From Sulfitobacter sp. M39 (GTDB taxonomy: Bacteria > Pseudomonadota > Alphaproteobacteria > Rhodobacterales > Rhodobacteraceae), in NCBI RefSeq assembly GCF_021735935.1, contig NZ_WMDZ01000001.1:1612001-1676000 (forward strand): a stretch of 64,000 nt of DNA, in the 5' to 3' direction. Shown here one piece after another: positions 1-64,000 of this stretch. The translations under genes were made by a program, and so were the position numbers. Under the pieces are notes generated by a model. The model had not been told where the DNA came from, ran no database searches, and worked only from the letters and a program-made list of their open reading frames with translations. Every line of letters begins with the position of its first letter. The first letter of the stretch is position 1.

Positions 1-1484
1 CGTATATCCTTGCCATTGACCAAGGCACCACCTCCACACGGGCCATCGTTTACGATGACACGATGACGTCGATTGCCAGCGCCCAGGAAGAATTCCCCCA
101 GCATTTTCCCCAGTCCGGCTGGGTTGAACATGATCCCGACGATCTGTGGCGCACGACGCAGGCGACTTGCCGCGGGGCCATCGACAAGGCAGAGATCAAG
201 GCAGGCGATATCGCCGCAATCGGTATTACCAACCAGCGCGAAACCGTCGTGGTCTGGGACAAGGCGACCGGCCGCCCGATTTATAACGCCATCGTCTGGC
301 AGGACCGCCGCACCGCTAGCCAGTGCCGCACCCTGCGCGATGCGGGCCACGAAGAGATGTTCACCGACCGCACCGGCCTGCTGCTGGACCCCTATTTCTC
401 GGGCACCAAGCTGGCTTGGATATTAGACAACGTCGAAGGTGCCCGCGACCGCGCCGCCAAGGGCGAGCTGCTGTTTGGCACTGTCGATTGCTTCTTGATC
501 TGGAAGCTCACCGGTGGGGCGTCCCATGCGACGGACGCCACCAACGCCGCGCGCACCATGCTGTATGACATCCGCAAAGGCCGGTGGAGCCGGTCGATCT
601 GTGACCTGCTCGACATCCCGATGGAGATGTTGCCAGAGGTCAAGAATTGCGCCGATGATTTCGGCCATACCGATGCGGATGTTCTGGGCGCTGCCGTGCC
701 GATCCACGGGGTCGCGGGCGACCAGCAGGCGGCCACGGTGGGGCAGGCGTGTTTCGAGCCGGGGATGCTTAAATCCACCTACGGCACGGGCTGTTTCGCG
801 CTGATGAACACGGGCGACACGCCGGTGCGGTCGGAAAACCGGCTGCTCACCACCATCGCCTATCAATTCGATGGCAAGCCGACGTACGCGCTGGAAGGTT
901 CGATCTTTGTCGCGGGGGCCGTGGTGCAATGGCTGCGCGATGGTTTGCAGATCATTCAAGACTCCGCCGAGACTCAAGGGCTAGCCGAACAGGCGGACCC
1001 GCATCAGAACGTGGTGCTGGTGCCCGCCTTTGTCGGGCTGGGTGCGCCCTATTGGAACCCCGATTGTCGCGGCGCGGTCTTCGGGCTGACCCGAGGCACG
1101 GGGCCCGCCGAAATGGCCCGCGCGGCGCTGGAAAGCGTCGGCTACCAGACACGCGACCTGCTTGAAGCGATGTCCGCCGACTGGAAAGCCGATGGCGTGC
1201 AGCCCACATTGCGCGTCGATGGCGGCATGTCTGCCAGCGACTGGACCATGCAATTCCTGTCCGACATCATCGCCGCCCCCGTTGACCGGCCCACGGTGCA
1301 TGAAACCACCGCCCTTGGGGTCGCGTGGCTTGCGGGGATGCACGCGGGCGTTTATCCTGATCAGGAACAGTTCGCGAAATCGTGGACACAGGAAACCCAA
1401 TTCACGCCGAAAATGGACGATGACCAGCGCGACGCGAAATATGCGCTCTGGAAAAAGGCCGTTGACGCGACCCTGAATTTTTAA
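1..1484 (+). CDS. glpK: Glycerol kinase (5'-truncated by window edge)
   Basis: Cytoplasmic FGGY-family kinase that phosphorylates glycerol to glycerol 3-phosphate with ATP. The first full codon is at position 3 and reads into the N-terminal phosphate-binding motif ([13 protein letters not shown]), so only about two residues of the start are missing. The middle holds the [13 protein letters not shown] segment and the C-terminal part the ATPase-domain loop [11 protein letters not shown], in the expected order for a protein of about 495 residues. It is followed after only 10 bp by fbp on the same strand, so the two are probably co-transcribed, linking glycerol entry to gluconeogenesis. Family assignment is secure; nothing can be said about its promoter. 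Confidence 0.96.
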
Positions 1485-1494
1485 GGAACTCCCC

Positions 1495-2478
1495 ATGACA
1501 GCCCCAACGCTTCGCCGGTATCTGACCCAAAACAGCTTTGACCCCGATCTGGTGTTTCTGCTGGAAGACATCGCCTCGGCGTCGCGACTGATCGCCGGTC
1601 TCGTGCGCCGTGGTGCCTTCGAGGGCAACCTTGGTGCCGCCGGAGAGATCAACGTGCAGGGCGAGGCGCAAAAGACGCTGGATATCATGGCCAATGATGT
1701 GTTCGAGCGGGAGTGTGCCAACAGCCCGCGTGTCGCCGCACTTGTGTCGGAAGAGGTGGAAGAGGTCACTTGGCTGAAAGAGCCGCAAAAGGGCGACTAC
1801 CTGCTGTATTTCGATCCGCTGGACGGGTCGTCGAACCTTGATGTGAACCTGTCGGTGGGGTCGATCTTCTCGGTCATGCAGGTGCAGGCCGATGGTGACC
1901 GCAACGTGCTGCATAACGGCCGCAACCAGATTTGCGCAGGCTATGCGATCTACGGCCCCTCGACCATGTTTGTGGTGACCAAGGGCGACGAGGTGGCAGG
2001 CTTCAGCAGCGATCCGGACACCGGCGAATTCAGCCTGACGCACCCCAAAATGACCGTGCCCGCCGAGACCTCGGAATATGCGATCAACACGTCACGCGCA
2101 CGCTATTGGTATGCCCCCGTCAGCCGCTATGTGGACGAGGCCGTCGCGGGCAAGGAAGGCCCCCGTGGCCGGTCGTTCAACATGCGCTGGACCGCGTCCA
2201 TGGTCGCGGATGTGCACCGTATCCTCACGCGTGGCGGCGTCTTTCTGTACCCCGCTGACAGCAACAACCAGAAGACCGGCGGCAAGCTGCGTCTGATGTA
2301 CGAGGCGAACCCGATGGCGATGGTAATCGAAGCCGCAGGCGGTGCTGCGTCGACAGGGCAGGGCGCGATTATGGATGTCGCCCCCACGGCACCGCACCAG
2401 CGCGTTCCGGTGATCCTTGGCTCGCGCGACGAGGTTGCCGTGCTTGACAGCTACCACAAAGACGCCGCTGACAGCTAA
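1495..2478 (+). CDS. fbp: Fructose-1,6-bisphosphatase class I
   Basis: Hydrolyses fructose 1,6-bisphosphate to fructose 6-phosphate, the committing step of gluconeogenesis. The 327-residue protein carries the class I metal-site signature DPLDGSSNLDVN near residues 107-118 and the C-terminal sugar-phosphate region around the KTGGKLRLMYE segment. Length and motif order fit the family. The start ATG is preceded by AAGGAACTCCCC, a good ribosome binding site. It lies between glpK (10 bp upstream) and an iron-type alcohol dehydrogenase whose start is 5 bp past its stop, so all three look like one operon. No cbb genes are nearby, so a gluconeogenic role is more likely than a Calvin-cycle one. Confidence 0.95.
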   Translation: MTAPTLRRYLTQNSFDPDLVFLLEDIASASRLIAGLVRRGAFEGNLGAAGEINVQGEAQKTLDIMANDVFERECANSPRVAALVSEEVEEVTWLKEPQKGDYLLYFDPLDGSSNLDVNLSVGSIFSVMQVQADGDRNVLHNGRNQICAGYAIYGPSTMFVVTKGDEVAGFSSDPDTGEFSLTHPKMTVPAETSEYAINTSRARYWYAPVSRYVDEAVAGKEGPRGRSFNMRWTASMVADVHRILTRGGVFLYPADSNNQKTGGKLRLMYEANPMAMVIEAAGGAASTGQGAIMDVAPTAPHQRVPVILGSRDEVAVLDSYHKDAADS

Positions 2479-2482
2479 GCCG

Positions 2483-3616
2483 ATGTTTTCGTTCTTCTCT
2501 CCGCAAGCGCTGCATTTCGGGCGTGGACAGGCCGCGCAGACGGCCACGCTGGCCGCTGGCTTTGGGACGCATGTGCTGATCGTGCATGGGTCAAACGCTG
2601 CACGTGCCGCTTGGTTGGTCGAGGATTGCCGCGCGGCGGGCCTGTCGGTTACCAGTGAAAGCTGCGGGTCCGAGCCGAGCCTGCCAGCGCTGGAAGCAGC
2701 TCTCGCCCGGGTTTCCGCAGATCGGCCGGATGTGGTTGTAGCACTTGGCGGCGGATCGGTGATCGACTTTGCCAAGGCGCTCGCGGCGCTGATCCCCTGC
2801 GCGGGGGCACCTTTGGAGTACCTTGAAGGGGTGGGGGGCGGCAAAGCCCTCGACACCGCGCCTCTGCCGATGATTGCCCTGCCGACCACGGCGGGCACGG
2901 GGGCTGAGGTCACCAAGAATGCTGTGATCGCTGTGCCGGAACATGGGGTCAAGGTCAGCCTGCGTGACGCGCGGATGATCCCCAACATCGCGATCGTGGA
3001 TGCGGCCCTGATGCAGGGCGCACCGCGCCATGTGACACTCGCGGCAGGGTTGGATGCGGTGACGCAGGTGATCGAACCTTACCTGTCGGTCAAGGCGACA
3101 CCGATGACGGATGCGCTGTGTCAGGCGGCGATCCCCAAAGGGCTGGCTGCGCTGCGTGCCGTGGTTGAACAAGACGCAGCGGAAGCGTGGGACGATATGG
3201 CTTGGGTCAGCACCTGCGGCGGCTTGGCCTTGGCGAATGCGGGGCTGGGGGCGGTGCATGGTTTTGCGGGTGTGATCGGCGGCCAGACCGGTGCCCCCCA
3301 CGGAGAGATTTGCGGCGCGCTTTTGCCCGCGGTGCTGGCGTCTCATTTGGAAAAGGCAGAGGCAGGCACGCAGGTCCACACGCGCCTGATGTGGGTGCTT
3401 GGCCTGATCGACAGCGCCTTCGACGTCGAAGATGGGGGAGGGATCACCGCCTTGCGCGATTGGTCCCGTCAGATGGGGCTGCGGACATTGACCGAGATGG
3501 GGCTGAACCCCGAGGATCACGCAGAGGTCGCACGCTTGTCCGCCGGTGCATCCTCGATGAAGGGCACGCCCTTTGCGCTGACGCAGGACGAGCTGATCGC
3601 CATCCTGCGCGCCTGA
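2483..3616 (+). CDS. Iron-containing alcohol dehydrogenase
   Basis: A 377-residue NAD(P)-dependent group III (iron-type) alcohol dehydrogenase. It shows the dinucleotide-binding GGGSVIDFAKALA segment near residue 90, the PTTAGTGAEVT loop, and the C-terminal metal-binding region with histidines in GAVHGFAGVIGG and GAPHGEICGALLP. The ATG at 2483 is chosen because homology begins there (FSPQALHFGRGQ); an upstream in-frame ATG at 2417 would overlap fbp by 60 bp. The physiological substrate cannot be told from sequence. Position behind glpK and fbp suggests a role in short-chain alcohol or aldehyde metabolism linked to glycerol or C3 use, which is inference. Confidence 0.9.
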   Translation: MFSFFSPQALHFGRGQAAQTATLAAGFGTHVLIVHGSNAARAAWLVEDCRAAGLSVTSESCGSEPSLPALEAALARVSADRPDVVVALGGGSVIDFAKALAALIPCAGAPLEYLEGVGGGKALDTAPLPMIALPTTAGTGAEVTKNAVIAVPEHGVKVSLRDARMIPNIAIVDAALMQGAPRHVTLAAGLDAVTQVIEPYLSVKATPMTDALCQAAIPKGLAALRAVVEQDAAEAWDDMAWVSTCGGLALANAGLGAVHGFAGVIGGQTGAPHGEICGALLPAVLASHLEKAEAGTQVHTRLMWVLGLIDSAFDVEDGGGITALRDWSRQMGLRTLTEMGLNPEDHAEVARLSAGASSMKGTPFALTQDELIAILRA

Positions 3617-3632
3617 CGCCTGTCGGGGCGGG

Positions 3633-4454
3633 TTACAGCCCCAGCGATTTGCGCAGCATGTTCAGCGCCACGAGGATCAGGAAGACCGCGAACACCCGTT
3701 TCAACGGTTTCGGGTCCATCGCATGGGCCAGTCTAACCCCCAGCGGCGCGGTGATCAGCGTCATGGCGATGACAATGGCAAAGGTGGGCAGGTTCACCGC
3801 CCCCACCGTCAGCGGCGGGCTGTTGGGCGCGGCATCAACCAGCAGGAACCCGATGACAGAGGGCACGGCGATCAGCACGCCAAACCCCGCAGCCGTCGCC
3901 ACGGCACGGTGGATCGGCACGTTGAACAGGCTCATCAGTGGCACGCCAAAGCTGCCCCCGCCGATCCCCATCAGTACCGATAGAAACCCGACAGAGGGTG
4001 ATAGCGCCGCGCGCGCGGCCCCACGGGGCATCGCCTGTCCCAAGCGCCAATGCGCCCGCCCAAAAGCCATATAAAGCCCGACGACCAGCGCCAGCCCTCC
4101 AAAGATGCCCTGCAAGACGCTCGTGCGCAGCTGTGCCACCACCAGCATCCCGATGATGGCCCCGATCACGATCCCCGGTGCCCATGTCTTGAGGATCGCC
4201 CAATCGACTGCGCCCTTTTTATTGTGGCTGTGCACCGACCGCAGCGAGGTCACGATGATAGTCGCCAGCGAGGTCGCCAGACACATCTGCATAAGTTGCG
4301 GGCTATCATAGCCAAGCGCTTGGAACGCATAGAAGAACGCAGGCACCAAGACGATGCCGCCCCCTACACCCAGCAGCCCCGCCAGCACACCGGCAAAGGC
4401 ACCGATGGCCATGATCATAAGGACAATCTGCAGAAGGAGAGTGGGGTCTTGCAT
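3633..4454 (-). CDS. TSUP-family (TauE/SafE) membrane permease
   Basis: A 273-residue polytopic inner-membrane protein of the sulfite exporter TauE/SafE family. The glycine-rich N-terminal repeat (GVLAGLLGVGGGIVLVPAFF) is typical, and the second half repeats it as SVLMGIGGGSFGVPLMSL, giving the internal duplication seen in the family. Members move sulfite, sulfoacetate or other small organic anions outward; the substrate here is not known. The start MQDPTLLL at 4454 is used because the upstream in-frame extension is arginine-rich and unlike the family. It faces the alcohol dehydrogenase tail to tail. Confidence 0.87.
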   Translation of the reverse strand: MQDPTLLLQIVLMIMAIGAFAGVLAGLLGVGGGIVLVPAFFYAFQALGYDSPQLMQMCLATSLATIIVTSLRSVHSHNKKGAVDWAILKTWAPGIVIGAIIGMLVVAQLRTSVLQGIFGGLALVVGLYMAFGRAHWRLGQAMPRGAARAALSPSVGFLSVLMGIGGGSFGVPLMSLFNVPIHRAVATAAGFGVLIAVPSVIGFLLVDAAPNSPPLTVGAVNLPTFAIVIAMTLITAPLGVRLAHAMDPKPLKRVFAVFLILVALNMLRKSLGL

Positions 4455-4491
4455 GGGGGCGATCCTGAATGTCGTGCGGTTGCCCCCGTTG

Positions 4492-5505
4492 CTATACCGC
4501 TTCTTGCGCCTCGGCCAGTGTCTGCATCGCATCCAGCGCCTCTAGCAGGACCTGACGGTCGGCACCGGGGCGGGAGGCTTGCTCGGACAGGGTGCGCCGC
4601 CAGACCCGTGCGCCGGTGCGACCGGAAAAGAGCCCCATCATATGGCGGGTGATCTGGTTCAGCTTGCCCCCGCCGTCGATATGCGCGTCGATATAGGGCA
4701 GCATCTGCGCCACGACATCCTCGGGCGCGGTGTCTGCGCCGGTGCCGTAAATGCGGCGATCCGCCTGCGCCAGAATATCGGTCGGGTTGTGATAGGCGCT
4801 GCGCCCGATCATCACGCCATCCAAACCGGCGTCCAGAAACGCCTCTGCCTGATCAAGCGAGCTGATACCCCCGTTCACCGAGATATGCAGGTTCGGGAAC
4901 AGCCCCTTCATCCGGTGCACCAGTTCGTAGTCCAAGGGGGGAATGTCGCGGTTTTCCTTGGGGCTAAGCCCCTGCAGCCAAGCTTTGCGCGCGTGGATTG
5001 TCACCCGCTCACAGCCCGCGCCGACGATCTGCGCCAGAAACTCGGGCAGCACCTCGGCGGGGTTCTGGTCATCCACGCCGATCCGGCATTTGACAGTCAC
5101 GTCCACATCCACCGCGCGCCGCATCGCCGCGACGGATTTCGCCACCAGCGCCGGTTGCTCCATCAGCACCGCGCCAAAACAGCCCGATTGCACGCGATCC
5201 GACGGGCAGCCGACGTTCAGGTTGATCTCGTCATACCCCGCCTGCGCCCCGATCCGCGCCGCCTCTGCCAGCTCGTCCGGGTCAGACCCGCCAAGCTGCA
5301 AGGCCACGGGGTGTTCAGAGGTGTCATGATCCAGCAAATGCAACGCGCCGCCCCGTACCAAGGCAGGCGAGGTCACCATTTCGGTATACAGCAACGTCTG
5401 CTTGGAAAACAGCCGATGCATGTAGCGACAATGCCGGTCGGTCCAATCCATCATGGGGGCCACGCTCAGGCGGGCGGCGCGGGTGAGATCGGATCTATGT
5501 CCCAT
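4492..5505 (-). CDS. dusA: tRNA-dihydrouridine(20/20a) synthase DusA
   Basis: FMN-dependent enzyme that reduces uridine 20/20a in the D-loop of tRNAs. The 337-residue protein opens with the SVAPMMDWTDRHCRYMHR segment specific to DusA, followed by the catalytic region NLNVGCPSDRVQSGCFGAVLM (active-site Cys in NVGCPS), the KCRIGVDD segment, the HARKAW loop and the VNGGI/VMIGRSAYHNP phosphate-binding end. The order and length are normal. It is transcribed leftward towards the TSUP gene with a short gap; they may share a transcript, but the functions are not related. Confidence 0.95.
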   Translation of the reverse strand: MGHRSDLTRAARLSVAPMMDWTDRHCRYMHRLFSKQTLLYTEMVTSPALVRGGALHLLDHDTSEHPVALQLGGSDPDELAEAARIGAQAGYDEINLNVGCPSDRVQSGCFGAVLMEQPALVAKSVAAMRRAVDVDVTVKCRIGVDDQNPAEVLPEFLAQIVGAGCERVTIHARKAWLQGLSPKENRDIPPLDYELVHRMKGLFPNLHISVNGGISSLDQAEAFLDAGLDGVMIGRSAYHNPTDILAQADRRIYGTGADTAPEDVVAQMLPYIDAHIDGGGKLNQITRHMMGLFSGRTGARVWRRTLSEQASRPGADRQVLLEALDAMQTLAEAQEAV

Positions 5506-5791
5506 GATGGTCTAAGCCTTATCGTCTATCGAGCTGGAAATATGGGGGTTCGGAAGGGTCAATGCTATAGCGGGGCGGGCATGGCAAGGGGCAGGGGGGC
5601 GATATCACGCGCCTGTTGTCTGCCTAAATCCGCGGCATTGGGCCGGAATGTGCAGGGCTTGATACGTTTATTACCCTGATTTTGCCCAAATACTGCCATA
5701 TCTTAACACTTATATCACACTGTCGGAGCCAAACTACCGACAGGCGACCGAGAATCGAATCGACCGGCGCACAAATTGAACGACCCGAGAG

Positions 5792-6010
5792 ATGGCAGAG
5801 ATGAACATGACAGATACAGCGCAAGACCCGCAGACCAATATCCTTCGCTTCGTGCCCGCAGCGGCGACGTGGCGATGCGTGACCGTGGCGCAGCACTTTG
5901 GCGCGACCCCCGTGGTGCCAGCGGCGAATGACAATTACGCCCCGCAAGATCACGAAGGGGCGCAGACCAGCAGCGAAATGCTTGAGTTCTTGTACCGCGT
6001 GGCCCGCTGA
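5792..6010 (+). CDS. Small hypothetical protein (72 aa)
   Basis: A short soluble protein with no recognised domain. It contains a TWRCVTVAQHFGATPVVPAANDNYAP stretch in two parts (a Val/Ala-rich middle and an ANDNYAP motif) and ends LEFLYRVAR. Alternative in-frame ATGs lie at 5801 and 5807, and the GAGAG immediately upstream fits the first or second. Codon use looks like the neighbours. Similar short ANDN-containing proteins are familiar from Rhodobacterales genomes, but no function is known. It stands alone between dusA and DUF1289, both on the other strand. Confidence 0.55.
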   Translation: MAEMNMTDTAQDPQTNILRFVPAAATWRCVTVAQHFGATPVVPAANDNYAPQDHEGAQTSSEMLEFLYRVAR

Positions 6011-6051
6011 ATCCTCATCAACGGTCCAGTCGGCCCAGGCGGTTCGCCAGA

Positions 6052-6294
6052 TCAGCCGGTGATGTCGCGCTTGAGCCGCGCAGAGCGTCCACCACGCCGC
6101 TTGCTCAGCGATCCCGCCCGCGATGGCAGCTCTGCCATGATGCTGCGGCGCCTTTCCGGCGTCATACGCGACCACGCGCCGATCTCGTCAATGGATCGGT
6201 AACACCCTGTGCACAGGCGCGTCTCGGGATGCACCACGCACAGCTTCACGCAGGGGCTTTCGACTTCGTTCCGCTTCCAGATCTCGTCACTCAT
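6052..6294 (-). CDS. DUF1289 domain-containing protein
   Basis: An 80-residue protein with the compact DUF1289 cysteine motif: ESPCVKLCVVHP then LCTGCYRSIDEIGAW, i.e. two CxxxC/CxxC pairs that probably bind a metal, followed by a basic C-terminal tail (KRRGGRSARLKR). The start at 6294 is preferred to an in-frame ATG at 6318 because a GAGG sits about 8 bases upstream. Its function is not established. It lies just downstream of ruvX and ccmI on the same strand and could end that transcript. Confidence 0.82.
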   Translation of the reverse strand: MSDEIWKRNEVESPCVKLCVVHPETRLCTGCYRSIDEIGAWSRMTPERRRSIMAELPSRAGSLSKRRGGRSARLKRDITG

Positions 6295-6328
6295 CGCTTT
6301 ATCCTCGTGCTGTCGCACTTATCTGGCT

Positions 6329-6814
6329 TCAGGCCGACGCGCCCTGCGCCTTGATCACACGCAAACGGTCCAGCACCCCTTGCAGAATATAGCCCGCGGC
6401 CACGTGGTCGATCACCTCGGCGCGGCGACGACGCGATGTATCGGCCTCCAGCAGCGCACGTTCCGCGGCGACCGTGCTCAGCCGTTCGTCCCAGAACCCG
6501 ATGGGAATATCCCCCAACCGGTCAAAGTTCCGCGCAAAGGCCCGTGTCGATTGACAGCGCGCCCCTTCCGATCCGTCCATATTGCGCGGCAGGCCCAGCA
6601 CCACCCCGCCGATCCCGCGGGCGGCAATGATCTCTGACAGGCGGGCGGCATCAACCCCGAATTTCTTGCGGCGCACGGTTTCCAGCGGGGTGGCGATCGA
6701 CAGAAAACTGTCGCTGACCGCAACGCCGATGGTCTTTTCCCCAAGGTCCAACCCGATCAACGCCTGCATCGGTCGCAGGGCGGCGGCGAAGTCTGTTATG
6801 TCGTCATAGATCAT
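6329..6814 (-). CDS. ruvX: Putative pre-16S rRNA nuclease / Holliday junction resolvase YqgF (RuvX)
   Basis: A 161-residue RNase H-fold protein of the YqgF family, linked in other bacteria to 5'-end maturation of 16S rRNA and to resolvase-like activity. Visible motifs are the first beta strand with catalytic Asp in LIGLDLGEKTIGVAV, the VVLGLPRNMDGSEG loop, the WDERLSTV segment (catalytic Glu), and the C-terminal IDHVAAGYILQ with the last acidic residue. Its ATG overlaps the ccmI stop by 4 bp, so it is translationally coupled to ccmI. Confidence 0.93.
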   Translation of the reverse strand: MIYDDITDFAAALRPMQALIGLDLGEKTIGVAVSDSFLSIATPLETVRRKKFGVDAARLSEIIAARGIGGVVLGLPRNMDGSEGARCQSTRAFARNFDRLGDIPIGFWDERLSTVAAERALLEADTSRRRRAEVIDHVAAGYILQGVLDRLRVIKAQGASA

Positions 6815-8037
6815 TCGGTCACCCCGGCGCGTTCGCCCGCGCGTTGAATATCATCCATCGCGGCGGGGTCATCGGCAAAGACCTCTACCGCATTCTCGTA
6901 AATCGCCCGTGCCCGCGCGGTTTCCCCCAGCACGCCAAGCGAAGAGATCAACCGCGCCCAATCCTCGACCGGCCCGCCCTGGCTGGCAAGCCGCGACGAC
7001 AGGCTTTCGACCATACCGCCGATCATCTCCATCCGTTCGGCAGGGGTCATATCCTGCGCCGCGTCGATATCCTCGGCCGAGGGGCCGCGCAGCGCGCCGC
7101 TGCCAATCTCGGGCACGGTATAGTCCACACCGGCCATGGTGGCGATAGGGGTGATCTGCGCCAGGATAGGGGCGATCCACGGGGCATCCTCGGGGCCGCG
7201 GCGCAGCAACCCGTCCCACATGCGGAACGCCAGATCAGGGCGCCCGGTTTGAACCAGCATGAGCCCCCAATAATACCGCGCCGTGCCGTTTTCGACATCA
7301 CGGGTCAGCACCGCACGCAACACCGCTTCTGCCTCGGGCGAGACATAGCCCCCCGCCGCCATCACCAGCAGTTCCGCATAGCCCGACACGTCGTCAATCG
7401 AGGCCTCCGCCCCCTTGAGGCGCACAACCTTGCCCTGCGCGGCGGCAGCGGCGGCATAGTTGCCAACGCGCGCCTCGTTCTGGGCCAGCAGGACATGGCC
7501 TTGCACATCATCGGGTCGCGCGGCAACCGTTTCGCGCAGGCGGGTCAGCAGCGCTTCATATTCGGGGCTGAGCTCGGGCGGCAGATCGGCGGCGGGCAGC
7601 TCTGCTTCGGCGGTGGCCTGATCGGGGCGGTTCCGGCGCATGTCTTCGGCCCGCGCGATACGGTCCTGCAGCGCCAGATCGCCGTACCCCGGCGCACCCA
7701 ACTGCCAGTAGAGCCCAAGGCTCCCGCCTAGCAAGACCAGCGCGATCGCCGCGATGACGATAGGGGACGGCGTGCCATTCGCGGCGGGAATATTTTGTCC
7801 GGCAGCATCCGCGGCCAGAATGCGGCGCGAGATTTCGGTGCGCACGCGGATGGCGTCGGCTTCGGGCAGCACCCCGCGCGCGACATCGCGTTCAACCTCG
7901 GCCAGCTGGTCGCGATAGACCTGCACATCATGGGCGGCACCGGTCTCGGCAGGCGCGCTGGCCCCACGGGTCAGGGCACGCGCCAGCAACACGGTCACAA
8001 GGGCGGCACCGGCGGCGGCGATGATCCAGAAACTCAT
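6811..8037 (-). CDS. ccmI: c-type cytochrome biogenesis protein CcmI
   Basis: Membrane-anchored TPR protein that presents apocytochrome c to the System I heme ligation machinery. The 408-residue protein starts with a transmembrane helix (FWIIAAAGAALVTVLLARAL), then the characteristic VYRDQLAEVERDVARG helix, a second membrane helix near residues 90-112 (PIVIAAIALVLLGGSLGLYW), and periplasmic TPR-type repeats to the end. It is separated by about 28 kb from the ccmABCDG cluster at 36.5 kb, and no ccmF or ccmH lies in the window. The upstream 234-bp divergent region towards soxB should hold its promoter. Confidence 0.93.
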   Translation of the reverse strand: MSFWIIAAAGAALVTVLLARALTRGASAPAETGAAHDVQVYRDQLAEVERDVARGVLPEADAIRVRTEISRRILAADAAGQNIPAANGTPSPIVIAAIALVLLGGSLGLYWQLGAPGYGDLALQDRIARAEDMRRNRPDQATAEAELPAADLPPELSPEYEALLTRLRETVAARPDDVQGHVLLAQNEARVGNYAAAAAAQGKVVRLKGAEASIDDVSGYAELLVMAAGGYVSPEAEAVLRAVLTRDVENGTARYYWGLMLVQTGRPDLAFRMWDGLLRRGPEDAPWIAPILAQITPIATMAGVDYTVPEIGSGALRGPSAEDIDAAQDMTPAERMEMIGGMVESLSSRLASQGGPVEDWARLISSLGVLGETARARAIYENAVEVFADDPAAMDDIQRAGERAGVTE

Positions 8038-8271
8038 AAAGATGCGGTCCAGTAATTATAGCTGCTGCACACCTAACCGCTGCGGCGACGTGACAAAAGA
8101 GGCCATATTGCTGCACCTTGTCGCGGCGGCGGCTTGGTTTTTGCCAGATTGCGGCGGATGTCGTAAAACTGTTAAGGAATGCCGCGCCGGGTATCCTCTT
8201 TTTCGCCCGAAGACCCAGAAAGAAGCCAAGCCTACGCCACGGCGTACGAATCTTTGCCGGAGACCGCTTTC

Positions 8272-9516
8272 ATGAAGAAATACTCAGCCTTTGCCGTCGC
8301 CCGCGAAGCCCTGCGCCATCATACCGGCTGGCAGCGGGCCTGGCGCGATGCGCAGCCGAAGAAACGCTATGACGTGATCATCGTCGGGGCTGGGGGGCAT
8401 GGTCTGGCGACGGCCTACTACTTGGGTAAAAACTTCGGCATCACCAATGTCGCGATTTTGGAAAAAGGCTGGCTTGGCGGCGGCAACACGGGCCGCAACA
8501 CCACGATCATCCGGTCCAACTACCTGCAAGACCCCTCCGCCGCGATCTATGAAAAGGCGCGCTCGCTTTACGAGACGATGAGCCAGGATCTCAACTATAA
8601 CGTCATGTTCAGCCCGCGCGGCGTGATCATGCTGGCGCAGACCCAGCACGAGGTGCGCGGCTACCTGCGCACGGCCCACGCCAACGCGCTGCAGGGCGTG
8701 CAGACCGAATTCATCGGGCCGGAGAAGGTCAAAGAACTGGTGCCGATCATTAATATCGACGGGCCACGCTATCCGGTTCTGGGCGGGCTTTGGCAGCGCC
8801 GTGGCGGCACGGCACGCCATGATGCTGTGGCCTGGGGCTATGCGCGGGCCTGTTCCGATATGGGCATGGACGTGATCCAGAAATGCGAGGTCACCGGCAT
8901 ACGTCAGGAAAACGGCAAGGTCACGGGCGTGTCGACCAACCGTGGCGATATCGACTGTGACAAGCTGGGCATGGTGGTCGCCGGCCACTCTGGCCATCTG
9001 GCCGATATGGCGGGTTTCCGTCTCCCGATCGAATCCGTCGCCCTGCAAGCGCTGGTGTCAGAGCCGATCAAACCCTGCATGGATGTGGTGGTCATGGCCA
9101 ATACGGTGCATGGCTACATGAGCCAGTCCGACAAGGGCGAGATGGTGATCGGCGGCGGCACGGATGGCTATAACAACTACACCCAACGCGGCTCTTTCCA
9201 TCATATCGAGGAAACGGTGCGCGCCTTGGTAGAGACCTTCCCGATGGTGTCCCGTCTCAAGATGTTGCGCCAATGGGGCGGCATCGTGGATGTGACGGGC
9301 GACCGCTCTCCGATCCTGTCCAAAACGCCGGTCGACGGCGTTTTCGTCAACTGTGGCTGGGGCACCGGTGGGTTCAAGGCGATCCCCGGTTCGGGCTGGG
9401 CCATGGCCGAGCTGATGGCCAAGGGACGGTCGCCGCTTACGGACGCCTTCGGCCTGAACCGGTTCCAGGAAGGGCGGTTCATCGACGAATCCGTGGCCGC
9501 CGGGGTGGCGCATTGA
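8272..9516 (+). CDS. soxB: Sarcosine oxidase subunit beta
   Basis: Catalytic flavin subunit of heterotetrameric sarcosine oxidase, which demethylates sarcosine to glycine, producing H2O2 and, with tetrahydrofolate, 5,10-methylene-THF. The 414-residue DAO-family protein has the FAD-binding DVIIVGAGGHGLATAYYLG segment near residue 36, the GGNTGRNTTIIRSNYL loop, and the GGIVDVTGDRSPI segment before a glycine-rich C-terminal end. The start MKKYSAFAV at 8272 matches known beta subunits; a longer in-frame start at 8179 adds non-homologous sequence. It is first in a locus that continues with soxD, soxA and soxG, but a terminator intervenes at 9879-9911. Confidence 0.95.
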   Translation: MKKYSAFAVAREALRHHTGWQRAWRDAQPKKRYDVIIVGAGGHGLATAYYLGKNFGITNVAILEKGWLGGGNTGRNTTIIRSNYLQDPSAAIYEKARSLYETMSQDLNYNVMFSPRGVIMLAQTQHEVRGYLRTAHANALQGVQTEFIGPEKVKELVPIINIDGPRYPVLGGLWQRRGGTARHDAVAWGYARACSDMGMDVIQKCEVTGIRQENGKVTGVSTNRGDIDCDKLGMVVAGHSGHLADMAGFRLPIESVALQALVSEPIKPCMDVVVMANTVHGYMSQSDKGEMVIGGGTDGYNNYTQRGSFHHIEETVRALVETFPMVSRLKMLRQWGGIVDVTGDRSPILSKTPVDGVFVNCGWGTGGFKAIPGSGWAMAELMAKGRSPLTDAFGLNRFQEGRFIDESVAAGVAH

Positions 9517-9613
9517 CCGGCGCGCGGAAACCTGCCCGCCCGGTCGGGCTGTGGAACTTTTTGCCTGTGAACGGGGTTTGCACTTCATATCAAGTTTATG
9601 AAGGACCATTCCC

Positions 9614-9850
9614 ATGGCTACGCCTGACAACAACCAAGCGCCACACACCACCGTCAACAAAACCAGCGGCACCGGATCGGGGATCGTCATCGGCGTTCTC
9701 GTCGTTCTGGTCCTTGGCTTCGGCTTTTACTTCTTCGCTGGTGGCAACCCGATGGACGACTCTGGCGACATCAACGTCAATGTCGAAGGGGCGGCCGATG
9801 GTGCTGCCGATGCCGTTGAAGGCGCGGCCGAGGAAGCAACCGGCAACTAA
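9614..9850 (+). CDS. Small single-pass membrane protein inside the sarcosine oxidase locus
   Basis: A 78-residue protein with a Thr/Asn-rich N-terminus, one hydrophobic segment (about residues 24-43, IVIGVLVVLVLGFGFYFFAG) and an acidic Ala/Glu-rich tail. AAGGA lies 8 bases before the ATG. No family is recognised. It sits 97 bp after soxB and is followed by a strong intrinsic terminator before soxD. Whether it has anything to do with sarcosine oxidation is unknown; its position between subunit genes is unusual, since soxB, soxD, soxA and soxG are normally contiguous. Confidence 0.7.
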   Translation: MATPDNNQAPHTTVNKTSGTGSGIVIGVLVVLVLGFGFYFFAGGNPMDDSGDINVNVEGAADGAADAVEGAAEEATGN

Positions 9851-9878
9851 GCCGCTTTCCACTCTATCCGATATGATC

Positions 9879-9911
9879 AAGGCTGGCCCTCGCGCGGGGG
9901 CTGGCCTTTTT
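9879..9911 (+). terminator. Intrinsic terminator between soxB and soxD
   Basis: AAGGCTGGCCCTC pairs with GGGGGCTGGCCTT. Read as RNA this gives a continuous stem of about 12 pairs including tandem G-U wobbles, followed by TTTTT. It is one of the best-formed terminators in the window and lies inside what should be one operon. Confidence 0.8.
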
Positions 9912-9943
9912 GCGTTTCAACCGACCTTAGAAAGGAGCGCCCC

Positions 9944-10273
9944 ATGCTGACCCTGACATGCCCCAACTGCGGCATCACCGCCGAGGAAACCGAATTCCAC
10001 GCGGGCGGCGAGGCGCATCTGAAACGTTTTGGTCCGGGGTCCTCTGACATCGACTTCGAAAAATACCTATTCATGCGGGAAAACCCCAAGGGCGTGCATT
10101 TTGAACGCTGGCGGCATGTCTATGGCTGTGGCAAATGGTTCCACGCCGCGCGCGATACCATGACGCTCGAAGTCTTCGGCACCTATACCGCCCAGACCAG
10201 CACGGTCCCGCAAGAGATCATCGACAAGATACAGGACCGTCGCCCCGATTGGCAGGCTTCCGCCGCCCCATGA
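9944..10273 (+). CDS. soxD: Sarcosine oxidase subunit delta
   Basis: Small zinc-binding subunit (109 residues) of heterotetrameric sarcosine oxidase. The N-terminus holds CPNCGITAEETEFHAGGEAH, which supplies Cys and His ligands, with further conserved residues in YGCGKWFHAARDTMT. A very strong ribosome binding site (AAAGGAG, 6 bases before ATG) sets the start. It follows the terminator at 9879-9911 by only 32 bp, leaving little room for a separate promoter, so expression of soxDAG may depend on read-through. Confidence 0.93.
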   Translation: MLTLTCPNCGITAEETEFHAGGEAHLKRFGPGSSDIDFEKYLFMRENPKGVHFERWRHVYGCGKWFHAARDTMTLEVFGTYTAQTSTVPQEIIDKIQDRRPDWQASAAP

Positions 10274-10352
10274 CCGCTGCCGTTCTTCATTTTGCCAAGA
10301 AAACTCCCGCCGGAGGCGCCCGCGCTTTCGCCCCACACCAAGGTTTGACTTC

Positions 10353-13300
10353 ATGAGCACCAGAATTGCCACAGGCGGCCGCCTGCTGAACAAATCAAAT
10401 GCTGTCAGTTTTTCGTTTAACGGAAAGCAGCTGCGCGGGTTCGAGGGCGATACCCTGGCCTCGGCCTTGCTGGCGAATGACCAGATGCTCGTGGGGCGGT
10501 CGTTCAAATACCACCGTCCGCGCGGCATCGTGGCGGCGGGCCCGGAAGAACCCAACGCGCTGGTGAACCTCGGGCAGGGTGACCGGTTCGAGCCCAACCA
10601 ACGCGCCACGACCACCGATCTTTTCGACGGGCTCAAGGCGGAAAGCCAGAACCACTGGCCCAGCCTCGAATTCGACGTTGGCGCGATCAACAAACACCTG
10701 AGCCGCTTTCTGCCCGCGGGCTTCTACTACAAGATGTTCATCCACCCGCGCCCCTTCTGGAAGCATGTCTACGAGCCGATCATCCGCCACTCTGCCGGTC
10801 TAGGCAAAGCGCCCAAGGAGACCGACGGCGATACCTATGAACATTTCCACGCCTTTTGCGATGTGCTGATCATCGGCGGCGGTGTCGCGGGGCTAGAGGC
10901 CGCGCGCACCGCGGCCCTGTCCGGTGCCAAGGTCATCGTGCTGGAACAGACCGCCCATTGGGGCGGCCGCGCGCCTGTGGATGGTGGCACGGTCGATGGC
11001 ACACCCGTCGCCGATTTCATCGACGCGCTGGTGGCAGAGCTGTCGGGGATGGAAAACGTCACCCTGCGCACCCGTGTCATGGGGGCGGGAGTCTATGACC
11101 ACGGCTATGTGCTGGGCTATGAACGTCTGACGGACCACGCGCCGGAGATTGCCGGGCCGCGCCACCGGCTCTGGCGCATTCGCGCAGGTCATATCGTGAC
11201 CGCCACCGGCGCGATTGAACGGCCTTTGTCCTTTGCAGGCAATGACATCCCCGGTGTGATGCTGGCCGCATCTGTGCGGGATTATCTGGTGAACTATGGC
11301 GTGTCGGTCGGGGATCGCACGGTCGTGGTCACCAATAACGACGACGCCTACCGCACCGCCATCGCCTTGACCGAGGCAGGTCTAACCGTGCCCGCCATTC
11401 TGGATGCCCGCGTATTGCCGCAGGATTCCGCGCTGATGACGCGCGCAAAAGATCTGGGCATTCGCGTGATGATGGGCCATGCCGTGGCGCGGGTCACGGG
11501 CGGCAAACGCGTCACAGGCGTAGAGGTGTGCAGCCAAGCGGGCGAGGGCGCGGTGCTTGAAACCTTCCCCTGCGACGCGGTGGCCATGTCGGGCGGCTGG
11601 TCGCCGGTGGTGCATTTGTGGTCCCATTGCGGCGGCAAGCTGACTTGGGATACCGCCGGGGCCATGTTCCGCCCCGATGTCAACAATCCGCCGTTGGGGG
11701 CAGACGGGCATGGTTTTGTCACCGCTGCCGGTGCCGCGGGTGGGTTCTTTGCGCTGGATGATATCTTGCACGATGCCCATGCCGCCGCGGATGGGGTGGT
11801 CACGACGCTGGGGTTCAAGTTGCCCGCCGATGCCGTCTCGCCGAACGCCGACCGGCAAGAGGAAACGCCGCTCGCCCCCGTCTGGATGATGCCGCAAGGG
11901 GCGAATATGAAGCTGCGCGAGAAGACGTGGCTCGACTATCAGAACGATGTCAAAGTGTCAGACGTGCGGCTTGCCGCGCAAGAAGGCTTTGTCAGCGTCG
12001 AACACGCCAAACGCTATACCACGCTTGGCATGGCGACGGATCAGGGGAAGCTCAGCAATATCAACGGGCTGGCAACGCTGGCGGGCGCGATGGACGCGGA
12101 TATTCCCGCCGTTGGCACCACCACCTTCCGCCCGCCGTACCACCCGATTTCGATGGGCGCGATCGCGGGCGAGGCGCGTGGTGATGTCTTCCAACCGATC
12201 CGCCGCACCCCGCTGCATGACTGGCACGAGGCGAACGGCGCTGAATGGGAACCTGTTGGCCAGTGGCGACGCCCCTACGCCTATCCGCGCAATGGCGAAA
12301 CCACCCATGACGCGGTGATGCGCGAGGTCACCAACACGCGCAGCAAACTGGGGATGCTTGATGCCTCCACCCTTGGCAAGATCATCGTCAAGGGACCGGA
12401 CGCGGGGCGCTTCCTCGATATGCTCTACACCAATATGATGAGCACGCTGAAACCGGGAAAATGCCGCTATGGCCTGATGTGTTCGGAAAACGGGTTCCTG
12501 ATCGACGATGGTGTCGTTGCGCGGATCGATGACGAAACCTTCCTGTGCCACACGACGACGGGCGGCGCGGAAAGCATCCACCAGCATATGGAAGAATGGC
12601 TGCAAACCGAGTGGTGGGATTTCAACGTCTATGTTGCCAATGTCACCGAGCAATATGCGCAGATCGCCGTGGTCGGCCCCAACGCACGCAAATGTCTGGA
12701 AAAGCTGGGCGGCATGGATGTCAGCAAAGACGCGCTGGCCTTTATGGAGTGGGCAGACGGCACGCTGGGAGGCTTCAAATGCCGCGTTTACCGGATCTCT
12801 TTCTCGGGCGAGCTGAGCTACGAGATCGCGGTGGATGCAGGGCAGGGACAGGCCTTCTGGGATGCGCTGATGGTGGCGGGCAATGATCTGGGCGTGATGC
12901 CCTATGGTACGGAATGTCTGCACATCCTGCGCGCCGAAAAGGGCTTTATCATGATCGGGGACGAAACCGACGGCACCGTGATCCCGCAGGATCTGGGGCT
13001 GAACTGGGCGATCTCGAAAAAGAAGGATGACTATCTGGGCAAGCGCGCGCAGCAGCGGTCCCATATGGTGGACCCGACGCGTTGGAAGCTGGTGGGGCTG
13101 GAAACAACCGACGGCAGCACCCTGCCGGACGGGGCCTATGCCGTGGGCGAGGGCGAGAACGAGAACGGCCAGCGCAATATGATCGGGCGCGTCACCTCGA
13201 CCTATCATTCGCCGACCTTGGGCAAGGGGATCGCGATGGGGCTGGTGCTGAACGGGCCGGACCACATGGGCGAGGTGATCGACTTCCCCGGGACCGACGG

Positions 13301-13370
13301 CAAGACCTATCAGGCAAAAATCGTCGATCCGGTGTTCTATGACAAAGAAGGGGCCAAGCAAAATGTCTGA
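10353..13370 (+). CDS. soxA: Sarcosine oxidase subunit alpha
   Basis: Large subunit (1005 residues) of heterotetrameric sarcosine oxidase. It combines an N-terminal ferredoxin-like segment (SFSFNGKQLRGFEGDTLASA), an NAD-binding FAD/NAD(P) fold (VLIIGGGVAGLEAARTAALSG near residue 172), and a C-terminal aminomethyltransferase (GcvT-like) domain from about residue 620 that binds folate. Its end overlaps the start of soxG by 8 bp. Length and domain order are normal for the family. Confidence 0.95.
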   Translation: MSTRIATGGRLLNKSNAVSFSFNGKQLRGFEGDTLASALLANDQMLVGRSFKYHRPRGIVAAGPEEPNALVNLGQGDRFEPNQRATTTDLFDGLKAESQNHWPSLEFDVGAINKHLSRFLPAGFYYKMFIHPRPFWKHVYEPIIRHSAGLGKAPKETDGDTYEHFHAFCDVLIIGGGVAGLEAARTAALSGAKVIVLEQTAHWGGRAPVDGGTVDGTPVADFIDALVAELSGMENVTLRTRVMGAGVYDHGYVLGYERLTDHAPEIAGPRHRLWRIRAGHIVTATGAIERPLSFAGNDIPGVMLAASVRDYLVNYGVSVGDRTVVVTNNDDAYRTAIALTEAGLTVPAILDARVLPQDSALMTRAKDLGIRVMMGHAVARVTGGKRVTGVEVCSQAGEGAVLETFPCDAVAMSGGWSPVVHLWSHCGGKLTWDTAGAMFRPDVNNPPLGADGHGFVTAAGAAGGFFALDDILHDAHAAADGVVTTLGFKLPADAVSPNADRQEETPLAPVWMMPQGANMKLREKTWLDYQNDVKVSDVRLAAQEGFVSVEHAKRYTTLGMATDQGKLSNINGLATLAGAMDADIPAVGTTTFRPPYHPISMGAIAGEARGDVFQPIRRTPLHDWHEANGAEWEPVGQWRRPYAYPRNGETTHDAVMREVTNTRSKLGMLDASTLGKIIVKGPDAGRFLDMLYTNMMSTLKPGKCRYGLMCSENGFLIDDGVVARIDDETFLCHTTTGGAESIHQHMEEWLQTEWWDFNVYVANVTEQYAQIAVVGPNARKCLEKLGGMDVSKDALAFMEWADGTLGGFKCRVYRISFSGELSYEIAVDAGQGQAFWDALMVAGNDLGVMPYGTECLHILRAEKGFIMIGDETDGTVIPQDLGLNWAISKKKDDYLGKRAQQRSHMVDPTRWKLVGLETTDGSTLPDGAYAVGEGENENGQRNMIGRVTSTYHSPTLGKGIAMGLVLNGPDHMGEVIDFPGTDGKTYQAKIVDPVFYDKEGAKQNV

Positions 13371-13944
13371 GGCGGTAAGCGCATTGAAAGCGGCAGAATT
13401 CACCGGCGGCATTGCCGAGGTGACCCTGATGGACCCGATTGGCATGATCTCTGTCCGCGGGGATCTGGGGGCGGGCTATATGAAGAAGGCGCTGAAAAAG
13501 GCCGTTGGCCTGGGTCTTCCCGACACCCGCAGCGTCCAGATCAACGGGGATCGCGGTGTCGCGTGGATGTCACCGGACGAACTGCTCTTGCTCTGTCCCT
13601 ATGATCAGGTCAGCGACACCATCGACACGCTGACCAAATGCTTTGGCAGCAATCACACGCTGGCGGTCAATGTATCCGACGCGCGGGCGGTGTTTCGCAT
13701 CAGCGGGGCGCACAGCCGCGATGTGCTGGCCAAGCTCGCTCCCGTGGACCTGTCGGCAGACAATTTCACCCCTGGCATGATCCGCCGCACGCGGCTGGCG
13801 CAGGTGCCGGCCGCGTTCTGGATCGAAGACGGCGACAGCTTCCGTCTGGTCTGCTTCCGCTCGGTCGCGCAATATGTGTTTGATCTGCTTAAAACCGCGG
13901 CACAGCCCGGGTCCGCCCCCGACTATTATAGCGCCGCGCGGTAA
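13363..13944 (+). CDS. soxG: Sarcosine oxidase subunit gamma
   Basis: A 193-residue gamma subunit of heterotetrameric sarcosine oxidase. The segment VNVSDARAVFRISGAHSRDVLAKLAPVDL (shown in parts) and the C-terminal RLVCFRSVAQYVFDLL are typical of the family, which has a GcvT-like fold. Start MSEAVSALKAAEF at 13363 overlaps the soxA stop; an upstream in-frame ATG at 13339 is less likely. It closes the cluster. Genes for folate one-carbon handling that often follow sox clusters are not seen here. Confidence 0.92.
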   Translation: MSEAVSALKAAEFTGGIAEVTLMDPIGMISVRGDLGAGYMKKALKKAVGLGLPDTRSVQINGDRGVAWMSPDELLLLCPYDQVSDTIDTLTKCFGSNHTLAVNVSDARAVFRISGAHSRDVLAKLAPVDLSADNFTPGMIRRTRLAQVPAAFWIEDGDSFRLVCFRSVAQYVFDLLKTAAQPGSAPDYYSAAR

Positions 13945-14139
13945 GCCGCTGGTCAGGGGCAGGGCGGCAGTCTGGCGGGAACATTCGCGTAGGCCAGCCG
14001 TTTTACCCTTAAGCGGGTGACGATAGAAGCGCCCCGTCAGCTGTGCCGGTTTCCCCCTCGCGGGTCGATCAGCACTTGACCTTATGACGGGACGGGCTTC
14101 ATGTGACCCAGACGCAATTCAATAACGGAGGCTTTTCTC

Positions 14140-14739
14140 ATGGCTTTTACTCTTCCTGATCTTCCCTATGCCTACGATGCGCTTGCATCCAAAGGTATGT
14201 CCAAGGAAACGCTGGAATATCACCACGATAAGCACCACAACGCCTATGTGACCAACGGCAACAAAGCCATTGAAGGCACCGAGTGGGAAGGCAAGACCCT
14301 CGAGGAAATCATCAAGGGCACCTACAACCCTGACGCGGTTGCGCAAAGCGGTATCTTCAACAACATCAGCCAGCTGTGGAACCACAACCAGTTCTGGGAA
14401 ATGATGTCCCCTGAAGACAGCAAAATGCCGTCCGAGCTGGAAAAAGCGATCACCGAAAGCTTTGGCTCTGTCGATAAGTTCAAGGATGAATTCAAAGCAG
14501 CCGGTGGCGGTCAGTTCGGCTCCGGTTGGGCGTGGCTGGTCAAGGACACCGATGGTGGCCTGAAAGTGACCAAGACCGAAAACGGCGTGAACCCTGTCTG
14601 CTTTGGTCAGACCGCACTGCTGGGCTGCGACGTTTGGGAACACTCCTACTACATCGATTTCCGCAACGCGCGCCCCGACTACCTGTCGAACTTCCTCGAC
14701 AATCTGGTCAACTGGGATAACGTCGCATCGCGCATGTAA
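14140..14739 (+). CDS. sodB: Superoxide dismutase, Fe type
   Basis: A 199-residue Fe/Mn-family superoxide dismutase. Metal ligands are visible: His in LEYHHDKHH, His in LWNHNQFW, and the Asp/His pair in CDVWEHSYYIDF. A Gln in FNNISQLWNH marks the iron type rather than the manganese type. ATG is preceded by AACGGAGG. The gene has its own terminator (14792-14825) and stands alone. It sits next to sarcosine oxidase, which makes H2O2, but adjacency alone does not prove joint regulation. Confidence 0.95.
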   Translation: MAFTLPDLPYAYDALASKGMSKETLEYHHDKHHNAYVTNGNKAIEGTEWEGKTLEEIIKGTYNPDAVAQSGIFNNISQLWNHNQFWEMMSPEDSKMPSELEKAITESFGSVDKFKDEFKAAGGGQFGSGWAWLVKDTDGGLKVTKTENGVNPVCFGQTALLGCDVWEHSYYIDFRNARPDYLSNFLDNLVNWDNVASRM

Positions 14740-14791
14740 TCACGATATGATGGGTTAAGGCATCACGCCAACCTGTTGAAATATTTATGTG

Positions 14792-14825
14792 AAAGGCCCT
14801 GCAGCATTCCGCTGTGGGGCCTTTT
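14792..14825 (+). terminator. Intrinsic terminator after sodB
   Basis: AAAGGCCC pairs with GGGCCTTT, with an inner GCAGC/GCTGT pairing, followed by a short T run. Confidence 0.75.
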
Positions 14826-14892
14826 CTTGTGGAACCACCGGCGTGACTGGGGCGTTTTATCCGTGAACCCACAAGATGAGAAGGAGACCACG

Positions 14893-15102
14893 ATGGCAGA
14901 GCGTCACAGATCGAAGGACGGCGTCAAGGAAACCGACAAATACATCAGCGAAGCCGATGATATTGACCATCAGGGCCGCTTTGGCGGCGGGCTGCAACGC
15001 GATGTCGGCACCCAGGACGAAGAGAAACAGGTGGTCGACAAACCCGGCGCTGACACCCGCGTCACCGGCGAAGACAAACGCAACCACGGAGAAGACGCAT
15101 GA
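14893..15102 (+). CDS. Small hydrophilic protein paired with the attachment-type protein
   Basis: A 69-residue, highly charged protein with no hydrophobic core (Lys, Asp, Glu, Arg and Gly-rich, ending NHGEDA), probably disordered. The start at 14893 has GAGAAGGAG upstream. Its stop overlaps the start of the next gene as ATGA, so the two are translated together. No domain is recognised, and its role is probably tied to its partner. Confidence 0.7.
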   Translation: MAERHRSKDGVKETDKYISEADDIDHQGRFGGGLQRDVGTQDEEKQVVDKPGADTRVTGEDKRNHGEDA

Positions 15103-15554
15103 CCAAGATTGAAAATGGCACCTGGGTGCTGATCGCAGACGGTGAAAAAGCGCTGTTCATGGTGAATGAGACCGACGGGGAGGATCCGTTCCTGCAGGTC
15201 TTCCGCGAGGAAGAGCAGGAAAATCCGCCGAACCGCGATCAAGCCGCTAATCGTCGTGGACGCTTCAACGATGGCCCGTCTGTGCACCGCTCGGCTGTGG
15301 ACGACACTGACTGGCACCAGCTGTCCAAGGACCGCTTTGCCAGCGAGCTGGCGGATATCCTGTACAAACAGGCGCATAAGGGCAAGTTCGACAAGATCAT
15401 TCTGGTCGCGCCGCCGAACACTCTGGGCGAGTTGCGTCACGAGATGCACAAAGAGGTCGCAGATAAAGTCGTGGGCGAAATCCCCAAGACGCTGACGAAC
15501 CACCCGATTGAAGAGATCGAGAATATCGTGAAATCGACGCTTGAAACAGCGTAA
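15099..15554 (+). CDS. Host attachment family protein (eRF1-like fold)
   Basis: A 151-residue protein of the family annotated as required for attachment to host cells, which belongs to the bacterial and archaeal eRF1-domain-like group. It begins with WVLIADGEKALFMVNE, has a variable basic linker, and ends with the KFDKIILVAPPNTLGELRHEMH and ADKVVGEIPKTLTNHP segments typical of the family. The name comes from a plant-associated relative; a role in attachment here is not shown. Coupled by ATGA overlap to the small hydrophilic gene upstream and followed by two hairpins. Confidence 0.82.
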   Translation: MTKIENGTWVLIADGEKALFMVNETDGEDPFLQVFREEEQENPPNRDQAANRRGRFNDGPSVHRSAVDDTDWHQLSKDRFASELADILYKQAHKGKFDKIILVAPPNTLGELRHEMHKEVADKVVGEIPKTLTNHPIEEIENIVKSTLETA

Positions 15555-15562
15555 CCATGTGG

Positions 15563-15595
15563 CCGCATAGCAACAGTCGAATTCTGGCTATGCGG
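15563..15595 (+). terminator. Inverted repeat after the attachment gene
   Basis: CCGCATAGC pairs with GCTATGCGG across a 15-base loop just past the stop. There is no T run, so it is a weak terminator or an mRNA-end stabiliser. Confidence 0.45.
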
Positions 15596-15637
15596 TCGGA
15601 TCGATAGGACTTCGGGTTGCCGCAGGGCGGTGAATTG

Positions 15638-15666
15638 AAAGGGCATCGACGCGTGGGTGCCCTTTT
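15638..15666 (+). terminator. Intrinsic terminator
   Basis: AAAGGGCA pairs with TGCCCTTT followed by T. It is the second hairpin after the attachment gene. The remaining stretch to 15827 shows no gene or clear signal. Confidence 0.6.
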
Positions 15667-15827
15667 GTGCGTTCGCTGATCGGCAGCACAGGGAAGGGAT
15701 GGCAAAGGCCGTTTTCACCTACCGCCTATAGCACTCCTGACCCTGCTCCGCCGCCTTTCAACCCGTTGCCGCGCAGACGCTTTCCGCACAAGCGCGCGTG
15801 CTTCCGCGCGAACTGCCGTCCGTACCT

Positions 15828-16382
15828 CTACGCGGTCAGGCTGCGGCGCAGAACGTCCAGCGCGCCGTCAACGTCATCGACCGTATCCACATAGCCAAGC
15901 AGGCTTTCTTCGGCAAAGCCGCGGGCGACGACATGATCCAGAAGCGCTGTTAGGGGATCCCAGTAACCATTTGTATTCAATAGGATTACCGGCTTCTGAT
16001 GTAGCCCCAATTGGCGCCAGGTCAGCACTTCGAACAGCTCGTCCAGTGATCCGGCACCTCCGGGCAGGACCACCACGGCATCGCAATTCATGAACATCAC
16101 CTTTTTGCGTTCATGCATGGTTTCGGTCACGACATAGGTGGTCAAATCGGTCTTTCCGACCTCCCATTTCACCAGATGATCGGGGATCACGCCAAAGGTC
16201 GTGCCGCCCGCCGTTTGTGCCGCGCGTGCAACGGTGCCCATCAGCCCCACGTCCCCCGCGCCATAGACCAGCCGCCAGTCGTTCTGGGCCAAAGCGCGGC
16301 CCAAAGCGTCGGCTTGTGCGGTATATTCGGGGTCATCACCGGGGCGTGAGCCGCAGTAAACACATACGGATTTCTGGATCAT
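15828..16382 (-). CDS. LOG-family (TIGR00730) protein
   Basis: A 184-residue Rossmann-type protein of the lonely-guy (LOG)/lysine decarboxylase-like family. The core motif PGGAGSLDELFEVLTW near residue 95 is the family signature, and VCVYCGSRPGDDPEY opens the protein. Some members are cytokinin riboside 5'-phosphate phosphoribohydrolases, and others hydrolyse purine nucleotides at the N-glycosidic bond. Start MIQKSV at 16382 is where homology begins. It is divergent from the LysM gene across about 100 bp. Confidence 0.9.
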   Translation of the reverse strand: MIQKSVCVYCGSRPGDDPEYTAQADALGRALAQNDWRLVYGAGDVGLMGTVARAAQTAGGTTFGVIPDHLVKWEVGKTDLTTYVVTETMHERKKVMFMNCDAVVVLPGGAGSLDELFEVLTWRQLGLHQKPVILLNTNGYWDPLTALLDHVVARGFAEESLLGYVDTVDDVDGALDVLRRSLTA

Positions 16383-16484
16383 AAACGGGGGTCCTTTTTG
16401 CGAATATGCACATGGCATGCAGCTGCATTTTGACCCGTGATAGCCTGCTTGGTACAAGTCCTCAATGTGGGGAAGTTCAAAGGG

Positions 16485-17741
16485 ATGAACGGGATGTCGG
16501 TGTTTCAAACGCGGGGTGCTCAGTTTGCGGGCACTGCGCTGGTCGTGGCGGTTGCTGTTGCGGGATATATCTGGTCGCAAGATGCGGGTCCCGTTGTGCC
16601 GGATACGGCGAAGGACACCGCGGCCCAGCCGAAACCCGCGGCCCAGCCCCCCGCGCAGACCACCACCGCACCCAAAGACACCACGGCCGCCGCCACCGTT
16701 CCCGCTGCGCCGCAAACGCCTGATCCCGCCGCATCGCCCGCCACCCCCAGCTTTGACGAGGTGCGCCGCGAGGGGGACGGGATGACCGTGATCGCAGGCC
16801 GCGCAGCACCAGGGGCCCGCGTCAGCGTGATCAGCAACGGGGCAGAGGTCGCCAGCGCGCAGGCCGACCGCTCTGGCAAATTCGCAACGCTCGCCATTTT
16901 GCCCCCCGATGGCAGCGGCAAGATCCTGAGCCTGAGCGCGGATGCCGAAACAGGCCCCGTCGCCTCGGTCGAGGAAGTCATCTTGGCCCCGATCACCGCT
17001 CCTGCCGTGGCGCAGGTGGCACTGGCGGATACATTGGACGTATCCATAGACACCACATCAGAGGCCACGCCCGACGACACGGCCCCTGAAACGGCCCCCG
17101 CTCCGGTCGTGGAACCGCAGGGGGGCACCCCGATTGACAGCGCCCCCGAGATGACCGAGGTCGCCGCCGTGACACCCCAGCCAGACCCCACGCCCCCCAC
17201 CGCCGATGCGCCCGTCGCCCTGTTGAAATCCGACGCCGAGGGTGTGGAATTACTGCCCGGCACCGCGCCAGAGGTGACCGACCGCATCGCGCTCGACACG
17301 ATCACCTATTCCGATGAGGGCGAGGTCCGGCTGGCGGGGCGCGCGCAGGCGCAGGCGTCTTCTGTGCGGGTCTATCTGGACAACCGCAGCGTCGGCGCGC
17401 TTGAAGTGGACCCCCAAGGTCGTTGGCGCGGCGATATCGAGGATATCAAGACCGGCATCTACACCCTGCGCGTCGATGAACTGGATCAGGGCGGGGACGT
17501 GATCAGCCGCGTCGAAACCCCCTTCAAACGTGAATCCCCCGAGGTGCTGGCCCGAGCCAGCGCAGGCAACGACGGCCCGATCAAGGCGGTGACCGTGCAG
17601 GAAGGGGCCACGCTTTGGGCCATCGCCCGCGAACGCTATGGCGACCCGACGCTCTATGTGCGCGTCTTTGCCGCCAACCGCTCATCAATTCGGGATCCCG
17701 ATCTGATCTACCCCGGTCAGGTCTTTGATCTGCCGGATTAA
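16485..17741 (+). CDS. LysM peptidoglycan-binding protein
   Basis: A 418-residue envelope protein. It starts with a short cytoplasmic part and a membrane helix (ALVVAVAVAGYIW), then a long Pro/Ala/Thr-rich disordered region with two Ig-like segments (for example TVIAGRAAPGARVSVISNG and VRLAGRAQAQASSVRVYLD), and ends with a LysM domain (VTVQEGATLWAIARERYGD... to LIYPGQVFDLPD). It probably binds peptidoglycan in the periplasm. ATGs at 16485 and 16494 are both possible starts. The exact job is unknown. Confidence 0.85.
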   Translation: MNGMSVFQTRGAQFAGTALVVAVAVAGYIWSQDAGPVVPDTAKDTAAQPKPAAQPPAQTTTAPKDTTAAATVPAAPQTPDPAASPATPSFDEVRREGDGMTVIAGRAAPGARVSVISNGAEVASAQADRSGKFATLAILPPDGSGKILSLSADAETGPVASVEEVILAPITAPAVAQVALADTLDVSIDTTSEATPDDTAPETAPAPVVEPQGGTPIDSAPEMTEVAAVTPQPDPTPPTADAPVALLKSDAEGVELLPGTAPEVTDRIALDTITYSDEGEVRLAGRAQAQASSVRVYLDNRSVGALEVDPQGRWRGDIEDIKTGIYTLRVDELDQGGDVISRVETPFKRESPEVLARASAGNDGPIKAVTVQEGATLWAIARERYGDPTLYVRVFAANRSSIRDPDLIYPGQVFDLPD

Positions 17742-17827
17742 TAGCGGCTATGCACGCGGATGAGGCAGCTGCACTGGCATGATCCGGCTGACGGCCCTAT
17801 GTAAGGGGCAACCACACAGGATCGTTC

Positions 17828-19684
17828 ATGTCAGCCGATAGCCCGCGCACTGCCAGCCAGCCCAAACCCGCCACCCAATATCCCATGACAGAAGAGGAGA
17901 TCGCCCAAGCTGCAGAGCGGCAGTCGAACCTGCTTGTCTTGCGCAAGGTGGCCCCGTACCTGTGGCCCGACGATATGCCTTGGGTCAAGAAACGCGTGGT
18001 CTGGGCGCTGATCTTCTTGGTGGTGTCCAAGTTGATTTCTGTTGTTATTCCAGTGCTTTACAAAGACGCGGTGGATGCTCTTGCGAATGAGGGCGTGCCG
18101 TTTCTGGCGCTTGGCGCGGTGGGGCTGACGATCGCCTATGGTATGGCCCGCGCGATGAACGTGGGCTTTCAACAGCTGCGCGACGCGGTCTTTGCCCGTG
18201 TCGGCCAGCGCGCCCTGCGGATGCTTGCGCTGGAGACGTTCGAGCATATCCACAAGCTGTCGATGCGCTATCACATCACGCGCAAGACCGGCGGGCTGAG
18301 CCGGATCATCGAACGCGGGGTCAAGGGTGTGGAATTCCTGCTCCGCTTCCTGCTCTTCTCCATCGGGCCGCTGATTCTGGAGCTGCTGCTGGTCGGCATC
18401 ATCCTGACCGTGCTGTTTGACGCGTGGTATCTGCTGATCGTGACGGTCACCATCGGGCTTTACGTCTGGTTTACCTTCGCGGTGACCGAGTGGCGCGTGA
18501 AGCTGCGCCGCCAGATGAATGACCGCGACACAGATGCCAATCAAAAGGCCATCGACAGCCTGCTGAACTATGAAACCGTCAAGTATTTCGTCGCCGAACA
18601 GCGCGAGGCGCAGCGCTATGACGCAGCGATGGCGGGCTATGAAGAGGCGGCGATCAAGACGAACTACTCGCTTGCCTTCCTGAACTTCGGCCAGTCGTTG
18701 CTGATCACCTGCGGGTTGGTCGGCGTGATGATCCTGGCCGCCATCGGGGTGCAGAACGGAGATCTCACCGTGGGGGATTTCGTTATGGTCAACGCCTATA
18801 TGGTGCAGTTGACCGTGCCGCTGAACTTCCTTGGTACCGTCTATCGCGAAATCCGGCAGGCGCTGGTCGATATGGGGCAGATGTTCACGCTGCTCGATCA
18901 ACCGGCCGAAATCTCGGACAAGCCCGACGCCCCTGCGCTGCACGTCTCCGGCGGGCGTGTCACGCTAGACAACGTGCGCTTTGGCTATGACGACGACCGA
19001 CAGATCCTCAAGGGCGTGTCGATCGAAGCCGCCCCTGGCGAGATGGTGGCGATTGTCGGCTCTACCGGATCGGGGAAATCCACCATCGGGCGTTTGCTGT
19101 TCCGCTTCTACGATGTGCAGGGCGGTGCCGTGCGCGTGGACGGGCAAGATGTCCGCGATGTGACCCAAGACAGCCTGCACCGCGCGATTGGCGTGGTGCC
19201 TCAGGATACCGTGCTGTTCAACGATACCATCGGCTATAACATCGCCTATGGCCGCGATAACGCCACGCAAGAAGACATCGAAGCGGCAGCAAAATCGGCG
19301 CAGATCCACGACTTTATCCAGCGCTTGCCCCACGGGTATGAAACCGCCGTGGGCGAACGCGGGCTGAAACTGTCGGGGGGGGAAAAGCAGCGAGTCGGTA
19401 TCGCGCGTACCCTGTTGAAAAACCCGCCGATCCTGCTGCTGGACGAAGCAACAAGCGCGCTGGATAGCGAGACGGAGCACGAGATTCAGGATGCCCTGCG
19501 TCAGGCGGGCAAGGGGCGCACGGTGCTGACCATCGCGCACCGTCTGTCCACCGTGGCCGAGGCTGACCGTATCGTCGTGCTGGAACAGGGCGAGGTAATT
19601 GAGCAAGGCACCCATGACGATCTGCTGGCACGCAACGGGCGGTATGCGCAGCTGTGGCAACGCCAGCAATCCGAGGGCGAATAG
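17828..19684 (+). CDS. Atm1/ABCB7-type ABC exporter
   Basis: A 618-residue half-transporter with fused membrane and ATPase domains. About six transmembrane segments precede residue 330. The nucleotide-binding domain shows Walker A GSTGSGKSTI near residue 412, the signature LSGGEKQRVGIARTLL and Walker B ILLLDEATSALDSETE. The N-terminal LRKVAPYLWPDDMPWVKKRV segment and overall length match bacterial Atm1 homologues, which export glutathione-linked metal or persulfide compounds. Substrate is inferred from family. It stands alone with a short leader region upstream. Confidence 0.92.
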   Translation: MSADSPRTASQPKPATQYPMTEEEIAQAAERQSNLLVLRKVAPYLWPDDMPWVKKRVVWALIFLVVSKLISVVIPVLYKDAVDALANEGVPFLALGAVGLTIAYGMARAMNVGFQQLRDAVFARVGQRALRMLALETFEHIHKLSMRYHITRKTGGLSRIIERGVKGVEFLLRFLLFSIGPLILELLLVGIILTVLFDAWYLLIVTVTIGLYVWFTFAVTEWRVKLRRQMNDRDTDANQKAIDSLLNYETVKYFVAEQREAQRYDAAMAGYEEAAIKTNYSLAFLNFGQSLLITCGLVGVMILAAIGVQNGDLTVGDFVMVNAYMVQLTVPLNFLGTVYREIRQALVDMGQMFTLLDQPAEISDKPDAPALHVSGGRVTLDNVRFGYDDDRQILKGVSIEAAPGEMVAIVGSTGSGKSTIGRLLFRFYDVQGGAVRVDGQDVRDVTQDSLHRAIGVVPQDTVLFNDTIGYNIAYGRDNATQEDIEAAAKSAQIHDFIQRLPHGYETAVGERGLKLSGGEKQRVGIARTLLKNPPILLLDEATSALDSETEHEIQDALRQAGKGRTVLTIAHRLSTVAEADRIVVLEQGEVIEQGTHDDLLARNGRYAQLWQRQQSEGE

Positions 19685-19715
19685 CTGGCGTTACTAAGGT
19701 CTGGTAGGCGCGGGT

Positions 19716-20174
19716 TTATTCCTCCGCGATAGCCTTGTCGGTGAGCTTGTCCAGCGCGCCGGTCATTTTGGTCAGGTATGCCGCGTCATCGGGCAACCCG
19801 TGGTCTGCGGCCAATGTGGCGGGGTCGTGGTAGCTGACATGCACCATGCCGCTGTCATCGACATAGGCCAGCACACGCATGGGCAGGTCCAGACCGGCGG
19901 TCTGACCGTCCAGCATCGCAGGCGTGCCCAGCTTGGGGTTGCCAAAGATCAGCAGCGTGGTCGGGCGCAGCTCCATATCCACTTTGGTCGCTCCTTCGGC
20001 GTGGTCCACGCGGGCAAAGACCGTGGCACCGGCTTCGGTCACGGCTGCTTCCAGACGGTCGATTGTGTCGGGCACGGAATGGGGGCTCATCTTGGTGATG
20101 ATGTCGGCGGCGGCGGGCAGGGCGGCCAACGTCGTCAGGGCGAGCGTTGTCGCGGCGAGTGTCTTGCGGATCAT
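19716..20174 (-). CDS. Periplasmic DUF302 domain protein
   Basis: A 152-residue protein with a cleavable signal peptide (MIRKTLAATTLALTTLAALP, cut after AAA) and a DUF302 domain. The domain shows the SVPDTIDRLEAAVTEAGATVFARVDHAEGA pattern in two parts and the TTLLIFGNPKLGTPAM segment, both characteristic. The start at 20174 sits just behind a GAGAG ribosome binding site on the minus strand. DUF302 proteins are widespread small envelope proteins of unclear function. It is convergent with the ABC exporter and divergent from the efflux gene. Confidence 0.88.
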   Translation of the reverse strand: MIRKTLAATTLALTTLAALPAAADIITKMSPHSVPDTIDRLEAAVTEAGATVFARVDHAEGATKVDMELRPTTLLIFGNPKLGTPAMLDGQTAGLDLPMRVLAYVDDSGMVHVSYHDPATLAADHGLPDDAAYLTKMTGALDKLTDKAIAEE

Positions 20175-20409
20175 GAGGTCTCTCCTTCGGTTTGCGCGGC
20201 CCGCAGGCCACGGCTTCCCTATGGAACCTAGTACGCCTTGCCCCATGAACGAGCAAAATTCGATCAACAAGCAGTGAATTGCCGGTATATGCATACAAAC
20301 AACATGGTGCATTCTTGCCGTCGGGGGCATATGTGCTAGCTCAGCGCTGGCCGAGCGCCACGACGCGCGGCACCCCCACAGCCTTGCCCATAAATTTGAA
20401 GGACTACCC

Positions 20410-21636
20410 ATGCCTGCCGGAATGTTCCGTACCGCCCTTATTCTTGGCTCTATCTGTGTGACAGGTCCTTTTGCCATCGACATGTATCTGCCTGCCTTGC
20501 CCGCGATCGAAGAGGCGCTGGATGTCTCTGTCTCGGCGGCCCAGATCACGCTGGTCGCCTATTTCCTCGCCTACGGCGTGTCGCAGCTGGTCTATGGGCC
20601 ACTGTCCGACCAGATCGGGCGCAAAAAGACCCTTGCCATCGGGATGAGCATTTTCTGCGTCGGCGCGGTGATCTGTGCTGTCGCCCCCGACATCGAGACG
20701 CTGGTCTTGGGGCGTCTGGTGCAGGGCATCGGCGGGGCGACGGTGATGGTCATTCCCCGTGCCATTGTGCGCGATATGTACACCGGTGCGCAGGCGACGC
20801 GGTTGATGTCGTCGATCATGCTGGTGATCTCGGTCTCGCCCATGCTGGCCCCCTTGGCGGGCAGCGCGGTGGTCAGCTTTGGCAGCTGGCGCGAGATTTT
20901 CCTCGCCCTTGCGATCCTTGCGGCGGCGACGTTGACGATGGCGCAGATCGCGCTGCCTGAAACGCTGACCGCAGACAAGCGCCGCAAGGTCAATCTGCGC
21001 GAGCTGTCGCGCAGTTGTGGTATTCTGTTCCGCGATCCGGTGTTCGTCGGCCTGACCTTTATTGCGGGTTTCGGCATGGCGAGCTTCTTTTTGTTTATCT
21101 CCAGCGCGTCCTTCGTCTACACCGGTCAATTCGGGCTGACCCCGACCGAGTTCTCGCTGGCCTTCGCCTTTAACGCGGTGGGGTTCTTTATCGCCACCCA
21201 AGCGGCGGGGCGTCTGGCGGATATGTGGGGGCTTGCCACGCTGATCGGGCGCGGTGTCACCGGCTTTGCCGTCTGCTCTGCGCTGTTGACGGGCGTAGTG
21301 CTGGCCGGTTTCGGCACGCTGCCGGTGCTGTTGATCGGGCTGTTTCTGGCCTATTCCTTTCTGGGGGTCGTGGTGCCGTCGGCGATGGTCGCGGCGCTGG
21401 ATGCCCACGGGCGGCGCGCGGGTATGGCATCGTCACTCAGCGGGAGCTTGACGATGCTGACCGGTGCCTTTTGCATCGCTGCGACGACGCCGTTCTTTGA
21501 CGGCACCGCCGTGCCCATGGTGGTGAGCATCGCGCTTTGTGGTGTGGCCGCATTGGGGCTGGTGATCTTTACCATGCCCAAGCTGCGCCAGCAGCAGGAT
21601 GCTGCGGCGGCCGATCAGATGCCCGCCGCGGCCTAA
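20410..21636 (+). CDS. Bcr/CflA-family multidrug efflux MFS transporter
   Basis: A 408-residue, 12-helix drug:H+ antiporter. It has the family motif near TM1-TM2 (DMYLPALPAIEEALDVS) and the loop 2-3 MFS motif YGPLSDQIGRKKTLAIGM. The next loop carries GRLVQGIGGATVMVIPRAIVRD (shown across two helices), which marks Bcr/CflA. Substrate unknown. AAGGAC upstream of ATG is a fair ribosome binding site. It runs tail to tail into the RND permease gene with only 3 bp between the stops. Confidence 0.92.
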   Translation: MPAGMFRTALILGSICVTGPFAIDMYLPALPAIEEALDVSVSAAQITLVAYFLAYGVSQLVYGPLSDQIGRKKTLAIGMSIFCVGAVICAVAPDIETLVLGRLVQGIGGATVMVIPRAIVRDMYTGAQATRLMSSIMLVISVSPMLAPLAGSAVVSFGSWREIFLALAILAAATLTMAQIALPETLTADKRRKVNLRELSRSCGILFRDPVFVGLTFIAGFGMASFFLFISSASFVYTGQFGLTPTEFSLAFAFNAVGFFIATQAAGRLADMWGLATLIGRGVTGFAVCSALLTGVVLAGFGTLPVLLIGLFLAYSFLGVVVPSAMVAALDAHGRRAGMASSLSGSLTMLTGAFCIAATTPFFDGTAVPMVVSIALCGVAALGLVIFTMPKLRQQQDAAAADQMPAAA

Positions 21637-21639
21637 GGG

Positions 21640-24600
21640 TCATTCTGCCGGTGGGGTATGGGCCGGCGGTCCGGTGTCCTCCCACTGGATCACGGTTGTT
21701 TGCAGCCTGCGTGCGTCGCGCGCCAGCGCCCAGTCCTGCGCGGATTTGCTGGCGCGCCCCAGTGACATCTTGGCGAGCAGCCGCGCGATCCAGCGGGCGT
21801 AGGTGGTGGCCCACACGCGGATCGCCAGCATTGACGGGGTGACCAGCAGCGTCAGAACCGTGGCGATGCCCAGACCAAAGACCACCGCCGTTGCCAACTG
21901 TTTCCACCATAGCGCCGTGGGGCTGTCGATGGTGTAGCCGCCATTGGCAAAGTCGAGGCTAAGCCCGAACATCATCGGCGCAAGCCCTGCCATTGTGGTG
22001 ATGGTGGTCAGCAAAACGGGGCGGATACGGGCCTGCGCCGTGCGAATGATCGCCTCGATCCGCGGCATGTACTGGCTGAACTCCTGATAGGTATCGATCA
22101 GGATGATGTTATTGTTCACCACAATCCCCGCCAGCGCCACGATCCCCGTGCCCGTCATGATGATCGAGAACGTCTGATCCATCACCAACATACCAATCAG
22201 CACGCCCGTGGTCGATAGCACCACCGCCAGCAGCACCAGCACCGAGTTGTAGATGCTGTTGAACTGCGCCAGCAGGATGATGAACATCAACCCCAGTGCC
22301 GCGGTAAAGGCCGAGGACAAGAAAGCCTGACTTTCGGCCTGATCCTCTTGGTCGCCGGTCCATTCATAGCTGACGCCCGCGGGCAGGGGCCGGGTTTCCA
22401 GCCATTTGGTCAGCTCCGCAATCCGTTCGTTGGCATTGATCGGGATCATCCGCAGAGTGCCATTGTCCAGCTCTTGTTGCAGATCGACGCCTTGGGCGGC
22501 ATTGGTCCGGTTGGTGATCCTGAAGGACGCGCCCTCGGGCCCCGTGATATCGCCCGCGTCCCCCGCAGGGCGCATCGTGGCGAGGGTGATTGTCGTCTCG
22601 CCCGCCTGTGCCGTGCCCGTTTGCGCGGTGCCTGCCTGTGCCGTGCCTTGGGAGGCATCCACCGTGCGCACCAGCTTGACCAGCCCGGGGAAGACATCGG
22701 CCTTCACATCAAGATAGCGTTTCTGATCGATCCGGTTGATCTCTGCCAGCTTGGGCACGGGGGTGCGGGTGATGAAATTCGACAGCGGCACCAGCCCGTC
22801 CGCCGTGCGCACCTTCAGCGTGTCCAACGTGCTAAGCACACGGTCTTCTTGCGGCAGGCGCACCCTGATCTCGATCTCTTCGTCAGAGCTGTCGACCCGC
22901 ATCGTGTCCAGCAGCAGCCCGCGGGTGACCAGCTGTACCATTGCGCCGACGGTGACCACATCAGCCCCGTATTGCCCCGCCTTGGCGACATCTACGTCGA
23001 TCTGCCAGTCGATGCCGGGCAGGGGGCGGGTGTCTTCGATCAGGGTCAGGCCGGGGGTTTTCTCGAAGGTGTCACGGGCCTGTGCCGTCGCGGCGATCAG
23101 ATCGGTGAAACTGTCGGATTTCAGACGCAGATGCACCGGCTTGCCCGACGCGGGGCCGCGCGCCTGTGCGAGGATTTCGATCTTGATGCCGGGGATCGCG
23201 CTCAGCTCTTCCGTGAGCTCTGCGATCACGATGTCGCCGTCCAGTTCCGGACGCAGGGCGCGGTCTTCCCACGGGATGGTTTCAAGCTGCACCTGACCGA
23301 TGCTGTCCTTGGGGGCCTGCGCCCCGCCGGTATTGCTGTCCAGCCCGCCTTCACCGGCAAAGGCAAAGGCGGTAGAGACTCCGGGATGCGCCAGTACGAT
23401 CGCCTCAGCCTGCTGCATGATCGCGTCTTTTTCCGCCAGCGACAGGTTGCCCCGGGCCAGCACATAGACGATCGCCTGCTCGGGTTCGGATTCGACAAAG
23501 AATTCCACGCCTTTGCTGTTGTTGCCAAAGAAGATCATCGTGGTGCCGACAAAGACAAAGACGACCCCCGCGACCACCAGCGGCATCACCGGATTGCCCG
23601 CGATAAAGGCAATGACCCGCCCGAAGGCTGATCGACGGTAGCCGGCCTTGATCACGGTGGGCTCTTTGCGAAACAGCCGCGATGTGACCCAGCGGCCCCC
23701 GCGGCCCATGCGGGTGAACAGCGCGAAAAAGCTGGTCAGCCCCAAAAGCACGCCCGATATCGCCACCGCCACCAGCGCGCAGAGCACGGCGATGCAGATA
23801 AAGACCACGGCAAAGACCGGAATGACCGAGCCAAGGATATCCAGCCCGTCCATGCCCGCGAACTGCGCCGAGATCACGGCAAACAGCGGTTGCATCAGCG
23901 CCAGCGGCAGGGCGATCATCGCGGCGACAATTGGAAACAGCAGCAGATGCAGATAGAACCGCAGTTTGGCGATGGCAGTCATATTCTGCGCCATCCAGCG
24001 TTCCAGCCGTCCGGTGACGCCGCCCATGACGGGCAGATAGATCAGCGCCACCACAAGCGAGGCGGAGAGCACAAAGATCAGCGTGACCGGCAACATGCCC
24101 ATGAATTCCCCCGGGACGCCGGGCCAGAACAACATGGGCAGGAACGCGCAAAGCGTGGTCGCGGTGGACGAGATGATGGGCCAGAACATGCGTTTGGCAG
24201 CCTCGACATAGGCGGCCATGGGGCCTTCGCCTTGTTGCTGGCGCGCGTCGGCATATTCCACCACAACAATCGCGCCATCCACCAGCATCCCCACCGCTAG
24301 GATCAGCCCGAACATCACGATGTTCGAGATGGAAATCCCCATCAGTGCGAGAAAGGCAAAACACAGCAGGAACGACGTGGGAATCGCAAAGCCCACCAGC
24401 AGGGCCGCACGGATCCCCAGGGCGGCCAGCACCACGATCATCACCAATGCAATTGCGGTAAAGACCGACCCCAGAAGCTGCTGCACCATACTGTCGACAA
24501 TGCGGCTTTGATCGTTCGACGTGCCAAGCGTGACAGCGGCTTTCAGCCCCTCGGGCCAAGCGGCGCTTTGGGCGGCGACGATCTCTTTCACCTGCGTGGA

Positions 24601-25482
24601 GGTGTCGATCAGGTTATAGCCCTTGCGTTTGACCACCTGCAGCGCCAGCGTCTTTTCCCCGTTGAACCGCGCGGTGCCTTCGCGGTCTTCAAAGGTCAGG
24701 TTGATGGTCGCCAGATCGCCCAGTGTCACCACGCGGTCGCCGTTGGTCTTAACCGGCAGCGCATAGACATCGCGCGGTTCATCAAAGGAGGACGGGATCT
24801 TGACCGAGAAACTGCCCTGATCCGACTGCACTTCACCCGCGGCAATCAGCTGGTTATTGTTCTGCACCACATTGATCAGCTCGCCCGCGGTCACGTCATA
24901 GGCTTCCAGCCGCAAGGGATCGATCAGCACCTCAAGCATCTCGTCACGGTCGCCCGCCAACCCTGCTTCAAGCACCGCATCCACGCCTTCCAGCGCGTCC
25001 TGCAGATCACGTGCGACGCGGGCCATAGTACGTTCGGGCACGGGGCCGGTGAGGTTGACGATGATGATGGGGAATTCGGAAAAGTTGATCTCTGTGATCG
25101 AATATTTCTCGTAGCCTTCGGGGAATTTGGATTCTGCCGTGCTCATCGCGTCGCGCACGTCGGCCATGATCTTGGACTTGTCCCAGCCGAATTCGAACTC
25201 CAGCGCGACACCGGCGTAGTTTTCGGCGGCGGTGCCGGTCATGGTCTTCAGGCCGTCCAGATCGGAAAGCTCCGTCTCCATCGGTTTGACCAGCAGGGTT
25301 TCGCTATCCGCGGCAGAGATGCCCGGAAACTGGACCGAGACGAAAAGCGCGGGGATCTCGATGTCAGGCTCGCCCTCTTTGGGCAGGGTAGAATAGGCAT
25401 AGCCCCCCACCACGAGGCTCAGCAGGATAAACGCCATGACCATGCGGGCACGGCCCGCGGCCCAATCGACCATGCCGCTCAT
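21640..25482 (-). CDS. RND efflux permease (AcrB/HAE type)
   Basis: A 1280-residue inner-membrane proton-driven efflux pump subunit, longer than the usual 1030-1050. Two halves with large periplasmic loops are visible. The TM4 motif reads GMLVDGAIVVVE where most pumps have two consecutive Asp residues, so one proton-relay Asp is replaced by Gly. TM10 reads GIVVNNNIILID. Extra length comes from a central segment with additional membrane stretches (near residues 510-610) and a periplasmic insert carrying three GTAQA-type repeats (coded at 22603-22647). Its ATG overlaps the adaptor gene stop by 4 bp. Substrate unknown. Confidence 0.92.
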   Translation of the reverse strand: MSGMVDWAAGRARMVMAFILLSLVVGGYAYSTLPKEGEPDIEIPALFVSVQFPGISAADSETLLVKPMETELSDLDGLKTMTGTAAENYAGVALEFEFGWDKSKIMADVRDAMSTAESKFPEGYEKYSITEINFSEFPIIIVNLTGPVPERTMARVARDLQDALEGVDAVLEAGLAGDRDEMLEVLIDPLRLEAYDVTAGELINVVQNNNQLIAAGEVQSDQGSFSVKIPSSFDEPRDVYALPVKTNGDRVVTLGDLATINLTFEDREGTARFNGEKTLALQVVKRKGYNLIDTSTQVKEIVAAQSAAWPEGLKAAVTLGTSNDQSRIVDSMVQQLLGSVFTAIALVMIVVLAALGIRAALLVGFAIPTSFLLCFAFLALMGISISNIVMFGLILAVGMLVDGAIVVVEYADARQQQGEGPMAAYVEAAKRMFWPIISSTATTLCAFLPMLFWPGVPGEFMGMLPVTLIFVLSASLVVALIYLPVMGGVTGRLERWMAQNMTAIAKLRFYLHLLLFPIVAAMIALPLALMQPLFAVISAQFAGMDGLDILGSVIPVFAVVFICIAVLCALVAVAISGVLLGLTSFFALFTRMGRGGRWVTSRLFRKEPTVIKAGYRRSAFGRVIAFIAGNPVMPLVVAGVVFVFVGTTMIFFGNNSKGVEFFVESEPEQAIVYVLARGNLSLAEKDAIMQQAEAIVLAHPGVSTAFAFAGEGGLDSNTGGAQAPKDSIGQVQLETIPWEDRALRPELDGDIVIAELTEELSAIPGIKIEILAQARGPASGKPVHLRLKSDSFTDLIAATAQARDTFEKTPGLTLIEDTRPLPGIDWQIDVDVAKAGQYGADVVTVGAMVQLVTRGLLLDTMRVDSSDEEIEIRVRLPQEDRVLSTLDTLKVRTADGLVPLSNFITRTPVPKLAEINRIDQKRYLDVKADVFPGLVKLVRTVDASQGTAQAGTAQTGTAQAGETTITLATMRPAGDAGDITGPEGASFRITNRTNAAQGVDLQQELDNGTLRMIPINANERIAELTKWLETRPLPAGVSYEWTGDQEDQAESQAFLSSAFTAALGLMFIILLAQFNSIYNSVLVLLAVVLSTTGVLIGMLVMDQTFSIIMTGTGIVALAGIVVNNNIILIDTYQEFSQYMPRIEAIIRTAQARIRPVLLTTITTMAGLAPMMFGLSLDFANGGYTIDSPTALWWKQLATAVVFGLGIATVLTLLVTPSMLAIRVWATTYARWIARLLAKMSLGRASKSAQDWALARDARRLQTTVIQWEDTGPPAHTPPAE
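22603..22647 (-). repeat. 15-bp tandem repeat (x3) inside the RND permease gene
   Basis: Three consecutive 15-bp units code GTAQA, GTAQT and GTAQA in the second periplasmic region. Outer units are nearly identical and the middle one diverges at synonymous and one non-synonymous position, which suggests slippage followed by drift. Confidence 0.75.
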
Positions 25483-26729
25483 TCCGGGGCCTCGTCACGG
25501 AAGGTCGGGGTCACGGTCACGCCTGCGGTGACATATTCCTGTCCCAGAACGATGACATTCGCCTGCGCGGGCAGGCCGGTGACCCAGATCCCCTCAGGCG
25601 TGTCGCGCACAAGCGTGACCGCGGCGAAATCAACGGTATTCTCGGCGTCGATCAGACGCACGCCAAGGGTGCCGTCATCATTCAGCGTCAGGGCCGATTG
25701 CGGCAGCAGATGCGCCTCGACCCCGGCCGAGGCGATGGCGATTTCGGCGGTCTGGCCGTCGCGGATGCTCAGATCAGAGTTGGGCACCTCGATTTCCACC
25801 TGAAAGGTGCGCGTCGTCGGATCGGAGGCGCGCGAGATAAAGGTGACGGTGCCCGCGATCTGACGCTCGCCCGCGGCCAGCCGCGCCTGCGCCTGCGCAC
25901 CAAGGCTGACGCGGTCAACCTCGGTCTCGGGGACAAAGCCCACCAGTTTGATCGGGTTAAGCTGGATCACCTGCGCGCAGAGCGATCCGGTTTGCAGCAG
26001 GCTGCCAAGCTCTGCGGTGTCGCTTTCCAGCAGCCCCTCGAACGGCGCGGTGAGGGTCAGCCGGTTAATCTCGGCCTGGGTGCTGGCAACAGCGGCCTCC
26101 GCAGCCTCAATGCCAGAGTAGGCCGCATTCAACCCCGCCTCGGCAGAGCTGAGGGCGGCGCGCGCGGCGGCGACAGCAGCTTCGGCGGTGGCCAGCGTGG
26201 TCTGCGACGAAAACCCGCCTTCGCCCAGTTTTTGTGCGGCGTTCAGCTTTATCAGGGTTTCATCCAGACGCGCCTGCGCCTCGGCCACGCGGGCCTGGGC
26301 CTCGGGGACGCGGGATTGTGCTTCGTCGCGGCGGGCCTGCGCCTCTGCCTGTTGCGCGCCACGGGTGCCGGGGTCCAGCTCGCACAGCACATCGCCCGCG
26401 TTCACGGTCGCGCCCTTGCGCAGCGGGGCCGATACCACAACGGCAGAGGTTTCCGCCTTGACCGCCACCTGCCGCGCCGCCGTGGTCTGACCGCGCACGA
26501 TCACGGCAGAGGCGAGCGGTGCCGCCACGCTGCGCTGCACCACGACCTTCACCCGCGCGGGCTCTGCCACATCGGACGGGGACGCGGTATCGGCGCTGTC
26601 GGCATCCGTCGCAGGGGCAGGAGGTTGCGCGGCCCCCTGTGCCAGCCCCAACAGGGCGTCACGTTCGAAGATTGCCATATACATCAGGGCGGAAACGGCG
26701 ATGGCCGCAAGAAGGGGGAAGATACGCAT
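25479..26729 (-). CDS. RND efflux periplasmic adaptor subunit
   Basis: A 416-residue membrane fusion protein. It starts with a membrane anchor (FPLLAAIAVSALMYMAIF), then shows the biotinyl-lipoyl half motif (VVVSAPLRKGATVNAGDVLCELD), a long alpha-helical hairpin with Ala/Glu heptads (about residues 125-225), a second lipoyl half (LTAPFEGLLESDTAELGSLL) and beta-barrel segments. It couples the permease to an outer-membrane channel; no TolC-type gene is nearby. The pair forms one operon, probably driven from 26730-26959, where a TGAACT/AGTTCA palindrome lies. Confidence 0.92.
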   Translation of the reverse strand: MRIFPLLAAIAVSALMYMAIFERDALLGLAQGAAQPPAPATDADSADTASPSDVAEPARVKVVVQRSVAAPLASAVIVRGQTTAARQVAVKAETSAVVVSAPLRKGATVNAGDVLCELDPGTRGAQQAEAQARRDEAQSRVPEAQARVAEAQARLDETLIKLNAAQKLGEGGFSSQTTLATAEAAVAAARAALSSAEAGLNAAYSGIEAAEAAVASTQAEINRLTLTAPFEGLLESDTAELGSLLQTGSLCAQVIQLNPIKLVGFVPETEVDRVSLGAQAQARLAAGERQIAGTVTFISRASDPTTRTFQVEIEVPNSDLSIRDGQTAEIAIASAGVEAHLLPQSALTLNDDGTLGVRLIDAENTVDFAAVTLVRDTPEGIWVTGLPAQANVIVLGQEYVTAGVTVTPTFRDEAPE

Positions 26730-26814
26730 TCGGGCCTCGGTTCAGTGAAACGCGGGCGTTGCGGCACCGCAGTATGTCGTATGCTATAGGGCCAAATGCT
26801 TAAGCGAATAAAAC

Positions 26815-26830
26815 TGAACTGCATAGTTCA
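26815..26830. promoter_or_regulatory. Palindromic operator candidate upstream of the RND operon
   Basis: TGAACT and AGTTCA are perfect 6-bp arms around GCAT, set in an AT-rich stretch 86 bp upstream of the adaptor start. Such symmetric sites are typical of TetR- or MarR-type repressors of efflux genes, but no regulator gene lies beside it, so the assignment is inference. Confidence 0.4.
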
Positions 26831-26959
26831 CTATTAAAAAAAACTTGCGACATGCGACCTTGTGAACAACGCGTGGGTCACTTGCTGTGCAGCCAAGCCC
26901 TTGGCAGCCCCGCAGCCGCAGGTTAAGAGGGGCGTTAAATCAGGCGGGACGGGTACCAC

Positions 26960-27673
26960 ATGAGCGATACAGACAGTTTCATCGACGAAGTAAACGAAGA
27001 GGTCCGCCGCGACCGGTTCTACTTTATGCTCAAACGCTATGGCTGGATTGCGGTGCTTGCCGTAATCCTGCTGGTCGGCGGGGCCGCGTGGAACGAATAC
27101 CAAAAAGCGCAGGCCCGCGCAGAGGCGGAAACCCTTGGCGACGCGATGTTTGCAGCGCTTTCCGCCGAGGATACAGCCGCCCGCGCTGCCGCCTTTGAAA
27201 ACATCGAGGCTACAAACCCCCGCGCCGGTGCCATGCTGGGCTTGCTAACAGCTGCAGAACAAGCCGAAGCAGGCGAGACCGACGCCGCCGTCGCCACCTT
27301 GAACGGCATCGGGCTGGATGCGGATGTGCCCGCGATCTACCGCGAAATCGCCCAGTTCAAGGCGATTACCCTGCAAGGATCGGATATGCCCGCCAATGAA
27401 CGCCGTCTGGCGTTGGAAAATCTGGCGCAGCCGGGCAGCAGCCTGCGCTTGCTGGCGCAAGAACAACTGGCCATGATCGACATCGAAGAAGACGCCCCCG
27501 AGGCGGCGATCGAACGCTATCAGGGTATCCTGAACGATGCGGATGTGACCTCGGACTTGCAACAACGCGCCCTTCAGGTGATTGTCGCCTTGGGGGGGGA
27601 TCCGCAAATGGGTACCGCAGCCCCCGCGCCGCAAACGGACACCGTGCCGGCGCTGGATGCAGACAATAACTAA
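26960..27673 (+). CDS. YfgM-like membrane-anchored TPR protein
   Basis: A 237-residue protein with an N-terminal cytoplasmic segment (EVNEEVRRDRFYFMLKRYGW), one membrane helix (IAVLAVILLVGGAAW) and TPR-like periplasmic repeats. In other proteobacteria YfgM homologues lie directly before bamB and der, interact with the Sec translocon and assist periplasmic folding. The same order here (YfgM, BamB, Der) supports the call. Confidence 0.85.
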   Translation: MSDTDSFIDEVNEEVRRDRFYFMLKRYGWIAVLAVILLVGGAAWNEYQKAQARAEAETLGDAMFAALSAEDTAARAAAFENIEATNPRAGAMLGLLTAAEQAEAGETDAAVATLNGIGLDADVPAIYREIAQFKAITLQGSDMPANERRLALENLAQPGSSLRLLAQEQLAMIDIEEDAPEAAIERYQGILNDADVTSDLQQRALQVIVALGGDPQMGTAAPAPQTDTVPALDADNN

Positions 27674-27727
27674 TCCTGCCTGAACCCTTCAGGTGACACG
27701 GACTTAAAGAGCAAAGCGAGCAGGGCC

Positions 27728-29107
27728 ATGACCATTCTCCACAGCATCTCCTTGAAACCCACGTCGACGCGCCGTGCCTCACTTGGGATGGGGGCGGTGG
27801 TGGCATCGCTGCTGCTGTCGGCCTGCGCCGAACCAGAGGTGATTCTGCCCGGCGTGCGCGAGGATGTGCGATCGGTCCTGCAAGGCAGCGACGGCTTTGC
27901 AGCCCCCGCCGATGCGCCGGTGCCAGCCAATACAACACGCGCGATTTCGCTGCCCGCGGCGACCACCAACGCCAGCTGGTCGCAAAGCCCCGGCACGCCA
28001 AGCACACGCGTCAGCCACCCCGCGCTTGGTGCAGCACCGCAGCTTGCGTGGTCGGCCTCTATCGGGAAGGGCGACAGCCGCAAGCAACGCATCACCGCGA
28101 CGCCTGTCGTGTCGGGCGGACGTGTGTTCACCATCGATTCCGGTGCGACGGTCACCGCGACCTCTGCCACATCGGGGGCCACACTATGGACCCGTGACCT
28201 GACGCCGCAAAGCGACGGGCAGGGCGATGCGACAGGCGGCGGCTTGGCCGTCGATGGCAACACAGTCTATGTCTCGCTCGGCTTCGGGTCGGTCACGGCG
28301 CTGGATGTCGACGGTGGCGGCACGCGCTGGACGCAGGATATCGACGGCACCGGATCGGGGGCACCGACAGTCTTTGGCGATATGGTCTATTTCACCTCCA
28401 GCGACGATACCGGCTGGGCGCTGAACAAATCCAACGGCCGCGTGCAATGGCAGACCGGATCGACCAGCAGCATCAACAATGTGCTTGGCGCACCGGCCCC
28501 CGCCGTGGGGTCGCAGATCGCCGTGCTGGCCTTTGGCTCGGGCGAGGTGCAAGGGCTCTTCCGTCAGGGTGGGCTAGATCGTTGGAACACGTCTGTCGTG
28601 GGCAAACGCCCGGGGCGCGCGCTGGCCAATATCTCTGACGTGACAAGCGCGCCGGTAATCTCTGGCGATACCGTTTACGTGGGCAACCAGTCGGGCCGTC
28701 TGGCGGCGTTGAGCGTTGGCGGCGGCGAACGCCAGTGGACCGCACGCGAAGGCGCGATCGGTCCCGTTTGGCCCGCAGGCGACAGCGTTTTTGTCGTGAC
28801 CGACCTGAACGAACTGGTGCGTCTGGATGCCAGCACCGGCACCCGCATCTGGGGCACACCGCTGCCGAATTTCGTCAAGGACAAGCCCAAGCGCCAGTCC
28901 GAGGTCTTTGGCAACTACGGCCCCATCCTTGCCGGTGGCCGCGTGATCGTGGCCTCTAGCGATGGCACGCTGCGCAGCTTTGACCCCACCAATGGGGCGC
29001 TGGTTGCACAGGTGACGATCCCCGGCGGGGCGACCACTGCGCCGGTCGTGGCAGGGGGCGTTCTGTACGTCGTATCCGCGAAAGGGCAATTGCACGCTTT
29101 CCGTTAG
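27728..29107 (+). CDS. bamB: Outer membrane assembly lipoprotein BamB-like (PQQ beta-propeller)
   Basis: A 459-residue lipoprotein. The signal peptide ends in the lipobox LLSAC (Cys about residue 35) and is followed by a linker and a beta-propeller of PQQ-like repeats, each with a G.vy.... Gxl.ALD pattern (for example VYVSLGFGSVTALDVDGG, VYFTSSDDTGWALNKSNG, VYVGNQSGRLAALSVGGG). BamB supports beta-barrel protein insertion with BamA. It lies between the YfgM-like gene and der, the classic neighbourhood. It is longer than E. coli BamB because of an extended N-terminal linker. Confidence 0.88.
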   Translation: MTILHSISLKPTSTRRASLGMGAVVASLLLSACAEPEVILPGVREDVRSVLQGSDGFAAPADAPVPANTTRAISLPAATTNASWSQSPGTPSTRVSHPALGAAPQLAWSASIGKGDSRKQRITATPVVSGGRVFTIDSGATVTATSATSGATLWTRDLTPQSDGQGDATGGGLAVDGNTVYVSLGFGSVTALDVDGGGTRWTQDIDGTGSGAPTVFGDMVYFTSSDDTGWALNKSNGRVQWQTGSTSSINNVLGAPAPAVGSQIAVLAFGSGEVQGLFRQGGLDRWNTSVVGKRPGRALANISDVTSAPVISGDTVYVGNQSGRLAALSVGGGERQWTAREGAIGPVWPAGDSVFVVTDLNELVRLDASTGTRIWGTPLPNFVKDKPKRQSEVFGNYGPILAGGRVIVASSDGTLRSFDPTNGALVAQVTIPGGATTAPVVAGGVLYVVSAKGQLHAFR

Positions 29108-29157
29108 GCCGCAAATAGGCTAAGCGGCGGGCTTGACCTAGTCTTCGGAGCCGTTCC

Positions 29158-30633
29158 ATGTCTTTCACCCTCGCCATTGTGGGCCGTCCCAACGTCGGGA
29201 AATCCACGCTGTTCAACCGTCTGGTCGGTAAAAAGCTGGCGTTGGTCGATGATCAGCCCGGTGTGACGCGCGATCTGCGCGAAGGCGCGGCGCGGCTTGC
29301 CGACCTGCGATTCACTGTGGTGGATACCGCCGGACTTGAAGAAGTCACCGACGACAGCCTGCAGGGCCGGATGCGCCGCCTGACCGAACGTGCCGTGGAT
29401 ATGGCGGACATCTGCCTGTTCATGATCGACGCCCGCGTGGGTGTCACGCCGTCTGATCTGGTCTTTGCCGATATCCTGCGCAAGAAATCCGCCCATGTTA
29501 TTCTGGCCGCCAACAAGGCCGAGGGCAAAGCCGCCGACGCCGGTGTGATCGAGGCCTACAGCCTTGGCCTTGGCGAACCGATCCGCCTGTCTGCCGAACA
29601 CGGCGAGGGGCTGAACGATCTCTACACCCATCTGATGCCAATCGCCGACGGCTTTGCCGAGCGGGCGCAAACCGATGCGCCGGAAACAGATGTGGACCTG
29701 ACCGAGGAAGAAGCCGAACTGGGCGACGAAGAGGCACCCATGCCCGTCCCCACCAAGACCAAGCCCTTGCAGGTGGCCGTCGTAGGGCGTCCGAACGCGG
29801 GGAAATCCACCCTGATCAACCAGATTATGGGCGAGGATCGTCTTCTCACCGGACCGGAGGCGGGGATCACCCGTGATGCGATTTCGCTGCAAACCGACTG
29901 GTTCGACGTGCCAATGCGGATCTTTGACACCGCCGGGATGCGCAAACGCGCCAAGGTGCAGGAAAAGCTCGAAAAGCTGAGCGTCAGCGACGGTTTGCGT
30001 GCGGTGAAGTTCGCCGAGGTTGTGGTGGTTCTGCTGGATGCGGATATCCCCTTTGAACAGCAAGACCTGCGCATCGCCGATCTGGCCGAACGCGAAGGCC
30101 GTGCCGTTGTGGTTGCCGTAAATAAATGGGACCTTGAGACGGACAAACAGGGCAAGTTGAAAGACCTGCGCGAAAGTTTTGAACGGCTTCTGCCGCAGCT
30201 CAAGGGCGCGCCTTTGGTGACCGTTTCGGCTAAGACCGGGCGCGGAATGGACCGCTTGCATAACGCGATCATGCGCGCCTATGAGGTCTGGAACCGCCGT
30301 GTCACCACCGCACAGCTCAACCGCTGGCTGTCTGGCATGATGGAGGCACACCCGCCCCCCGCGCCGCAGGGCAAGCGTATCAAGCTGCGCTATATGACCC
30401 AAGCCAAGACCCGCCCGCCGGGGTTCGTGGTCATGTGTAGCCACCCCGATAAGGTGCCGGAAAGCTATAACCGCTATCTTGTCAACGGGTTACGGCTCGA
30501 CTTTGATATGCCGGGCACGCCGATCCGCCTGTGGATGCGCGGCCAGTCGGACGCCAACCCCTATAAGGGGCGCAAAAAAGCGAAACCGTCGAAGCTGCGC
30601 AAACATACCGACGGGCACCGCAAGGACCGCTAA
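29158..30633 (+). CDS. der: Ribosome biogenesis GTPase Der (EngA)
   Basis: A 491-residue essential GTPase that helps assemble the 50S subunit. It has two tandem G domains: [14 protein letters not shown] at residue 9 and [14 protein letters not shown] near residue 210, each with DTAG ([18 protein letters not shown]) and N/TKxD-type motifs (NKAE, NKWD), followed by a C-terminal KH-like domain. The basic tail ([21 protein letters not shown] in parts) is common in the family. A terminator at 30662-30682 follows. Confidence 0.97.
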
Positions 30634-30661
30634 GGACTGTAGAATTTGCGAAAAATTGGGG

Positions 30662-30682
30662 CCGGAGTTTTCGAAACTCCGG
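30662..30682. terminator. Bidirectional terminator between der and the TspO-like gene
   Basis: CCGGAGTTT, a TCG loop, and AAACTCCGG form a perfect 9-bp stem between convergent genes. Confidence 0.7.
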
Positions 30683-30692
30683 TCCTTTGCGT

Positions 30693-31400
30693 TTAGCCGC
30701 GCCGCCATGACCGGTAGGTGGGCAGGATTAACGCGATGGCGCCCCCCGCGGCCAGCGCCGCAATGGTCGGGGCCGTCGCGACATTCGCCACCACCACAGC
30801 GACCAGCGCCCAGATCACCCCGATCCCATAGGTCGGCGCACGCATCAGCGACGATTGCACCCCCGCTGCAATCACGATCGCCAGCCCGACAAAGACCAGC
30901 CCCGCGGTTGGCCCGCTCATCCAGCCATAGCCGGCCGCCAGCAGCCCCAAAGACACGCAGGAGGCCGCGCTTAGCCAGCCCGCATAAAGCCCCACGGGCA
31001 GGGCGGCAAAGCCGCGATCCTCACGCGGGGCGCGGAACAACGCGTAAAGCGCCGACACCAGCATCACCCAGATCAGCACCGACGCCCAGATCGGGCTGGC
31101 CACGGCCACGGCAAGCCAGAAACAGCCCACAAACAGCGACAGCGCAAGCGGCAGGCGCATGTCGTGCCAAAGGTAATCCTCGCGGCGTTTCCACAGGCCC
31201 CAGCCCATGCCAACGATCAGCCAGACATAGATCAGCCCCCAGATCGAAAACGCATAGCCCGCGGGCTGCACCGGCGGGTTGTCTTGGGGAATGGGGAATT
31301 GGTCCGGCGAAAAGCCGTTAAAGCCGGAGACAAAAAAAGGCGACACGGCAAAGCCGATCGCCAGCAGAAAGGTCAAAAGGGCAGTAAGAGAACGGGACAT
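30693..31400 (-). CDS. TspO/MBR-like tryptophan-rich membrane protein
   Basis: A 235-residue integral membrane protein with about seven hydrophobic segments. The first third has the PPVQPAGYAFSIWGLIYVWL pattern, which matches the P-x-W-x-F-x-x-W style core of TspO/MBR relatives. Members bind porphyrins or act as sensors in Rhodobacter, but this longer version is a distant relative and its role is not known. It is the last gene of a leftward pair, followed by the shared terminator with der. Confidence 0.75.
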   Translation of the reverse strand: MSRSLTALLTFLLAIGFAVSPFFVSGFNGFSPDQFPIPQDNPPVQPAGYAFSIWGLIYVWLIVGMGWGLWKRREDYLWHDMRLPLALSLFVGCFWLAVAVASPIWASVLIWVMLVSALYALFRAPREDRGFAALPVGLYAGWLSAASCVSLGLLAAGYGWMSGPTAGLVFVGLAIVIAAGVQSSLMRAPTYGIGVIWALVAVVVANVATAPTIAALAAGGAIALILPTYRSWRRG

Positions 31401-31459
31401 CGGGCTACCTTGCGAAAAGTGGTTTTCGCCTCAGATAGCCCGATGATCCCCGCGTTCAA

Positions 31460-32752
31460 TCAGCTGAGCGTGCCGTCGACGCCCAAAGTGGTCTTGCCGC
31501 CCAGATAGGGGGCCAGCACCTCGGGCAGTTTGACCGACCCATCGGCCTGCTGGCCGTTTTCCAGCACCGCGATCAGGCAGCGCCCAACGGCCAGACCGGA
31601 CCCGTTCAACGTGTGCACGAACTGCGGTTTGCCGCCATCTGCGGGTTTGAACCGTGCGTTCATCCGGCGCGCCTGAAAATCGCCCGTGGTCGAGACAGAG
31701 CTGATCTCGCGGTAGGCGTTCTGACCGGGGAGCCATGCCTCGATGTCAAAGGTCCGGCGCGCGCCAAAGCCCATGTCACCGGAGCACAGGATCACGGTGC
31801 GGTACGGCACGCCCAAACGTTCCAGCATATCCTCGGCGCAGCGCAGCATACGCTTTTGTTCGTCGTCCGACTGATCGGGGTGGGTGACCGATACCATCTC
31901 GACCTTCTCGAACTGGTGCTGGCGCAGCATGCCCGACGTGTCGCGGCCCGCGCTGCCTGCCTCGGAACGGAAGCACAGGGTGTGGGCGGTCATCCGGCGG
32001 GGCAGGGCGGCTTCTTCCAGTACGTCACCGGCGACCGAATAGGTCAGCGTCACTTCGGAGGTGGGGATCAGCCACCAGCCGTTGGTGGTCTGATAGCTGT
32101 CGTCGCCGAACTTGGGCAGCTTGTCAGTGCCATACATCGCCTCGTCGCGCACCAGCACGGGGGTCATATGTTCGGTCAGCCCGTTTTCATCGACATGGGT
32201 ATCGATCATAAACTGGGCTAAGGCCCGGTGGACCCGCGCGACCGCACCTTTGAGCATGACGAACCGCGCGCCGGAGGTTTTGGCGGCGGTTTCGAAATCC
32301 ATTGACGCCGCGACACTGGAGATCTCGAAATGCTCTTTCGCCTTAAAATCAAACGTTGGTACATCACCCCAGCGGTTCACTTCGACATTGTCAGCCTCGT
32401 CCGCGCCATCTGGGGCATCATCGGCGGGCAGGTTGGGGATGCGCGCCAGCATGTCGGTCAACTGCGCGTCCAGATCCTTGGCCTCTGCCTGCATGGCGGT
32501 GACTTCGGCCTTCTTGTCGCTGACCAAGGTACGCAGCCGTTCGAATTCGGCCTCGTCGCCCTTTGCCTTGGCCGCGCCCACCAGTTTGGAGGCTTTGTTT
32601 TGCTCGGCCTGCGCGGTTTCCGCTGCTGAAATCTTGGCCCGCCGTGCCTCGTCCAGTGCCAGTACCTGCGCGCTCACAGGGGTGTCGCCGCGCCGTGCGA
32701 GGGCGGCGTCGAAAGCATCGGGGTTTTCACGGATGGCTTTGATGTCGTGCAT
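31460..32752 (-). CDS. serS: Seryl-tRNA synthetase
   Basis: Class II aminoacyl-tRNA synthetase, 430 residues. The N-terminal long coiled-coil arm (about residues 30-100, Ala/Glu/Lys-rich) is followed by the catalytic core with motif 2 ([20 protein letters not shown]) and motif 3 ([19 protein letters not shown]). The start [12 protein letters not shown] at 32752 matches known proteins; the upstream in-frame extension is not homologous. No T-box is expected or seen in this group. Confidence 0.97.
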
Positions 32753-33017
32753 GGGCTGTTCCTTTGTCGTCCGAGTCGCATGATCTGCGTTGCGCGCGTT
32801 ATGCCCGATTGTGGATCGCGGTGCCAGATGTGGTTGCGCCGGGGGGGGGATTGGGGCCTTGGATGCTTGCGCAAACAGCTTATTGCAGGCTGCGACACCG
32901 GGCAGCGCCATTTCCCCCCGGAACCCACCTTGCAAAGCCCCGCGTCTGACCATAGGTTCCGCCAAACCTAGACGGCAGGCCGTTTGCGGCATGCGCCCAA
33001 CACAAAGGACGACCTCC

Positions 33018-33296
33018 ATGGAAGCCATTCAGCAATTTGTACCCCTGATCCTGATCTTTGCGATCATGTATTTTCTGCTTATCCGCCCTCAGCAAAAGAA
33101 GGTGAAAGAGCATAAGGCAATGGTGGACGGTCTGCGTCGTGGCGATCAGGTGGTCACCGCTGGCGGTCTGATCGGCAAGGTCGTCAAAGTCAAAGAGGAC
33201 GGCGAGCTGGAAGTCGAACTGGCCGACAACGTCAAAGTACGCGTTGTCCAATCGACCATCGCCACCGTCGTCTCCAAGACAGAACCAGCCAAGTAA
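33018..33296 (+). CDS. yajC: Preprotein translocase subunit YajC
   Basis: A 92-residue single-pass membrane protein. The membrane helix [21 protein letters not shown] is diagnostic, followed by [17 protein letters not shown]. It associates with SecDF at the Sec translocon. It lies directly upstream of secD and secF in the conserved order. The preceding 265-bp gap to serS is the likely promoter region for the yajC-secDF operon. Confidence 0.96.
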
Positions 33297-33332
33297 GCGC
33301 CCCTTCGGGCGAGTCCAGAAAAGGGCAGTACC

Positions 33333-34982
33333 ATGCTTCAGATTGATCTGTGGAAACGGGTGTTGATCATCCTCACCTGTGCCGCTGGCCTGTGGCTGGC
33401 GCTGCCCAATGCGTTCTACGGCCCCGTCGAACAGCACAATGACGCGGTCAAGGCGATCAGCGTCGCCGGATCCACCCCCGAGCTTGAGGCGCAAAAGGCG
33501 CTTTGGCCCGAGTGGATGCCGGAACGTCTGGTCAACCTTGGCCTCGATCTGCGCGGCGGGGCCCATTTGCTGGCCGAAGTGAATGTCGAAGACGTGTACG
33601 CCAACCGGATGGAAGCCGCCTGGCCCGAGGTGCGCGATGCGCTGCGCTCGATCACGCCGGTCCGCCGCGTTGACGCTCCCACCGGCGAGCTGCGCGTGCG
33701 CATCAACGATGCCTCTGTCATGGCGCAAGCGCTGGAGGCGACCCGTGCGTTGGCCCGCCCCGTGCAGTCGCTGACGGGCACAGGGCAAAACGACATCGTG
33801 GTAAACGGTGCCAATGACATCATCACCGTCACGCTGACCGATGCCGAGAAACAGGCCACGGACGAGCGCACGATGCAGCAGTCGCTGGAAATCATCCGCC
33901 GCCGCATCGACGAGGTCGGCACACGCGAACCCACGATCCAGCGTCAGGGTTCGGACCGTATCCTTATTCAGGTGCCCGGCATCGGGTCGGCCGCAGAGCT
34001 GAAAGCGATCATCGGTACCACCGCGCAGCTGACGTTTAACCCCGTGGTGAACCGTGGCGCGAACGAAAACGCGGCACCGGGTCTGGGCAATTCGCTTTTG
34101 CCCGACGCCGAAGCGCCCGGTGTCTTCTACATCATCGAAACCGCGCCTGTGGTGACCGGCGAACAGCTGGTCGATGCGCAGCCCAGCTTTGACCAGAACG
34201 GCCGCCCCGCTGTCAGCTTCCGCTTTGACACCACCGGCGCGCGCAAGTTCGGCACCTACACGGCAGAGAACATCGGCGCGCCTTTCGCCATTGTGCTGGA
34301 TGACGAGGTTATCAGCGCCCCCACCATCCAAAGCGCGATCCCCGGCGGGTCGGGCATCATCACCGGTAACTTCACGGTCGAGGAATCCACCAATCTGGCC
34401 GTCTTGCTGCGGGCAGGGGCCTTGCCCGCGGGGCTGACCTTTGTCGAGGAACGCACCATCGGGCCGGAACTGGGTCAAGACAGCATTGACGCGGGCAAGA
34501 TCGCGACCAGCGTCGCCTTTGGCGCGGTGCTGTTCTTTATGTGGGCCAGCTACGGGCTGTTCGGGCTGTTTGCCAATATCGCGCTGATCATCAACGTCGG
34601 CATGATCTTTGGTTTGCTAAGCCTGATTGGTGCCACGCTGACCCTGCCCGGTATCGCGGGGATCGTTCTGACAGTGGGTATGGCGGTTGACGCCAACGTG
34701 CTGATCTTTGAACGCATCCGCGAAGAGCTCAAGACTGCCAAGGGACCGGCCCGCGCCATCAGCCTTGGCTATGAACGCGCGCTTAGCGCCATTCTGGACG
34801 CCAACATCACCACCTTCATCATTGCAACGATCCTCTTTGTGCTTGGCTCCGGCCCTGTGCGCGGGTTCGCGGTGACGCTGGGGCTTGGCATCGTCACGTC
34901 GGTCTTTACGGCGTATTTCGTCACACGTCTGATCGTGGTGTTCTGGTTTGAACGCCGCCGTCCCAAGACAATCACGGTATAG
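33333..34982 (+). CDS. secD: Protein translocase subunit SecD
   Basis: A 549-residue RND-superfamily membrane protein that uses the proton gradient to help secreted proteins finish crossing the membrane. N-terminal helix, the LGLDLRGGAHLLAEV motif near residue 70, large periplasmic P1 domain, then six C-terminal helices with GMAVDANVLIFERIREEL. Order and length are normal. The SecF gene starts 11 bp past its stop. Confidence 0.97.
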   Translation: MLQIDLWKRVLIILTCAAGLWLALPNAFYGPVEQHNDAVKAISVAGSTPELEAQKALWPEWMPERLVNLGLDLRGGAHLLAEVNVEDVYANRMEAAWPEVRDALRSITPVRRVDAPTGELRVRINDASVMAQALEATRALARPVQSLTGTGQNDIVVNGANDIITVTLTDAEKQATDERTMQQSLEIIRRRIDEVGTREPTIQRQGSDRILIQVPGIGSAAELKAIIGTTAQLTFNPVVNRGANENAAPGLGNSLLPDAEAPGVFYIIETAPVVTGEQLVDAQPSFDQNGRPAVSFRFDTTGARKFGTYTAENIGAPFAIVLDDEVISAPTIQSAIPGGSGIITGNFTVEESTNLAVLLRAGALPAGLTFVEERTIGPELGQDSIDAGKIATSVAFGAVLFFMWASYGLFGLFANIALIINVGMIFGLLSLIGATLTLPGIAGIVLTVGMAVDANVLIFERIREELKTAKGPARAISLGYERALSAILDANITTFIIATILFVLGSGPVRGFAVTLGLGIVTSVFTAYFVTRLIVVFWFERRRPKTITV

Positions 34983-34993
34983 GAACGCGCACC

Positions 34994-35962
34994 ATGCGGC
35001 TGAGACTGATCCCCGACGATACGAATATCGACTTCTTCAAACACGCCAAACTGACCTTTGGGGCGTCCTGTGTGGCGGTGCTGCTGGCCTTGGCCGTGTG
35101 GTTCACCATGGGCCTGAACTACGGCATCGACTTCCGCGGCGGGACGACCCTGCGCACGCAAAGTGACGCAGCCGTGGACGTGGCGGCCTACCGCACGGCG
35201 CTGGAACCGCTAGAGCTTGGCGATGTGTCCATCTCAGAGGTGTTTGACCCTGCCAGCGACAGCACCAAACATGTCGCGATGGTCCGCATCCAGGCCCAGG
35301 AGGGCGAAGAGGCCGCATCCCCCGAGATGATCCAGAATGTCGAGGAAGCGTTGAAAACCGTGGCCCCGAACATCGTATTCACCTCGGTCGAATCTGTTGG
35401 CCCCAAAGTGTCGGGCGAGCTGATCCAGACCGCGTTTCTGGCGGTTGCCGCCTCCCTCGGGGCGATCCTGATCTACATCTGGCTCAGGTTCGAATGGCAG
35501 TTCTCTGTCGGGGCGGTCGCGGCGCTGTTCCACGATGTGGTGCTGACCATCGGCGTTTTCTCGGCGTTGCAGATCCGGTTCGATCTGGCGGTGATCGCGG
35601 CGATCCTGACCATCATCGGCTATTCGATCAACGACACCGTGGTGATCTTTGACCGCCTGCGTGAAAACCTGCGCAAATACAAGAAACGCGACCTGCGCGA
35701 GATCATGAACCTCAGCGTGAACGAGACCCTGAGCCGGACCTTGATGACATCGGGAACCACCTTGCTCGCGCTCATCGCGCTGCTGGTTCTGGGCGGCGAT
35801 GTGATCCGCGGCTTTGTCTTCGCGATCACATGGGGTGTTGTTGTGGGCACCTATTCTTCGGTCTATGTGGCCAAGAACGTCGTGCTGTTTCTGGGCGTCA
35901 AACGCGACTGGTCCAAGAAAGACAACAATAACACCGGCCAATACGCCAACATCGACGCGTAA
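34994..35962 (+). CDS. secF: Protein translocase subunit SecF
   Basis: A 322-residue partner of SecD. It shows the YGIDFRGGTTLR motif near residue 40, a small periplasmic domain and five further helices with GYSINDTVVIFDRLRENL. It closes the yajC-secD-secF group and is followed by a terminator at 35971-36001. Confidence 0.97.
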   Translation: MRLRLIPDDTNIDFFKHAKLTFGASCVAVLLALAVWFTMGLNYGIDFRGGTTLRTQSDAAVDVAAYRTALEPLELGDVSISEVFDPASDSTKHVAMVRIQAQEGEEAASPEMIQNVEEALKTVAPNIVFTSVESVGPKVSGELIQTAFLAVAASLGAILIYIWLRFEWQFSVGAVAALFHDVVLTIGVFSALQIRFDLAVIAAILTIIGYSINDTVVIFDRLRENLRKYKKRDLREIMNLSVNETLSRTLMTSGTTLLALIALLVLGGDVIRGFVFAITWGVVVGTYSSVYVAKNVVLFLGVKRDWSKKDNNNTGQYANIDA

Positions 35963-35970
35963 TATATTTC

Positions 35971-36001
35971 GCTGCCAGCAGGGCACCCCCTTGCTGGCAG
36001 C
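35971..36001 (+). terminator. Hairpin after secF
   Basis: GCTGCCAGCA and TGCTGGCAGC form a perfect 10-bp stem right after the secF stop. There is no T run. Confidence 0.6.
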
Positions 36002-36129
36002 ACCGTTCCGCGCCCGCCTCCGGCGCGACGCTTTGCCCATAGGGCCCGCCCCATTTCACCGCTAGTTGCCCTGTATTGTCCGCGCGTGATCCGCTATGAT
36101 CGCGCAGCCCCCGCGAGAAGGAGAACATC

Positions 36130-36483
36130 ATGCGTTTGAACGAGGTCGTGTATTCGGATGCCAAACCCGTCGAAGGCTATGGCGCCGGTTTCTTCCGGAT
36201 CGGTGGCGAGTTGTTCGAAGGGCCGGTGATCGCAGGCACCTCTGGGGTTTCTCCGTGGCAGGGCTTCGACGACCACGCCCCGCTTCTGGCGCTGGCGGGC
36301 AAGATCGACATCCTGTTCATCGGCACGGGGGCCGAGATTGCGCATATCCCGGCCGACCTGCGCAGCACGCTTGAAGACGCGGGCATCGGGGTGGATGTCA
36401 TGTCGTCCCCCGCCGCGGCGCGGACCTATAACGTCCTGCTCAGCGAAGGCCGTCGCATCGCCTTGGCGATGATCCCCGTCTGA
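36130..36483 (+). CDS. Mth938-like domain protein
   Basis: A 117-residue protein of the Mth938/NDUFAF3-like family. It has the [17 protein letters not shown] opening, a central [18 protein letters not shown] motif and the C-terminal [20 protein letters not shown] segment. The eukaryotic relative is a complex I assembly factor; bacterial function is not settled. Conserved position between secDF and ccmA is common in alphaproteobacteria. ccmA begins 1 bp past its stop. Confidence 0.9.
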
Positions 36484-36484
36484 T

Positions 36485-37102
36485 ATGACCCTGCGTGTCA
36501 CCGACCTTGCTGTCGCGCGCGGCGGTGTGCCCGTGCTGGACGGGGTGTCCTTTGCGATTGAACCGGGGACCGCCTTGATCCTGCGTGGGCCGAACGGGGC
36601 GGGCAAGACCACGCTACTGCGCTGCATCGCGGGGCTGCAACCGCCCTTGTCGGGGCAGATCGACGGGGCAGAGGAAACCATCGCCTACGCCGGGCACGCC
36701 GACGGGCTGAAAGCGATGCTGAGCGTGCGCGAAAACCTCACATTCTGGGCACAGGTCTTCGGGCAACGCGATATCACCGAGGCATTGGCCGCCTATGACC
36801 TTAAGCCGCTGCAAGACCGGCTGGCGGGCACCTTGTCGGCGGGGCAAAAGCGGCGCTTGGGGCTGGCGCGGTTGATGGTCACGGGGCGGCCCATCTGGGT
36901 GCTGGACGAGCCGACCGTGTCGCTGGACGCCGCCGCCGTCAGGCTTTTCGCCGCGGCGGTGACGGCGCATCTGGGGGCAGGCGGCACGGCGCTGATCGCG
37001 ACCCATATCGAGCTTGGCCTGAATGCGCATAGCTTTGACATCACCCCGTTTCGCGCCAAACCATCACTGCGCAGCGGTGCCAGTGACGAGGCTTTCCTGT
37101 GA
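36485..37102 (+). CDS. ccmA: Heme exporter ATP-binding protein CcmA
   Basis: A 205-residue ABC ATPase of the System I cytochrome c maturation machinery; with CcmB it releases holoCcmE from CcmC. Walker [13 protein letters not shown] near residue 38, a signature loop reading [14 protein letters not shown], and Walker [12 protein letters not shown]. It overlaps ccmB by 4 bp. It belongs to the ccmABCDG operon here. Confidence 0.95.
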
Positions 37103-37755
37103 TCGCCCTGCTGCGCCGTGACCTGATGCTTGCCTTTCGGGCGGGCGGGGGCTTTGGTCTCGGGCTGGCGTTCTTCCTGATTGTGACCGTGCTGGTGCCC
37201 TTCTCGGTCGGACCGCAACCCGATCTGTTGGGGACCATTGCGCCCGGTGTGCTTTGGCTGGGCGCGCTGCTGGCCTGCCTGCTCTCGCTCGACCGGCTGC
37301 TTGCGCTGGATTTTGAGGATGGCACGCTGGACCTGCTGGCCACGGCACCGCTGCCGCTTGAGGCTGCGTTGAGCGTCAAGGCGCTGTCCCACTGGGTGAC
37401 GACAGGGCTGCCGCTGGTGCTGGCGGCACCTGTGTTGGGGGTGATGCTGAACCTCGCGCCTTCGGGATATCTGTGGCTGGTGGCCTCGCTGGGTCTGGGC
37501 ACGCCCGCGCTGTCGGTGATCGGCACCTTTGGCGCGGCGCTGACCGTGGGCATCAAACGCGGCGGGCTGCTGATGTCGCTGCTGGTGCTGCCGCTGTACG
37601 TTCCGACGCTGATCTTCGGGGCAGAGGCCGCGCGCCGCGGCGCGATGGGGCTGGATGCCACGACCCCGCTGACCCTGCTGGCTGGCATCACTTTTGGCAC
37701 CATCGCGCTAATGCCCTTTGCTTCTGCCGCGGTGCTGCGGATGACCTTAAGGTGA
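37099..37755 (+). CDS. ccmB: Heme exporter membrane protein CcmB
   Basis: A 218-residue six-helix permease partner of CcmA. It has the N-terminal [20 protein letters not shown] segment and the [20 protein letters not shown] loop that mark the family. Coupled by overlap with ccmA; ccmC follows after 52 bp. Confidence 0.95.
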
Positions 37756-37807
37756 GTGCGCGCTTTTGACCATTGAGTGCCAAGAAACGGAGCGATAGAA
37801 CCCCGCC

Positions 37808-38542
37808 ATGTCTTTATGGGAATACGCCAATCCGGTGAAATTTTTAGGCCTCTCGGCGCGCGTGCAACCCTATGTCTGGGGGGGGGCGGCGCTGTGTCTG
37901 ATCGTCGGTCTGGGCTGGGGCTTTTTCGGCACGCCGGATGATTACCGTCAGGGATCGACGGTCAAGATTATCTACCTACATGTGCCCGCGGCGCTGATGG
38001 CGATCAACGCATGGTTCATGATGCTGGTGGCCTCGCTGGTCTGGCTGATCCGCCGGCATCACGTCAGCGCCCTTGCGGCCAAGGCGGCGGCCCCTGTGGG
38101 CGTCACCATGACAGTGATCGCGCTGATCACCGGTGCGATCTGGGGGCAGCCTATGTGGGGCACCTGGTGGGCATGGGATCCGCGGCTGACGTCCTTTCTG
38201 ATCCTGTTCCTTTTCTACCTTGGCTATATCGCCCTGTGGGAAGCGGTCGAGGACCCCGATACCGCAGCAGACCTGACCTCGGTCCTGTGTCTGGTGGGCT
38301 CGGTCTTTGCGGTACTGTCGCGCTATGCGGTCAAGTTCTGGAATCAGGGTCTGCATCAAGGTACCTCTGTCCCGCTGGCCACCGGTGGGCGTACCGTGTC
38401 GGATGTGTTTTTCTACCCGCTGCTGATCAGTATGGTCGGCTTTGGCCTGCTGTTTCTGGCGCTGGTCCTGTACCGCACAGGGACCGAAATCCGCCTGCGC
38501 CGCGCCCGCGCGCTGCTGGCGCGCAGCGAAAGGGGCACATGA
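37808..38542 (+). CDS. ccmC: Heme handling protein CcmC
   Basis: A 244-residue six-helix protein with the tryptophan-rich WWD signature (WGTWWAWDPRLTS) near residue 120 and flanking histidines (IYLHVPAA and the later helix) that bind heme for transfer to CcmE. The stop overlaps the ccmD start. Confidence 0.96.
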   Translation: MSLWEYANPVKFLGLSARVQPYVWGGAALCLIVGLGWGFFGTPDDYRQGSTVKIIYLHVPAALMAINAWFMMLVASLVWLIRRHHVSALAAKAAAPVGVTMTVIALITGAIWGQPMWGTWWAWDPRLTSFLILFLFYLGYIALWEAVEDPDTAADLTSVLCLVGSVFAVLSRYAVKFWNQGLHQGTSVPLATGGRTVSDVFFYPLLISMVGFGLLFLALVLYRTGTEIRLRRARALLARSERGT

Positions 38543-38691
38543 TGCCGGAGCTTGGGAAATACGCCGCCGAGGTGCTGGCCGCCTATGGGGTGTCGCTGCT
38601 GCTGCTGGCGGGGCTGGTGGGGCTGAGCCTGAACAAAGGGCGCAAGGCCCGCGCCACACTTGCTGATATAGAGGCCCGTAAAGATGGCTAA
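38539..38691 (+). CDS. ccmD: Heme exporter protein CcmD
   Basis: A 50-residue single-pass protein too short for most gene callers. Sequence starts MMPELGKYAAEVLAAYG, has one helix (VSLLLLAGLVGLSL) and a basic tail, matching CcmD, which stabilises the CcmABC-CcmE complex. It overlaps both ccmC (4 bp) and the next gene (8 bp), so it is translationally coupled. Two adjacent ATGs are possible starts. Confidence 0.9.
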   Translation: MMPELGKYAAEVLAAYGVSLLLLAGLVGLSLNKGRKARATLADIEARKDG

Positions 38692-39223
38692 AATCTCTCC
38701 GCTCATGATCGCGCCACCGCTGGTCTTCGCCGGTTTCGTGGCACTTGCCGCCTTTGGCATGTTCCGCCCCGATCCCGAAGGGCTGCCCTCGACGCTGGTG
38801 GGGCAGATGGCCCCCGCGCTGCCGGAAAAACCGCTGGAAGGGTTTCCCGCCGCGGCACCGGATGTGCTGACCAATGGCGAGGTGACGCTGGTCAACTTTT
38901 GGGCCAGCTGGTGCCCGCCCTGCCGCGCCGAACATCCGCAACTGCTTGATATGCAGGCGCAGGGGCTGTCGATCATCGGGGTCAACTTTAAAGACACGAT
39001 CGGCCCCGCAACCAGCTACCTGACCAATGATGGCAACCCCTTCGAAGGCGTCGCCTTTGACCCTCAGGGACGCACGGCCATCAACTGGGGCGTCACCGCC
39101 CCGCCAGAGACATTCATCATCGCGGGCGACGGCACGGTGCTGTTCCGCTACGCCGGTCCACTGGTCGGCAGTGACTACGAACAACGCTTTCTGCCGGCGC
39201 TGCAAGACGCTCTGAAGAACTGA
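38684..39223 (+). CDS. ccmG: Thiol:disulfide interchange protein CcmG/DsbE
   Basis: A 179-residue membrane-anchored thioredoxin-fold protein that keeps apocytochrome c cysteines reduced for heme attachment. One N-terminal helix, then the active site FWASWCPPCRAEHP near residue 72 and the GVTAPPETFIIAGDGTV cis-Pro region. It ends the ccmABCDG operon. CcmE, F and H are not in the window. Confidence 0.95.
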   Translation: MAKISPLMIAPPLVFAGFVALAAFGMFRPDPEGLPSTLVGQMAPALPEKPLEGFPAAAPDVLTNGEVTLVNFWASWCPPCRAEHPQLLDMQAQGLSIIGVNFKDTIGPATSYLTNDGNPFEGVAFDPQGRTAINWGVTAPPETFIIAGDGTVLFRYAGPLVGSDYEQRFLPALQDALKN

Positions 39224-39360
39224 CACCCGCTTCCAAATGGCCCTAAATCCTCGCCGAAGGCATGGCCCGTAGCAGGCTGCGCCCCGACAGCGGGCCTATG
39301 CGCCGCGCCGCCGGTTTCGCCTCCGGCTGGCCCTCATCCGCTCATCTGAAAGGAAAGCCC

Positions 39361-40083
39361 ATGCCCGTGATATTGCAAACCAGACTACCGGACGCGCAAA
39401 CCGGCACGCCCGGATTGCCGGGCACGGGGCCTTGCGGGGCGGATGACTGGTTGCTGATGGACGAAGCCTACGCGCCGCAGATGGTCTACCGCGAAGCGCT
39501 GCTGGCGGAACGACCCAAGGCTGTTTTCTACCAAAGCGAGGCCGCCAGACCCGCCGCGGCAGAGCTGCTGTCAGAGGCGCTGACCCTTCTGCCGCGTTTC
39601 GGTTTCACCCTCGGGGCTGATGCGGTGGTTTGTCCTGACGGGCGCAAGGTCACGCTGGACCGGTCGCAACCGCTGTGGACGTTGGCGCATCTGGTGCAAG
39701 AAGACCTCTGCATCCTGCAAAAGCGTGGCGATGAACATGTGCTGACCGCTGCGGCACTGTGCTTTCCGGCGAACTGGCGGCTGGCGGATAAGATAGAGCA
39801 ACCCCTGACGGGCATTCACACTCCGGTCGAGGAATATGACGCCGACATCGCGCGGCGTGTGCAACGTCTGTTTGACGGCGTGCGGGCAGGGCGGCCCCTG
39901 TGGCGGTTCAACAAGCTGCGCTATGCGGATGCGGATCTGCACCAGCCGCGACGGCGCGAAACAGGCAGCGACATGCCCTTTATCCGGTCAGAGCGGCAAT
40001 GCATCCTGCGTCTGCCCGAAAGCGATGCGGTGGTCTTTACGATCCACACCTATGTGGTGCGCGACGGAGATGCGCCTGCCTGA
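39361..40083 (+). CDS. DUF3445 heme-dependent oxidative N-demethylase-like protein
   Basis: A 240-residue protein of the DUF3445 family, which includes heme-dependent oxidative N-demethylases acting on methylated amines. The LVQEDLCILQK and LCFPANWRLADKIEQPLTGIHTPV segments (shown in part) are the family core. The ATG at 39361 is used because of AAAGGAAAG upstream and homology from VILQTRLP. It stands alone after ccmG. A role in methylamine or dimethylamine use would fit with the sarcosine oxidase in this genome, but that is inference. Confidence 0.82.
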   Translation: MPVILQTRLPDAQTGTPGLPGTGPCGADDWLLMDEAYAPQMVYREALLAERPKAVFYQSEAARPAAAELLSEALTLLPRFGFTLGADAVVCPDGRKVTLDRSQPLWTLAHLVQEDLCILQKRGDEHVLTAAALCFPANWRLADKIEQPLTGIHTPVEEYDADIARRVQRLFDGVRAGRPLWRFNKLRYADADLHQPRRRETGSDMPFIRSERQCILRLPESDAVVFTIHTYVVRDGDAPA

Positions 40084-40122
40084 GCGGACACAGGCAGGCG
40101 CGATAGTTAGAGTTTAATGGCG

Positions 40123-40563
40123 CTAGGTCAGAACCAGATGCGGATGCCCGTCGGAGGTCTTGCGCGGGGAGATCCCTTGCGCATCGACCACCGCGTTGAT
40201 CTGCCGCCGCATATTGCTGAACAGGGGCGATGTCACGACGTCAATCGCCGTGTCAAAGCGCAGGGTCAGCGACCACATGCCACTGCCCGATAGCCGCGCC
40301 GCCTTGACCACGCCGGTAAAGGGATGCCCCAGATAGCGGCCTTGCACGCGGTCGCCGGGCGTCCAGCCCTGCGCAGGGGCCGCGGCCTGTGCGTTCAGCG
40401 TATTCCAGTCGCGCGCGCCCCATTGGTGGGCCACCATTTCCAGCGTCGCCGCATGGGACACCGCTGTGCCTTGGGCCGCAAGATCCGCGCGCAGCCGTTT
40501 AGCCTGGGATTTCAGCACATCAGCCGAAGGTACGGCGGTGGGATGGTTTTGGGTTGTCATCAT
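40123..40563 (-). CDS. Glyoxalase superfamily-type protein (Glyoxalase_8 N-terminal domain)
   Basis: A 146-residue protein. The N-terminal half has the pattern LKSQAKRLRADLAAQG then HAATLEMVAHQWGARDWNTL, a helical domain found in proteins annotated as glyoxalase superfamily. The second half (GDRVQGRYLGHPFTGVVKAA) looks like a small beta domain. Two adjacent ATGs (40563 and 40560) exist; the second has better spacing from AGGAG. Function unknown. Confidence 0.7.
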   Translation of the reverse strand: MMTTQNHPTAVPSADVLKSQAKRLRADLAAQGTAVSHAATLEMVAHQWGARDWNTLNAQAAAPAQGWTPGDRVQGRYLGHPFTGVVKAARLSGSGMWSLTLRFDTAIDVVTSPLFSNMRRQINAVVDAQGISPRKTSDGHPHLVLT

Positions 40564-40786
40564 AACACTCCTGCTCTCGCAAAAGTCGAAGGGGGTCCGC
40601 GTTGCCCGTCAATCCGCGAGATTGAAGGTGTGTTCTTGATCAAGGACTTCACCGATATGCGGACGGCAGGGGCCTTTCCCTATGGGTGCTATATGACGCT
40701 TGGGGGCTTCAATTGCAATGGGGCGGTGCGGGTGGCACGGGGCAGATGCCTTCGGCGAGGATTTTCAGCCATTTGGAAGCAAAACA

Positions 40787-40810
40787 CGCGCGCCGCAGGA
40801 CCGGCGCGCG
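40787..40810 (-). terminator. Terminator after the MltB-type gene
   Basis: CGCGCGCCG pairs with CGGCGCGCG; on the minus strand it is followed by GTTTTG. Confidence 0.55.
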
Positions 40811-40839
40811 CGTGGCGGTTGCTTTTACTATTGAGGGGA

Positions 40840-41643
40840 TTAGCCGTCGATGCGGGCGGCCATGATGGCGATGGCTTTCTGGTACACGCCGGCAGCGTTC
40901 CACTGTTTGATCACGTTGAAGTTGGTTTGCCCTTCCTGATAGCCGGCACCGGGTTGCCAGCCTTTCTGACGTAGGAAGTTCGCGGTCGAGGCCAGCGCGT
41001 CGGTCTGGTTGTAGAAATCAACGCGACCGTCGCCGTTCCCGTCCACCCCATAGCGCAGGGCGTTGCCGGGCAGGAATTGGGTGTGGCCAAGCTCGCCATG
41101 TTTTGCGCCTTTGGTGCCACCGTTGATCGCGCCGGTATCAACTAGTTTCAGCGCGCCGATGGCGTGAGGGGCAAAGAAATCGGAGCGGCGGCAGTCATAG
41201 GTCAGCGTTGTGATTGCAGAGACCACCGAGGTATCGCCCATGAAGCCACCAAAGGCGGTTTCCATCCCGTGGATCGCGATGATCACCCCCGCTGGCACGC
41301 CGTAGCGCGCTTCGAGTGACTGGTAGAAGCTTGCATTGCGGGCTTTGCGCTTGCGGCCTTGGGCGACGATCGTATCGGCACCGCGCACCTGCATGAATTT
41401 ATCAAGCGAATAGTTGAAGGATTTCTGGTTGCGGTCGGCGGCGATGGTGCTGCTGGCATAACGTGCGTTGGCCAGTGCATCGAGCCCCCGTTGACCGACA
41501 CCCGCGGCGGCGGCCTCTTTCGCGAAGGCGGGTTTCCAGGCGTCGAAGCCTCCCGCGTTGTTGCCACATTGGGCCGCTGCGACCGGGGCGGCGAAGCCCA
41601 AAGAAAGCATAAGTGCCGTGGCAAGACGTTTGGTGGGGCGCAT
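40840..41643 (-). CDS. Lytic murein transglycosylase, MltB type
   Basis: A 267-residue secreted enzyme that cleaves peptidoglycan glycan strands. It has a signal peptide (ALMLSLGFAAPVAAA), the SLT_2 core with the catalytic Glu in AIHGMETAFGGFMG, and the later motifs HGELGHTQFLPGNALRYGVD and GDGRVDFYNQTDALAS. No C-terminal peptidoglycan-binding domain is present. It lies downstream of glnA on the same strand but beyond a terminator. Confidence 0.92.
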   Translation of the reverse strand: MRPTKRLATALMLSLGFAAPVAAAQCGNNAGGFDAWKPAFAKEAAAAGVGQRGLDALANARYASSTIAADRNQKSFNYSLDKFMQVRGADTIVAQGRKRKARNASFYQSLEARYGVPAGVIIAIHGMETAFGGFMGDTSVVSAITTLTYDCRRSDFFAPHAIGALKLVDTGAINGGTKGAKHGELGHTQFLPGNALRYGVDGNGDGRVDFYNQTDALASTANFLRQKGWQPGAGYQEGQTNFNVIKQWNAAGVYQKAIAIMAARIDG

Positions 41644-41736
41644 GAAATAACCTCTGACTATATGAAACTTCGGCTGACTTTAGCTCAGCTGTTTCGAACT
41701 TCAAATAGCAAGACGCATTCCAAGCGAAAGGGCGCC

Positions 41737-41764
41737 CCGATAGGGACGCCCTTTGCTGTTGGTC
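41737..41764 (-). terminator. Terminator after glnA
   Basis: AAAGGGCG and CGCCCTTT form an 8-bp stem just past the glnA stop, with T residues on the minus-strand side. Confidence 0.65.
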
Positions 41765-41793
41765 TGGCCACCCGTGAGGGTGGAGGCCGCCGT

Positions 41794-43200
41794 TTAGCAG
41801 CTGTAGTACATGCCGAATTCAACAGGGTGGGGTGTGTGCTCGTATTTGTGCACTTCTTCCATCTTGAGTTCGATGTAGCCTTCGATCTGGTCTTTGGTGA
41901 AGACGTCACCGGCCAGCAGATAATCCATATCCGACTGCAGCTCTTCCAGCGCTTCGCGCAGGGAACCGGAAACGGTTGGGATATCGGCCAGTTCTTCAGC
42001 GGGCAGATCATAGAGGTTCTTGTCCATGGCTTCGCCCGGATCGATCTTGTTCTTGATCCCGTCAAGGCCGGCCATCAGCAGTGCTGCAAAGCACAGGTAG
42101 GGGTTTGCCGCCGGATCGGGGAAGCGGGCCTCTACGCGTTTTGCCTTCGGGGATTCGGTCCATGGGATACGGACACAGCCCGAGCGGTTGCGTGCGGAAT
42201 AGGCGCGCAGAACGGGGGCTTCAAAACCAGGGATCAGACGCTTGTAGCTGTTGGTCGCCGGGTTGGTGAAGGCGTTCAGCGATTTCGCGTGGGACAGGAT
42301 GCCGCCGATGAAATACAGCGCTTCCTGGCTCAGGTCGGCGTATTTGTCGCCTGCGAACAGGGGCTTGCCGTCTTTCCAGATCGACATGTTCACGTGCATG
42401 CCGGAGCCGTTGTCGCCATAGATCGGCTTGGGCATGAAGGTTGCGGATTTACCGTAAGCGTGGGCCACGTTGTGGATCACGTATTTGTATTTCTGCAGCT
42501 CGTCCGCCTGTTCGGTCAGCGACCCAAAGATCAGGCCCAGTTCGTGCTGGCAGGACGCCACTTCGTGGTGGTGTTTGTCGACCTTCATGCCCAGACGTTT
42601 CATCGTCGACAGCATTTCGGCGCGCAGGTCCTGTGCTTCATCCGTGGGGTTCACGGGGAAGTAGCCGCCCTTGAGGCCCGGGCGGTGGCCCATGTTGCCC
42701 ATTTCATAGTCGGTGTCGGTGTTCCAGGATGCGTCAGACGCATCAACTTCGTAGGATACCTTGTTGATCGAGTTCGAGAATTTGACGTTGTCGAACAGGA
42801 AGAATTCGGCTTCCGGACCCATATAGGCCACATCACCGATGCCGGAGGATTTCAGATAGGCTTCGGCTTTTTGCGCGGTGCCGCGGGGGTCACGCTCATA
42901 GGCTTCGCCTGTGTCGGGCTCTACCACAGAGCAGTGCACGCAGATGGTTTTTTCAGCATAGAACGGATCAACATAGGCGGTGTCCGTGTCGAGCATCAGC
43001 TTCATGTCGGAAGCTTCGATGCTTTTCCAACCCGCGATGGAGGAGCCGTCAAACATGAACCCTTCTTCGACAAAATCTTCGTCAACAAGATCGGAGACGA
43101 TTGTCACGTGCTGCAGTTTACCGCGTGTATCGGTGAAACGTACATCAACGTATTCGATGTCCTCGTCCTTGATCTTCTTCAGGAAGTCCTTGGTGCTCAT
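41794..43200 (-). CDS. glnA: Glutamine synthetase type I
   Basis: A 468-residue GSI-beta enzyme that makes glutamine from glutamate and ammonia. Motifs include DGSSIAGW, the ATP-binding KPIYGDNGSGMHVNMS segment and the adenylylation site NLYDLPAEE near residue 398, so activity is probably controlled by GlnE adenylylation. It follows glnB by 36 bp on the same strand: the classic alphaproteobacterial glnBA operon. Confidence 0.98.
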   Translation of the reverse strand: MSTKDFLKKIKDEDIEYVDVRFTDTRGKLQHVTIVSDLVDEDFVEEGFMFDGSSIAGWKSIEASDMKLMLDTDTAYVDPFYAEKTICVHCSVVEPDTGEAYERDPRGTAQKAEAYLKSSGIGDVAYMGPEAEFFLFDNVKFSNSINKVSYEVDASDASWNTDTDYEMGNMGHRPGLKGGYFPVNPTDEAQDLRAEMLSTMKRLGMKVDKHHHEVASCQHELGLIFGSLTEQADELQKYKYVIHNVAHAYGKSATFMPKPIYGDNGSGMHVNMSIWKDGKPLFAGDKYADLSQEALYFIGGILSHAKSLNAFTNPATNSYKRLIPGFEAPVLRAYSARNRSGCVRIPWTESPKAKRVEARFPDPAANPYLCFAALLMAGLDGIKNKIDPGEAMDKNLYDLPAEELADIPTVSGSLREALEELQSDMDYLLAGDVFTKDQIEGYIELKMEEVHKYEHTPHPVEFGMYYSC

Positions 43201-43236
43201 TGGATGATATCCTTTTCTTGAATCTCGTAAATTCGA

Positions 43237-43620
<384 letters not shown>

Positions 43621-43821
43621 TCATCTCACCGTGCGGGCCGACGGTCTACCAGACGCGCGATGGAGTCCACCGAAAGAGGCGAAAATTTGTGCGCATCGGC
43701 TGTTTTATGTGCGTTGCGATTAAAATCTGTGCAGTTTGAAAATCCATGTGCTGGCAGGCTTGGCTATCGCTTGGGCAGGTGGTTTATCTTTGGGCAAAAG
43801 ACGGACCGGAAAGGGGCTGCC

Positions 43822-44664
43822 ATGCAACCGACTGCCATCACCGCAGACACGCTGGACTTTGATCAATTGACCAAGGGGCAGGGGCATAAGTTCGATCACG
43901 GGCATGCGATTGTCGTAACCGGTGGGGCCGGGCGCACGGGGGCGGCGCGACTGTCTGGGCGTGCGGCGTTGCGGATGGGGGCGGGGCTGGTCACGCTGGC
44001 CGTACCGCCCGCCGCGCAGATGGAGGTGGCGATGCAGATCATCGCTCTGATGCTGTCGCGCGTTACAGGCCCCGAGGATCTGGCAGAGCTTGCCGGTGAC
44101 AAACGCGTGCGGGCGCTGTGCATCGGGCCGGGCTTGGGGCTGAAACCGTCCCATGTGGCGCTGGTGCGTGCAGTGCTTGAATGCGGCAAGCCCTGCGTGT
44201 TGGACGCCGACGCGCTGACCCTGATCGCACAGGAGCCCACCCTGTGGGAGCGCCTTGGCCCGCACTGCGTGCTGACCCCGCATGGCGGAGAGTTCGCACG
44301 TCTTTTCAAGGAGATATCAGAGAGTGATGCCGATAAGGCGCAGGCCTGTCTGATGGCGGCGCAAAAGGCGGGGGCGGTTGTTCTGTACAAGGGGGAGACC
44401 ACCCTGATCGCGCATCCCGACGGCCGCGTTGCCGCGCATCACGGCACAGGCGATCGCGCGGCCCCGTGGCTTGCCACCGCAGGCGCGGGGGATGTGCTGT
44501 CGGGCATGATCACCGGTCTGCTGGCCCGCGGCATCGCGCCCTTCGAGGCGGCGCAATATGCCACGTGGCTGCATGTAGAGGCCGCGCGTCAGTTCGGACC
44601 GGGGTTGATCGCCGAAGATCTGGTCGAAGAAATCCCACGCGTCTTCAAGGCGCTGGACCTCTAG
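43822..44664 (+). CDS. nnrD: ADP/ATP-dependent NAD(P)H-hydrate dehydratase (stand-alone)
   Basis: A 280-residue ribokinase-fold enzyme that repairs hydrated NAD(P)H. Motifs: KFDHGHAIVVTGGAGRTGAARL, a central LCIGPGLGLK, LDADALT, LTPHGGEFARLF, and the C-terminal TAGAGDVLSGMITGLLARG with the catalytic Asp. It begins directly with the dehydratase domain; the epimerase (NnrE/YjeF N-terminal) domain that is fused in many bacteria is absent. The ATG at 43822 matches the start of homology. Confidence 0.92.
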   Translation: MQPTAITADTLDFDQLTKGQGHKFDHGHAIVVTGGAGRTGAARLSGRAALRMGAGLVTLAVPPAAQMEVAMQIIALMLSRVTGPEDLAELAGDKRVRALCIGPGLGLKPSHVALVRAVLECGKPCVLDADALTLIAQEPTLWERLGPHCVLTPHGGEFARLFKEISESDADKAQACLMAAQKAGAVVLYKGETTLIAHPDGRVAAHHGTGDRAAPWLATAGAGDVLSGMITGLLARGIAPFEAAQYATWLHVEAARQFGPGLIAEDLVEEIPRVFKALDL

Positions 44665-44767
44665 CGGCCGTCGGGCGCAGGCACGCGTGGCAGGTGATAA
44701 AAACTATACGTCATGCGCGTTTTTCCCCCTCGCCACTGGGAAATTTCTTTGATAGTGAACGCGCAAT

Positions 44768-44851
44768 GCGGGTGTGGCGGAATTGGTAGACGCACCAGAT
44801 TTAGGTTCTGGCGCCTATGGCGTGGGGGTTCGAGTCCCTTCACCCGCACCA
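44768..44851 (+). tRNA. tRNA-Leu (anticodon UAG)
   Basis: Acceptor stem GCGGGTG pairs with CACCCGC, the discriminator A and CCA are encoded, the anticodon loop TTTAGGT lies between CCAGA and TCTGG (anticodon at 44802-44804), and a long variable arm (CGCC TAT GGCG) marks a class II tRNA. Its 3' end is the insertion site of the element; the gene stays intact because the repeat restores it. Confidence 0.95.
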
Positions 44852-44868
44852 CTTCAACTTATTGATAA
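44826..44868 (+). repeat. attL: 43-bp direct repeat at the tRNA-Leu 3' end
   Basis: Identical to 62823-62865. It covers the T-arm and acceptor 3' half of the tRNA plus 17 bp beyond it, ending TTATTGATAA. Flanks differ on both sides, which fixes the limits. Confidence 0.95.
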
Positions 44869-44909
44869 CTAACAATACCCTTGCAAATAAGGCCGGAAGT
44901 CCGTTCAAC

Positions 44910-44928
44910 GGTTACAGTTTTGGTTACA
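44910..44928 (+). promoter_or_regulatory. Left arm-type integrase binding sites (GGTTACA x2)
   Basis: GGTTACA occurs at 44910-44916 and 44922-44928, 42 bp inside attL. The same heptamer is repeated twice in the same orientation 40 bp inside attR (62769-62783). Paired heptamer repeats flanking the core are typical of arm-type sites for tyrosine recombinases. Confidence 0.6.
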
Positions 44929-44940
44929 AACGGGTTTACC

Positions 44941-46503
44941 ATGGCTGGCAAGATCAGGCATCTCATCAACCGGTCCGGGCGGTATCACGCACGCCTTGTT
45001 GTCCCTAAAGACCTTCGCGGTATCGTCGGTAAGACCGAGCTTCGCAGCCCGCTAGGGGCGGACTACAGGCAAGCCCTCAAGCTGCTGCCCGGGGCCGTGG
45101 CGCAGCTACAGCACCAGATCGCGCTGGCTGAGCGCGAAGGATCGCAAGGGAGGCAGAAGCCGGTCCAAGCTCGGTATCCTCTGGCACCGGACCAAATTGC
45201 TCTGAGCCACTACAATCAGCGTTTGGCGTTCGACGACCTTCTGCGGAATGATTCACGATACGCTAACACCGGCATTGATGATCTCTACGTTTATCAACTG
45301 CGCCAAGCAGTAGCAGGCCGCTGCAGTGATGATGAGCTGCAGTCGGTCATCGGTGATCAGCTCGAAAGATTCAGGGCAGCTGGGAATATCGATGCGGTGC
45401 AGGGCAGCGATGAATGGCGGGTGATCGCTCGTGCCTTGTGCAGCGCAGAGCTAGAAGCGCTGGCGCGCGTCGCTGAGCGTGATGAAGGTGATTACACCGG
45501 CACGCCCGCGGCACCGATAATTAAGGACGCCGCGCAGGCTGAAAAAGCGCCTGCGCCAGTCAGCTTGTCCGGCCTTTGGACAGATTATTTGAACAGTCGC
45601 ATGCAGGCCGGTTTCATGCGCGACAAGGGGCAGCGCCAGCGCCCGGTGATCGACAACCTGCGCAAGTTTCTCAAGCACAACGACGCTGGTCGCGTGACGA
45701 AGAAAGACGTGCTGGCTTGGCGAGACTACCTTATGAAAACGCTATCGCCAAAGACAGTGAACGATATCTACCTCTCAGCTCTGAAATCAGTGCTGGCATG
45801 GGCTGTGGAAAATGACCGTCTGCCCGAGAATGTAGCAGCAACGGTGCGACAGCCTAAACCGCGCAAAGTGTATGGGCGTGAACGTGGATACACCGACGAC
45901 GAAGCCAAGAAGGTATTGAAGGCCTCTCGCACTTATCAATCGACACCGGACGAGTTCGGGCGGGTGCGTGAATCCATGCAGATGGCAAACGTGAAGCGGT
46001 GGGTGCCGATCATCTGTGCGTTTACCGGTGCGCGGGTTTCAGAGATCATTCAGTTGCGGAAAGAGGACGTGACCAAGGTGGGCGAACATTGGGTCGCTCG
46101 GATCACACCAGATGCTGGCACTGTCAAATCTGGTGGCTACCGAGACGTGCCGTTACATTCGCAAATACTAGACCAAGGTTTTTTGAAATTCGTCGATGAT
46201 GCCGTCGAAGGCCCACTGTTCCACAATGCGACCAAGCCCGAGAGGTTCAGAAAGGCGGCTGTGATCGTATCGAACAAGTTGTCAGACTGGCTGCGCAAGG
46301 ATGGGCTGGTCCCAGATGGTATTCAGCCGAACCATGGGTGGCGTCACAGGTTCAAAACGCAGTGCCGAGAACTAGGTATCTCTGATCGTGTTGCTGATGC
46401 CATTCAAGGCCATGCGGGGAGGACCGCTGCCGACCACTATGGTGATGTGACGATCAAGACTAAGGCTGATGCTCTCCGGCAGCTGCCTTTCTACAGTATG
46501 TAG
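44941..46503 (+). CDS. int: Tyrosine recombinase/integrase
   Basis: A 520-residue phage-type integrase. The N-terminus (KIRHLINRSGRYHARLVVPK) resembles the DUF6538-type domain found in alphaproteobacterial integrases; a core-binding domain spans about residues 215-310. The catalytic domain shows Arg in FTGARVSEIIQLR, the HxxR box in NHGWRHRFKT, His in GHAGRTAADHYGD and the nucleophile Tyr in the same motif. ATG at 44941 is preferred over an in-frame TTG at 44881, which would run through the arm sites. It lies about 70 bp from attL, facing into the element. Confidence 0.94.
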   Translation: MAGKIRHLINRSGRYHARLVVPKDLRGIVGKTELRSPLGADYRQALKLLPGAVAQLQHQIALAEREGSQGRQKPVQARYPLAPDQIALSHYNQRLAFDDLLRNDSRYANTGIDDLYVYQLRQAVAGRCSDDELQSVIGDQLERFRAAGNIDAVQGSDEWRVIARALCSAELEALARVAERDEGDYTGTPAAPIIKDAAQAEKAPAPVSLSGLWTDYLNSRMQAGFMRDKGQRQRPVIDNLRKFLKHNDAGRVTKKDVLAWRDYLMKTLSPKTVNDIYLSALKSVLAWAVENDRLPENVAATVRQPKPRKVYGRERGYTDDEAKKVLKASRTYQSTPDEFGRVRESMQMANVKRWVPIICAFTGARVSEIIQLRKEDVTKVGEHWVARITPDAGTVKSGGYRDVPLHSQILDQGFLKFVDDAVEGPLFHNATKPERFRKAAVIVSNKLSDWLRKDGLVPDGIQPNHGWRHRFKTQCRELGISDRVADAIQGHAGRTAADHYGDVTIKTKADALRQLPFYSM

Positions 46504-46518
46504 AGCAAGTTAGGTTCA

Positions 46519-47190
46519 TTATTTCACTACTCTGATATATGGTGGAAGACGATTGCCATTATATATTTGCGCGGGTGGCTGATTTAGAAAATGTTCTCTC
46601 GCGCCATCCACGATCTCAGATAGCCCCGCAAGGTAACGCTCGCAGAGCTCCAGAGCAGTTTTGTCGCATTTGCCAAGATATTTTTCCGCTAGGTCGCCTG
46701 CAAATGTCTGCTCAACAACTGCAACATCGCTCGGCATATCTACGTAGAATTTTATCGTCTCGCCATTTGGCAGCGGAACTTCCCATCCTGACCCGCCTAG
46801 TTGGTCGCCGATGAAGAAACCTGTAGCTCCCGGTGGTTTTTCTGCCGAGAGAGCGTTCATTTCAGCGTCACCAAATCGTTTAATCTGCGCAGAAGTTGAG
46901 ACCTCCAAGCGACCCTGCTTTTCCAGATTGTTCCGCGCGTCTCTGAAGAAACTAAACACCGGATCGGACTTCAGCTTATCTTGGTGAGGTTTATACCATT
47001 CTTCGAATACTTCACTTTTGCTGCTTAAATTTTGAACTACAAATGTGACACTCCGTCCAAATGTTAGAACATTGCGCAGCCCTAGGTCTTTCTTTGCACC
47101 ACTGGATAGCCTCATCATTTCTAACCCAGCGTAAGCGGCTCTCAAGACTAGCTCTGCGCGGTCTATTATTTCTGATATCTCCTTTACCAT
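46519..47190 (-). CDS. Hypothetical cargo protein (223 aa)
   Basis: An unrecognised soluble protein, transcribed against the late operon, with AT-richer codon use than host genes. The N-terminal half is helical and contains VFSFFRDARNNLEKQG, reminiscent of the F..xRDxRN..H pattern in HEPN-like proteins such as AbiU2, but the His is not there, so this is only a loose likeness. The C-terminal half carries VPLPNGETIKFYVDMPSDVAV. GAGAAGG precedes the ATG. Its position beside the integrase is one where satellites and prophages often carry host-benefit or defence genes. Confidence 0.65.
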   Translation of the reverse strand: MVKEISEIIDRAELVLRAAYAGLEMMRLSSGAKKDLGLRNVLTFGRSVTFVVQNLSSKSEVFEEWYKPHQDKLKSDPVFSFFRDARNNLEKQGRLEVSTSAQIKRFGDAEMNALSAEKPPGATGFFIGDQLGGSGWEVPLPNGETIKFYVDMPSDVAVVEQTFAGDLAEKYLGKCDKTALELCERYLAGLSEIVDGAREHFLNQPPAQIYNGNRLPPYIRVVK

Positions 47191-47334
47191 GATGCCTTCT
47201 CGCTCGTTGTCATTTCACCTTCGTTTACAGTGATGGGTGAAGGAAGGCGTCTAAGCAAGCTGCCACCAGACGAAACCGCAAAAACGATAAAAATGTAATA
47301 GTATAACATTTTGTGGATTCACAGCGATTCACCG

Positions 47335-47356
47335 GTGTGGTATACAGATACCACAC
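47335..47356. promoter_or_regulatory. Perfect inverted repeat just upstream of the portal gene
   Basis: GTGTGGTAT and ATACCACAC are perfect 9-bp arms around ACAG, ending 15 bp before the portal ATG. Upstream, AAAATGT and ACATTTT (47290-47312) form a second palindrome in an AT-rich stretch that could hold the late promoter. It may be an operator for the late operon or an mRNA hairpin that hides the portal start. Confidence 0.5.
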
Positions 47357-47371
47357 TGTATGGAATGCTGA

Positions 47372-48559
47372 ATGCCACTCATCGACCGTTTCTTTCGCAA
47401 GCGCGAAACCAAAGCTCTGAGTCTGACTGAGCCAGAGGCGTTTGGGCTGTTTGGTGCAACTCCAACGGCTACCGGCATATATGTCTCCGGCAACTCAGCC
47501 TTGCGCGTTCCAGCCGTTGCCTGTGCTGTGGCGCTCATCTCTGAGACCATCGGTGCGATGCCTGCAAAGGTCCATCTGACCGACACCAAAGAAGCGGCAA
47601 AGGGGCAGGGCGCTTACCGGCTTGTGCATGACGAGGCGAACGAGTGGACCAGCGCAGGTCAACTGCGCGAACACCTGACCATCGACGCGCTGCTGACAGG
47701 TAACGGCTATGCCCACGTTGTCAGGCTGACCGGTGGCGAACCCTTTGAACTGCATCGGATCGACCCTGCCAGTGTTCGCGCAGATCACGAGCCGGACGGT
47801 GAACCTTTCTATATTGTCCAGACCGATCAAGGGCCGCGCCGCTTCGGCTATCGCGACATCTTGCACGTGCAGCCCTTTGGTGGGGTTTCCCCGATCACGC
47901 TCGGTCGCGAGGCTATCGCCCTTGCGCTCGCCTTTGAACAGCACGTGGCTAGCCTGTTTGCCAATGGCGCGCGCCCGTCCGGCATCATCAAGAGCGACAA
48001 GGTGCTGGATGTAGAGGCTAAGAAAAAGATCGCGGCTTCATGGTTCAACACCCACGCGGGGCGCAACGCAGGCGGCACTGCCATTCTTGATGAGGGTATG
48101 AGCTATGACCAGCTTTCGATGACACTTGCCGATGCGCAGTTCGCAGAGAACCGGCTTGAGCAAATCCGTGAGATCGCCCGTGTCTTTCGGGTTCCCCCTA
48201 CGATGCTTTTCGAGCTGACACGCGGCACATGGTCCAACACTGAGGAAATGGCTCGCCAGTTCTACGCCATCACGCTCAAGCCGTGGCTGACAAGCTGGGC
48301 ATGGGCATATGCGCGCGTCCTGTTCACGCCAGAGGAACGCGCTGCGTTCTATGTAGAGTTTGTTACCGATGATCTGCTGACCACCAACGCCTCAGACCGC
48401 GCCGGAGCCTACGGGCAATACCGCAGCATGGGTGCGATGACGGCAAATGAAGTGCGCAGCGGCCTGAATCTTGCGCCGCTTGCCGATGGCAACAGCCTTG
48501 CCAACCCCTACACCACATCCGGTGCGGCTGAACCCGTGGCACAGGAGCAAGCAGCATGA
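47372..48559 (+). CDS. HK97-family portal protein
   Basis: A 395-residue portal that forms the DNA entry ring of the capsid. The N-terminal SGNSALRVPAVACAVALISETIGAMP and later ILHVQPFGGVSPITLGREAIALA segments (each shown in part) and the central RVFRVPPTMLFELTRGTWSNTEE motif are family hallmarks. It is first in the late operon, whereas in most phages the terminase genes come before it. Stop overlaps the next start as ATGA. Confidence 0.95.
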   Translation: MPLIDRFFRKRETKALSLTEPEAFGLFGATPTATGIYVSGNSALRVPAVACAVALISETIGAMPAKVHLTDTKEAAKGQGAYRLVHDEANEWTSAGQLREHLTIDALLTGNGYAHVVRLTGGEPFELHRIDPASVRADHEPDGEPFYIVQTDQGPRRFGYRDILHVQPFGGVSPITLGREAIALALAFEQHVASLFANGARPSGIIKSDKVLDVEAKKKIAASWFNTHAGRNAGGTAILDEGMSYDQLSMTLADAQFAENRLEQIREIARVFRVPPTMLFELTRGTWSNTEEMARQFYAITLKPWLTSWAWAYARVLFTPEERAAFYVEFVTDDLLTTNASDRAGAYGQYRSMGAMTANEVRSGLNLAPLADGNSLANPYTTSGAAEPVAQEQAA

Positions 48560-48885
48560 TCACGCACACCGGATTTTTCGGCACGGCTGAGCACAAATTC
48601 ACCCTGACCGACGACATGATCACGGAGCTGGAGCGCATCACAGAAAGCGGGATCGGTGCGTTTTACCAGCGAGCCGTCGCGATGCTGTTCAAAGCAGCCG
48701 ACCTTGCCGAAGTCATCCGGCTTGGACTGATCGGCGCGGGCATGCACCCGCAAGAGGCGATGCAGCTTGTGGACACATATGCCCGCAACCGCCCGATGGC
48801 GGAAACCTATCCACTTGCCCTCGATATCCTTGACGCCCGCTGGAACGGCACCGCCGCCCCGGCAACCGGAGACACCGCAGCATGA
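48556..48885 (+). CDS. GTA gp10-like tail assembly chaperone candidate
   Basis: A 109-residue protein. The pattern EHKFTLTDDMITELERITESGIGAFYQR followed by ADLAEVIRLGLIGAGM and RPMAETYPLALDIL (each shown in part) matches proteins annotated as gene transfer agent family/GTA gp10 tail chaperones. Such genes normally sit between the major tail protein and the tape measure; here it lies between portal and capsid genes. ATGA overlaps on both sides. Confidence 0.72.
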   Translation: MITHTGFFGTAEHKFTLTDDMITELERITESGIGAFYQRAVAMLFKAADLAEVIRLGLIGAGMHPQEAMQLVDTYARNRPMAETYPLALDILDARWNGTAAPATGDTAA

Positions 48886-50444
48886 CCACCCGTTTAGAGT
48901 TTAAGGCTGATCTGACCGTCACACCCGAAGGGCTGATCGAAGGCATCGCGTGGCCATTTTGCAGCGCTGATCGCGTCGGTGATGTGATTGAAAAGGGTGC
49001 CATCGCCGCGCCGGTTACTTTGCCGATGCTGTTTGCCCACGATCAGGGGCAGGTCATCGGTGTCTGGGATCAGATCGAAGAAACCGAAGCGGGTCTGATC
49101 GTGAAGGGCCGTTTACTGATCAACGATGTAGCACGGGCGCGTGAAGTGCAGGCGATGATCAGCGCTAAGGCTGTATCCGGCCTGTCCATCGGTTTTGTCA
49201 CCACCAACTCAACACCCCGCGCCAAGGGCCGCACCATCACCGCGCTGTCCCTGCATGAAATCTCTGTTGTCGCTGTGCCGTGTCATCCGGGCGCACAGAT
49301 CACTTCCCTGAAATCGGACGGCACCGCAAAGCCTACTAAGGAACAACACATGAATACCGAAACTATCGAAGATCCGATCAATCCATCTGCACCGGCCAAC
49401 GCGCCCCAGATGGACACCAAAGCTTTCGACGAAATCAAATCCCGGCTGGATAAGATCGAAGCGAAAGCAAACCGCCCGCAAGGCGTTCACATCACTGGCC
49501 CGGTCACAGACCCCGAAACCAAGGCGTTTGGTAACTTCCTGCGCCGTGGTGTCGAACGGATCGCGCCAGAGGAAGTCAAAGCCCTGACCGTCGCAAATGA
49601 CGCCAGCGCGGGCTATCTGGCACCGCAAGAGTTTGGCAGTGAACTGATTAAGCTGCTGACAGAGTTCAGCCCGATCCGGTCCTACGCGAAAGTCATTTCG
49701 ATCAGCGCACCCTCTATCGTGTATCCGCGCCGTGTCACCGGCACCTCAGCAACGTGGGTTGCCGAGATCGCCAGCCGCACCGCATCCGGCATGACGTTTG
49801 AACAGGTGACAATGACACCGCACGAACTGGCCACGTTCACGGACGTGTCGAACGCGCTGCTTGAAGACAACGCCTATAATCTTGAAGGTGAGCTGCTGTC
49901 TGACTTCGCCGAGTCTTTCGCGAGGACAGAAGGGCTGGCATTTGTCAAAGGCACTGGCGCTGGCCAGCCGTTCGGCATCATGGCCGCGTCTGGCATCGCC
50001 GAGCTGAAAACCGGCGTCGCGGCAAACTTCCCCGTGTCAAACCCTGCTGACGTGCTAATCGCGATGTATCACAAGATCGCCACGACTTACGCGCAGTCCG
50101 GTGTCTGGATGATGAACCGCAACACGCTGGCCGTCGTCCGGCAGTGGAAGGATGGCAATGGCCGCTATCTCGTGCTTGATCCGATCATCGCTGGCGCACC
50201 TTCGACGCTGCTTGGCCGTCCGGTGGTTGAAATGCCGGATATGGACGATATCGGCGCGGGCACTTACCCGATCCTGTTTGGCGACATGCAGGGCTACCGG
50301 ATTATTGACCGCGTGGGCCTGACCACACTGCGCGACCCCTACAGCCTTGCTGTAAATGGTCAGGTGCGTTTCCATGCCCGCAAGCGTGTCGGTGCTGACG
50401 TGACGCACCCTGATCGTTTCATCAAGTTGAAGTGCGCGGCATAA
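48882..50444 (+). CDS. Prohead protease - major capsid protein fusion (HK97 type)
   Basis: A 520-residue fusion. Residues 1 to about 145 are an S78/U35-type prohead protease (GLIEGIAWPFCSADRVGD; His in LPMLFAHDQ; Ser in KAVSGLSIGF). Residues 157-240 are a delta-domain-like linker with a short coiled coil (FDEIKSRLDKIEAKA), and residues 245-520 are the HK97-fold capsid (ASAGYLAPQEFGSELIKLL, SGVWMMNRNTLAVVRQ, GRPVVEMPDMDD). An internal in-frame ATG at 49350 has AAGGAA six bases upstream and could yield free capsid protein. Confidence 0.93.
   Translation: MTTRLEFKADLTVTPEGLIEGIAWPFCSADRVGDVIEKGAIAAPVTLPMLFAHDQGQVIGVWDQIEETEAGLIVKGRLLINDVARAREVQAMISAKAVSGLSIGFVTTNSTPRAKGRTITALSLHEISVVAVPCHPGAQITSLKSDGTAKPTKEQHMNTETIEDPINPSAPANAPQMDTKAFDEIKSRLDKIEAKANRPQGVHITGPVTDPETKAFGNFLRRGVERIAPEEVKALTVANDASAGYLAPQEFGSELIKLLTEFSPIRSYAKVISISAPSIVYPRRVTGTSATWVAEIASRTASGMTFEQVTMTPHELATFTDVSNALLEDNAYNLEGELLSDFAESFARTEGLAFVKGTGAGQPFGIMAASGIAELKTGVAANFPVSNPADVLIAMYHKIATTYAQSGVWMMNRNTLAVVRQWKDGNGRYLVLDPIIAGAPSTLLGRPVVEMPDMDDIGAGTYPILFGDMQGYRIIDRVGLTTLRDPYSLAVNGQVRFHARKRVGADVTHPDRFIKLKCAA
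49338..49352 (+). promoter_or_regulatory. Internal ribosome binding site and start for free capsid protein
   Basis: AAGGAA at 49338-49343 and ATG at 49350, in frame with the fusion at codon 157, at the junction of protease and capsid parts. A product from here (364 residues, MNTETIEDP...) would be a normal HK97-type capsid precursor. Confidence 0.6.
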
Positions 50445-50445
50445 G

Positions 50446-51069
50446 ATGATGCAGCGGCACGCCTCTGATATCGCTCTGGCCTACGGTGGCAACACTGTCT
50501 GGCTCAAGCCGTCGCTGCGTGCCGCGACGCACTTAGAAGCATTGCATGGCGGGTTTCCCGCCCTGCTTTCCAAACTGCATGAATTTGACACCGCGACGAT
50601 CCGCGAGATCATCCGGTATGCAGCATTTGACCGTGCGGCGGCACAGACGATGCTTACCGCCCTATCTGGCGCTTCAATGCGCACGGTCCAGCAAGTCACG
50701 CTTGCACCTGCCTTCGCACTTCTCACAGCGCTGACGACCCCGGTATCTGAAAAGATCACGGGCGAGGCCGCGAAGGCACCTGCTGCTAAGGCAGTCGCAT
50801 GGGCTGACCTGTATGCAGACCTCTACAAACTGGCGACAGGTTGGCTTGGCTGGACGCCGGACACAGCTTGGAACGCCACGCTGCCGGAAATCCTGAACGC
50901 CTTTGACGGTCACGTCGATCAGCTAAAGGCCATTCACGGCGGTGGAGATGACCAAGATGCCAGCGCACCCACCATGAACAACGATCAGCGACAGGCGAAC
51001 ATTGACGCTGGCCTTGATCCTGATTTTGATCGCGCCGGACTGCATGCCTTGAAGGCGAAGATGACATGA
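50446..51069 (+). CDS. Tail chaperone-like two-part protein
   Basis: A 207-residue protein. The first half (YGGNTVWLKPSLRAATHLE, TIREIIRYAAFD) resembles GTA gp10-type chaperones; the second half (LYKLATGWLGWTPDTAWNAT, PEILNAFDGHVDQL) resembles the small GTA TAC_6 family that often follows. It therefore looks like a fusion of the two chaperone proteins usually encoded before the tape measure. It is placed directly after the capsid gene, which is unusual. Function is inferred from pattern only. Confidence 0.6.
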   Translation: MMQRHASDIALAYGGNTVWLKPSLRAATHLEALHGGFPALLSKLHEFDTATIREIIRYAAFDRAAAQTMLTALSGASMRTVQQVTLAPAFALLTALTTPVSEKITGEAAKAPAAKAVAWADLYADLYKLATGWLGWTPDTAWNATLPEILNAFDGHVDQLKAIHGGGDDQDASAPTMNNDQRQANIDAGLDPDFDRAGLHALKAKMT

Positions 51070-51410
51070 GCCGCCCGCCGCACCTTTGCACCTGTGGTGC
51101 CATCGTGGCGTATGGCGAGCGCTGTGCCTGCAGGGTTGCGGCCACTCGTGCGCGGAATAAGCGCCATGACGCGACCCGGCCCAGCGCCCGTGAGCGTGGC
51201 TATACGCGCCAATGGGAAGTTGCCCGCCAGGAATGGCTGCAGTTCAATCCTGTCTGCACACATCCGGGCTGCAATGCCTTGGCAACTGTGGTGGATCACA
51301 TCACGCCGCATAAAGGCGACATGATGCTGTTCTGGGATAAATACAATTGGCAGAGCCTCTGCGCCCCTTGTCACAACCGGCACAAACAACGGTTGGAGCG
51401 CTCTCTGTGA
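51066..51410 (+). CDS. Phage HNH endonuclease
   Basis: A 114-residue HNH nuclease of the kind found with HK97-type packaging genes, where it assists terminase cutting. Two Cys-rich parts are seen: an N-terminal CTCGAIVAYGERCACR knuckle, then CTHPGCNALATVVDHITPHKGD and LCAPCHNRHKQRLE with the HNH residues. It overlaps its neighbours (ATGA upstream, GTGA downstream). Confidence 0.9.
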   Translation: MSRPPHLCTCGAIVAYGERCACRVAATRARNKRHDATRPSARERGYTRQWEVARQEWLQFNPVCTHPGCNALATVVDHITPHKGDMMLFWDKYNWQSLCAPCHNRHKQRLERSL

Positions 51411-51814
51411 ACTCAGATCAAGCCCTCTGGTGTGAAGTGTTGTCCTTGGCGATCAGTGATGCCCTTACTGGCACATCGTCTGCCAGCAAGAGCCGCGAGA
51501 CGCGCATTCACGAGATCGAGCGCAATCGCAAATACCTGACCATCCAGAACAACGACTTTGACATGGTTTGCTCACTCGCCGGTGTAGATCCGGTCGCAAC
51601 CCGTGAGCACTTGATCAGGCGCATTGCAGATGCACCAGCACCAGAACAGCTGATCAGCGTCAAACGCCGCGCACAGCGCCGCACAACCCGTTTCCGGGAG
51701 CGCACAAGCACCATGCGGGGGGTAGGCAAAAACATTGCGCAAGATCAGGGGACCGGCGGGGGGACAGCCGCACAAGAGACCCCGAATATAATTTTTCAGG
51801 ATAAATCCGCATGA
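51407..51814 (+). CDS. Hypothetical phage protein (135 aa, GTG start)
   Basis: The start is taken as GTG at 51407, overlapping the HNH stop as GTGA, with GGAG upstream. The protein has an N-terminal helical part (LWCEVLSLAISDALTG), a central CSLAGVDPVATREHLIRRIA motif that recurs in uncharacterised alphaproteobacterial phage proteins, and a basic, probably disordered tail. A DNA-binding role near packaging genes is possible but not shown. Confidence 0.7.
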   Translation: MNSDQALWCEVLSLAISDALTGTSSASKSRETRIHEIERNRKYLTIQNNDFDMVCSLAGVDPVATREHLIRRIADAPAPEQLISVKRRAQRRTTRFRERTSTMRGVGKNIAQDQGTGGGTAAQETPNIIFQDKSA

Positions 51815-52107
51815 CGACTACACCACTGCCATTGCTCAAAGCGCAGTTGAACCTTGAGCACGATCTGGACGACGCACTGCTGACGCACAAGTTGGCCGTA
51901 GCGGAAGAATGGATTATGAACCACACTGGCGCGCCTTTTGCTGAGCCGGTGCCTCCATCCCTGACCGAAGCCGCATTGCAGCTTGCCGCCTATTGGTATG
52001 TCAGCAGGGAAGCGGCGACAGATATGCGCCTGACCGCCGTGCCATTTGGCGTGCTGGAGTTGATTACCCCCTATCGCGAGAGTGTGACCGGCCATGTCGC
52101 GGCTTAA
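51811..52107 (+). CDS. gp6-like head-tail connector
   Basis: A 98-residue protein with the LKAQLNLEHDLDDALLTHKLAVAEEWI pattern (in part) of HK97 gp6-type adaptor proteins, which form a ring beneath the portal. Strong Trp/Tyr helix AAYWYVSREAA follows. ATGA overlap with the gene before. Confidence 0.88.
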   Translation: MTTTPLPLLKAQLNLEHDLDDALLTHKLAVAEEWIMNHTGAPFAEPVPPSLTEAALQLAAYWYVSREAATDMRLTAVPFGVLELITPYRESVTGHVAA

Positions 52108-52513
52108 AGGATCAACGGATCTCGAGCGCCGTCTTCTCGCCATCCCTCTTGAGGTGCTGGCAGAGCTGCGCCCAGCGCTGGTGAAAGGCGCTCAGGACAT
52201 CGCAGACGCTATGGAGCAGCTTGCACCAGAGGACACTGGCGACCTTGTGAATACCATCTCGGTCACCGGCCCCGGTGGCACAACTCCCGCCTATGCGTCC
52301 GGTGGTGGCAGCGTGACCCTTGCCAATAATCAGGCTGCCGTGACCGTGGGTAGTCCGGATATGCGCCACGGCCACCTTCAGGAATTTGGCACCGTGAACC
52401 ATGAGGCGCAGCCGTTCATGCGGCCCGCATTCCGGTTGAAGAAAGCCAAGGTGATGGCTCGGATCAGCCGCGCCGTTGCTAAGGCCATTAAGAACGCAGG
52501 TGACGGCAAATGA
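52094..52513 (+). CDS. HK97 gp10-family head-tail joining protein
   Basis: A 139-residue protein. Motifs ADAMEQLAPEDTGDLVNTISV and HLQEFGTVNHEAQPFMRPAF (in part) are characteristic of the gp10 family, which attach tails to heads. It overlaps gp6 by 14 bp and the next gene by 4 bp. Confidence 0.9.
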   Translation: MSRLKGSTDLERRLLAIPLEVLAELRPALVKGAQDIADAMEQLAPEDTGDLVNTISVTGPGGTTPAYASGGGSVTLANNQAAVTVGSPDMRHGHLQEFGTVNHEAQPFMRPAFRLKKAKVMARISRAVAKAIKNAGDGK

Positions 52514-52932
52514 TCGAACCATCCGTCGCACTGCAGACCGCATTGCGTGCCACCCTTATCGCTGACCCCGCTGTAAGCGCTCTGGTGCAGCCAGATCGTA
52601 TTCGGGCTGGTTCTACGCGCCCTGATCGCTTCCCGTGCGTGATCATGGGCCACGCTCAAACGCACTACCTAGGCCGCGCATCCGGAGAGCAGCACTTGGC
52701 TAGGGTCAATCTCGACGTGCATATCTGGGCAATTGAAGACGGTGCCGATACCGCCAAGGCCATCGGGTTTGCCATGTCAAAGACGCTGATTGGTATGGCT
52801 GATCATCAGGACGGCTTTGCCATCGACCAACTCGACCTACCGCGTGTCATTTGGATGCGCGACCCGCAACCTGAACTGGCTTACACCCACGGCGTGATCG
52901 AAGTTGAAGCGGTGATCAGGTGGCGGGCATGA
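52510..52932 (+). CDS. DUF3168 tail completion/terminator protein
   Basis: A 140-residue protein of the DUF3168 family (tail terminator or tail completion, GTA gp8-like). Visible: LQTALRATLIADPAVSALVQ, RIRAGSTRPDRFPCVIMG and a C-terminal VIEVEAVIRWRA strand. In a siphophage it caps the tail tube at the head-proximal end. Its presence shows the encoded head is meant to meet a tail. Confidence 0.88.
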   Translation: MIEPSVALQTALRATLIADPAVSALVQPDRIRAGSTRPDRFPCVIMGHAQTHYLGRASGEQHLARVNLDVHIWAIEDGADTAKAIGFAMSKTLIGMADHQDGFAIDQLDLPRVIWMRDPQPELAYTHGVIEVEAVIRWRA

Positions 52933-53249
52933 TCCGGGCCGGCGCAATGCGTGAGCAGATCACCTTTGAGTGCAAGCTGGAGACGGTGCAGCCGTCTGGT
53001 GCGGTGCTAGTGCAATGGGTTCCTGAGCAGACCCTACGCGCAGAGCTGGTGCAGGAGAGTGCTGACGCCTTCCTGAGCAACGTAGAGCGCACCGAGGACC
53101 GTAAGGTGTTCAAGCTTTGGGCAACTAACTGGATCACCACAGATATGCGCGTGACACACGCAGGCTACACCTACCGGATTGTCCGGATCTTGCCATTGGA
53201 TCGGCTGGCGCTGGAGTTGCACTGCGTGAACGCGGTGGATGAAACATGA
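52929..53249 (+). CDS. Phage head-tail adaptor (head closure)
   Basis: A 106-residue head-tail joining protein (SPP1 gp16/HK97 gp7-like). RAGAMREQITFECKLE opens it and WITTDMRVTHAGYTYRIV lies in the C-terminal half, both typical. ATG at 52929 overlaps the preceding stop as ATGA; an upstream GTG at 52920 is also possible. Confidence 0.85.
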   Translation: MIRAGAMREQITFECKLETVQPSGAVLVQWVPEQTLRAELVQESADAFLSNVERTEDRKVFKLWATNWITTDMRVTHAGYTYRIVRILPLDRLALELHCVNAVDET

Positions 53250-53641
53250 GCGCGCACCTGCGCGGGGTGAAACCGCAAGCCAAAGTCACGAAAGATGCGC
53301 TGACCAAAGCACCGCCGGTGCCTGAGTATTTCAGCACCTACGCGGCGGGCGAGTGGAAACGGATCATGCCGCGGTTGATCAAGGACCGGGTGTTGACCAA
53401 AGCTGATCTGGCAGGCGTCGAACACTACTGCATGATGATTGGCGTGGTGCGCGAGATCGAAAACAACCGTAGCCTGAACGCTGGTGAGATCGACCCTAAG
53501 ATGTTCGGTGTTCAGAACCGTGCCGCCCAAACAGCGCGCCAGCTCGCCGCGGAGTATGGGCTGTCACCGGTGAGCCGTGCGCGTATCGGCACCAACGCTG
53601 ATGACGGCGCGGACGATGACAACCCTTTGAACGTCCGGTGA
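53246..53641 (+). CDS. terS: Terminase small subunit, P27 family
   Basis: A 131-residue protein. The pattern AAGEWKRIMPRLIKDRVLTKADLAGVEHYC (in part) and the C-terminal FGVQNRAAQTARQLAAEYGLSPVSRARI (in part) are P27-family terminase hallmarks. It recognises the packaging site. Its place after the connectors rather than before the portal is a rearranged order. Confidence 0.9.
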   Translation: MSAHLRGVKPQAKVTKDALTKAPPVPEYFSTYAAGEWKRIMPRLIKDRVLTKADLAGVEHYCMMIGVVREIENNRSLNAGEIDPKMFGVQNRAAQTARQLAAEYGLSPVSRARIGTNADDGADDDNPLNVR

Positions 53642-53644
53642 CGC

Positions 53645-55261
53645 ATGACCAGCGCAAGCGCGTTCCCCGCGTGGATATACGACGCCAGCCCGATAGCCGA
53701 TCCGTTCGGCTATGGCGAAAGGGCCGTGCAGTTTCTGCGCCGCTTGCGCCATCCAAACAGCGACGCACCGGGCGGTGCTTTCCAGCTTGCGCCGTGGCAA
53801 GAGCGGATCGTGCGGCGGATCTATGGCCCCAGGCACCCGGACGGGCGCAGGATCGTGCAAAACGTGTTCTTTCTAGTCCCGCGCGGCAACCGTAAAACCA
53901 GTCTGGCTGCTGCACTGGCGCTACTGCACACCATTGGCCCCGAACGGGTGAGTGCCGGACAGGTGTTGTTTGCCGCTGCAGATCGTGATCAGGCTGGCAT
54001 CGGCTTTCGTGAAGCCGCAAATATCGTGCGCATGGACAAGCGCTTGATCGCGGCAACTCGCATCTACGACGCGTTCAACAGCGCCAAGCAGATCGTCTAC
54101 AATGCTGAGAACGTCACGCTGCGCGCCCTTTCTTCTGACGGCGGTGCCGCGCACGGCCTGACACCTACATTCACGCTGATTGACGAAATCCACATCTGGA
54201 AAGGCCGCGACCTTTGGGAAGCGCTGCGTAGTGGTGCAGCCAAGGTGCGCGACAGCCTGACCGTGATCGCCACGACTGCCGGACGCGGTGCCGAGACCTT
54301 GGCATCGGAGCAGTATAATTATGCCCGCCGCGTCGCGCTGGGCGAAATCGACAACCCGGCCTATCTGCCTATCCTGTTCCAAGCTGAACCTGACGATGAC
54401 TGGCAGGATGAAACGGTATGGCATCGCGCCAACCCCGGTCTTGCACATGGTTTCCCCTCCATCGACGGCATGCGCGGCTTAGCGAAAGAGGCAGAGAACA
54501 AGCCTGCAGACCGGGCAGCGTTCCTGCAGTTCAATTTGAACGTTTGGCAGGCCAACAGCCGTGACCCGCTCTTCGATATGGCGACCTATGATGCCCGAGT
54601 GTTTGAACCGGACTTTGACGCGCTGGCAGAGCTTCCCTGTTATCTTGGCGTTGATATGTCTCTCTCTGGTGACTTGACCGCGGTGGTCGCGGCTTGGCGT
54701 CATGATGATGACCAGATCACGGTTCACCCTTGGCTGTTTGTGCCCAGTGATGACCTCAAGGGCCGCGCTGATCGCGACGGGCTGCCCTATGAGGAATGGC
54801 GCGACGCTGGACTGATCTTTGTCACACCCGGCCCGATCATCGACGCTGGGCTGATCGAAGACCAGATCAGGGAGATATGCGCGACCAATGACGTGCAGGA
54901 GATCGCCGTAGACCCGCACCTTGCGCGCCGCTTGATGCAAAGCCTGCATGATGACGGTCTGCCAGTGATTGAATATCGCCAGACGCCGCTGAATATGGGT
55001 GTGGCCGCCGGTGATCTTGAACGCACGGTGAACGGCGACCTGATCCGGCACGCTGATCATGCAGCGCTGCGCCAGCACTTCGACAGTGTTGTCGCATCAC
55101 GCAATCCGACATCTGGCCTGATCCGCATGCACAAGGGCAAGAAGACAGACCGGATCGACGGGGCAATCGCCGCCGCGATGGCGGTGTCACGCGCCTGCGC
55201 CGCTGAAACCAACCTGAGCAAATACAACGCACCCGAAGCCGAAGGGCTTTTCATCTTTTAG
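53645..55261 (+). CDS. terL: Terminase large subunit
   Basis: A 538-residue packaging motor. The ATPase part has a Walker A-like VPRGNRKTSLAAAL near residue 79, Walker B FTLIDEIHIW near residue 178 and TTAGRG coupling motif; the nuclease part starts near residue 335 with LGVDMSLSGDLTAVVAAW and later acidic residues (EIAVDPHLARRL; KKTDRIDGAIAAAMA). Length is normal. It follows terS by 3 bp. Confidence 0.95.
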   Translation: MTSASAFPAWIYDASPIADPFGYGERAVQFLRRLRHPNSDAPGGAFQLAPWQERIVRRIYGPRHPDGRRIVQNVFFLVPRGNRKTSLAAALALLHTIGPERVSAGQVLFAAADRDQAGIGFREAANIVRMDKRLIAATRIYDAFNSAKQIVYNAENVTLRALSSDGGAAHGLTPTFTLIDEIHIWKGRDLWEALRSGAAKVRDSLTVIATTAGRGAETLASEQYNYARRVALGEIDNPAYLPILFQAEPDDDWQDETVWHRANPGLAHGFPSIDGMRGLAKEAENKPADRAAFLQFNLNVWQANSRDPLFDMATYDARVFEPDFDALAELPCYLGVDMSLSGDLTAVVAAWRHDDDQITVHPWLFVPSDDLKGRADRDGLPYEEWRDAGLIFVTPGPIIDAGLIEDQIREICATNDVQEIAVDPHLARRLMQSLHDDGLPVIEYRQTPLNMGVAAGDLERTVNGDLIRHADHAALRQHFDSVVASRNPTSGLIRMHKGKKTDRIDGAIAAAMAVSRACAAETNLSKYNAPEAEGLFIF

Positions 55262-55272
55262 GAGCCTGCACC

Positions 55273-57654
55273 ATGTCTGACCTTCCCGGCCTTGTCGTCG
55301 ATATAGAAGCCCGCATCGACAAACTCGAAAAAGGGTTGAAGCGCGCCAATGCTGCGCAGAACAGTGCCAGCGGCCAAATGGAGCGCCGTGCGCGCCAGAG
55401 TGCCGACAAGCTGCGCGACACCTACGGCAAGGCCGGTGACAGCATCCTTGCCACGTTCAAGCGCCTTAGCCCCGGCTTGGCCGGTGGTCTGGTGGGTGGC
55501 CTGACCGTGGGTGCTCTGTCTGGTTTGTCACAGAACCTTGGCCGGATCGTAAATGAGACAGCGCAGATCGGGGATGAGGCCAAACGGGCAGGGGTCAGCG
55601 TTCAGGCCTTGCAGGAATGGAAGTTTGTAGGTGCGCAGAACCGGATCGGCATTGATCAGATCGTTGACGGGTTGAAAGAGCTGAACCTGCGGGCTGACGA
55701 ATTTGTCGTGACCGGGCAGGGCGCGGGTGCCGAAGCGTTTGCGCGCTTGGGGTATGGCGCTACCGAACTCAAGGCAAAGCTCGCAGACCCTTCGAAGTTA
55801 CTGCTTGAGATCATCGGGCGCATGGAAAGCATGGATGAAGCCGCGCGGATCAGGATCAGTGATGAGTTGTTTGGGGGTTCAGCCGGTGAGCGTTTTGCTG
55901 AGCTAGTCAGTCGTGGCGAAGGTAAACTGCGCGACACCATTCGCGCGGCCAATGATACCGGCGCAGTGCTGGACAGCGAACTGATCGAAAAGGCGGCTGA
56001 ACTTGACCGGCGGTTCGCGGCACTCAAGACGCGCGCCGATGTGTTCATGAAGTCGCTTGTAATCGGCATTGCAGAGGCGGTGCCTAAACTTGGGGAAGTG
56101 CGCAGTCACATCGACAACCTCTTTGACAACCCACGGCAGGGCAACGCGCTTTTAGGCGCGGGTATCTATGATGAGCTAAACCGTGATGCCCGTGCGGTGG
56201 AGACGCACCGCACAGCGATTGAGGCGCTGGCAGGTGCATATGATGAAACAGGCTATATTGCTGAGCGTAACGCGACGCGGCTTGGCAAGGTCGCGGCAGA
56301 GCTGCGCGCATTGGGTCAGACCGATGCAGCGAGCGCATTGGACCGGGTGGCGACTGAAATGCGCACGTTGGTCGCCGATCTTGAAAGCGGTGCCATTGGT
56401 GCGGATGAGTTTGAACAGCGGCTAGCGGAAACGACCACAACGGCTCAGGCGACTTTTGCCGAGGTGAACGCCATCGACAGTGTTGATTTTGGCTATGTCA
56501 TCGGTGGTCTGGGTCGCTTGGTCAAAGCACTCGCCACAGCGTCGGTGAACGCCCGTGCCCTGCGCGCAACTCTGCCCGGTGCATTAGCGGGTGGTGAGAC
56601 AGTTGCACCTACATACATGGACCCCGGCCCGAGGTCGCGCAATGGCTACCGCGCCGCGACACCCGGCTTGGCGGTTGGAACATCTCTGCGCCCAGCGCTG
56701 CCCAGCGTTGATGCCAGCTTTGACACACCAGAGCCGGTCTCAGGTGGTGGTGGCGGTAAGGGCGGCGTGGGTGCGCCGCGGCAGAACGATCTTGAACGCG
56801 AGATCGAAAGTATCGCGCAGGAAACAAATGCCTTGCGTCTTGAGGCTCAAGCCTTGGCTGAAGTATCCGGTGCTAAGCTTCGCTATGGTGATGCTGTGGA
56901 ATTTGCCCGCACTAAAGCTGAGCTTCTGTCAGCGGCGCAACGTGCTGGTGTGGAAGTGACGCCACAGCTTGCCGCCCAGATCGACACACTAGCCAAGGAA
57001 TACACCGACGCGGGCAGTGCAGCTGAATTGGCGGCGGACAAGATCGAAGAGGTCCAGAACGCCAGCCGCGCCGGTGCAGACCGGATTGCCAGCGTATTTG
57101 AGGGGATGGCGTCTGGCGCTTTGACGGCGAAACAGGCCGTGGGTCAGCTAATCCTTGAGCTGATCAAGCTGGCGCTCAAGAAGCGGCTGCTTGAAGCTGC
57201 CAGCGGGGCAGGTGGATCAGTGTTCGGTAAAGCCCTGCAGCTTATCGGCGGCGGCTTTGCAGCTGGTGGATACACCGGCCCGGGCGACAAATTCGAACCG
57301 GCTGGCATCGTCCACAAGGGGGAGTATGTCCTGAGCGCAGCGGCAACCAAGGCTATTGGAGTGCCTGCCCTTGAGGCGCTGCACCAGAGCGCCAAGAAGG
57401 GCTATGCTGGCGGCGGCCTTGTAGGTGCCGCTCGCGAAGCATCATCGAATCCTATGGGCCGTGCCAGCGCATCTGCGCCCACAATTTCGATCAGTGCCCC
57501 GGTTACGGTGAACGGCTCAGCGGGCACGCCGGATCAGAACAGCGATCTTGCGCGCAAGATGGCACGTGAACTGGAAGGCACGGTGCGCAGCGCAGTCGTG
57601 ACAGAGATACAGCGGCAGCTTAGGCCGGGAAATATCTTGAACCGGAGGGGATAG
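55273..57654 (+). CDS. Tail tape measure protein
   Basis: A 793-residue protein. It starts with a coiled-coil-rich region (IEARIDKLEKGLKRANAAQN), a hydrophobic Gly-rich stretch near residues 70-95 (AGGLVGGLTVGALSGL), further helices, and ends with the lambda-type C-terminus GGGFAAGGYTGPGDKFEPAG followed by IVHKGEYVLSA. This identifies a tape measure, which sets tail length. At 793 residues it would imply a short-to-medium siphophage tail. No tail tube or tip genes follow; the operon ends here. Confidence 0.88.
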   Translation: MSDLPGLVVDIEARIDKLEKGLKRANAAQNSASGQMERRARQSADKLRDTYGKAGDSILATFKRLSPGLAGGLVGGLTVGALSGLSQNLGRIVNETAQIGDEAKRAGVSVQALQEWKFVGAQNRIGIDQIVDGLKELNLRADEFVVTGQGAGAEAFARLGYGATELKAKLADPSKLLLEIIGRMESMDEAARIRISDELFGGSAGERFAELVSRGEGKLRDTIRAANDTGAVLDSELIEKAAELDRRFAALKTRADVFMKSLVIGIAEAVPKLGEVRSHIDNLFDNPRQGNALLGAGIYDELNRDARAVETHRTAIEALAGAYDETGYIAERNATRLGKVAAELRALGQTDAASALDRVATEMRTLVADLESGAIGADEFEQRLAETTTTAQATFAEVNAIDSVDFGYVIGGLGRLVKALATASVNARALRATLPGALAGGETVAPTYMDPGPRSRNGYRAATPGLAVGTSLRPALPSVDASFDTPEPVSGGGGGKGGVGAPRQNDLEREIESIAQETNALRLEAQALAEVSGAKLRYGDAVEFARTKAELLSAAQRAGVEVTPQLAAQIDTLAKEYTDAGSAAELAADKIEEVQNASRAGADRIASVFEGMASGALTAKQAVGQLILELIKLALKKRLLEAASGAGGSVFGKALQLIGGGFAAGGYTGPGDKFEPAGIVHKGEYVLSAAATKAIGVPALEALHQSAKKGYAGGGLVGAAREASSNPMGRASASAPTISISAPVTVNGSAGTPDQNSDLARKMARELEGTVRSAVVTEIQRQLRPGNILNRRG

Positions 57655-57693
57655 TTTTTGGGCGGTTATTGATGGCTTTGAAAAGATGACAGC

Positions 57694-58461
57694 TCATTTT
57701 TTTTTGAGCGCAATAAGCGCTTGCTTCTTCGCTTTAAGTTTAGCGGTTTTTTGGTCGTATATTTCCGATAGAGCGTCTTCATAAATATCCAACAAATCGA
57801 AATAGTCGCCCTCTTTAACTTTGTCGCCGTGTGTGCCGAGATTCCCAATGATCCTCATCGCGGTCATCGACTCCGCTAGATCAGCATCGTTTGACTGTTT
57901 TTCAAAAAGATCAATGCGGTCAAACAGGTCTAGTCTTCGGAGCTTTCCCTTCTTGTCAACCGCGGTTGTTGCTATACCTTGTTCGTCTAGGACACGCTCG
58001 AGACTCGTTCGAATCCTTGAAGTTGAAGCGGATAGGTCCATCCAGTAGAGTTGGAAGGCTAGCTTTAGCTCGTCCTTCACAGGTTCCGGCAAATTTTTGG
58101 CGATTGGAAAAAGAGGTGGCGCGGGTGCCATACTGGCTGGCTTCAACCAATTATAGTAAAATTGATGGGGCTGACCTACTTCATCGTAGTCATGAAGTGA
58201 GTCCACACCTGCCCGTCCGCTTACTGCGACGACTTCGCCGCAGATTGGATTGTCGCATGTCAGCATGGTGGTGAATGCCATGCGCATCCACTCAGGTTCC
58301 CACTCGTCCATTTTGTGCTCCCGTTCCGAATGAGCTGGCTCAACCAAAACAACGGGGCTATCGCCGCGTCTGACACTTCCCTTAGTGCAGCGCGGACATG
58401 GAAATGAAACAGTGAACGATTCCGCAATATATTTTCGCCATCTGGAACGATCTATCGTCAT
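57694..58461 (-). CDS. DUF4145 zinc-ribbon cargo protein
   Basis: A 255-residue protein. The N-terminal third has two Cys pairs (FPCPRCTKG; CDNPICGEV) forming a zinc ribbon. The rest is a DUF4145 domain: LPEPVKDELKLAFQLYWMDL, RIRTSLERVLDEQGI and MRIIGNLGTHG (in parts). DUF4145 occurs alone and fused to restriction and other defence proteins; its activity is unknown. It is leftward, AT-richer than the late operon and lies just past it, the usual place for moron or defence cargo. Confidence 0.82.
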   Translation of the reverse strand: MTIDRSRWRKYIAESFTVSFPCPRCTKGSVRRGDSPVVLVEPAHSEREHKMDEWEPEWMRMAFTTMLTCDNPICGEVVAVSGRAGVDSLHDYDEVGQPHQFYYNWLKPASMAPAPPLFPIAKNLPEPVKDELKLAFQLYWMDLSASTSRIRTSLERVLDEQGIATTAVDKKGKLRRLDLFDRIDLFEKQSNDADLAESMTAMRIIGNLGTHGDKVKEGDYFDLLDIYEDALSEIYDQKTAKLKAKKQALIALKKK

Positions 58462-58860
58462 TTTCTTCGTCCCTTGGATGCGTATCAGACTAACTAGCTA
58501 GTCTTTCTCTGGTGCATTAATATTTGCCAACTTTTTTGCGCAGACAATGTCAAAAATGCGCCAGATATCGGTGCAGTTGAACTATTTACTATTTCGCGAT
58601 GCGGTGCAATCGACCACCATAAGATAGTGGACTTGCTGGAAATATCGCTAGGCAGATGGTTCCCAATGTGATATTTTGGAGAAAATCATACGCATATCTA
58701 TCAGTAGCACCTGCCAGCTAGAGTCGATCGTCTACTTTCAATGACGATCAGACCAGCACCAAGCTAAGCCTACCTAGTCAGCTTGTCACGCTGAACAGGA
58801 ACATGTTATGGCCCTGCTAAAGAACCTCCAGAACACCGAATACGAGACGGCGCGGAGAGC
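58462..58860. other. Gene-free AT-rich stretch upstream of the structured RNA
   Basis: No convincing gene. It must contain the DUF4145 promoter (leftward) and possibly a rightward promoter for the RNA region. A 21-codon reading frame begins at 58808 with AGGA upstream (MALLKNLQNT...) and runs to 58873, but it is too short to call. Confidence 0.5.
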
Positions 58861-59242
58861 CGACCAGCCATAGGTCGCAGGTTGTATCCCCGGATGCTCC
58901 CCGTCTTAGATGACGGACGCAAGCCGGTAAGGTTGCTCCCCGGCATTGCCGAATAGCACGAGCAAAGACAGCGGCTCTGAGGTAATCGTCTCACCCGCTG
59001 GACATGGGGCAGGTTGAAGGTAAGCCGCCCATGTCGCGCAATCTTCGGATTGCGACCGCGTTGACCGAAAGGTCAGGAATCGCCGAATATCGCTGGGACA
59101 ATGGACGCCGCCCAGTTTGGTCACGACAGGCCAAGGTTCGGTTCACCACTTCGACGTAAGCTACATCGTTTCCCCCTGATCTGGTCATACACACCAAGGC
59201 ATGTCCTTGGTCCTCTACACGTATGGTCAGATCAGGGGGAAA
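58861..59242 (+). ncRNA. Candidate structured non-coding RNA
   Basis: Eight consecutive stems on the plus strand: 58861-58877, 58901-58916, 58923-58944, 58969-59000 (CAGCGG/CCGCTG), 59001-59035 (GACATGGG/CCCATGTC), 59037-59054 (CGCAATC with a UUCG loop), 59062-59075 (TGACC with a GAAA loop), and 59169-59242, a 22-bp stem containing an inner ACCAAGG/CCTTGGT hairpin. G-U wobbles in the long stem, the cUUCGg loop and the GAAA loop all make sense only as plus-strand RNA. No known family could be assigned by eye. Confidence 0.5.
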
Positions 59243-59333
59243 GTCATCTCTGTAAGCATATAAACACATATCTATGAAATGCAGAGCATACGCACGAACA
59301 CCCTTCGGTCAGACCAGATAAAACGTCCGGCGA

Positions 59334-59384
59334 GCGAAGCGAGACGGGCAAGGCCGAAGGCCGCGCAGGGAGGCCCGCAGGGCC
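59334..59384 (+). repeat. Cluster of three GNA-triloop mini-hairpins
   Basis: GCGAAGC (59334-59340), GGCCGAAGGCC (59352-59362) and GGCCCGCAGGGCC (59372-59384): stems of 2, 4 and 5 bp each closed by a GAA or GCA triloop. GCGAAGC is known as an unusually stable DNA mini-hairpin. They follow the structured RNA region and are followed by GGGTTTTATTA, so they may end its transcript. Confidence 0.5.
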
Positions 59385-59496
59385 GAGTAGGTGGGTTTTA
59401 TTATCAAAGCACAATTGTGCGCATCCCACTTGGCCGCTGTCTATAAATGAGTTGCGAACTTTTTCGCAGAGTGAAACACAATTCAGAAGGATTAAT

Positions 59497-59706
59497 ATGA
59501 CCGATAACGACTGTGCGCACATGGCCTATGGGATTGAGCGTCAAGGGTTCAAACACCTCACCGACGGCATCCATCGTGCGAAATTTTACGGGCTGATCCA
59601 GGCCGGTGAACTCATCACAAGGCACCTGCAGAACTGCCCGTCCGGCACCACCATCGGTGATCTGTTGAAAAAGACCGACGACACAGGTGTGCTGCCCACC
59701 AAATAA
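59497..59706 (+). CDS. Small hypothetical protein (69 aa)
   Basis: Starts MTDNDCAHMAYGIERQGF with AGAAGGA 5 bases upstream; an in-frame TTG at 59452 is less likely. Helical, charged, ends DDTGVLPTK. No recognised domain. It is followed by a 10-bp terminator stem at 59724-59755, so it forms its own transcription unit. Confidence 0.65.
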   Translation: MTDNDCAHMAYGIERQGFKHLTDGIHRAKFYGLIQAGELITRHLQNCPSGTTIGDLLKKTDDTGVLPTK

Positions 59707-59723
59707 CCTTGACCAAGTAGAGT

Positions 59724-59755
59724 AAGCGGCCTGTTTGCGTTCGGGCAGGCCGCTT
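59724..59755 (+). terminator. Terminator hairpin after the 69-aa gene
   Basis: AAGCGGCCTG and CAGGCCGCTT are perfect 10-bp arms around a 12-base loop; no T run. Confidence 0.6.
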
Positions 59756-59794
59756 AACCCCCGCGGTTGTGACCATGTTTGCGCGTATTTTGAA

Positions 59795-59832
59795 AAGTAA
59801 GTAAGTATTTAAGTATCTGAAAAATAATACTT
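59795..59832. promoter_or_regulatory. Iterated AAGTA/TACTT sites, first cluster
   Basis: AAGTA at 59795, 59799, 59803 and 59811 (three overlapping by one base) and the inverse TACTT at 59828, in AT-rich DNA. The same pentamers recur at 60078, 60090 and 60114. A perfect GGTGTT/AACACC palindrome follows at 59881-59894. They look like binding sites for an element-encoded regulator or initiator. Confidence 0.45.
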
Positions 59833-59908
59833 TAATCGATTTTGTATCTTGCGCGGACGTTCCAGATCAGGGAGTCTGGTGGTGTTGTAACACCTTGGAG
59901 TGCCTGAG

Positions 59909-60076
59909 ATGGCCACATCTGACATCTACCTACCGGATACCGACTATTACGAGCTGCTGAACGCACTTACTGAGCTGGACCGTGATCCGGCACACCCACA
60001 CCCATTGCGTGATCGAATAGCTGAGGTCATCGGCGAAATTGGGGGGCTTTGGCCCAAATCTTTAGTGAGCGAGTAA
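59909..60076 (+). CDS. Very small hypothetical protein (55 aa)
   Basis: MATSDIYLPDTDYYELLNAL then an acidic/His-containing middle (DRDPAHPHPLRDRIAEVIGE) and GGLWPKSLVSE. GGAG lies 8 bases before the ATG. Composition is protein-like, with an amphipathic helix and sensible codon use. No homology recognised. It sits between two putative operator clusters. Confidence 0.55.
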   Translation: MATSDIYLPDTDYYELLNALTELDRDPAHPHPLRDRIAEVIGEIGGLWPKSLVSE

Positions 60077-60089
60077 ATACTTCTTTGCA

Positions 60090-60118
60090 AAGTAACGGTA
60101 ACTGTGTTAGCGTTACTT
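60090..60118. promoter_or_regulatory. Inverted repeat operator, second AAGTA/TACTT cluster
   Basis: AAGTAACG (60090-60097) and CGTTACTT (60111-60118) are perfect 8-bp arms separated by 13 bp, 6 bp before the AGGAGG ribosome binding site of the next gene. Confidence 0.5.
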
Positions 60119-60134
60119 ATGTTAGGAGGAAATG

Positions 60135-60677
60135 ATGGCACTTACACCTGCAGAAAAGCAAAAGGCTTATCGCGAGCGGAAAAAGGCGGAGGCCGAGGTC
60201 GCTCAAACAAAAGGGAAGGATATCGCGGTAAGCCTCTACCGGAAGCCGTTCTCTCAGTGGGCAGAAAATGACCCGAACATAGGTGAGTGCGATATGTATA
60301 TGGCGCTCGCGGGAATGGAGTTCCCGGGATTTGACGACGAGCGCGACGCGCAAGACTATGTCATTGATCTCGAAGCGTTCGGTGACATTGATATAGTTGG
60401 AGCTGATCACGTTGATCACGTTGAAGACGCTAAGGGCGCAATCGGACGCGCCGAGCTGGTAATTAGTTGTATGCTAGATACGATTGTGACGCTGGCGAAT
60501 TCGGTCAATGAATACAAGCGCAGTGAGATTCAAGCGCGCATAAAAGAGCTTGAGCAGTCGACTGATATCGATCGAGCAGCCGCTATGAAACAGGCCGTAA
60601 AGCTGAATAAGATTCTGAACCAGTTAGATAAACCGGTCAGGAGACCTTTCCCACAGTGGAAGGTTACGGGCATCTAA
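60135..60677 (+). CDS. Hypothetical phage-type protein (180 aa)
   Basis: Begins MALTPAEKQKAYRERKKAEA, a basic helical start common in small phage regulatory-region proteins. The middle is acidic and contains GADHVDHVEDAKGAIGRAEL; the rest is helical. AGGAGG sits 5 bases before ATG 60135 (another ATG at 60132). No domain recognised. It lies directly behind the second operator, suggesting it is an early or regulated gene of the element. Confidence 0.7.
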   Translation: MALTPAEKQKAYRERKKAEAEVAQTKGKDIAVSLYRKPFSQWAENDPNIGECDMYMALAGMEFPGFDDERDAQDYVIDLEAFGDIDIVGADHVDHVEDAKGAIGRAELVISCMLDTIVTLANSVNEYKRSEIQARIKELEQSTDIDRAAAMKQAVKLNKILNQLDKPVRRPFPQWKVTGI

Positions 60678-60757
60678 GCCCAAAGTCGCGAAGTGGTCCG
60701 GTCGCCAAACTAGAACCACTTCGCATTTTTTGAATGTTCAGAAAAAGGAATGAACAC

Positions 60758-61192
60758 ATGAATGTTTATACCATTCAACCAGCCTCTAAAGCAACACTGA
60801 CACAAAATCAGTTGTTTAATCTGTATCTTGACGCTCCATGCCGCGATGGAGGGAAGTCCGCACTCTCAGCTGTCAAATTTAGTGAAGACAGCATTTTTGA
60901 GCGCTACTTTCCCACTTACTGTTCTGATACTGAATGTTTGCCCGACGAACTTGGAGACGATATCGCAGAAGCACTACGCACCTGCGAAGAACCCCTGGTC
61001 GAACTGGAAGCGGTGTTTAATGCACTTGAAGTAATGGCTGTTATGCTCCGGGTCATTAAGAACGACTTTGAGCGGCTTGCTGAGGAAACGCGGACGCCAG
61101 AGCCAGGTCCAGACGCCACTGACCACGAATATAGTCAGTGGGAAGATAACCCCCGGTATATTATCGCTGGGGTGGGGAGGACTGCAGTATGA
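60758..61192 (+). CDS. Hypothetical protein (144 aa)
   Basis: Starts MNVYTIQPASKATLTQNQLF, with AAGGA 9 bases upstream. Acidic, mostly helical, with a Glu/Leu-rich part (EEPLVELEAVFNALEVMAVM). No recognised family. Its stop overlaps the next start as ATGA, so the two are coupled. Confidence 0.65.
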   Translation: MNVYTIQPASKATLTQNQLFNLYLDAPCRDGGKSALSAVKFSEDSIFERYFPTYCSDTECLPDELGDDIAEALRTCEEPLVELEAVFNALEVMAVMLRVIKNDFERLAEETRTPEPGPDATDHEYSQWEDNPRYIIAGVGRTAV

Positions 61193-61434
61193 AAACTAGG
61201 GTTCAGGAAGAGTTTGAAGAAGCTCTCGAATTTTATGTCGATGATGTCGATAAAGATACGAGTCGTTTGAAGCGGGCATCACAACTTCTTCTCGGCGATG
61301 AGACTGCGATAGAAAATCCATTTTGCGGACAATGGATTGCTAAACTTGAAGGTCAGACCTTACCTATTGTCGATCTTACCTACTCCGGCGCTGCGGAATC
61401 AGTGTTGTCTCATCTGAGAAAATCACAAGCTTAG
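61189..61434 (+). CDS. Hypothetical protein (81 aa)
   Basis: Small acidic-helical protein (RVQEEFEEALEFYVDDVDKD at the start; LPIVDLTYSGAAESVLSHL near the end). Translationally coupled to the 144-aa gene. Unknown function. Followed by a strong bidirectional terminator. Confidence 0.65.
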   Translation: MKTRVQEEFEEALEFYVDDVDKDTSRLKRASQLLLGDETAIENPFCGQWIAKLEGQTLPIVDLTYSGAAESVLSHLRKSQA

Positions 61435-61442
61435 CATCCAAT

Positions 61443-61468
61443 TGCCCGCCGGATCACACCGGCGGGCA
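61443..61468. terminator. Bidirectional terminator
   Basis: TGCCCGCCGG and CCGGCGGGCA are perfect 10-bp arms around ATCACA, between convergent genes. Confidence 0.7.
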
Positions 61469-61478
61469 TTGCAACCAC

Positions 61479-62204
61479 CTAATCGGATACTAATGAAGTC
61501 CGCAATTCTTCGACGGACCACCATGGGCGCGCAGCATGAACCATCCTATGGCAGTTTGCGCAAAGCAAAGCTAAGTCAGCTAGTTTGGTTTTCTCACCTG
61601 GGATTAATTCAGAAACCGGCTTTGTGTGATGACATTCGATGAAATTCGCGCCTCGTTCTCCATACTTAGAAGAGAAGTCAAAGTTACATACTTCACAAAA
61701 TAGCGTGCCATGCCTTTTGCGAAAGCTATCCTTCTTTCTCTTTACGATCGCTCGGTCACGTTCCCGATAAGTATGCAATCGGGTCAAAACACGACCTTCC
61801 TGCGCGTCGACCTCATCTGCCGCCATGCTCACCATCGGCATTTCGCCTAACTTAACGACCGCGCGAATTGCGTCCGCGACGCTTGCCAGTCTAGCGGGAT
61901 CAGTAATGAATTCGTCCATAAGAACCTGTTCCAGACGGTTGCCGCGCGAAAGCCCCTTAGCGTCAACATCTGGATCTCGGGAGCGAAAATTCTGTAGCTT
62001 CATTGACGCTCCTACTGCGTTCCGGAAGGTATCTGTTCCCGTCAATCCGAGCGCTCTGCCAACAGCGTTCACCTCTCGCGCTAAGCGCTGAACTTCCTCG
62101 CTGGTGTCTTCAAATGACTTGCCCCTATTTTTTACATAGAAATCGAGCGCCAAGATAAGCTCGTCTCTCGACCAATTTGGGTTACGCTTCGACTTTTCTG
62201 CCAT
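61479..62204 (-). CDS. HNH endonuclease cargo (McrA-like)
   Basis: A 241-residue protein. The N-terminal part (NPNWSRDELILALDFYVKNRG; SRGNRLEQVLMDEF) is shared by HNH proteins near restriction or defence genes. The C-terminal HNH domain has CEVCNFDFSSKYG, then IECHHTKPVSEL and LALLCANCHRMVHA, i.e. two Cys pairs and the catalytic His residues. It could be a type IV-like restriction enzyme or a solitary nuclease. It is leftward, AT-rich, and is the rightmost large gene of the element. Confidence 0.85.
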   Translation of the reverse strand: MAEKSKRNPNWSRDELILALDFYVKNRGKSFEDTSEEVQRLAREVNAVGRALGLTGTDTFRNAVGASMKLQNFRSRDPDVDAKGLSRGNRLEQVLMDEFITDPARLASVADAIRAVVKLGEMPMVSMAADEVDAQEGRVLTRLHTYRERDRAIVKRKKDSFRKRHGTLFCEVCNFDFSSKYGERGANFIECHHTKPVSELIPGEKTKLADLALLCANCHRMVHAARPWWSVEELRTSLVSD

Positions 62205-62338
62205 TCAATGCATTCACTCTGGTTTGTTCTGATTAAAGCCATTTTGCTTATTCTGTTGCTATAAAAGCCCCTCTACCCTAGATTGTAAGCACTGGATCAA
62301 GTATCGAACAAGGACTTTTTCGTAACTACTCATTAAGG

Positions 62339-62536
62339 ATGACAGCTTTGAAAAAATTGTTACTCGCAGCACCCTTTATTTTCTTTTTGGGGGCAGGTCC
62401 CATTGCAGCCGAGGACGGCGTCGACTCCATTCTTGGACCTATGCAGACAGCCATCCAGCATGGCGGAGGCTGTCGTAAAGATTCGCCTTCTGGTCAATGT
62501 TGCCATGCAGGAAGTAAGCCGTATCACTGCCATTAG
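62339..62536 (+). CDS. Small secreted Cys/His-rich protein
   Basis: A 65-residue protein with a clear signal peptide (LKKLLLAAPFIFFLGAGPIAA) and a mature part of about 40 residues ending HGGGCRKDSPSGQCC then HAGSKPYHCH: three Cys pairs or metal-type residues and four His. AAGG directly abuts the ATG, so the TTG at 62348 may be the true start. The ending resembles YHCH-type small extracytoplasmic proteins. Function unknown; metal binding is a guess. Confidence 0.65.
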   Translation: MTALKKLLLAAPFIFFLGAGPIAAEDGVDSILGPMQTAIQHGGGCRKDSPSGQCCHAGSKPYHCH

Positions 62537-62545
62537 AAAAGCGTG

Positions 62546-62572
62546 TGCCCTACCACGCTGGTAGGGCATTTT
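62546..62572 (+). terminator. Intrinsic terminator after the small secreted protein
   Basis: TGCCCTACCA, a CGC loop, TGGTAGGGCA, then TTTT: a perfect 10-bp stem with T run. Confidence 0.8.
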
Positions 62573-62822
62573 AATTACCTGTGATCTCCACCAGAACTTG
62601 CCGGTGTGAGCTGACCTGATTTCTTGTGCCTACGAATAACGGGCATGCTCTCACACAGTTAATCGTCGATGCGCCAGTGTGCACCTCTTTACCAACCACA
62701 GCGCTTGCGCTTCATATCTGCCTGCACAATTATTATTGACGTTAGGTAATGATGCCCATTCTGACGGTGGTTACATGGTTACAAAATGCCGCGTAAGTCA
62801 TTGATTTATAACGCCTCGGGTA
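62573..62822. other. Gene-free right end of the element
   Basis: No gene. It holds the GGTTACA arm sites near its right edge, next to attR. Nothing else recognised. Confidence 0.6.
62769..62783 (+). promoter_or_regulatory. Right arm-type integrase binding sites (GGTTACA x2)
   Basis: GGTTACA at 62769-62775 and 62777-62783, in the same orientation as the left pair, 40 bp inside attR. Confidence 0.6.
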
Positions 62823-62865
62823 GGGTTCGAGTCCCTTCACCCGCACCACTTCAACTTATTGATAA
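62823..62865 (+). repeat. attR: 43-bp direct repeat with tRNA-Leu 3' fragment
   Basis: Second copy of the attL sequence. It contains only the T-arm and acceptor 3' half of tRNA-Leu, preceded by unrelated DNA, so it is not a functional tRNA. Confidence 0.95.
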
Positions 62866-62928
62866 TCATACATAATTCGCGCGCTTCAGCGCCTGCGTTT
62901 TGATGTCTGTCTTGGCTGTGAACCATGC

Positions 62929-62957
62929 GCCGCGCCCGAAGGGTGTTCGGGCGCGGC
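62929..62957 (-). terminator. Hairpin after the Ala-rich gene
   Basis: GCCGCGCCCGAA and TTCGGGCGCGGC are perfect 12-bp arms around a 5-base loop, just downstream of the leftward gene. Confidence 0.6.
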
Positions 62958-62970
62958 GGGGCTGCGTGGG

Positions 62971-63483
62971 TTACGCGGCGGCTTTCAGCGCTTTGTCGGC
63001 CTTGTCGGCGACGGGCTCAGCGGCGGATGTTGCCGTTGATGCGGCCTCTGTTGGCGCGTTCGATTTCAGCAGGGCCGACAGGTAGGATTTGCTGGCCTGC
63101 TGGGGCGAGCTGCTGACCGGCGCGATCGAGTCGATCAGGCTGCGGGCCTGTGCGGCTTCGATCCGGGCTTCGGCTGCGGCGCGGGCTTGCGCCTCGCTCA
63201 TGCCGCTGTCTTCGGCGTCCGAGGTGGCAACCGGGGTTGGGGCGACGGGGGCCGGAGCCTCCGCAGCGGGGGCTTGCGCTTTCTGCGCAGGGGCGGCGGC
63301 CTGAGACGACTGCGCAGGGGCAGTTTCAGCGGAGGGCTGCGTCTCTTGCGCGGCCGGCTGGTCGTCTTTGGCTTTGGCGTTGTTCTTTTCGGTGTTACCG
63401 GTCTCGGACTTATCTTTCTGTTTCTCGGCCCCTTTGGGCTGAGACTGCTGGCTGCCGCCAGAGAAAAGTGAACTTATTAACAT
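62971..63483 (-). CDS. Ala/Pro/Gln-rich hypothetical protein
   Basis: A 170-residue low-complexity protein. It starts MLISSLFSGGSQQSQPKG, has a long Lys/Glu/Pro/Ala-rich disordered middle, and a helical part with AQARAAAEARIEAAQARSLI and SKSYLSALLKSN. No signal peptide, no membrane helix, no recognised family. It is the first host gene to the right of the element and follows the antiporter gene on the same strand. Confidence 0.65.
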   Translation of the reverse strand: MLISSLFSGGSQQSQPKGAEKQKDKSETGNTEKNNAKAKDDQPAAQETQPSAETAPAQSSQAAAPAQKAQAPAAEAPAPVAPTPVATSDAEDSGMSEAQARAAAEARIEAAQARSLIDSIAPVSSSPQQASKSYLSALLKSNAPTEAASTATSAAEPVADKADKALKAAA

Positions 63484-63622
63484 AGATGTGCCTTTTCAGT
63501 TGGTTACCTACATGACTGAAGCAACTGCCTGACCGGTGTGGCGAAAAAATGGTCCAATTAAGGTTAATGCAAAGCTGAAATACCTGCGCAGATAGTATGC
63601 TGCGCAGGTCGGTGTGGTTTGA

Positions 63623-64000
63623 TCACTCCTCCGGCGGGCGTAGAGCGATAACATGGATGCCGTCGCCGCCTTTGAACTCCTCATTCTTGCGCATGAACTT
63701 GATCTCGCCGCTGGTGGTGATCTGGGCGAGCAGCCGCGCGTCGGGGCTTTCGGCGCGCCAGTCTTCCAGCGTGAATTCTTCGGTCAGGTGGGTACTGCGG
63801 AAGCGCCAGCCATCGGCCACCAGTTGGCGTAGTTCTGTATGGGTCGCTTCAAGGCCCAAGGGGCGTCCGCCCAAGGTACGGGGCAACTGGTGGCGGCTGC
63901 TTTCGGATTTCTCGCGCATCACCTGAAACACATTCTCGCGGCCGAATTCCGGTGCAAGGTCAGTGGTGACCAAAGTGTTATAGGCATCGTTTTCCGTGGC
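63623..64000 (-). CDS. Cation/proton antiporter C-terminal part (truncated by window edge)
   Basis: The last 125 residues of a protein whose 5' part lies beyond the window. Residues ENDAYNTLVTTDLAPEFGREN VFQV (two parts) resemble the end of a TrkA-N-type regulatory domain, followed by a further regulatory segment rich in charged residues and ending GIHVIALRPPEE. This matches the C-terminus of CPA1-type Na+/H+ or K+/H+ antiporters in Rhodobacterales. No transmembrane part is visible here, so the call rests on the tail only. Confidence 0.6.
   Translation of the reverse strand, partial: ATENDAYNTLVTTDLAPEFGRENVFQVMREKSESSRHQLPRTLGGRPLGLEATHTELRQLVADGWRFRSTHLTEEFTLEDWRAESPDARLLAQITTSGEIKFMRKNEEFKGGDGIHVIALRPPEE

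Follow-up and report, generated by a model that had tools for sequence, protein, structure and literature searches.

Does a compact element in a tRNA-Leu gene of Sulfitobacter sp. M39, with genes for head and packaging and almost none for a tail, represent a satellite that forms its own capsids, or a prophage cut down by deletion? An initial annotation of the window (the whole stretch of 64,000 nucleotides that was analysed) had raised both readings and favoured the satellite.

Boundaries and gene content of the element

The exact 43-bp att repeats claimed for the element were borne out. They lie 17,997 bp apart, delimit 18.0 kb within the tRNA-Leu gene, and form the sole direct-repeat family reported across positions 42,000-64,000 (14-nt exact seed, 20 nt minimum). 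The uninterrupted junction was found as an empty site in the same-genus genome G406, in which 583/583 nt aligned at 97% and a 303-nt junction at 98.7%. In one other same-genus genome, an unrelated 56-kb island was located between identical flanks. Excised or circular copies were sought as terminal overlaps of 15-399 nt in 80 viral loci and were not seen; this search is uninformative for loci within longer contigs, and its outcome was counted against the explanation preferred below. The genome that harbors the element contains two further capsid-forming islands of 10-11 kb.

Twenty window proteins were scanned against Pfam and PHROGs at an E value of 0.01. The integrase, portal, protease-capsid fusion, connectors, TerS, TerL and tape measure protein (TMP) that had been named from the sequence were all recovered by family (Table 1). 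Besides its TTG start, the integrase gene has an in-frame ATG at 44941. A relative of p155 in locus L078 matched the HNH family phrog_3377 (9e-9), and the AF2 model of p181 had no match in the viral library at E 0.001. The 223-aa accessory gene next to the integrase was present in the window copy only, among 94 family loci.

Table 1. Features of the element and its insertion site, with positions in the window
Feature	Position	Strand	Evidence
tRNA-Leu, tag anticodon, integration target	44768..44851	+	ARAGORN
attL, 43 bp exact	44826..44868	.	repeat search and empty site in G406; overlaps tRNA-Leu
Tyrosine integrase (DUF6538 + Phage_integrase), 540 aa from TTG	44881..46503	+	PF20172 1e-8, PF00589 7e-7, phrog_1 1e-36
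Accessory gene, 223 aa, unknown function	46519..47190	-	phrog_19262 4e-6
Portal	47372..48559	+	PF04860 3e-92
GTA-gp10 type protein (Phage_TAC_11), read as tail assembly chaperone	48556..48885	+	PF11836 9e-24, phrog_8985; tblastn 94/94
Prohead protease fused to HK97-type major capsid protein (S78 protease)	48882..50444	+	PF04586 2e-18, PF05065 9e-81
Second tail-assembly-chaperone-like protein (p207)	50446..51069	+	PF09550 below cut-off; AF2; Foldseek; tblastn 94/94
HNH endonuclease (HNH1)	51066..51410	+	phrog_2323 5e-26; tblastn in 94/94 members
p155, late-operon variable protein, possibly DNA binding	51347..51814	+	cluster in 50/94 members
gp6-like head-tail connector (Ad1)	51811..52107	+	PF05135 1e-13
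HK97-gp10-like neck/tail completion protein	52094..52513	+	PF04883 8e-8, phrog_5
gp17 tail completion / tail terminator	52510..52932	+	PF11367 1e-16, phrog_176
Head closure protein	52920..53249	+	PF05521 1e-9
Terminase small subunit (Terminase_4)	53246..53641	+	PF05119 2e-15
Terminase large subunit	53645..55261	+	PF20441 2e-34, PF03354 1e-19
Tape measure protein (TMP), 793 aa	55273..57654	+	phrog_10574 2e-129; C-terminus matches lambda-family TMPs
Accessory DUF4145 protein	57694..58461	-	PF13643 1e-13; 66% relative in L158
Inverted repeat, 22-nt arms, 91%	59169..59242	.	repeat search
Small ORF p84, uncertain	59452..59706	+	38% relative in L160
p181, recurrent right-arm protein	60132..60677	+	cluster in 31/94 members; AF2 model helical
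p152, right-arm protein	60734..61192	+	cluster of 14 loci
p81, small ORF	61189..61434	+	ORF list
Accessory HNH nuclease, restriction-like	61479..62204	-	PF01844 4e-9; weak PADLOC HNH/type IV matches
attR, 43 bp exact	62823..62865	.	repeat search

Recurrence of the operon

Relatives were ranked by TerL similarity and the best 80 kept in each case, out of 273 for genomes and out of at least 592 for viral contigs; all fractions apply to these samples. Removal of 30 near-duplicates (97% identity) reduced 172 TerL loci to 142, of which 38 were without portal, capsid or TMP in the available stretch. The remaining 104 comprised 94 loci of type A (selected for TerL, portal, capsid, TMP and either p207 or TAC_11), seven of a sister type B, and three of neither type (L104, L233 and the full prophage G042). 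The operon recurred in 94 dereplicated type A elements of this TerL-chosen sample, in 34 named genera. Portal, TAC_11, protease-capsid, p207, HNH1, gp10, gp17, TerS, TerL and TMP were each detected by tblastn in 94/94. The script-made gene calls miss genes, and counts by cluster were accordingly lower for TAC_11 (79/94), p207 (92/94) and HNH1 (0/94). When selection was independent of TMP, the gene was found in 118 of the 124 dereplicated TerL loci that had room for it.

Both att repeats were found in 47/94 elements, which measured 16.2-20.2 kb (median 17.9), and 43 of these 47 were situated at tRNA genes of eight types. The conserved size and missing tail genes in several genera, which had been suggested as a check of the satellite reading, were therefore observed. 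Hosts belonged to Rhodobacterales and Hyphomicrobiales where the order was recorded; the occurrence in Hyphomicrobiales had been missed by the initial annotation, which proposed a Rhodobacterales counterpart of known satellites. In the matched records, the element was carried by marine genera such as Yoonia, Roseovarius, Ruegeria and Sulfitobacter.

Among 17 other neighbourhoods that were read, the portal-to-TerL order was common to seven near relatives, six of them with TMP; the integrase lay on the left in six and at the right end in G252. One near relative without TMP, G016, was degraded and had a cut TerL. Four more neighbourhoods were from more distant relatives (G046, G047, G250 and G026b). 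G234, G311 and G042 shared the TMP but had other heads, with full tails in the gene map, and three neighbourhoods were cut by contig ends or were remnants (G091 twice, G272).

Compared with two near relatives, dN/dS ranged from 0.025 to 0.26, with values of 0.14 and 0.085 for TMP, 0.025 and 0.044 for TerL, and 0.037 and 0.048 for the capsid gene. As judged from these sequence comparisons, the genes of the element are under purifying selection. Distances for TMP correlated with those for TerL with a Mantel r of 0.36 (83 loci), and the corresponding values were 0.52 for portal, 0.25 for capsid and 0.13 for integrase; 0/200 permutations reached any of them. TMP tracks TerL only moderately, which implies that modules have been exchanged and was listed against the preferred explanation. 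Taken together, the element is probably one of a large family of capsid-forming satellites and not a decaying prophage.

Tape measure, chaperone-like genes and the missing tube

The description of the element as having almost no tail was correct in that neither tube nor tip was found, but TMP and completion and terminator proteins are encoded, and two chaperone-like proteins are added here to the initial list. The TMP matched siphophage and lambda-family TMPs. Its last ~120 residues were 35-40% identical to lambda-family TMPs, among 20 matches listed of 528. A mimic of a helper TMP was considered for this C-terminus and rejected; it was also matched by long TMPs from prophages whose tails are GTA-like, and is therefore regarded as a generic TMP motif that does not name the helper.

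Phage_TAC_11 is described as "tail tube protein" in Pfam and PHROGs despite its chaperone name, and these descriptions were counted against the preferred explanation. The same genome carries a gene transfer agent (GTA) whose PF11836 member adjoins a distinct tube gene (PF06199 4e-44, TIGR02126 9e-27). Because of this separate neighbor, the protein of the element was read as a chaperone and its being a hidden tube was judged unlikely. It had no PDB relative at E 1. For p207, an AF2 model built from 40 sequences was helical with a pLDDT of 88. Foldseek returned one match at E ≤ 0.001 in the viral library, which was unnamed, followed by an RcapNL protein and by proteins annotated as tail assembly chaperones; no significant match was obtained in the PDB. 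A hidden tube was rejected for p207 on the basis of this helical model, its chaperone-like matches and the PDB result. Two weak viral matches (E 0.2 and 0.5) carry the name tail tube protein and were counted against the preferred explanation.

The initial annotation had reported that major tail, tip, fibre, lysis, replication and repressor genes were absent, and none was recognised in the scans, the naming of TAC_11 aside. Specifically, no distal tail, hub, fibre, lysis, repressor or replication family was matched by the 20 window proteins (Pfam and PHROGs, E 0.01). Nor was an excisionase or replication gene recognised among the window proteins scanned, which again weighed against the preferred explanation. 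With the same caveat on TAC_11, these 20 proteins did not contain the major tail protein, tip, lysis and replication genes of a full temperate siphophage. A PICI-type regulator (AlpA/Stl) and a primase-replicase are features of capsid-forming PICIs (cf-PICIs), and the element differs from these in that neither had a Pfam or PHROG match among the 20 proteins.

Within the family, the major tail protein cluster was seen in 0/94 type A elements and in the seven loci of type B, which is defined by that cluster; the method was thus able to detect such a protein. In addition, 32 tail and lysis queries, whose tail genes had been named by the analyst from position and appearance, were searched against the 1684 proteins that the 94 elements encode. 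Matches were confined to the TMP, chaperone (TAC_11), gpM and gpI families, the latter two in 12/94 and 10/94 elements. Close relatives with a full tail, which would have made this copy a deletion derivative, were sought in this way and not encountered. The tube appears to be absent as far as homology and one structural model indicate, a limit that was also counted against the preferred explanation.

Proposed life cycle, alternatives and relation to known systems

We favor, with a probability of about 0.7, an intact capsid-forming satellite whose own genes provide head, neck, ruler and chaperones, with a helper phage as the source of tube and tip. The satellite reading of the initial annotation is thus supported by conservation in 94 elements and by the missing tail genes, the life cycle being predicted from genes. 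The element would insert into tRNA-Leu by its own tyrosine integrase and would be excised after helper infection or induction. A procapsid would be built from its protease-capsid fusion and portal, and the ~18-kb genome would be packaged by its TerS/TerL and HNH, probably in a cos-type manner. The element would make no complete tail; it would contribute the head-side neck (Ad1, head closure and HK97-gp10-like protein), the tail terminator, the tape measure and the two chaperone-like proteins. Tube protein and receptor-binding tip may come from a helper siphophage, polymerising around the satellite TMP, and by analogy with PLE11 the resulting chimeric tail would have a length set by the satellite. 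With PLE11 as precedent, this course of mobilisation and tail composition is the most likely one. A search for lambda-type helpers by the marker gpL only gave none in the genome of the window and 4 of 394 family genomes, none carrying the element; that no helper was found was counted against this explanation. More tentatively, the elements may constitute an alphaproteobacterial satellite class that builds measured chimeric tails with tube and tip from any siphophage, gpM and gpI serving as exchangeable tip adaptors to the TMP.

Identical gene content would be expected if the satellite took complete helper tails and used TMP and chaperones as decoys to disrupt tail assembly by the helper, and a satellite protein that blocks helper tail assembly has been described (Rta of PLE11). 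This reading is unlikely; a full-length, constrained TMP with its own terminator and neck exceeds the needs of a decoy, and the TMP of PLE11 is described as located inside virions. A small temperate phage that is autonomous, with tube and tip too divergent to be recognised or with TAC_11 as its tube, would account for TMP, terminator and chaperone-like genes; tube proteins diverge fast, two databases call TAC_11 a tube protein, and p155 and the right-arm proteins have no assigned function. We nevertheless regard it as improbable, considering that the resident GTA keeps its TAC_11 gene apart from its tube gene and that, of 12 clusters present in >100 loci, all except p207, which is modelled as helical, match a named head, neck, terminase, integrase, TMP or TAC family. 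Lysis and replication families were missing from the scanned window proteins, an HUH-motif protein occurred in 21/94 elements, and outside the 10-kb operon small variable genes occupy just a few kb, insufficient for tip, lysis and replication.

Missing genes and the degraded relative G016 would also fit a prophage trimmed by deletion and now decaying. Conservation of identical content in 94 dereplicated elements and the low dN/dS speak against this; moreover, no tube or hub gene was found in the 94, and gpM and gpI, in a minority, were the only tip genes found. Decay is thus very improbable. It is scarcely credible that the element is a domesticated particle, or a satellite, using the tail of the resident RcGTA-like cluster. 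That cluster is the only DUF2460 locus of the genome, and its gp10 belongs to TAC_11, a family also represented in the element. As a tail donor it was rejected, because only head genes of the element matched it by tblastn (E 0.05), namely portal and protease-capsid at 28-40% identity, with a connector fragment in addition by blastp; TMP, terminator, TerL and both chaperone-like genes had no match by tblastn at this threshold. Integrase and att sites argue against domestication. Gene transfer agents have a full tail cluster and no integrase or att site, and RcGTA packages host DNA; the element has integrase and att sites and lacks a full tail cluster.

An intact satellite of the favored kind would extend the satellite-ruler idea to satellites that encode their own heads, and satellite-set tail length and limits of helper range become directly testable. 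If tails are indeed measured and chimeric, helper choice would depend on tail-tip compatibility and not on hijacking of capsid or terminase. Such elements may be mistaken for defective prophages or small complete viruses; many IMG/VR relatives are contigs of 14-20 kb. As read from its genes, the family is unlike simple tail-stealing, which would need neither a TMP nor two chaperone-like genes, a combination missed by the initial annotation.

Among known systems, cf-PICIs are described as encoding capsid, protease, portal, connectors, TerS, TerL and HNH and using helper tails (Alqurainy et al. 2023, as quoted in PMC10690885). The element resembles them in being integrated, with a specific att site and integrase, and in having all these genes of its own. 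No tube or tip was found in it, and it may depend on a helper for tails as they do. It differs in that TMP and two chaperone-like genes are present in every family member counted, in its own tail terminator, in the position of the terminase downstream of the neck genes and in its size of ~18 kb. A TMP in capsid-forming satellites has precedent, since putative tmp genes are displayed for sampled cf-PICIs in Extended Data Fig. 10b of a 2026 paper.

MulchRoom and MiniFlayer, satellites of Streptomyces phages, likewise bring packaging genes along with a small capsid of their own (about 43 nm), and MulchRoom has an integrase, as does the element, and a tail thought to come from its helper (PMC10690885). 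They differ in their direct terminal repeats and host phylum, and no tape measure is named for them in the main text of that paper. With RcGTA, the element shares the alphaproteobacterial host, the TAC_11 family and HK97-type head genes, whereas the resident GTA cluster encodes a tube protein of its own along with other tail proteins, up to a hub-like one of 1310 aa. The satellite PLE11 of Vibrio cholerae encodes a TMP and a tail assembly chaperone, and chimeric tails with helper tube were demonstrated by western blot and mass spectrometry (PMC12987554, 2026). The element likewise encodes TMP and TAC_11, no tube was recognised in it, and a chimeric tail of this kind is predicted for it. PLE11 is otherwise an unrelated satellite: as described there, the PLE relies on the capsid of its helper, a lytic phage with a contractile tail, whereas the element encodes its own head and its TMP matches siphophage and lambda-family proteins.

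Boundaries and gene content of the element

The element, 17,997 bp from repeat to repeat, lay between two identical 43-bp direct repeats, the left of which overlapped a tRNA-Leu gene. An uninterrupted site was found in G406, a genome of the same genus, in which all 583 nt of the joined flanks aligned (97% identity) and the 303-nt junction matched at 98.7%. In G405, also of this genus, these flanks enclosed an island of ~56 kb that contained apparent transposase and membrane-protein genes; tblastn of 22 window proteins against it gave no match (E 0.001).

At the left end, an integrase and then a minus-strand accessory gene preceded an operon of abutting or overlapping genes. Their order was portal, TAC_11 (a PF11836 protein), prohead protease-capsid fusion, p207 (a second chaperone-like protein), HNH, p155 (a variable protein), gp6-like connector (Ad1), HK97-gp10-like protein, gp17 terminator, head closure protein (HCP), terminase subunits TerS and TerL, and tape measure protein (TMP). 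The right arm held a DUF4145 gene, small ORFs, and an HNH nuclease. Scans of 20 window proteins gave no match to any distal tail, hub, fibre, lysis, repressor, or replication family.

Coordinates of features in the window, its genome (G000), and related loci
Feature	Location	Strand	Remark
Left repeat copy	window 44826-44868		43 bp
Right repeat copy	window 62823-62865		43 bp
Protease-capsid fusion	window 48882-50444		single gene; split in several type B (G047, G250, L142, L148) and some type A loci
TAC_11 (PF11836) gene	window 48556-48885		
Island in G405	G405:C1:1323794-1380614		
Island 1	G000:C1:1868113-1879098		10.9 kb; tRNA-Asn; 52-bp repeats
Island 2	G000:C1:1094419-1104485		10.0 kb; tRNA-Phe; 49-bp repeats
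RcGTA-like cluster (L268)	G000:C1 ~1742827-1756678		
PF11836 gene of that cluster	L268:11568-11882		104 aa
Methyltransferase-like gene	L135:8966-9604		beside TerS
x318 protein	L155:13645-14598		right of TMP
x318 protein	L102:14319-15293		right of TMP
Type IV restriction-like cargo	L098:7156-7989	-	between p207 and connector gene
Type IV restriction-like cargo	L110:7209-8048	-	between p207 and connector gene

Conservation of the operon among relatives

In the bacterial family, represented by 394 genomes including that of the window, TMP matches at E 0.001 occurred in 24 genomes, several of them weak, and TerL matches at E 1e-50 in 16. The portal-to-TerL order was common to 7 of 17 other neighbourhoods (G025, G252, G382, G026a, G031, G329, and G016), six of which had the TMP; G016 was degraded, with TerL cut and the TMP missing. 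Of the seven, G252 had the integrase at the right end and the other six had it at the left. Within the window's genus (58 genomes), a near-full TerL above 33% identity was present only in the window's genome and in G437 (76%), and G452 gave a 41-residue match (85%).

In TerL alignment scans, the 80 best of 273 genome relatives were taken, together with the 80 best of at least 592 from IMG/VR. All sources combined gave 172 TerL loci, which were reduced to 142 by dereplication at 97%, and 104 of these had portal, capsid, and TMP in the available stretch. This best-relatives sample comprised 94 loci of the window's kind (type A, recognized by the p207 or TAC_11 cluster), seven of a sister group defined by a major tail protein cluster (type B), and three of neither kind. 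Where the TMP was not a selection condition, it was found in 118 of 124 dereplicated loci with at least 3.2 kb after TerL; portal and capsid, likewise not selected for, were found in 93 of 95 loci with at least 8.6 kb before TerL. By tblastn (E 0.001), all 94 type A loci contained portal, TAC_11, protease-capsid, p207, the late-operon HNH, gp10, gp17, TerS, TerL, and TMP. HCP (78), Ad1 (74), p155 (45), and the right-arm protein p181 (26) were patchier. L135, L233, G252, and G016 had a gene resembling a DNA methyltransferase beside TerS (phrog_757 in L135).

An origin entry was available for 87 type A loci (30 Rhodobacterales, 22 Hyphomicrobiales, 35 without order), naming 34 genera. Direct repeats of at least 17 bp at both ends, sought without regard to tRNA genes, bounded 47 of the 94 loci at 16,159-20,168 bp (median 17,917). 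This narrow range was not imposed by the search, because sizes of ~10.5-22 kb were permitted. The repeats coincided with a tRNA gene, of eight types in all, in 43 of the 47. The largest element, in G031 (20.2 kb), looks like a recently inactivated copy, its TerL being split by an apparent transposase insertion. The recurrence of one operon arrangement in several genera at conserved size, named in the initial annotation as something that would favour a satellite, was thus observed.

That annotation had also considered a prophage cut down by deletion. Decay of this kind is countered by dN/dS values of 0.025-0.26 for all 12 genes tested between the window and the relatives L158 and L160, including 0.14 and 0.085, respectively, for the TMP. 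With the more distant L162, values were 0.06-0.25 for eight genes, three were saturated, and one was not called. The structural genes were 69-98% identical between the window and L158 and L160 (p155 in L160 excepted). The seven right-arm genes had no match in L160 or L162 apart from the small ORF p84 (38% in L160). These comparisons show exchanged cargo around a fixed core.

Of the 73 minus-strand gene calls in the 47 repeat-bounded elements, 30 fell in the interval from p207 to Ad1 and 29 beyond the TMP; one recurrent cargo resembled type IV restriction enzymes (E 3e-19). A protein of cluster x318 was carried by 21 of the 94 type A loci, the window copy not among them, and matched no Pfam or PHROG family. 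All 27 cluster members contained HxHG, and Tyr (27) and Lys (26) were spaced Y-x-x-K, which we take to be the pattern of HUH replication initiators. On this motif reading, x318 is possibly a rolling-circle replication initiator.

Tail genes and a putative chimeric tail

Clusters present in more than 100 loci were TerL, Ad1, TMP, TerS, gp17, capsid, portal, HCP, p207, gp10, integrase, and TAC_11, and all except p207 had a named family. The AlphaFold model of p207 (pLDDT 88) consisted of an N-terminal hairpin and helices. Its viral Foldseek matches included a Rhodobacter phage RcapNL protein and tail assembly chaperones (TM-scores ~0.45-0.5); two weak matches (E 0.2 and 0.5) carry the name tail tube protein, and no match was found in the PDB.

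None of the 94 type A loci carried the major tail protein cluster (phrog_158; L142 matched it at E 2e-22). In type B (G046, G047, G250, L142, L148, L153, and L157), this gene lay before or among the neck genes. Type B loci had neither p207 nor TAC_11 clusters, and four repeat-bounded elements measured 17.1-17.7 kb; inspection of the type B gene maps by eye revealed no hub, fibre, or lysis genes. Thirty-two tail and lysis queries, under names of our own, were taken from full-tail prophages and one type B element and compared with 1684 type A proteins. Matches were to TMP (93), gpM (12), gpI (10), and TAC_11 (2), with one gpJ-to-gpI match; tube, Dit, hub, NlpC, gpL, gpK, and lysis queries gave zero. 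The shortage of tail genes first noticed in the window extends across the type A relatives. The tail tip proteins gpM (PF05939, phrog_14) and gpI (phrog_32) were clear family matches of patchy distribution: a quickly built TerL tree required 12 changes to account for the 13 rows with gpM and eight for the 10 rows with gpI, and the position of gpI within the operon varied.

The name TAC_11 denotes a tail assembly chaperone, the Pfam text reads 'Phage tail tube protein, GTA-gp10', and phrog_8985 is likewise described as a tail tube protein. We read the element's copy as a putative chaperone rather than a tube, because the window's genome also has an RcGTA-like (gene transfer agent) cluster, in which a distinct tube gene (PF06199, 4e-44; phrog_1407; TIGR02126 'phage major tail protein') is directly followed by a PF11836 gene. 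The 'tail tube' description of this family may mislead annotation. On homology, the predicted p207 fold, and this reading of TAC_11, the tube is apparently missing from the element.

The element would make heads, package its DNA, and supply the head side of the tail and the ruler, the tube and tip apparently coming from elsewhere. According to the PLE11 paper (PMC12987554), tails of this Vibrio cholerae satellite contain its own TMP and baseplate hub with the helper's tube, a TAC is also encoded, and tail length shifts as TMP length predicts. By analogy, we infer excision, a helper, particles, and a chimeric siphophage-type tail built from the element's TMP and a helper tube. At the ratio of 95 residues per 10-15 nm given there (PMC12987554), the 793-residue TMP would give a tail of roughly 85-125 nm. 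An own TMP could let a satellite set tail length and, with chaperones, start tail assembly itself; it could also spare competition for the helper's TMP.

A gpL gene was absent from the window's genome and present in 4 of the 394 family genomes, none of which carries the element. The sole DUF2460 locus of the window's genome was the RcGTA-like cluster, in which only head genes matched the element by tblastn. The helper may be a virulent or other siphophage.

Relation to known capsid-forming satellites

Two further islands of the window's genome were represented by loci L238-L241. Island 1 encoded integrase, TerL, capsid, protease, and portal (PHROGs); island 2 encoded TerL and capsid (blastp) in a layout that looks similar. 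The genome contained no second match to the element's TMP, these islands included. By gene content, it holds three putative capsid-forming elements of two kinds.

PICIs carry a regulator and a primase. Compared with capsid-forming PICIs (cf-PICIs), the element lacks both and adds a tail-ruler module; because of these differences, and because the co-resident islands are without its TMP, it was filed as a probable new variant among capsid-forming satellites and not as an ordinary PICI. According to a figure legend in the 2026 PLE11 paper (PMC12987554), a sampling of cf-PICIs has putative tmp genes. No alphaproteobacterial capsid-forming satellite was recognised among the papers listed by the literature searches. 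By the cf-PICI definition as quoted in PMC10690885, the element matches that class in its head and packaging features, and its closest tested precedent in the literature covered is PLE11, in which a satellite TMP is combined with a helper tube (PMC12987554).
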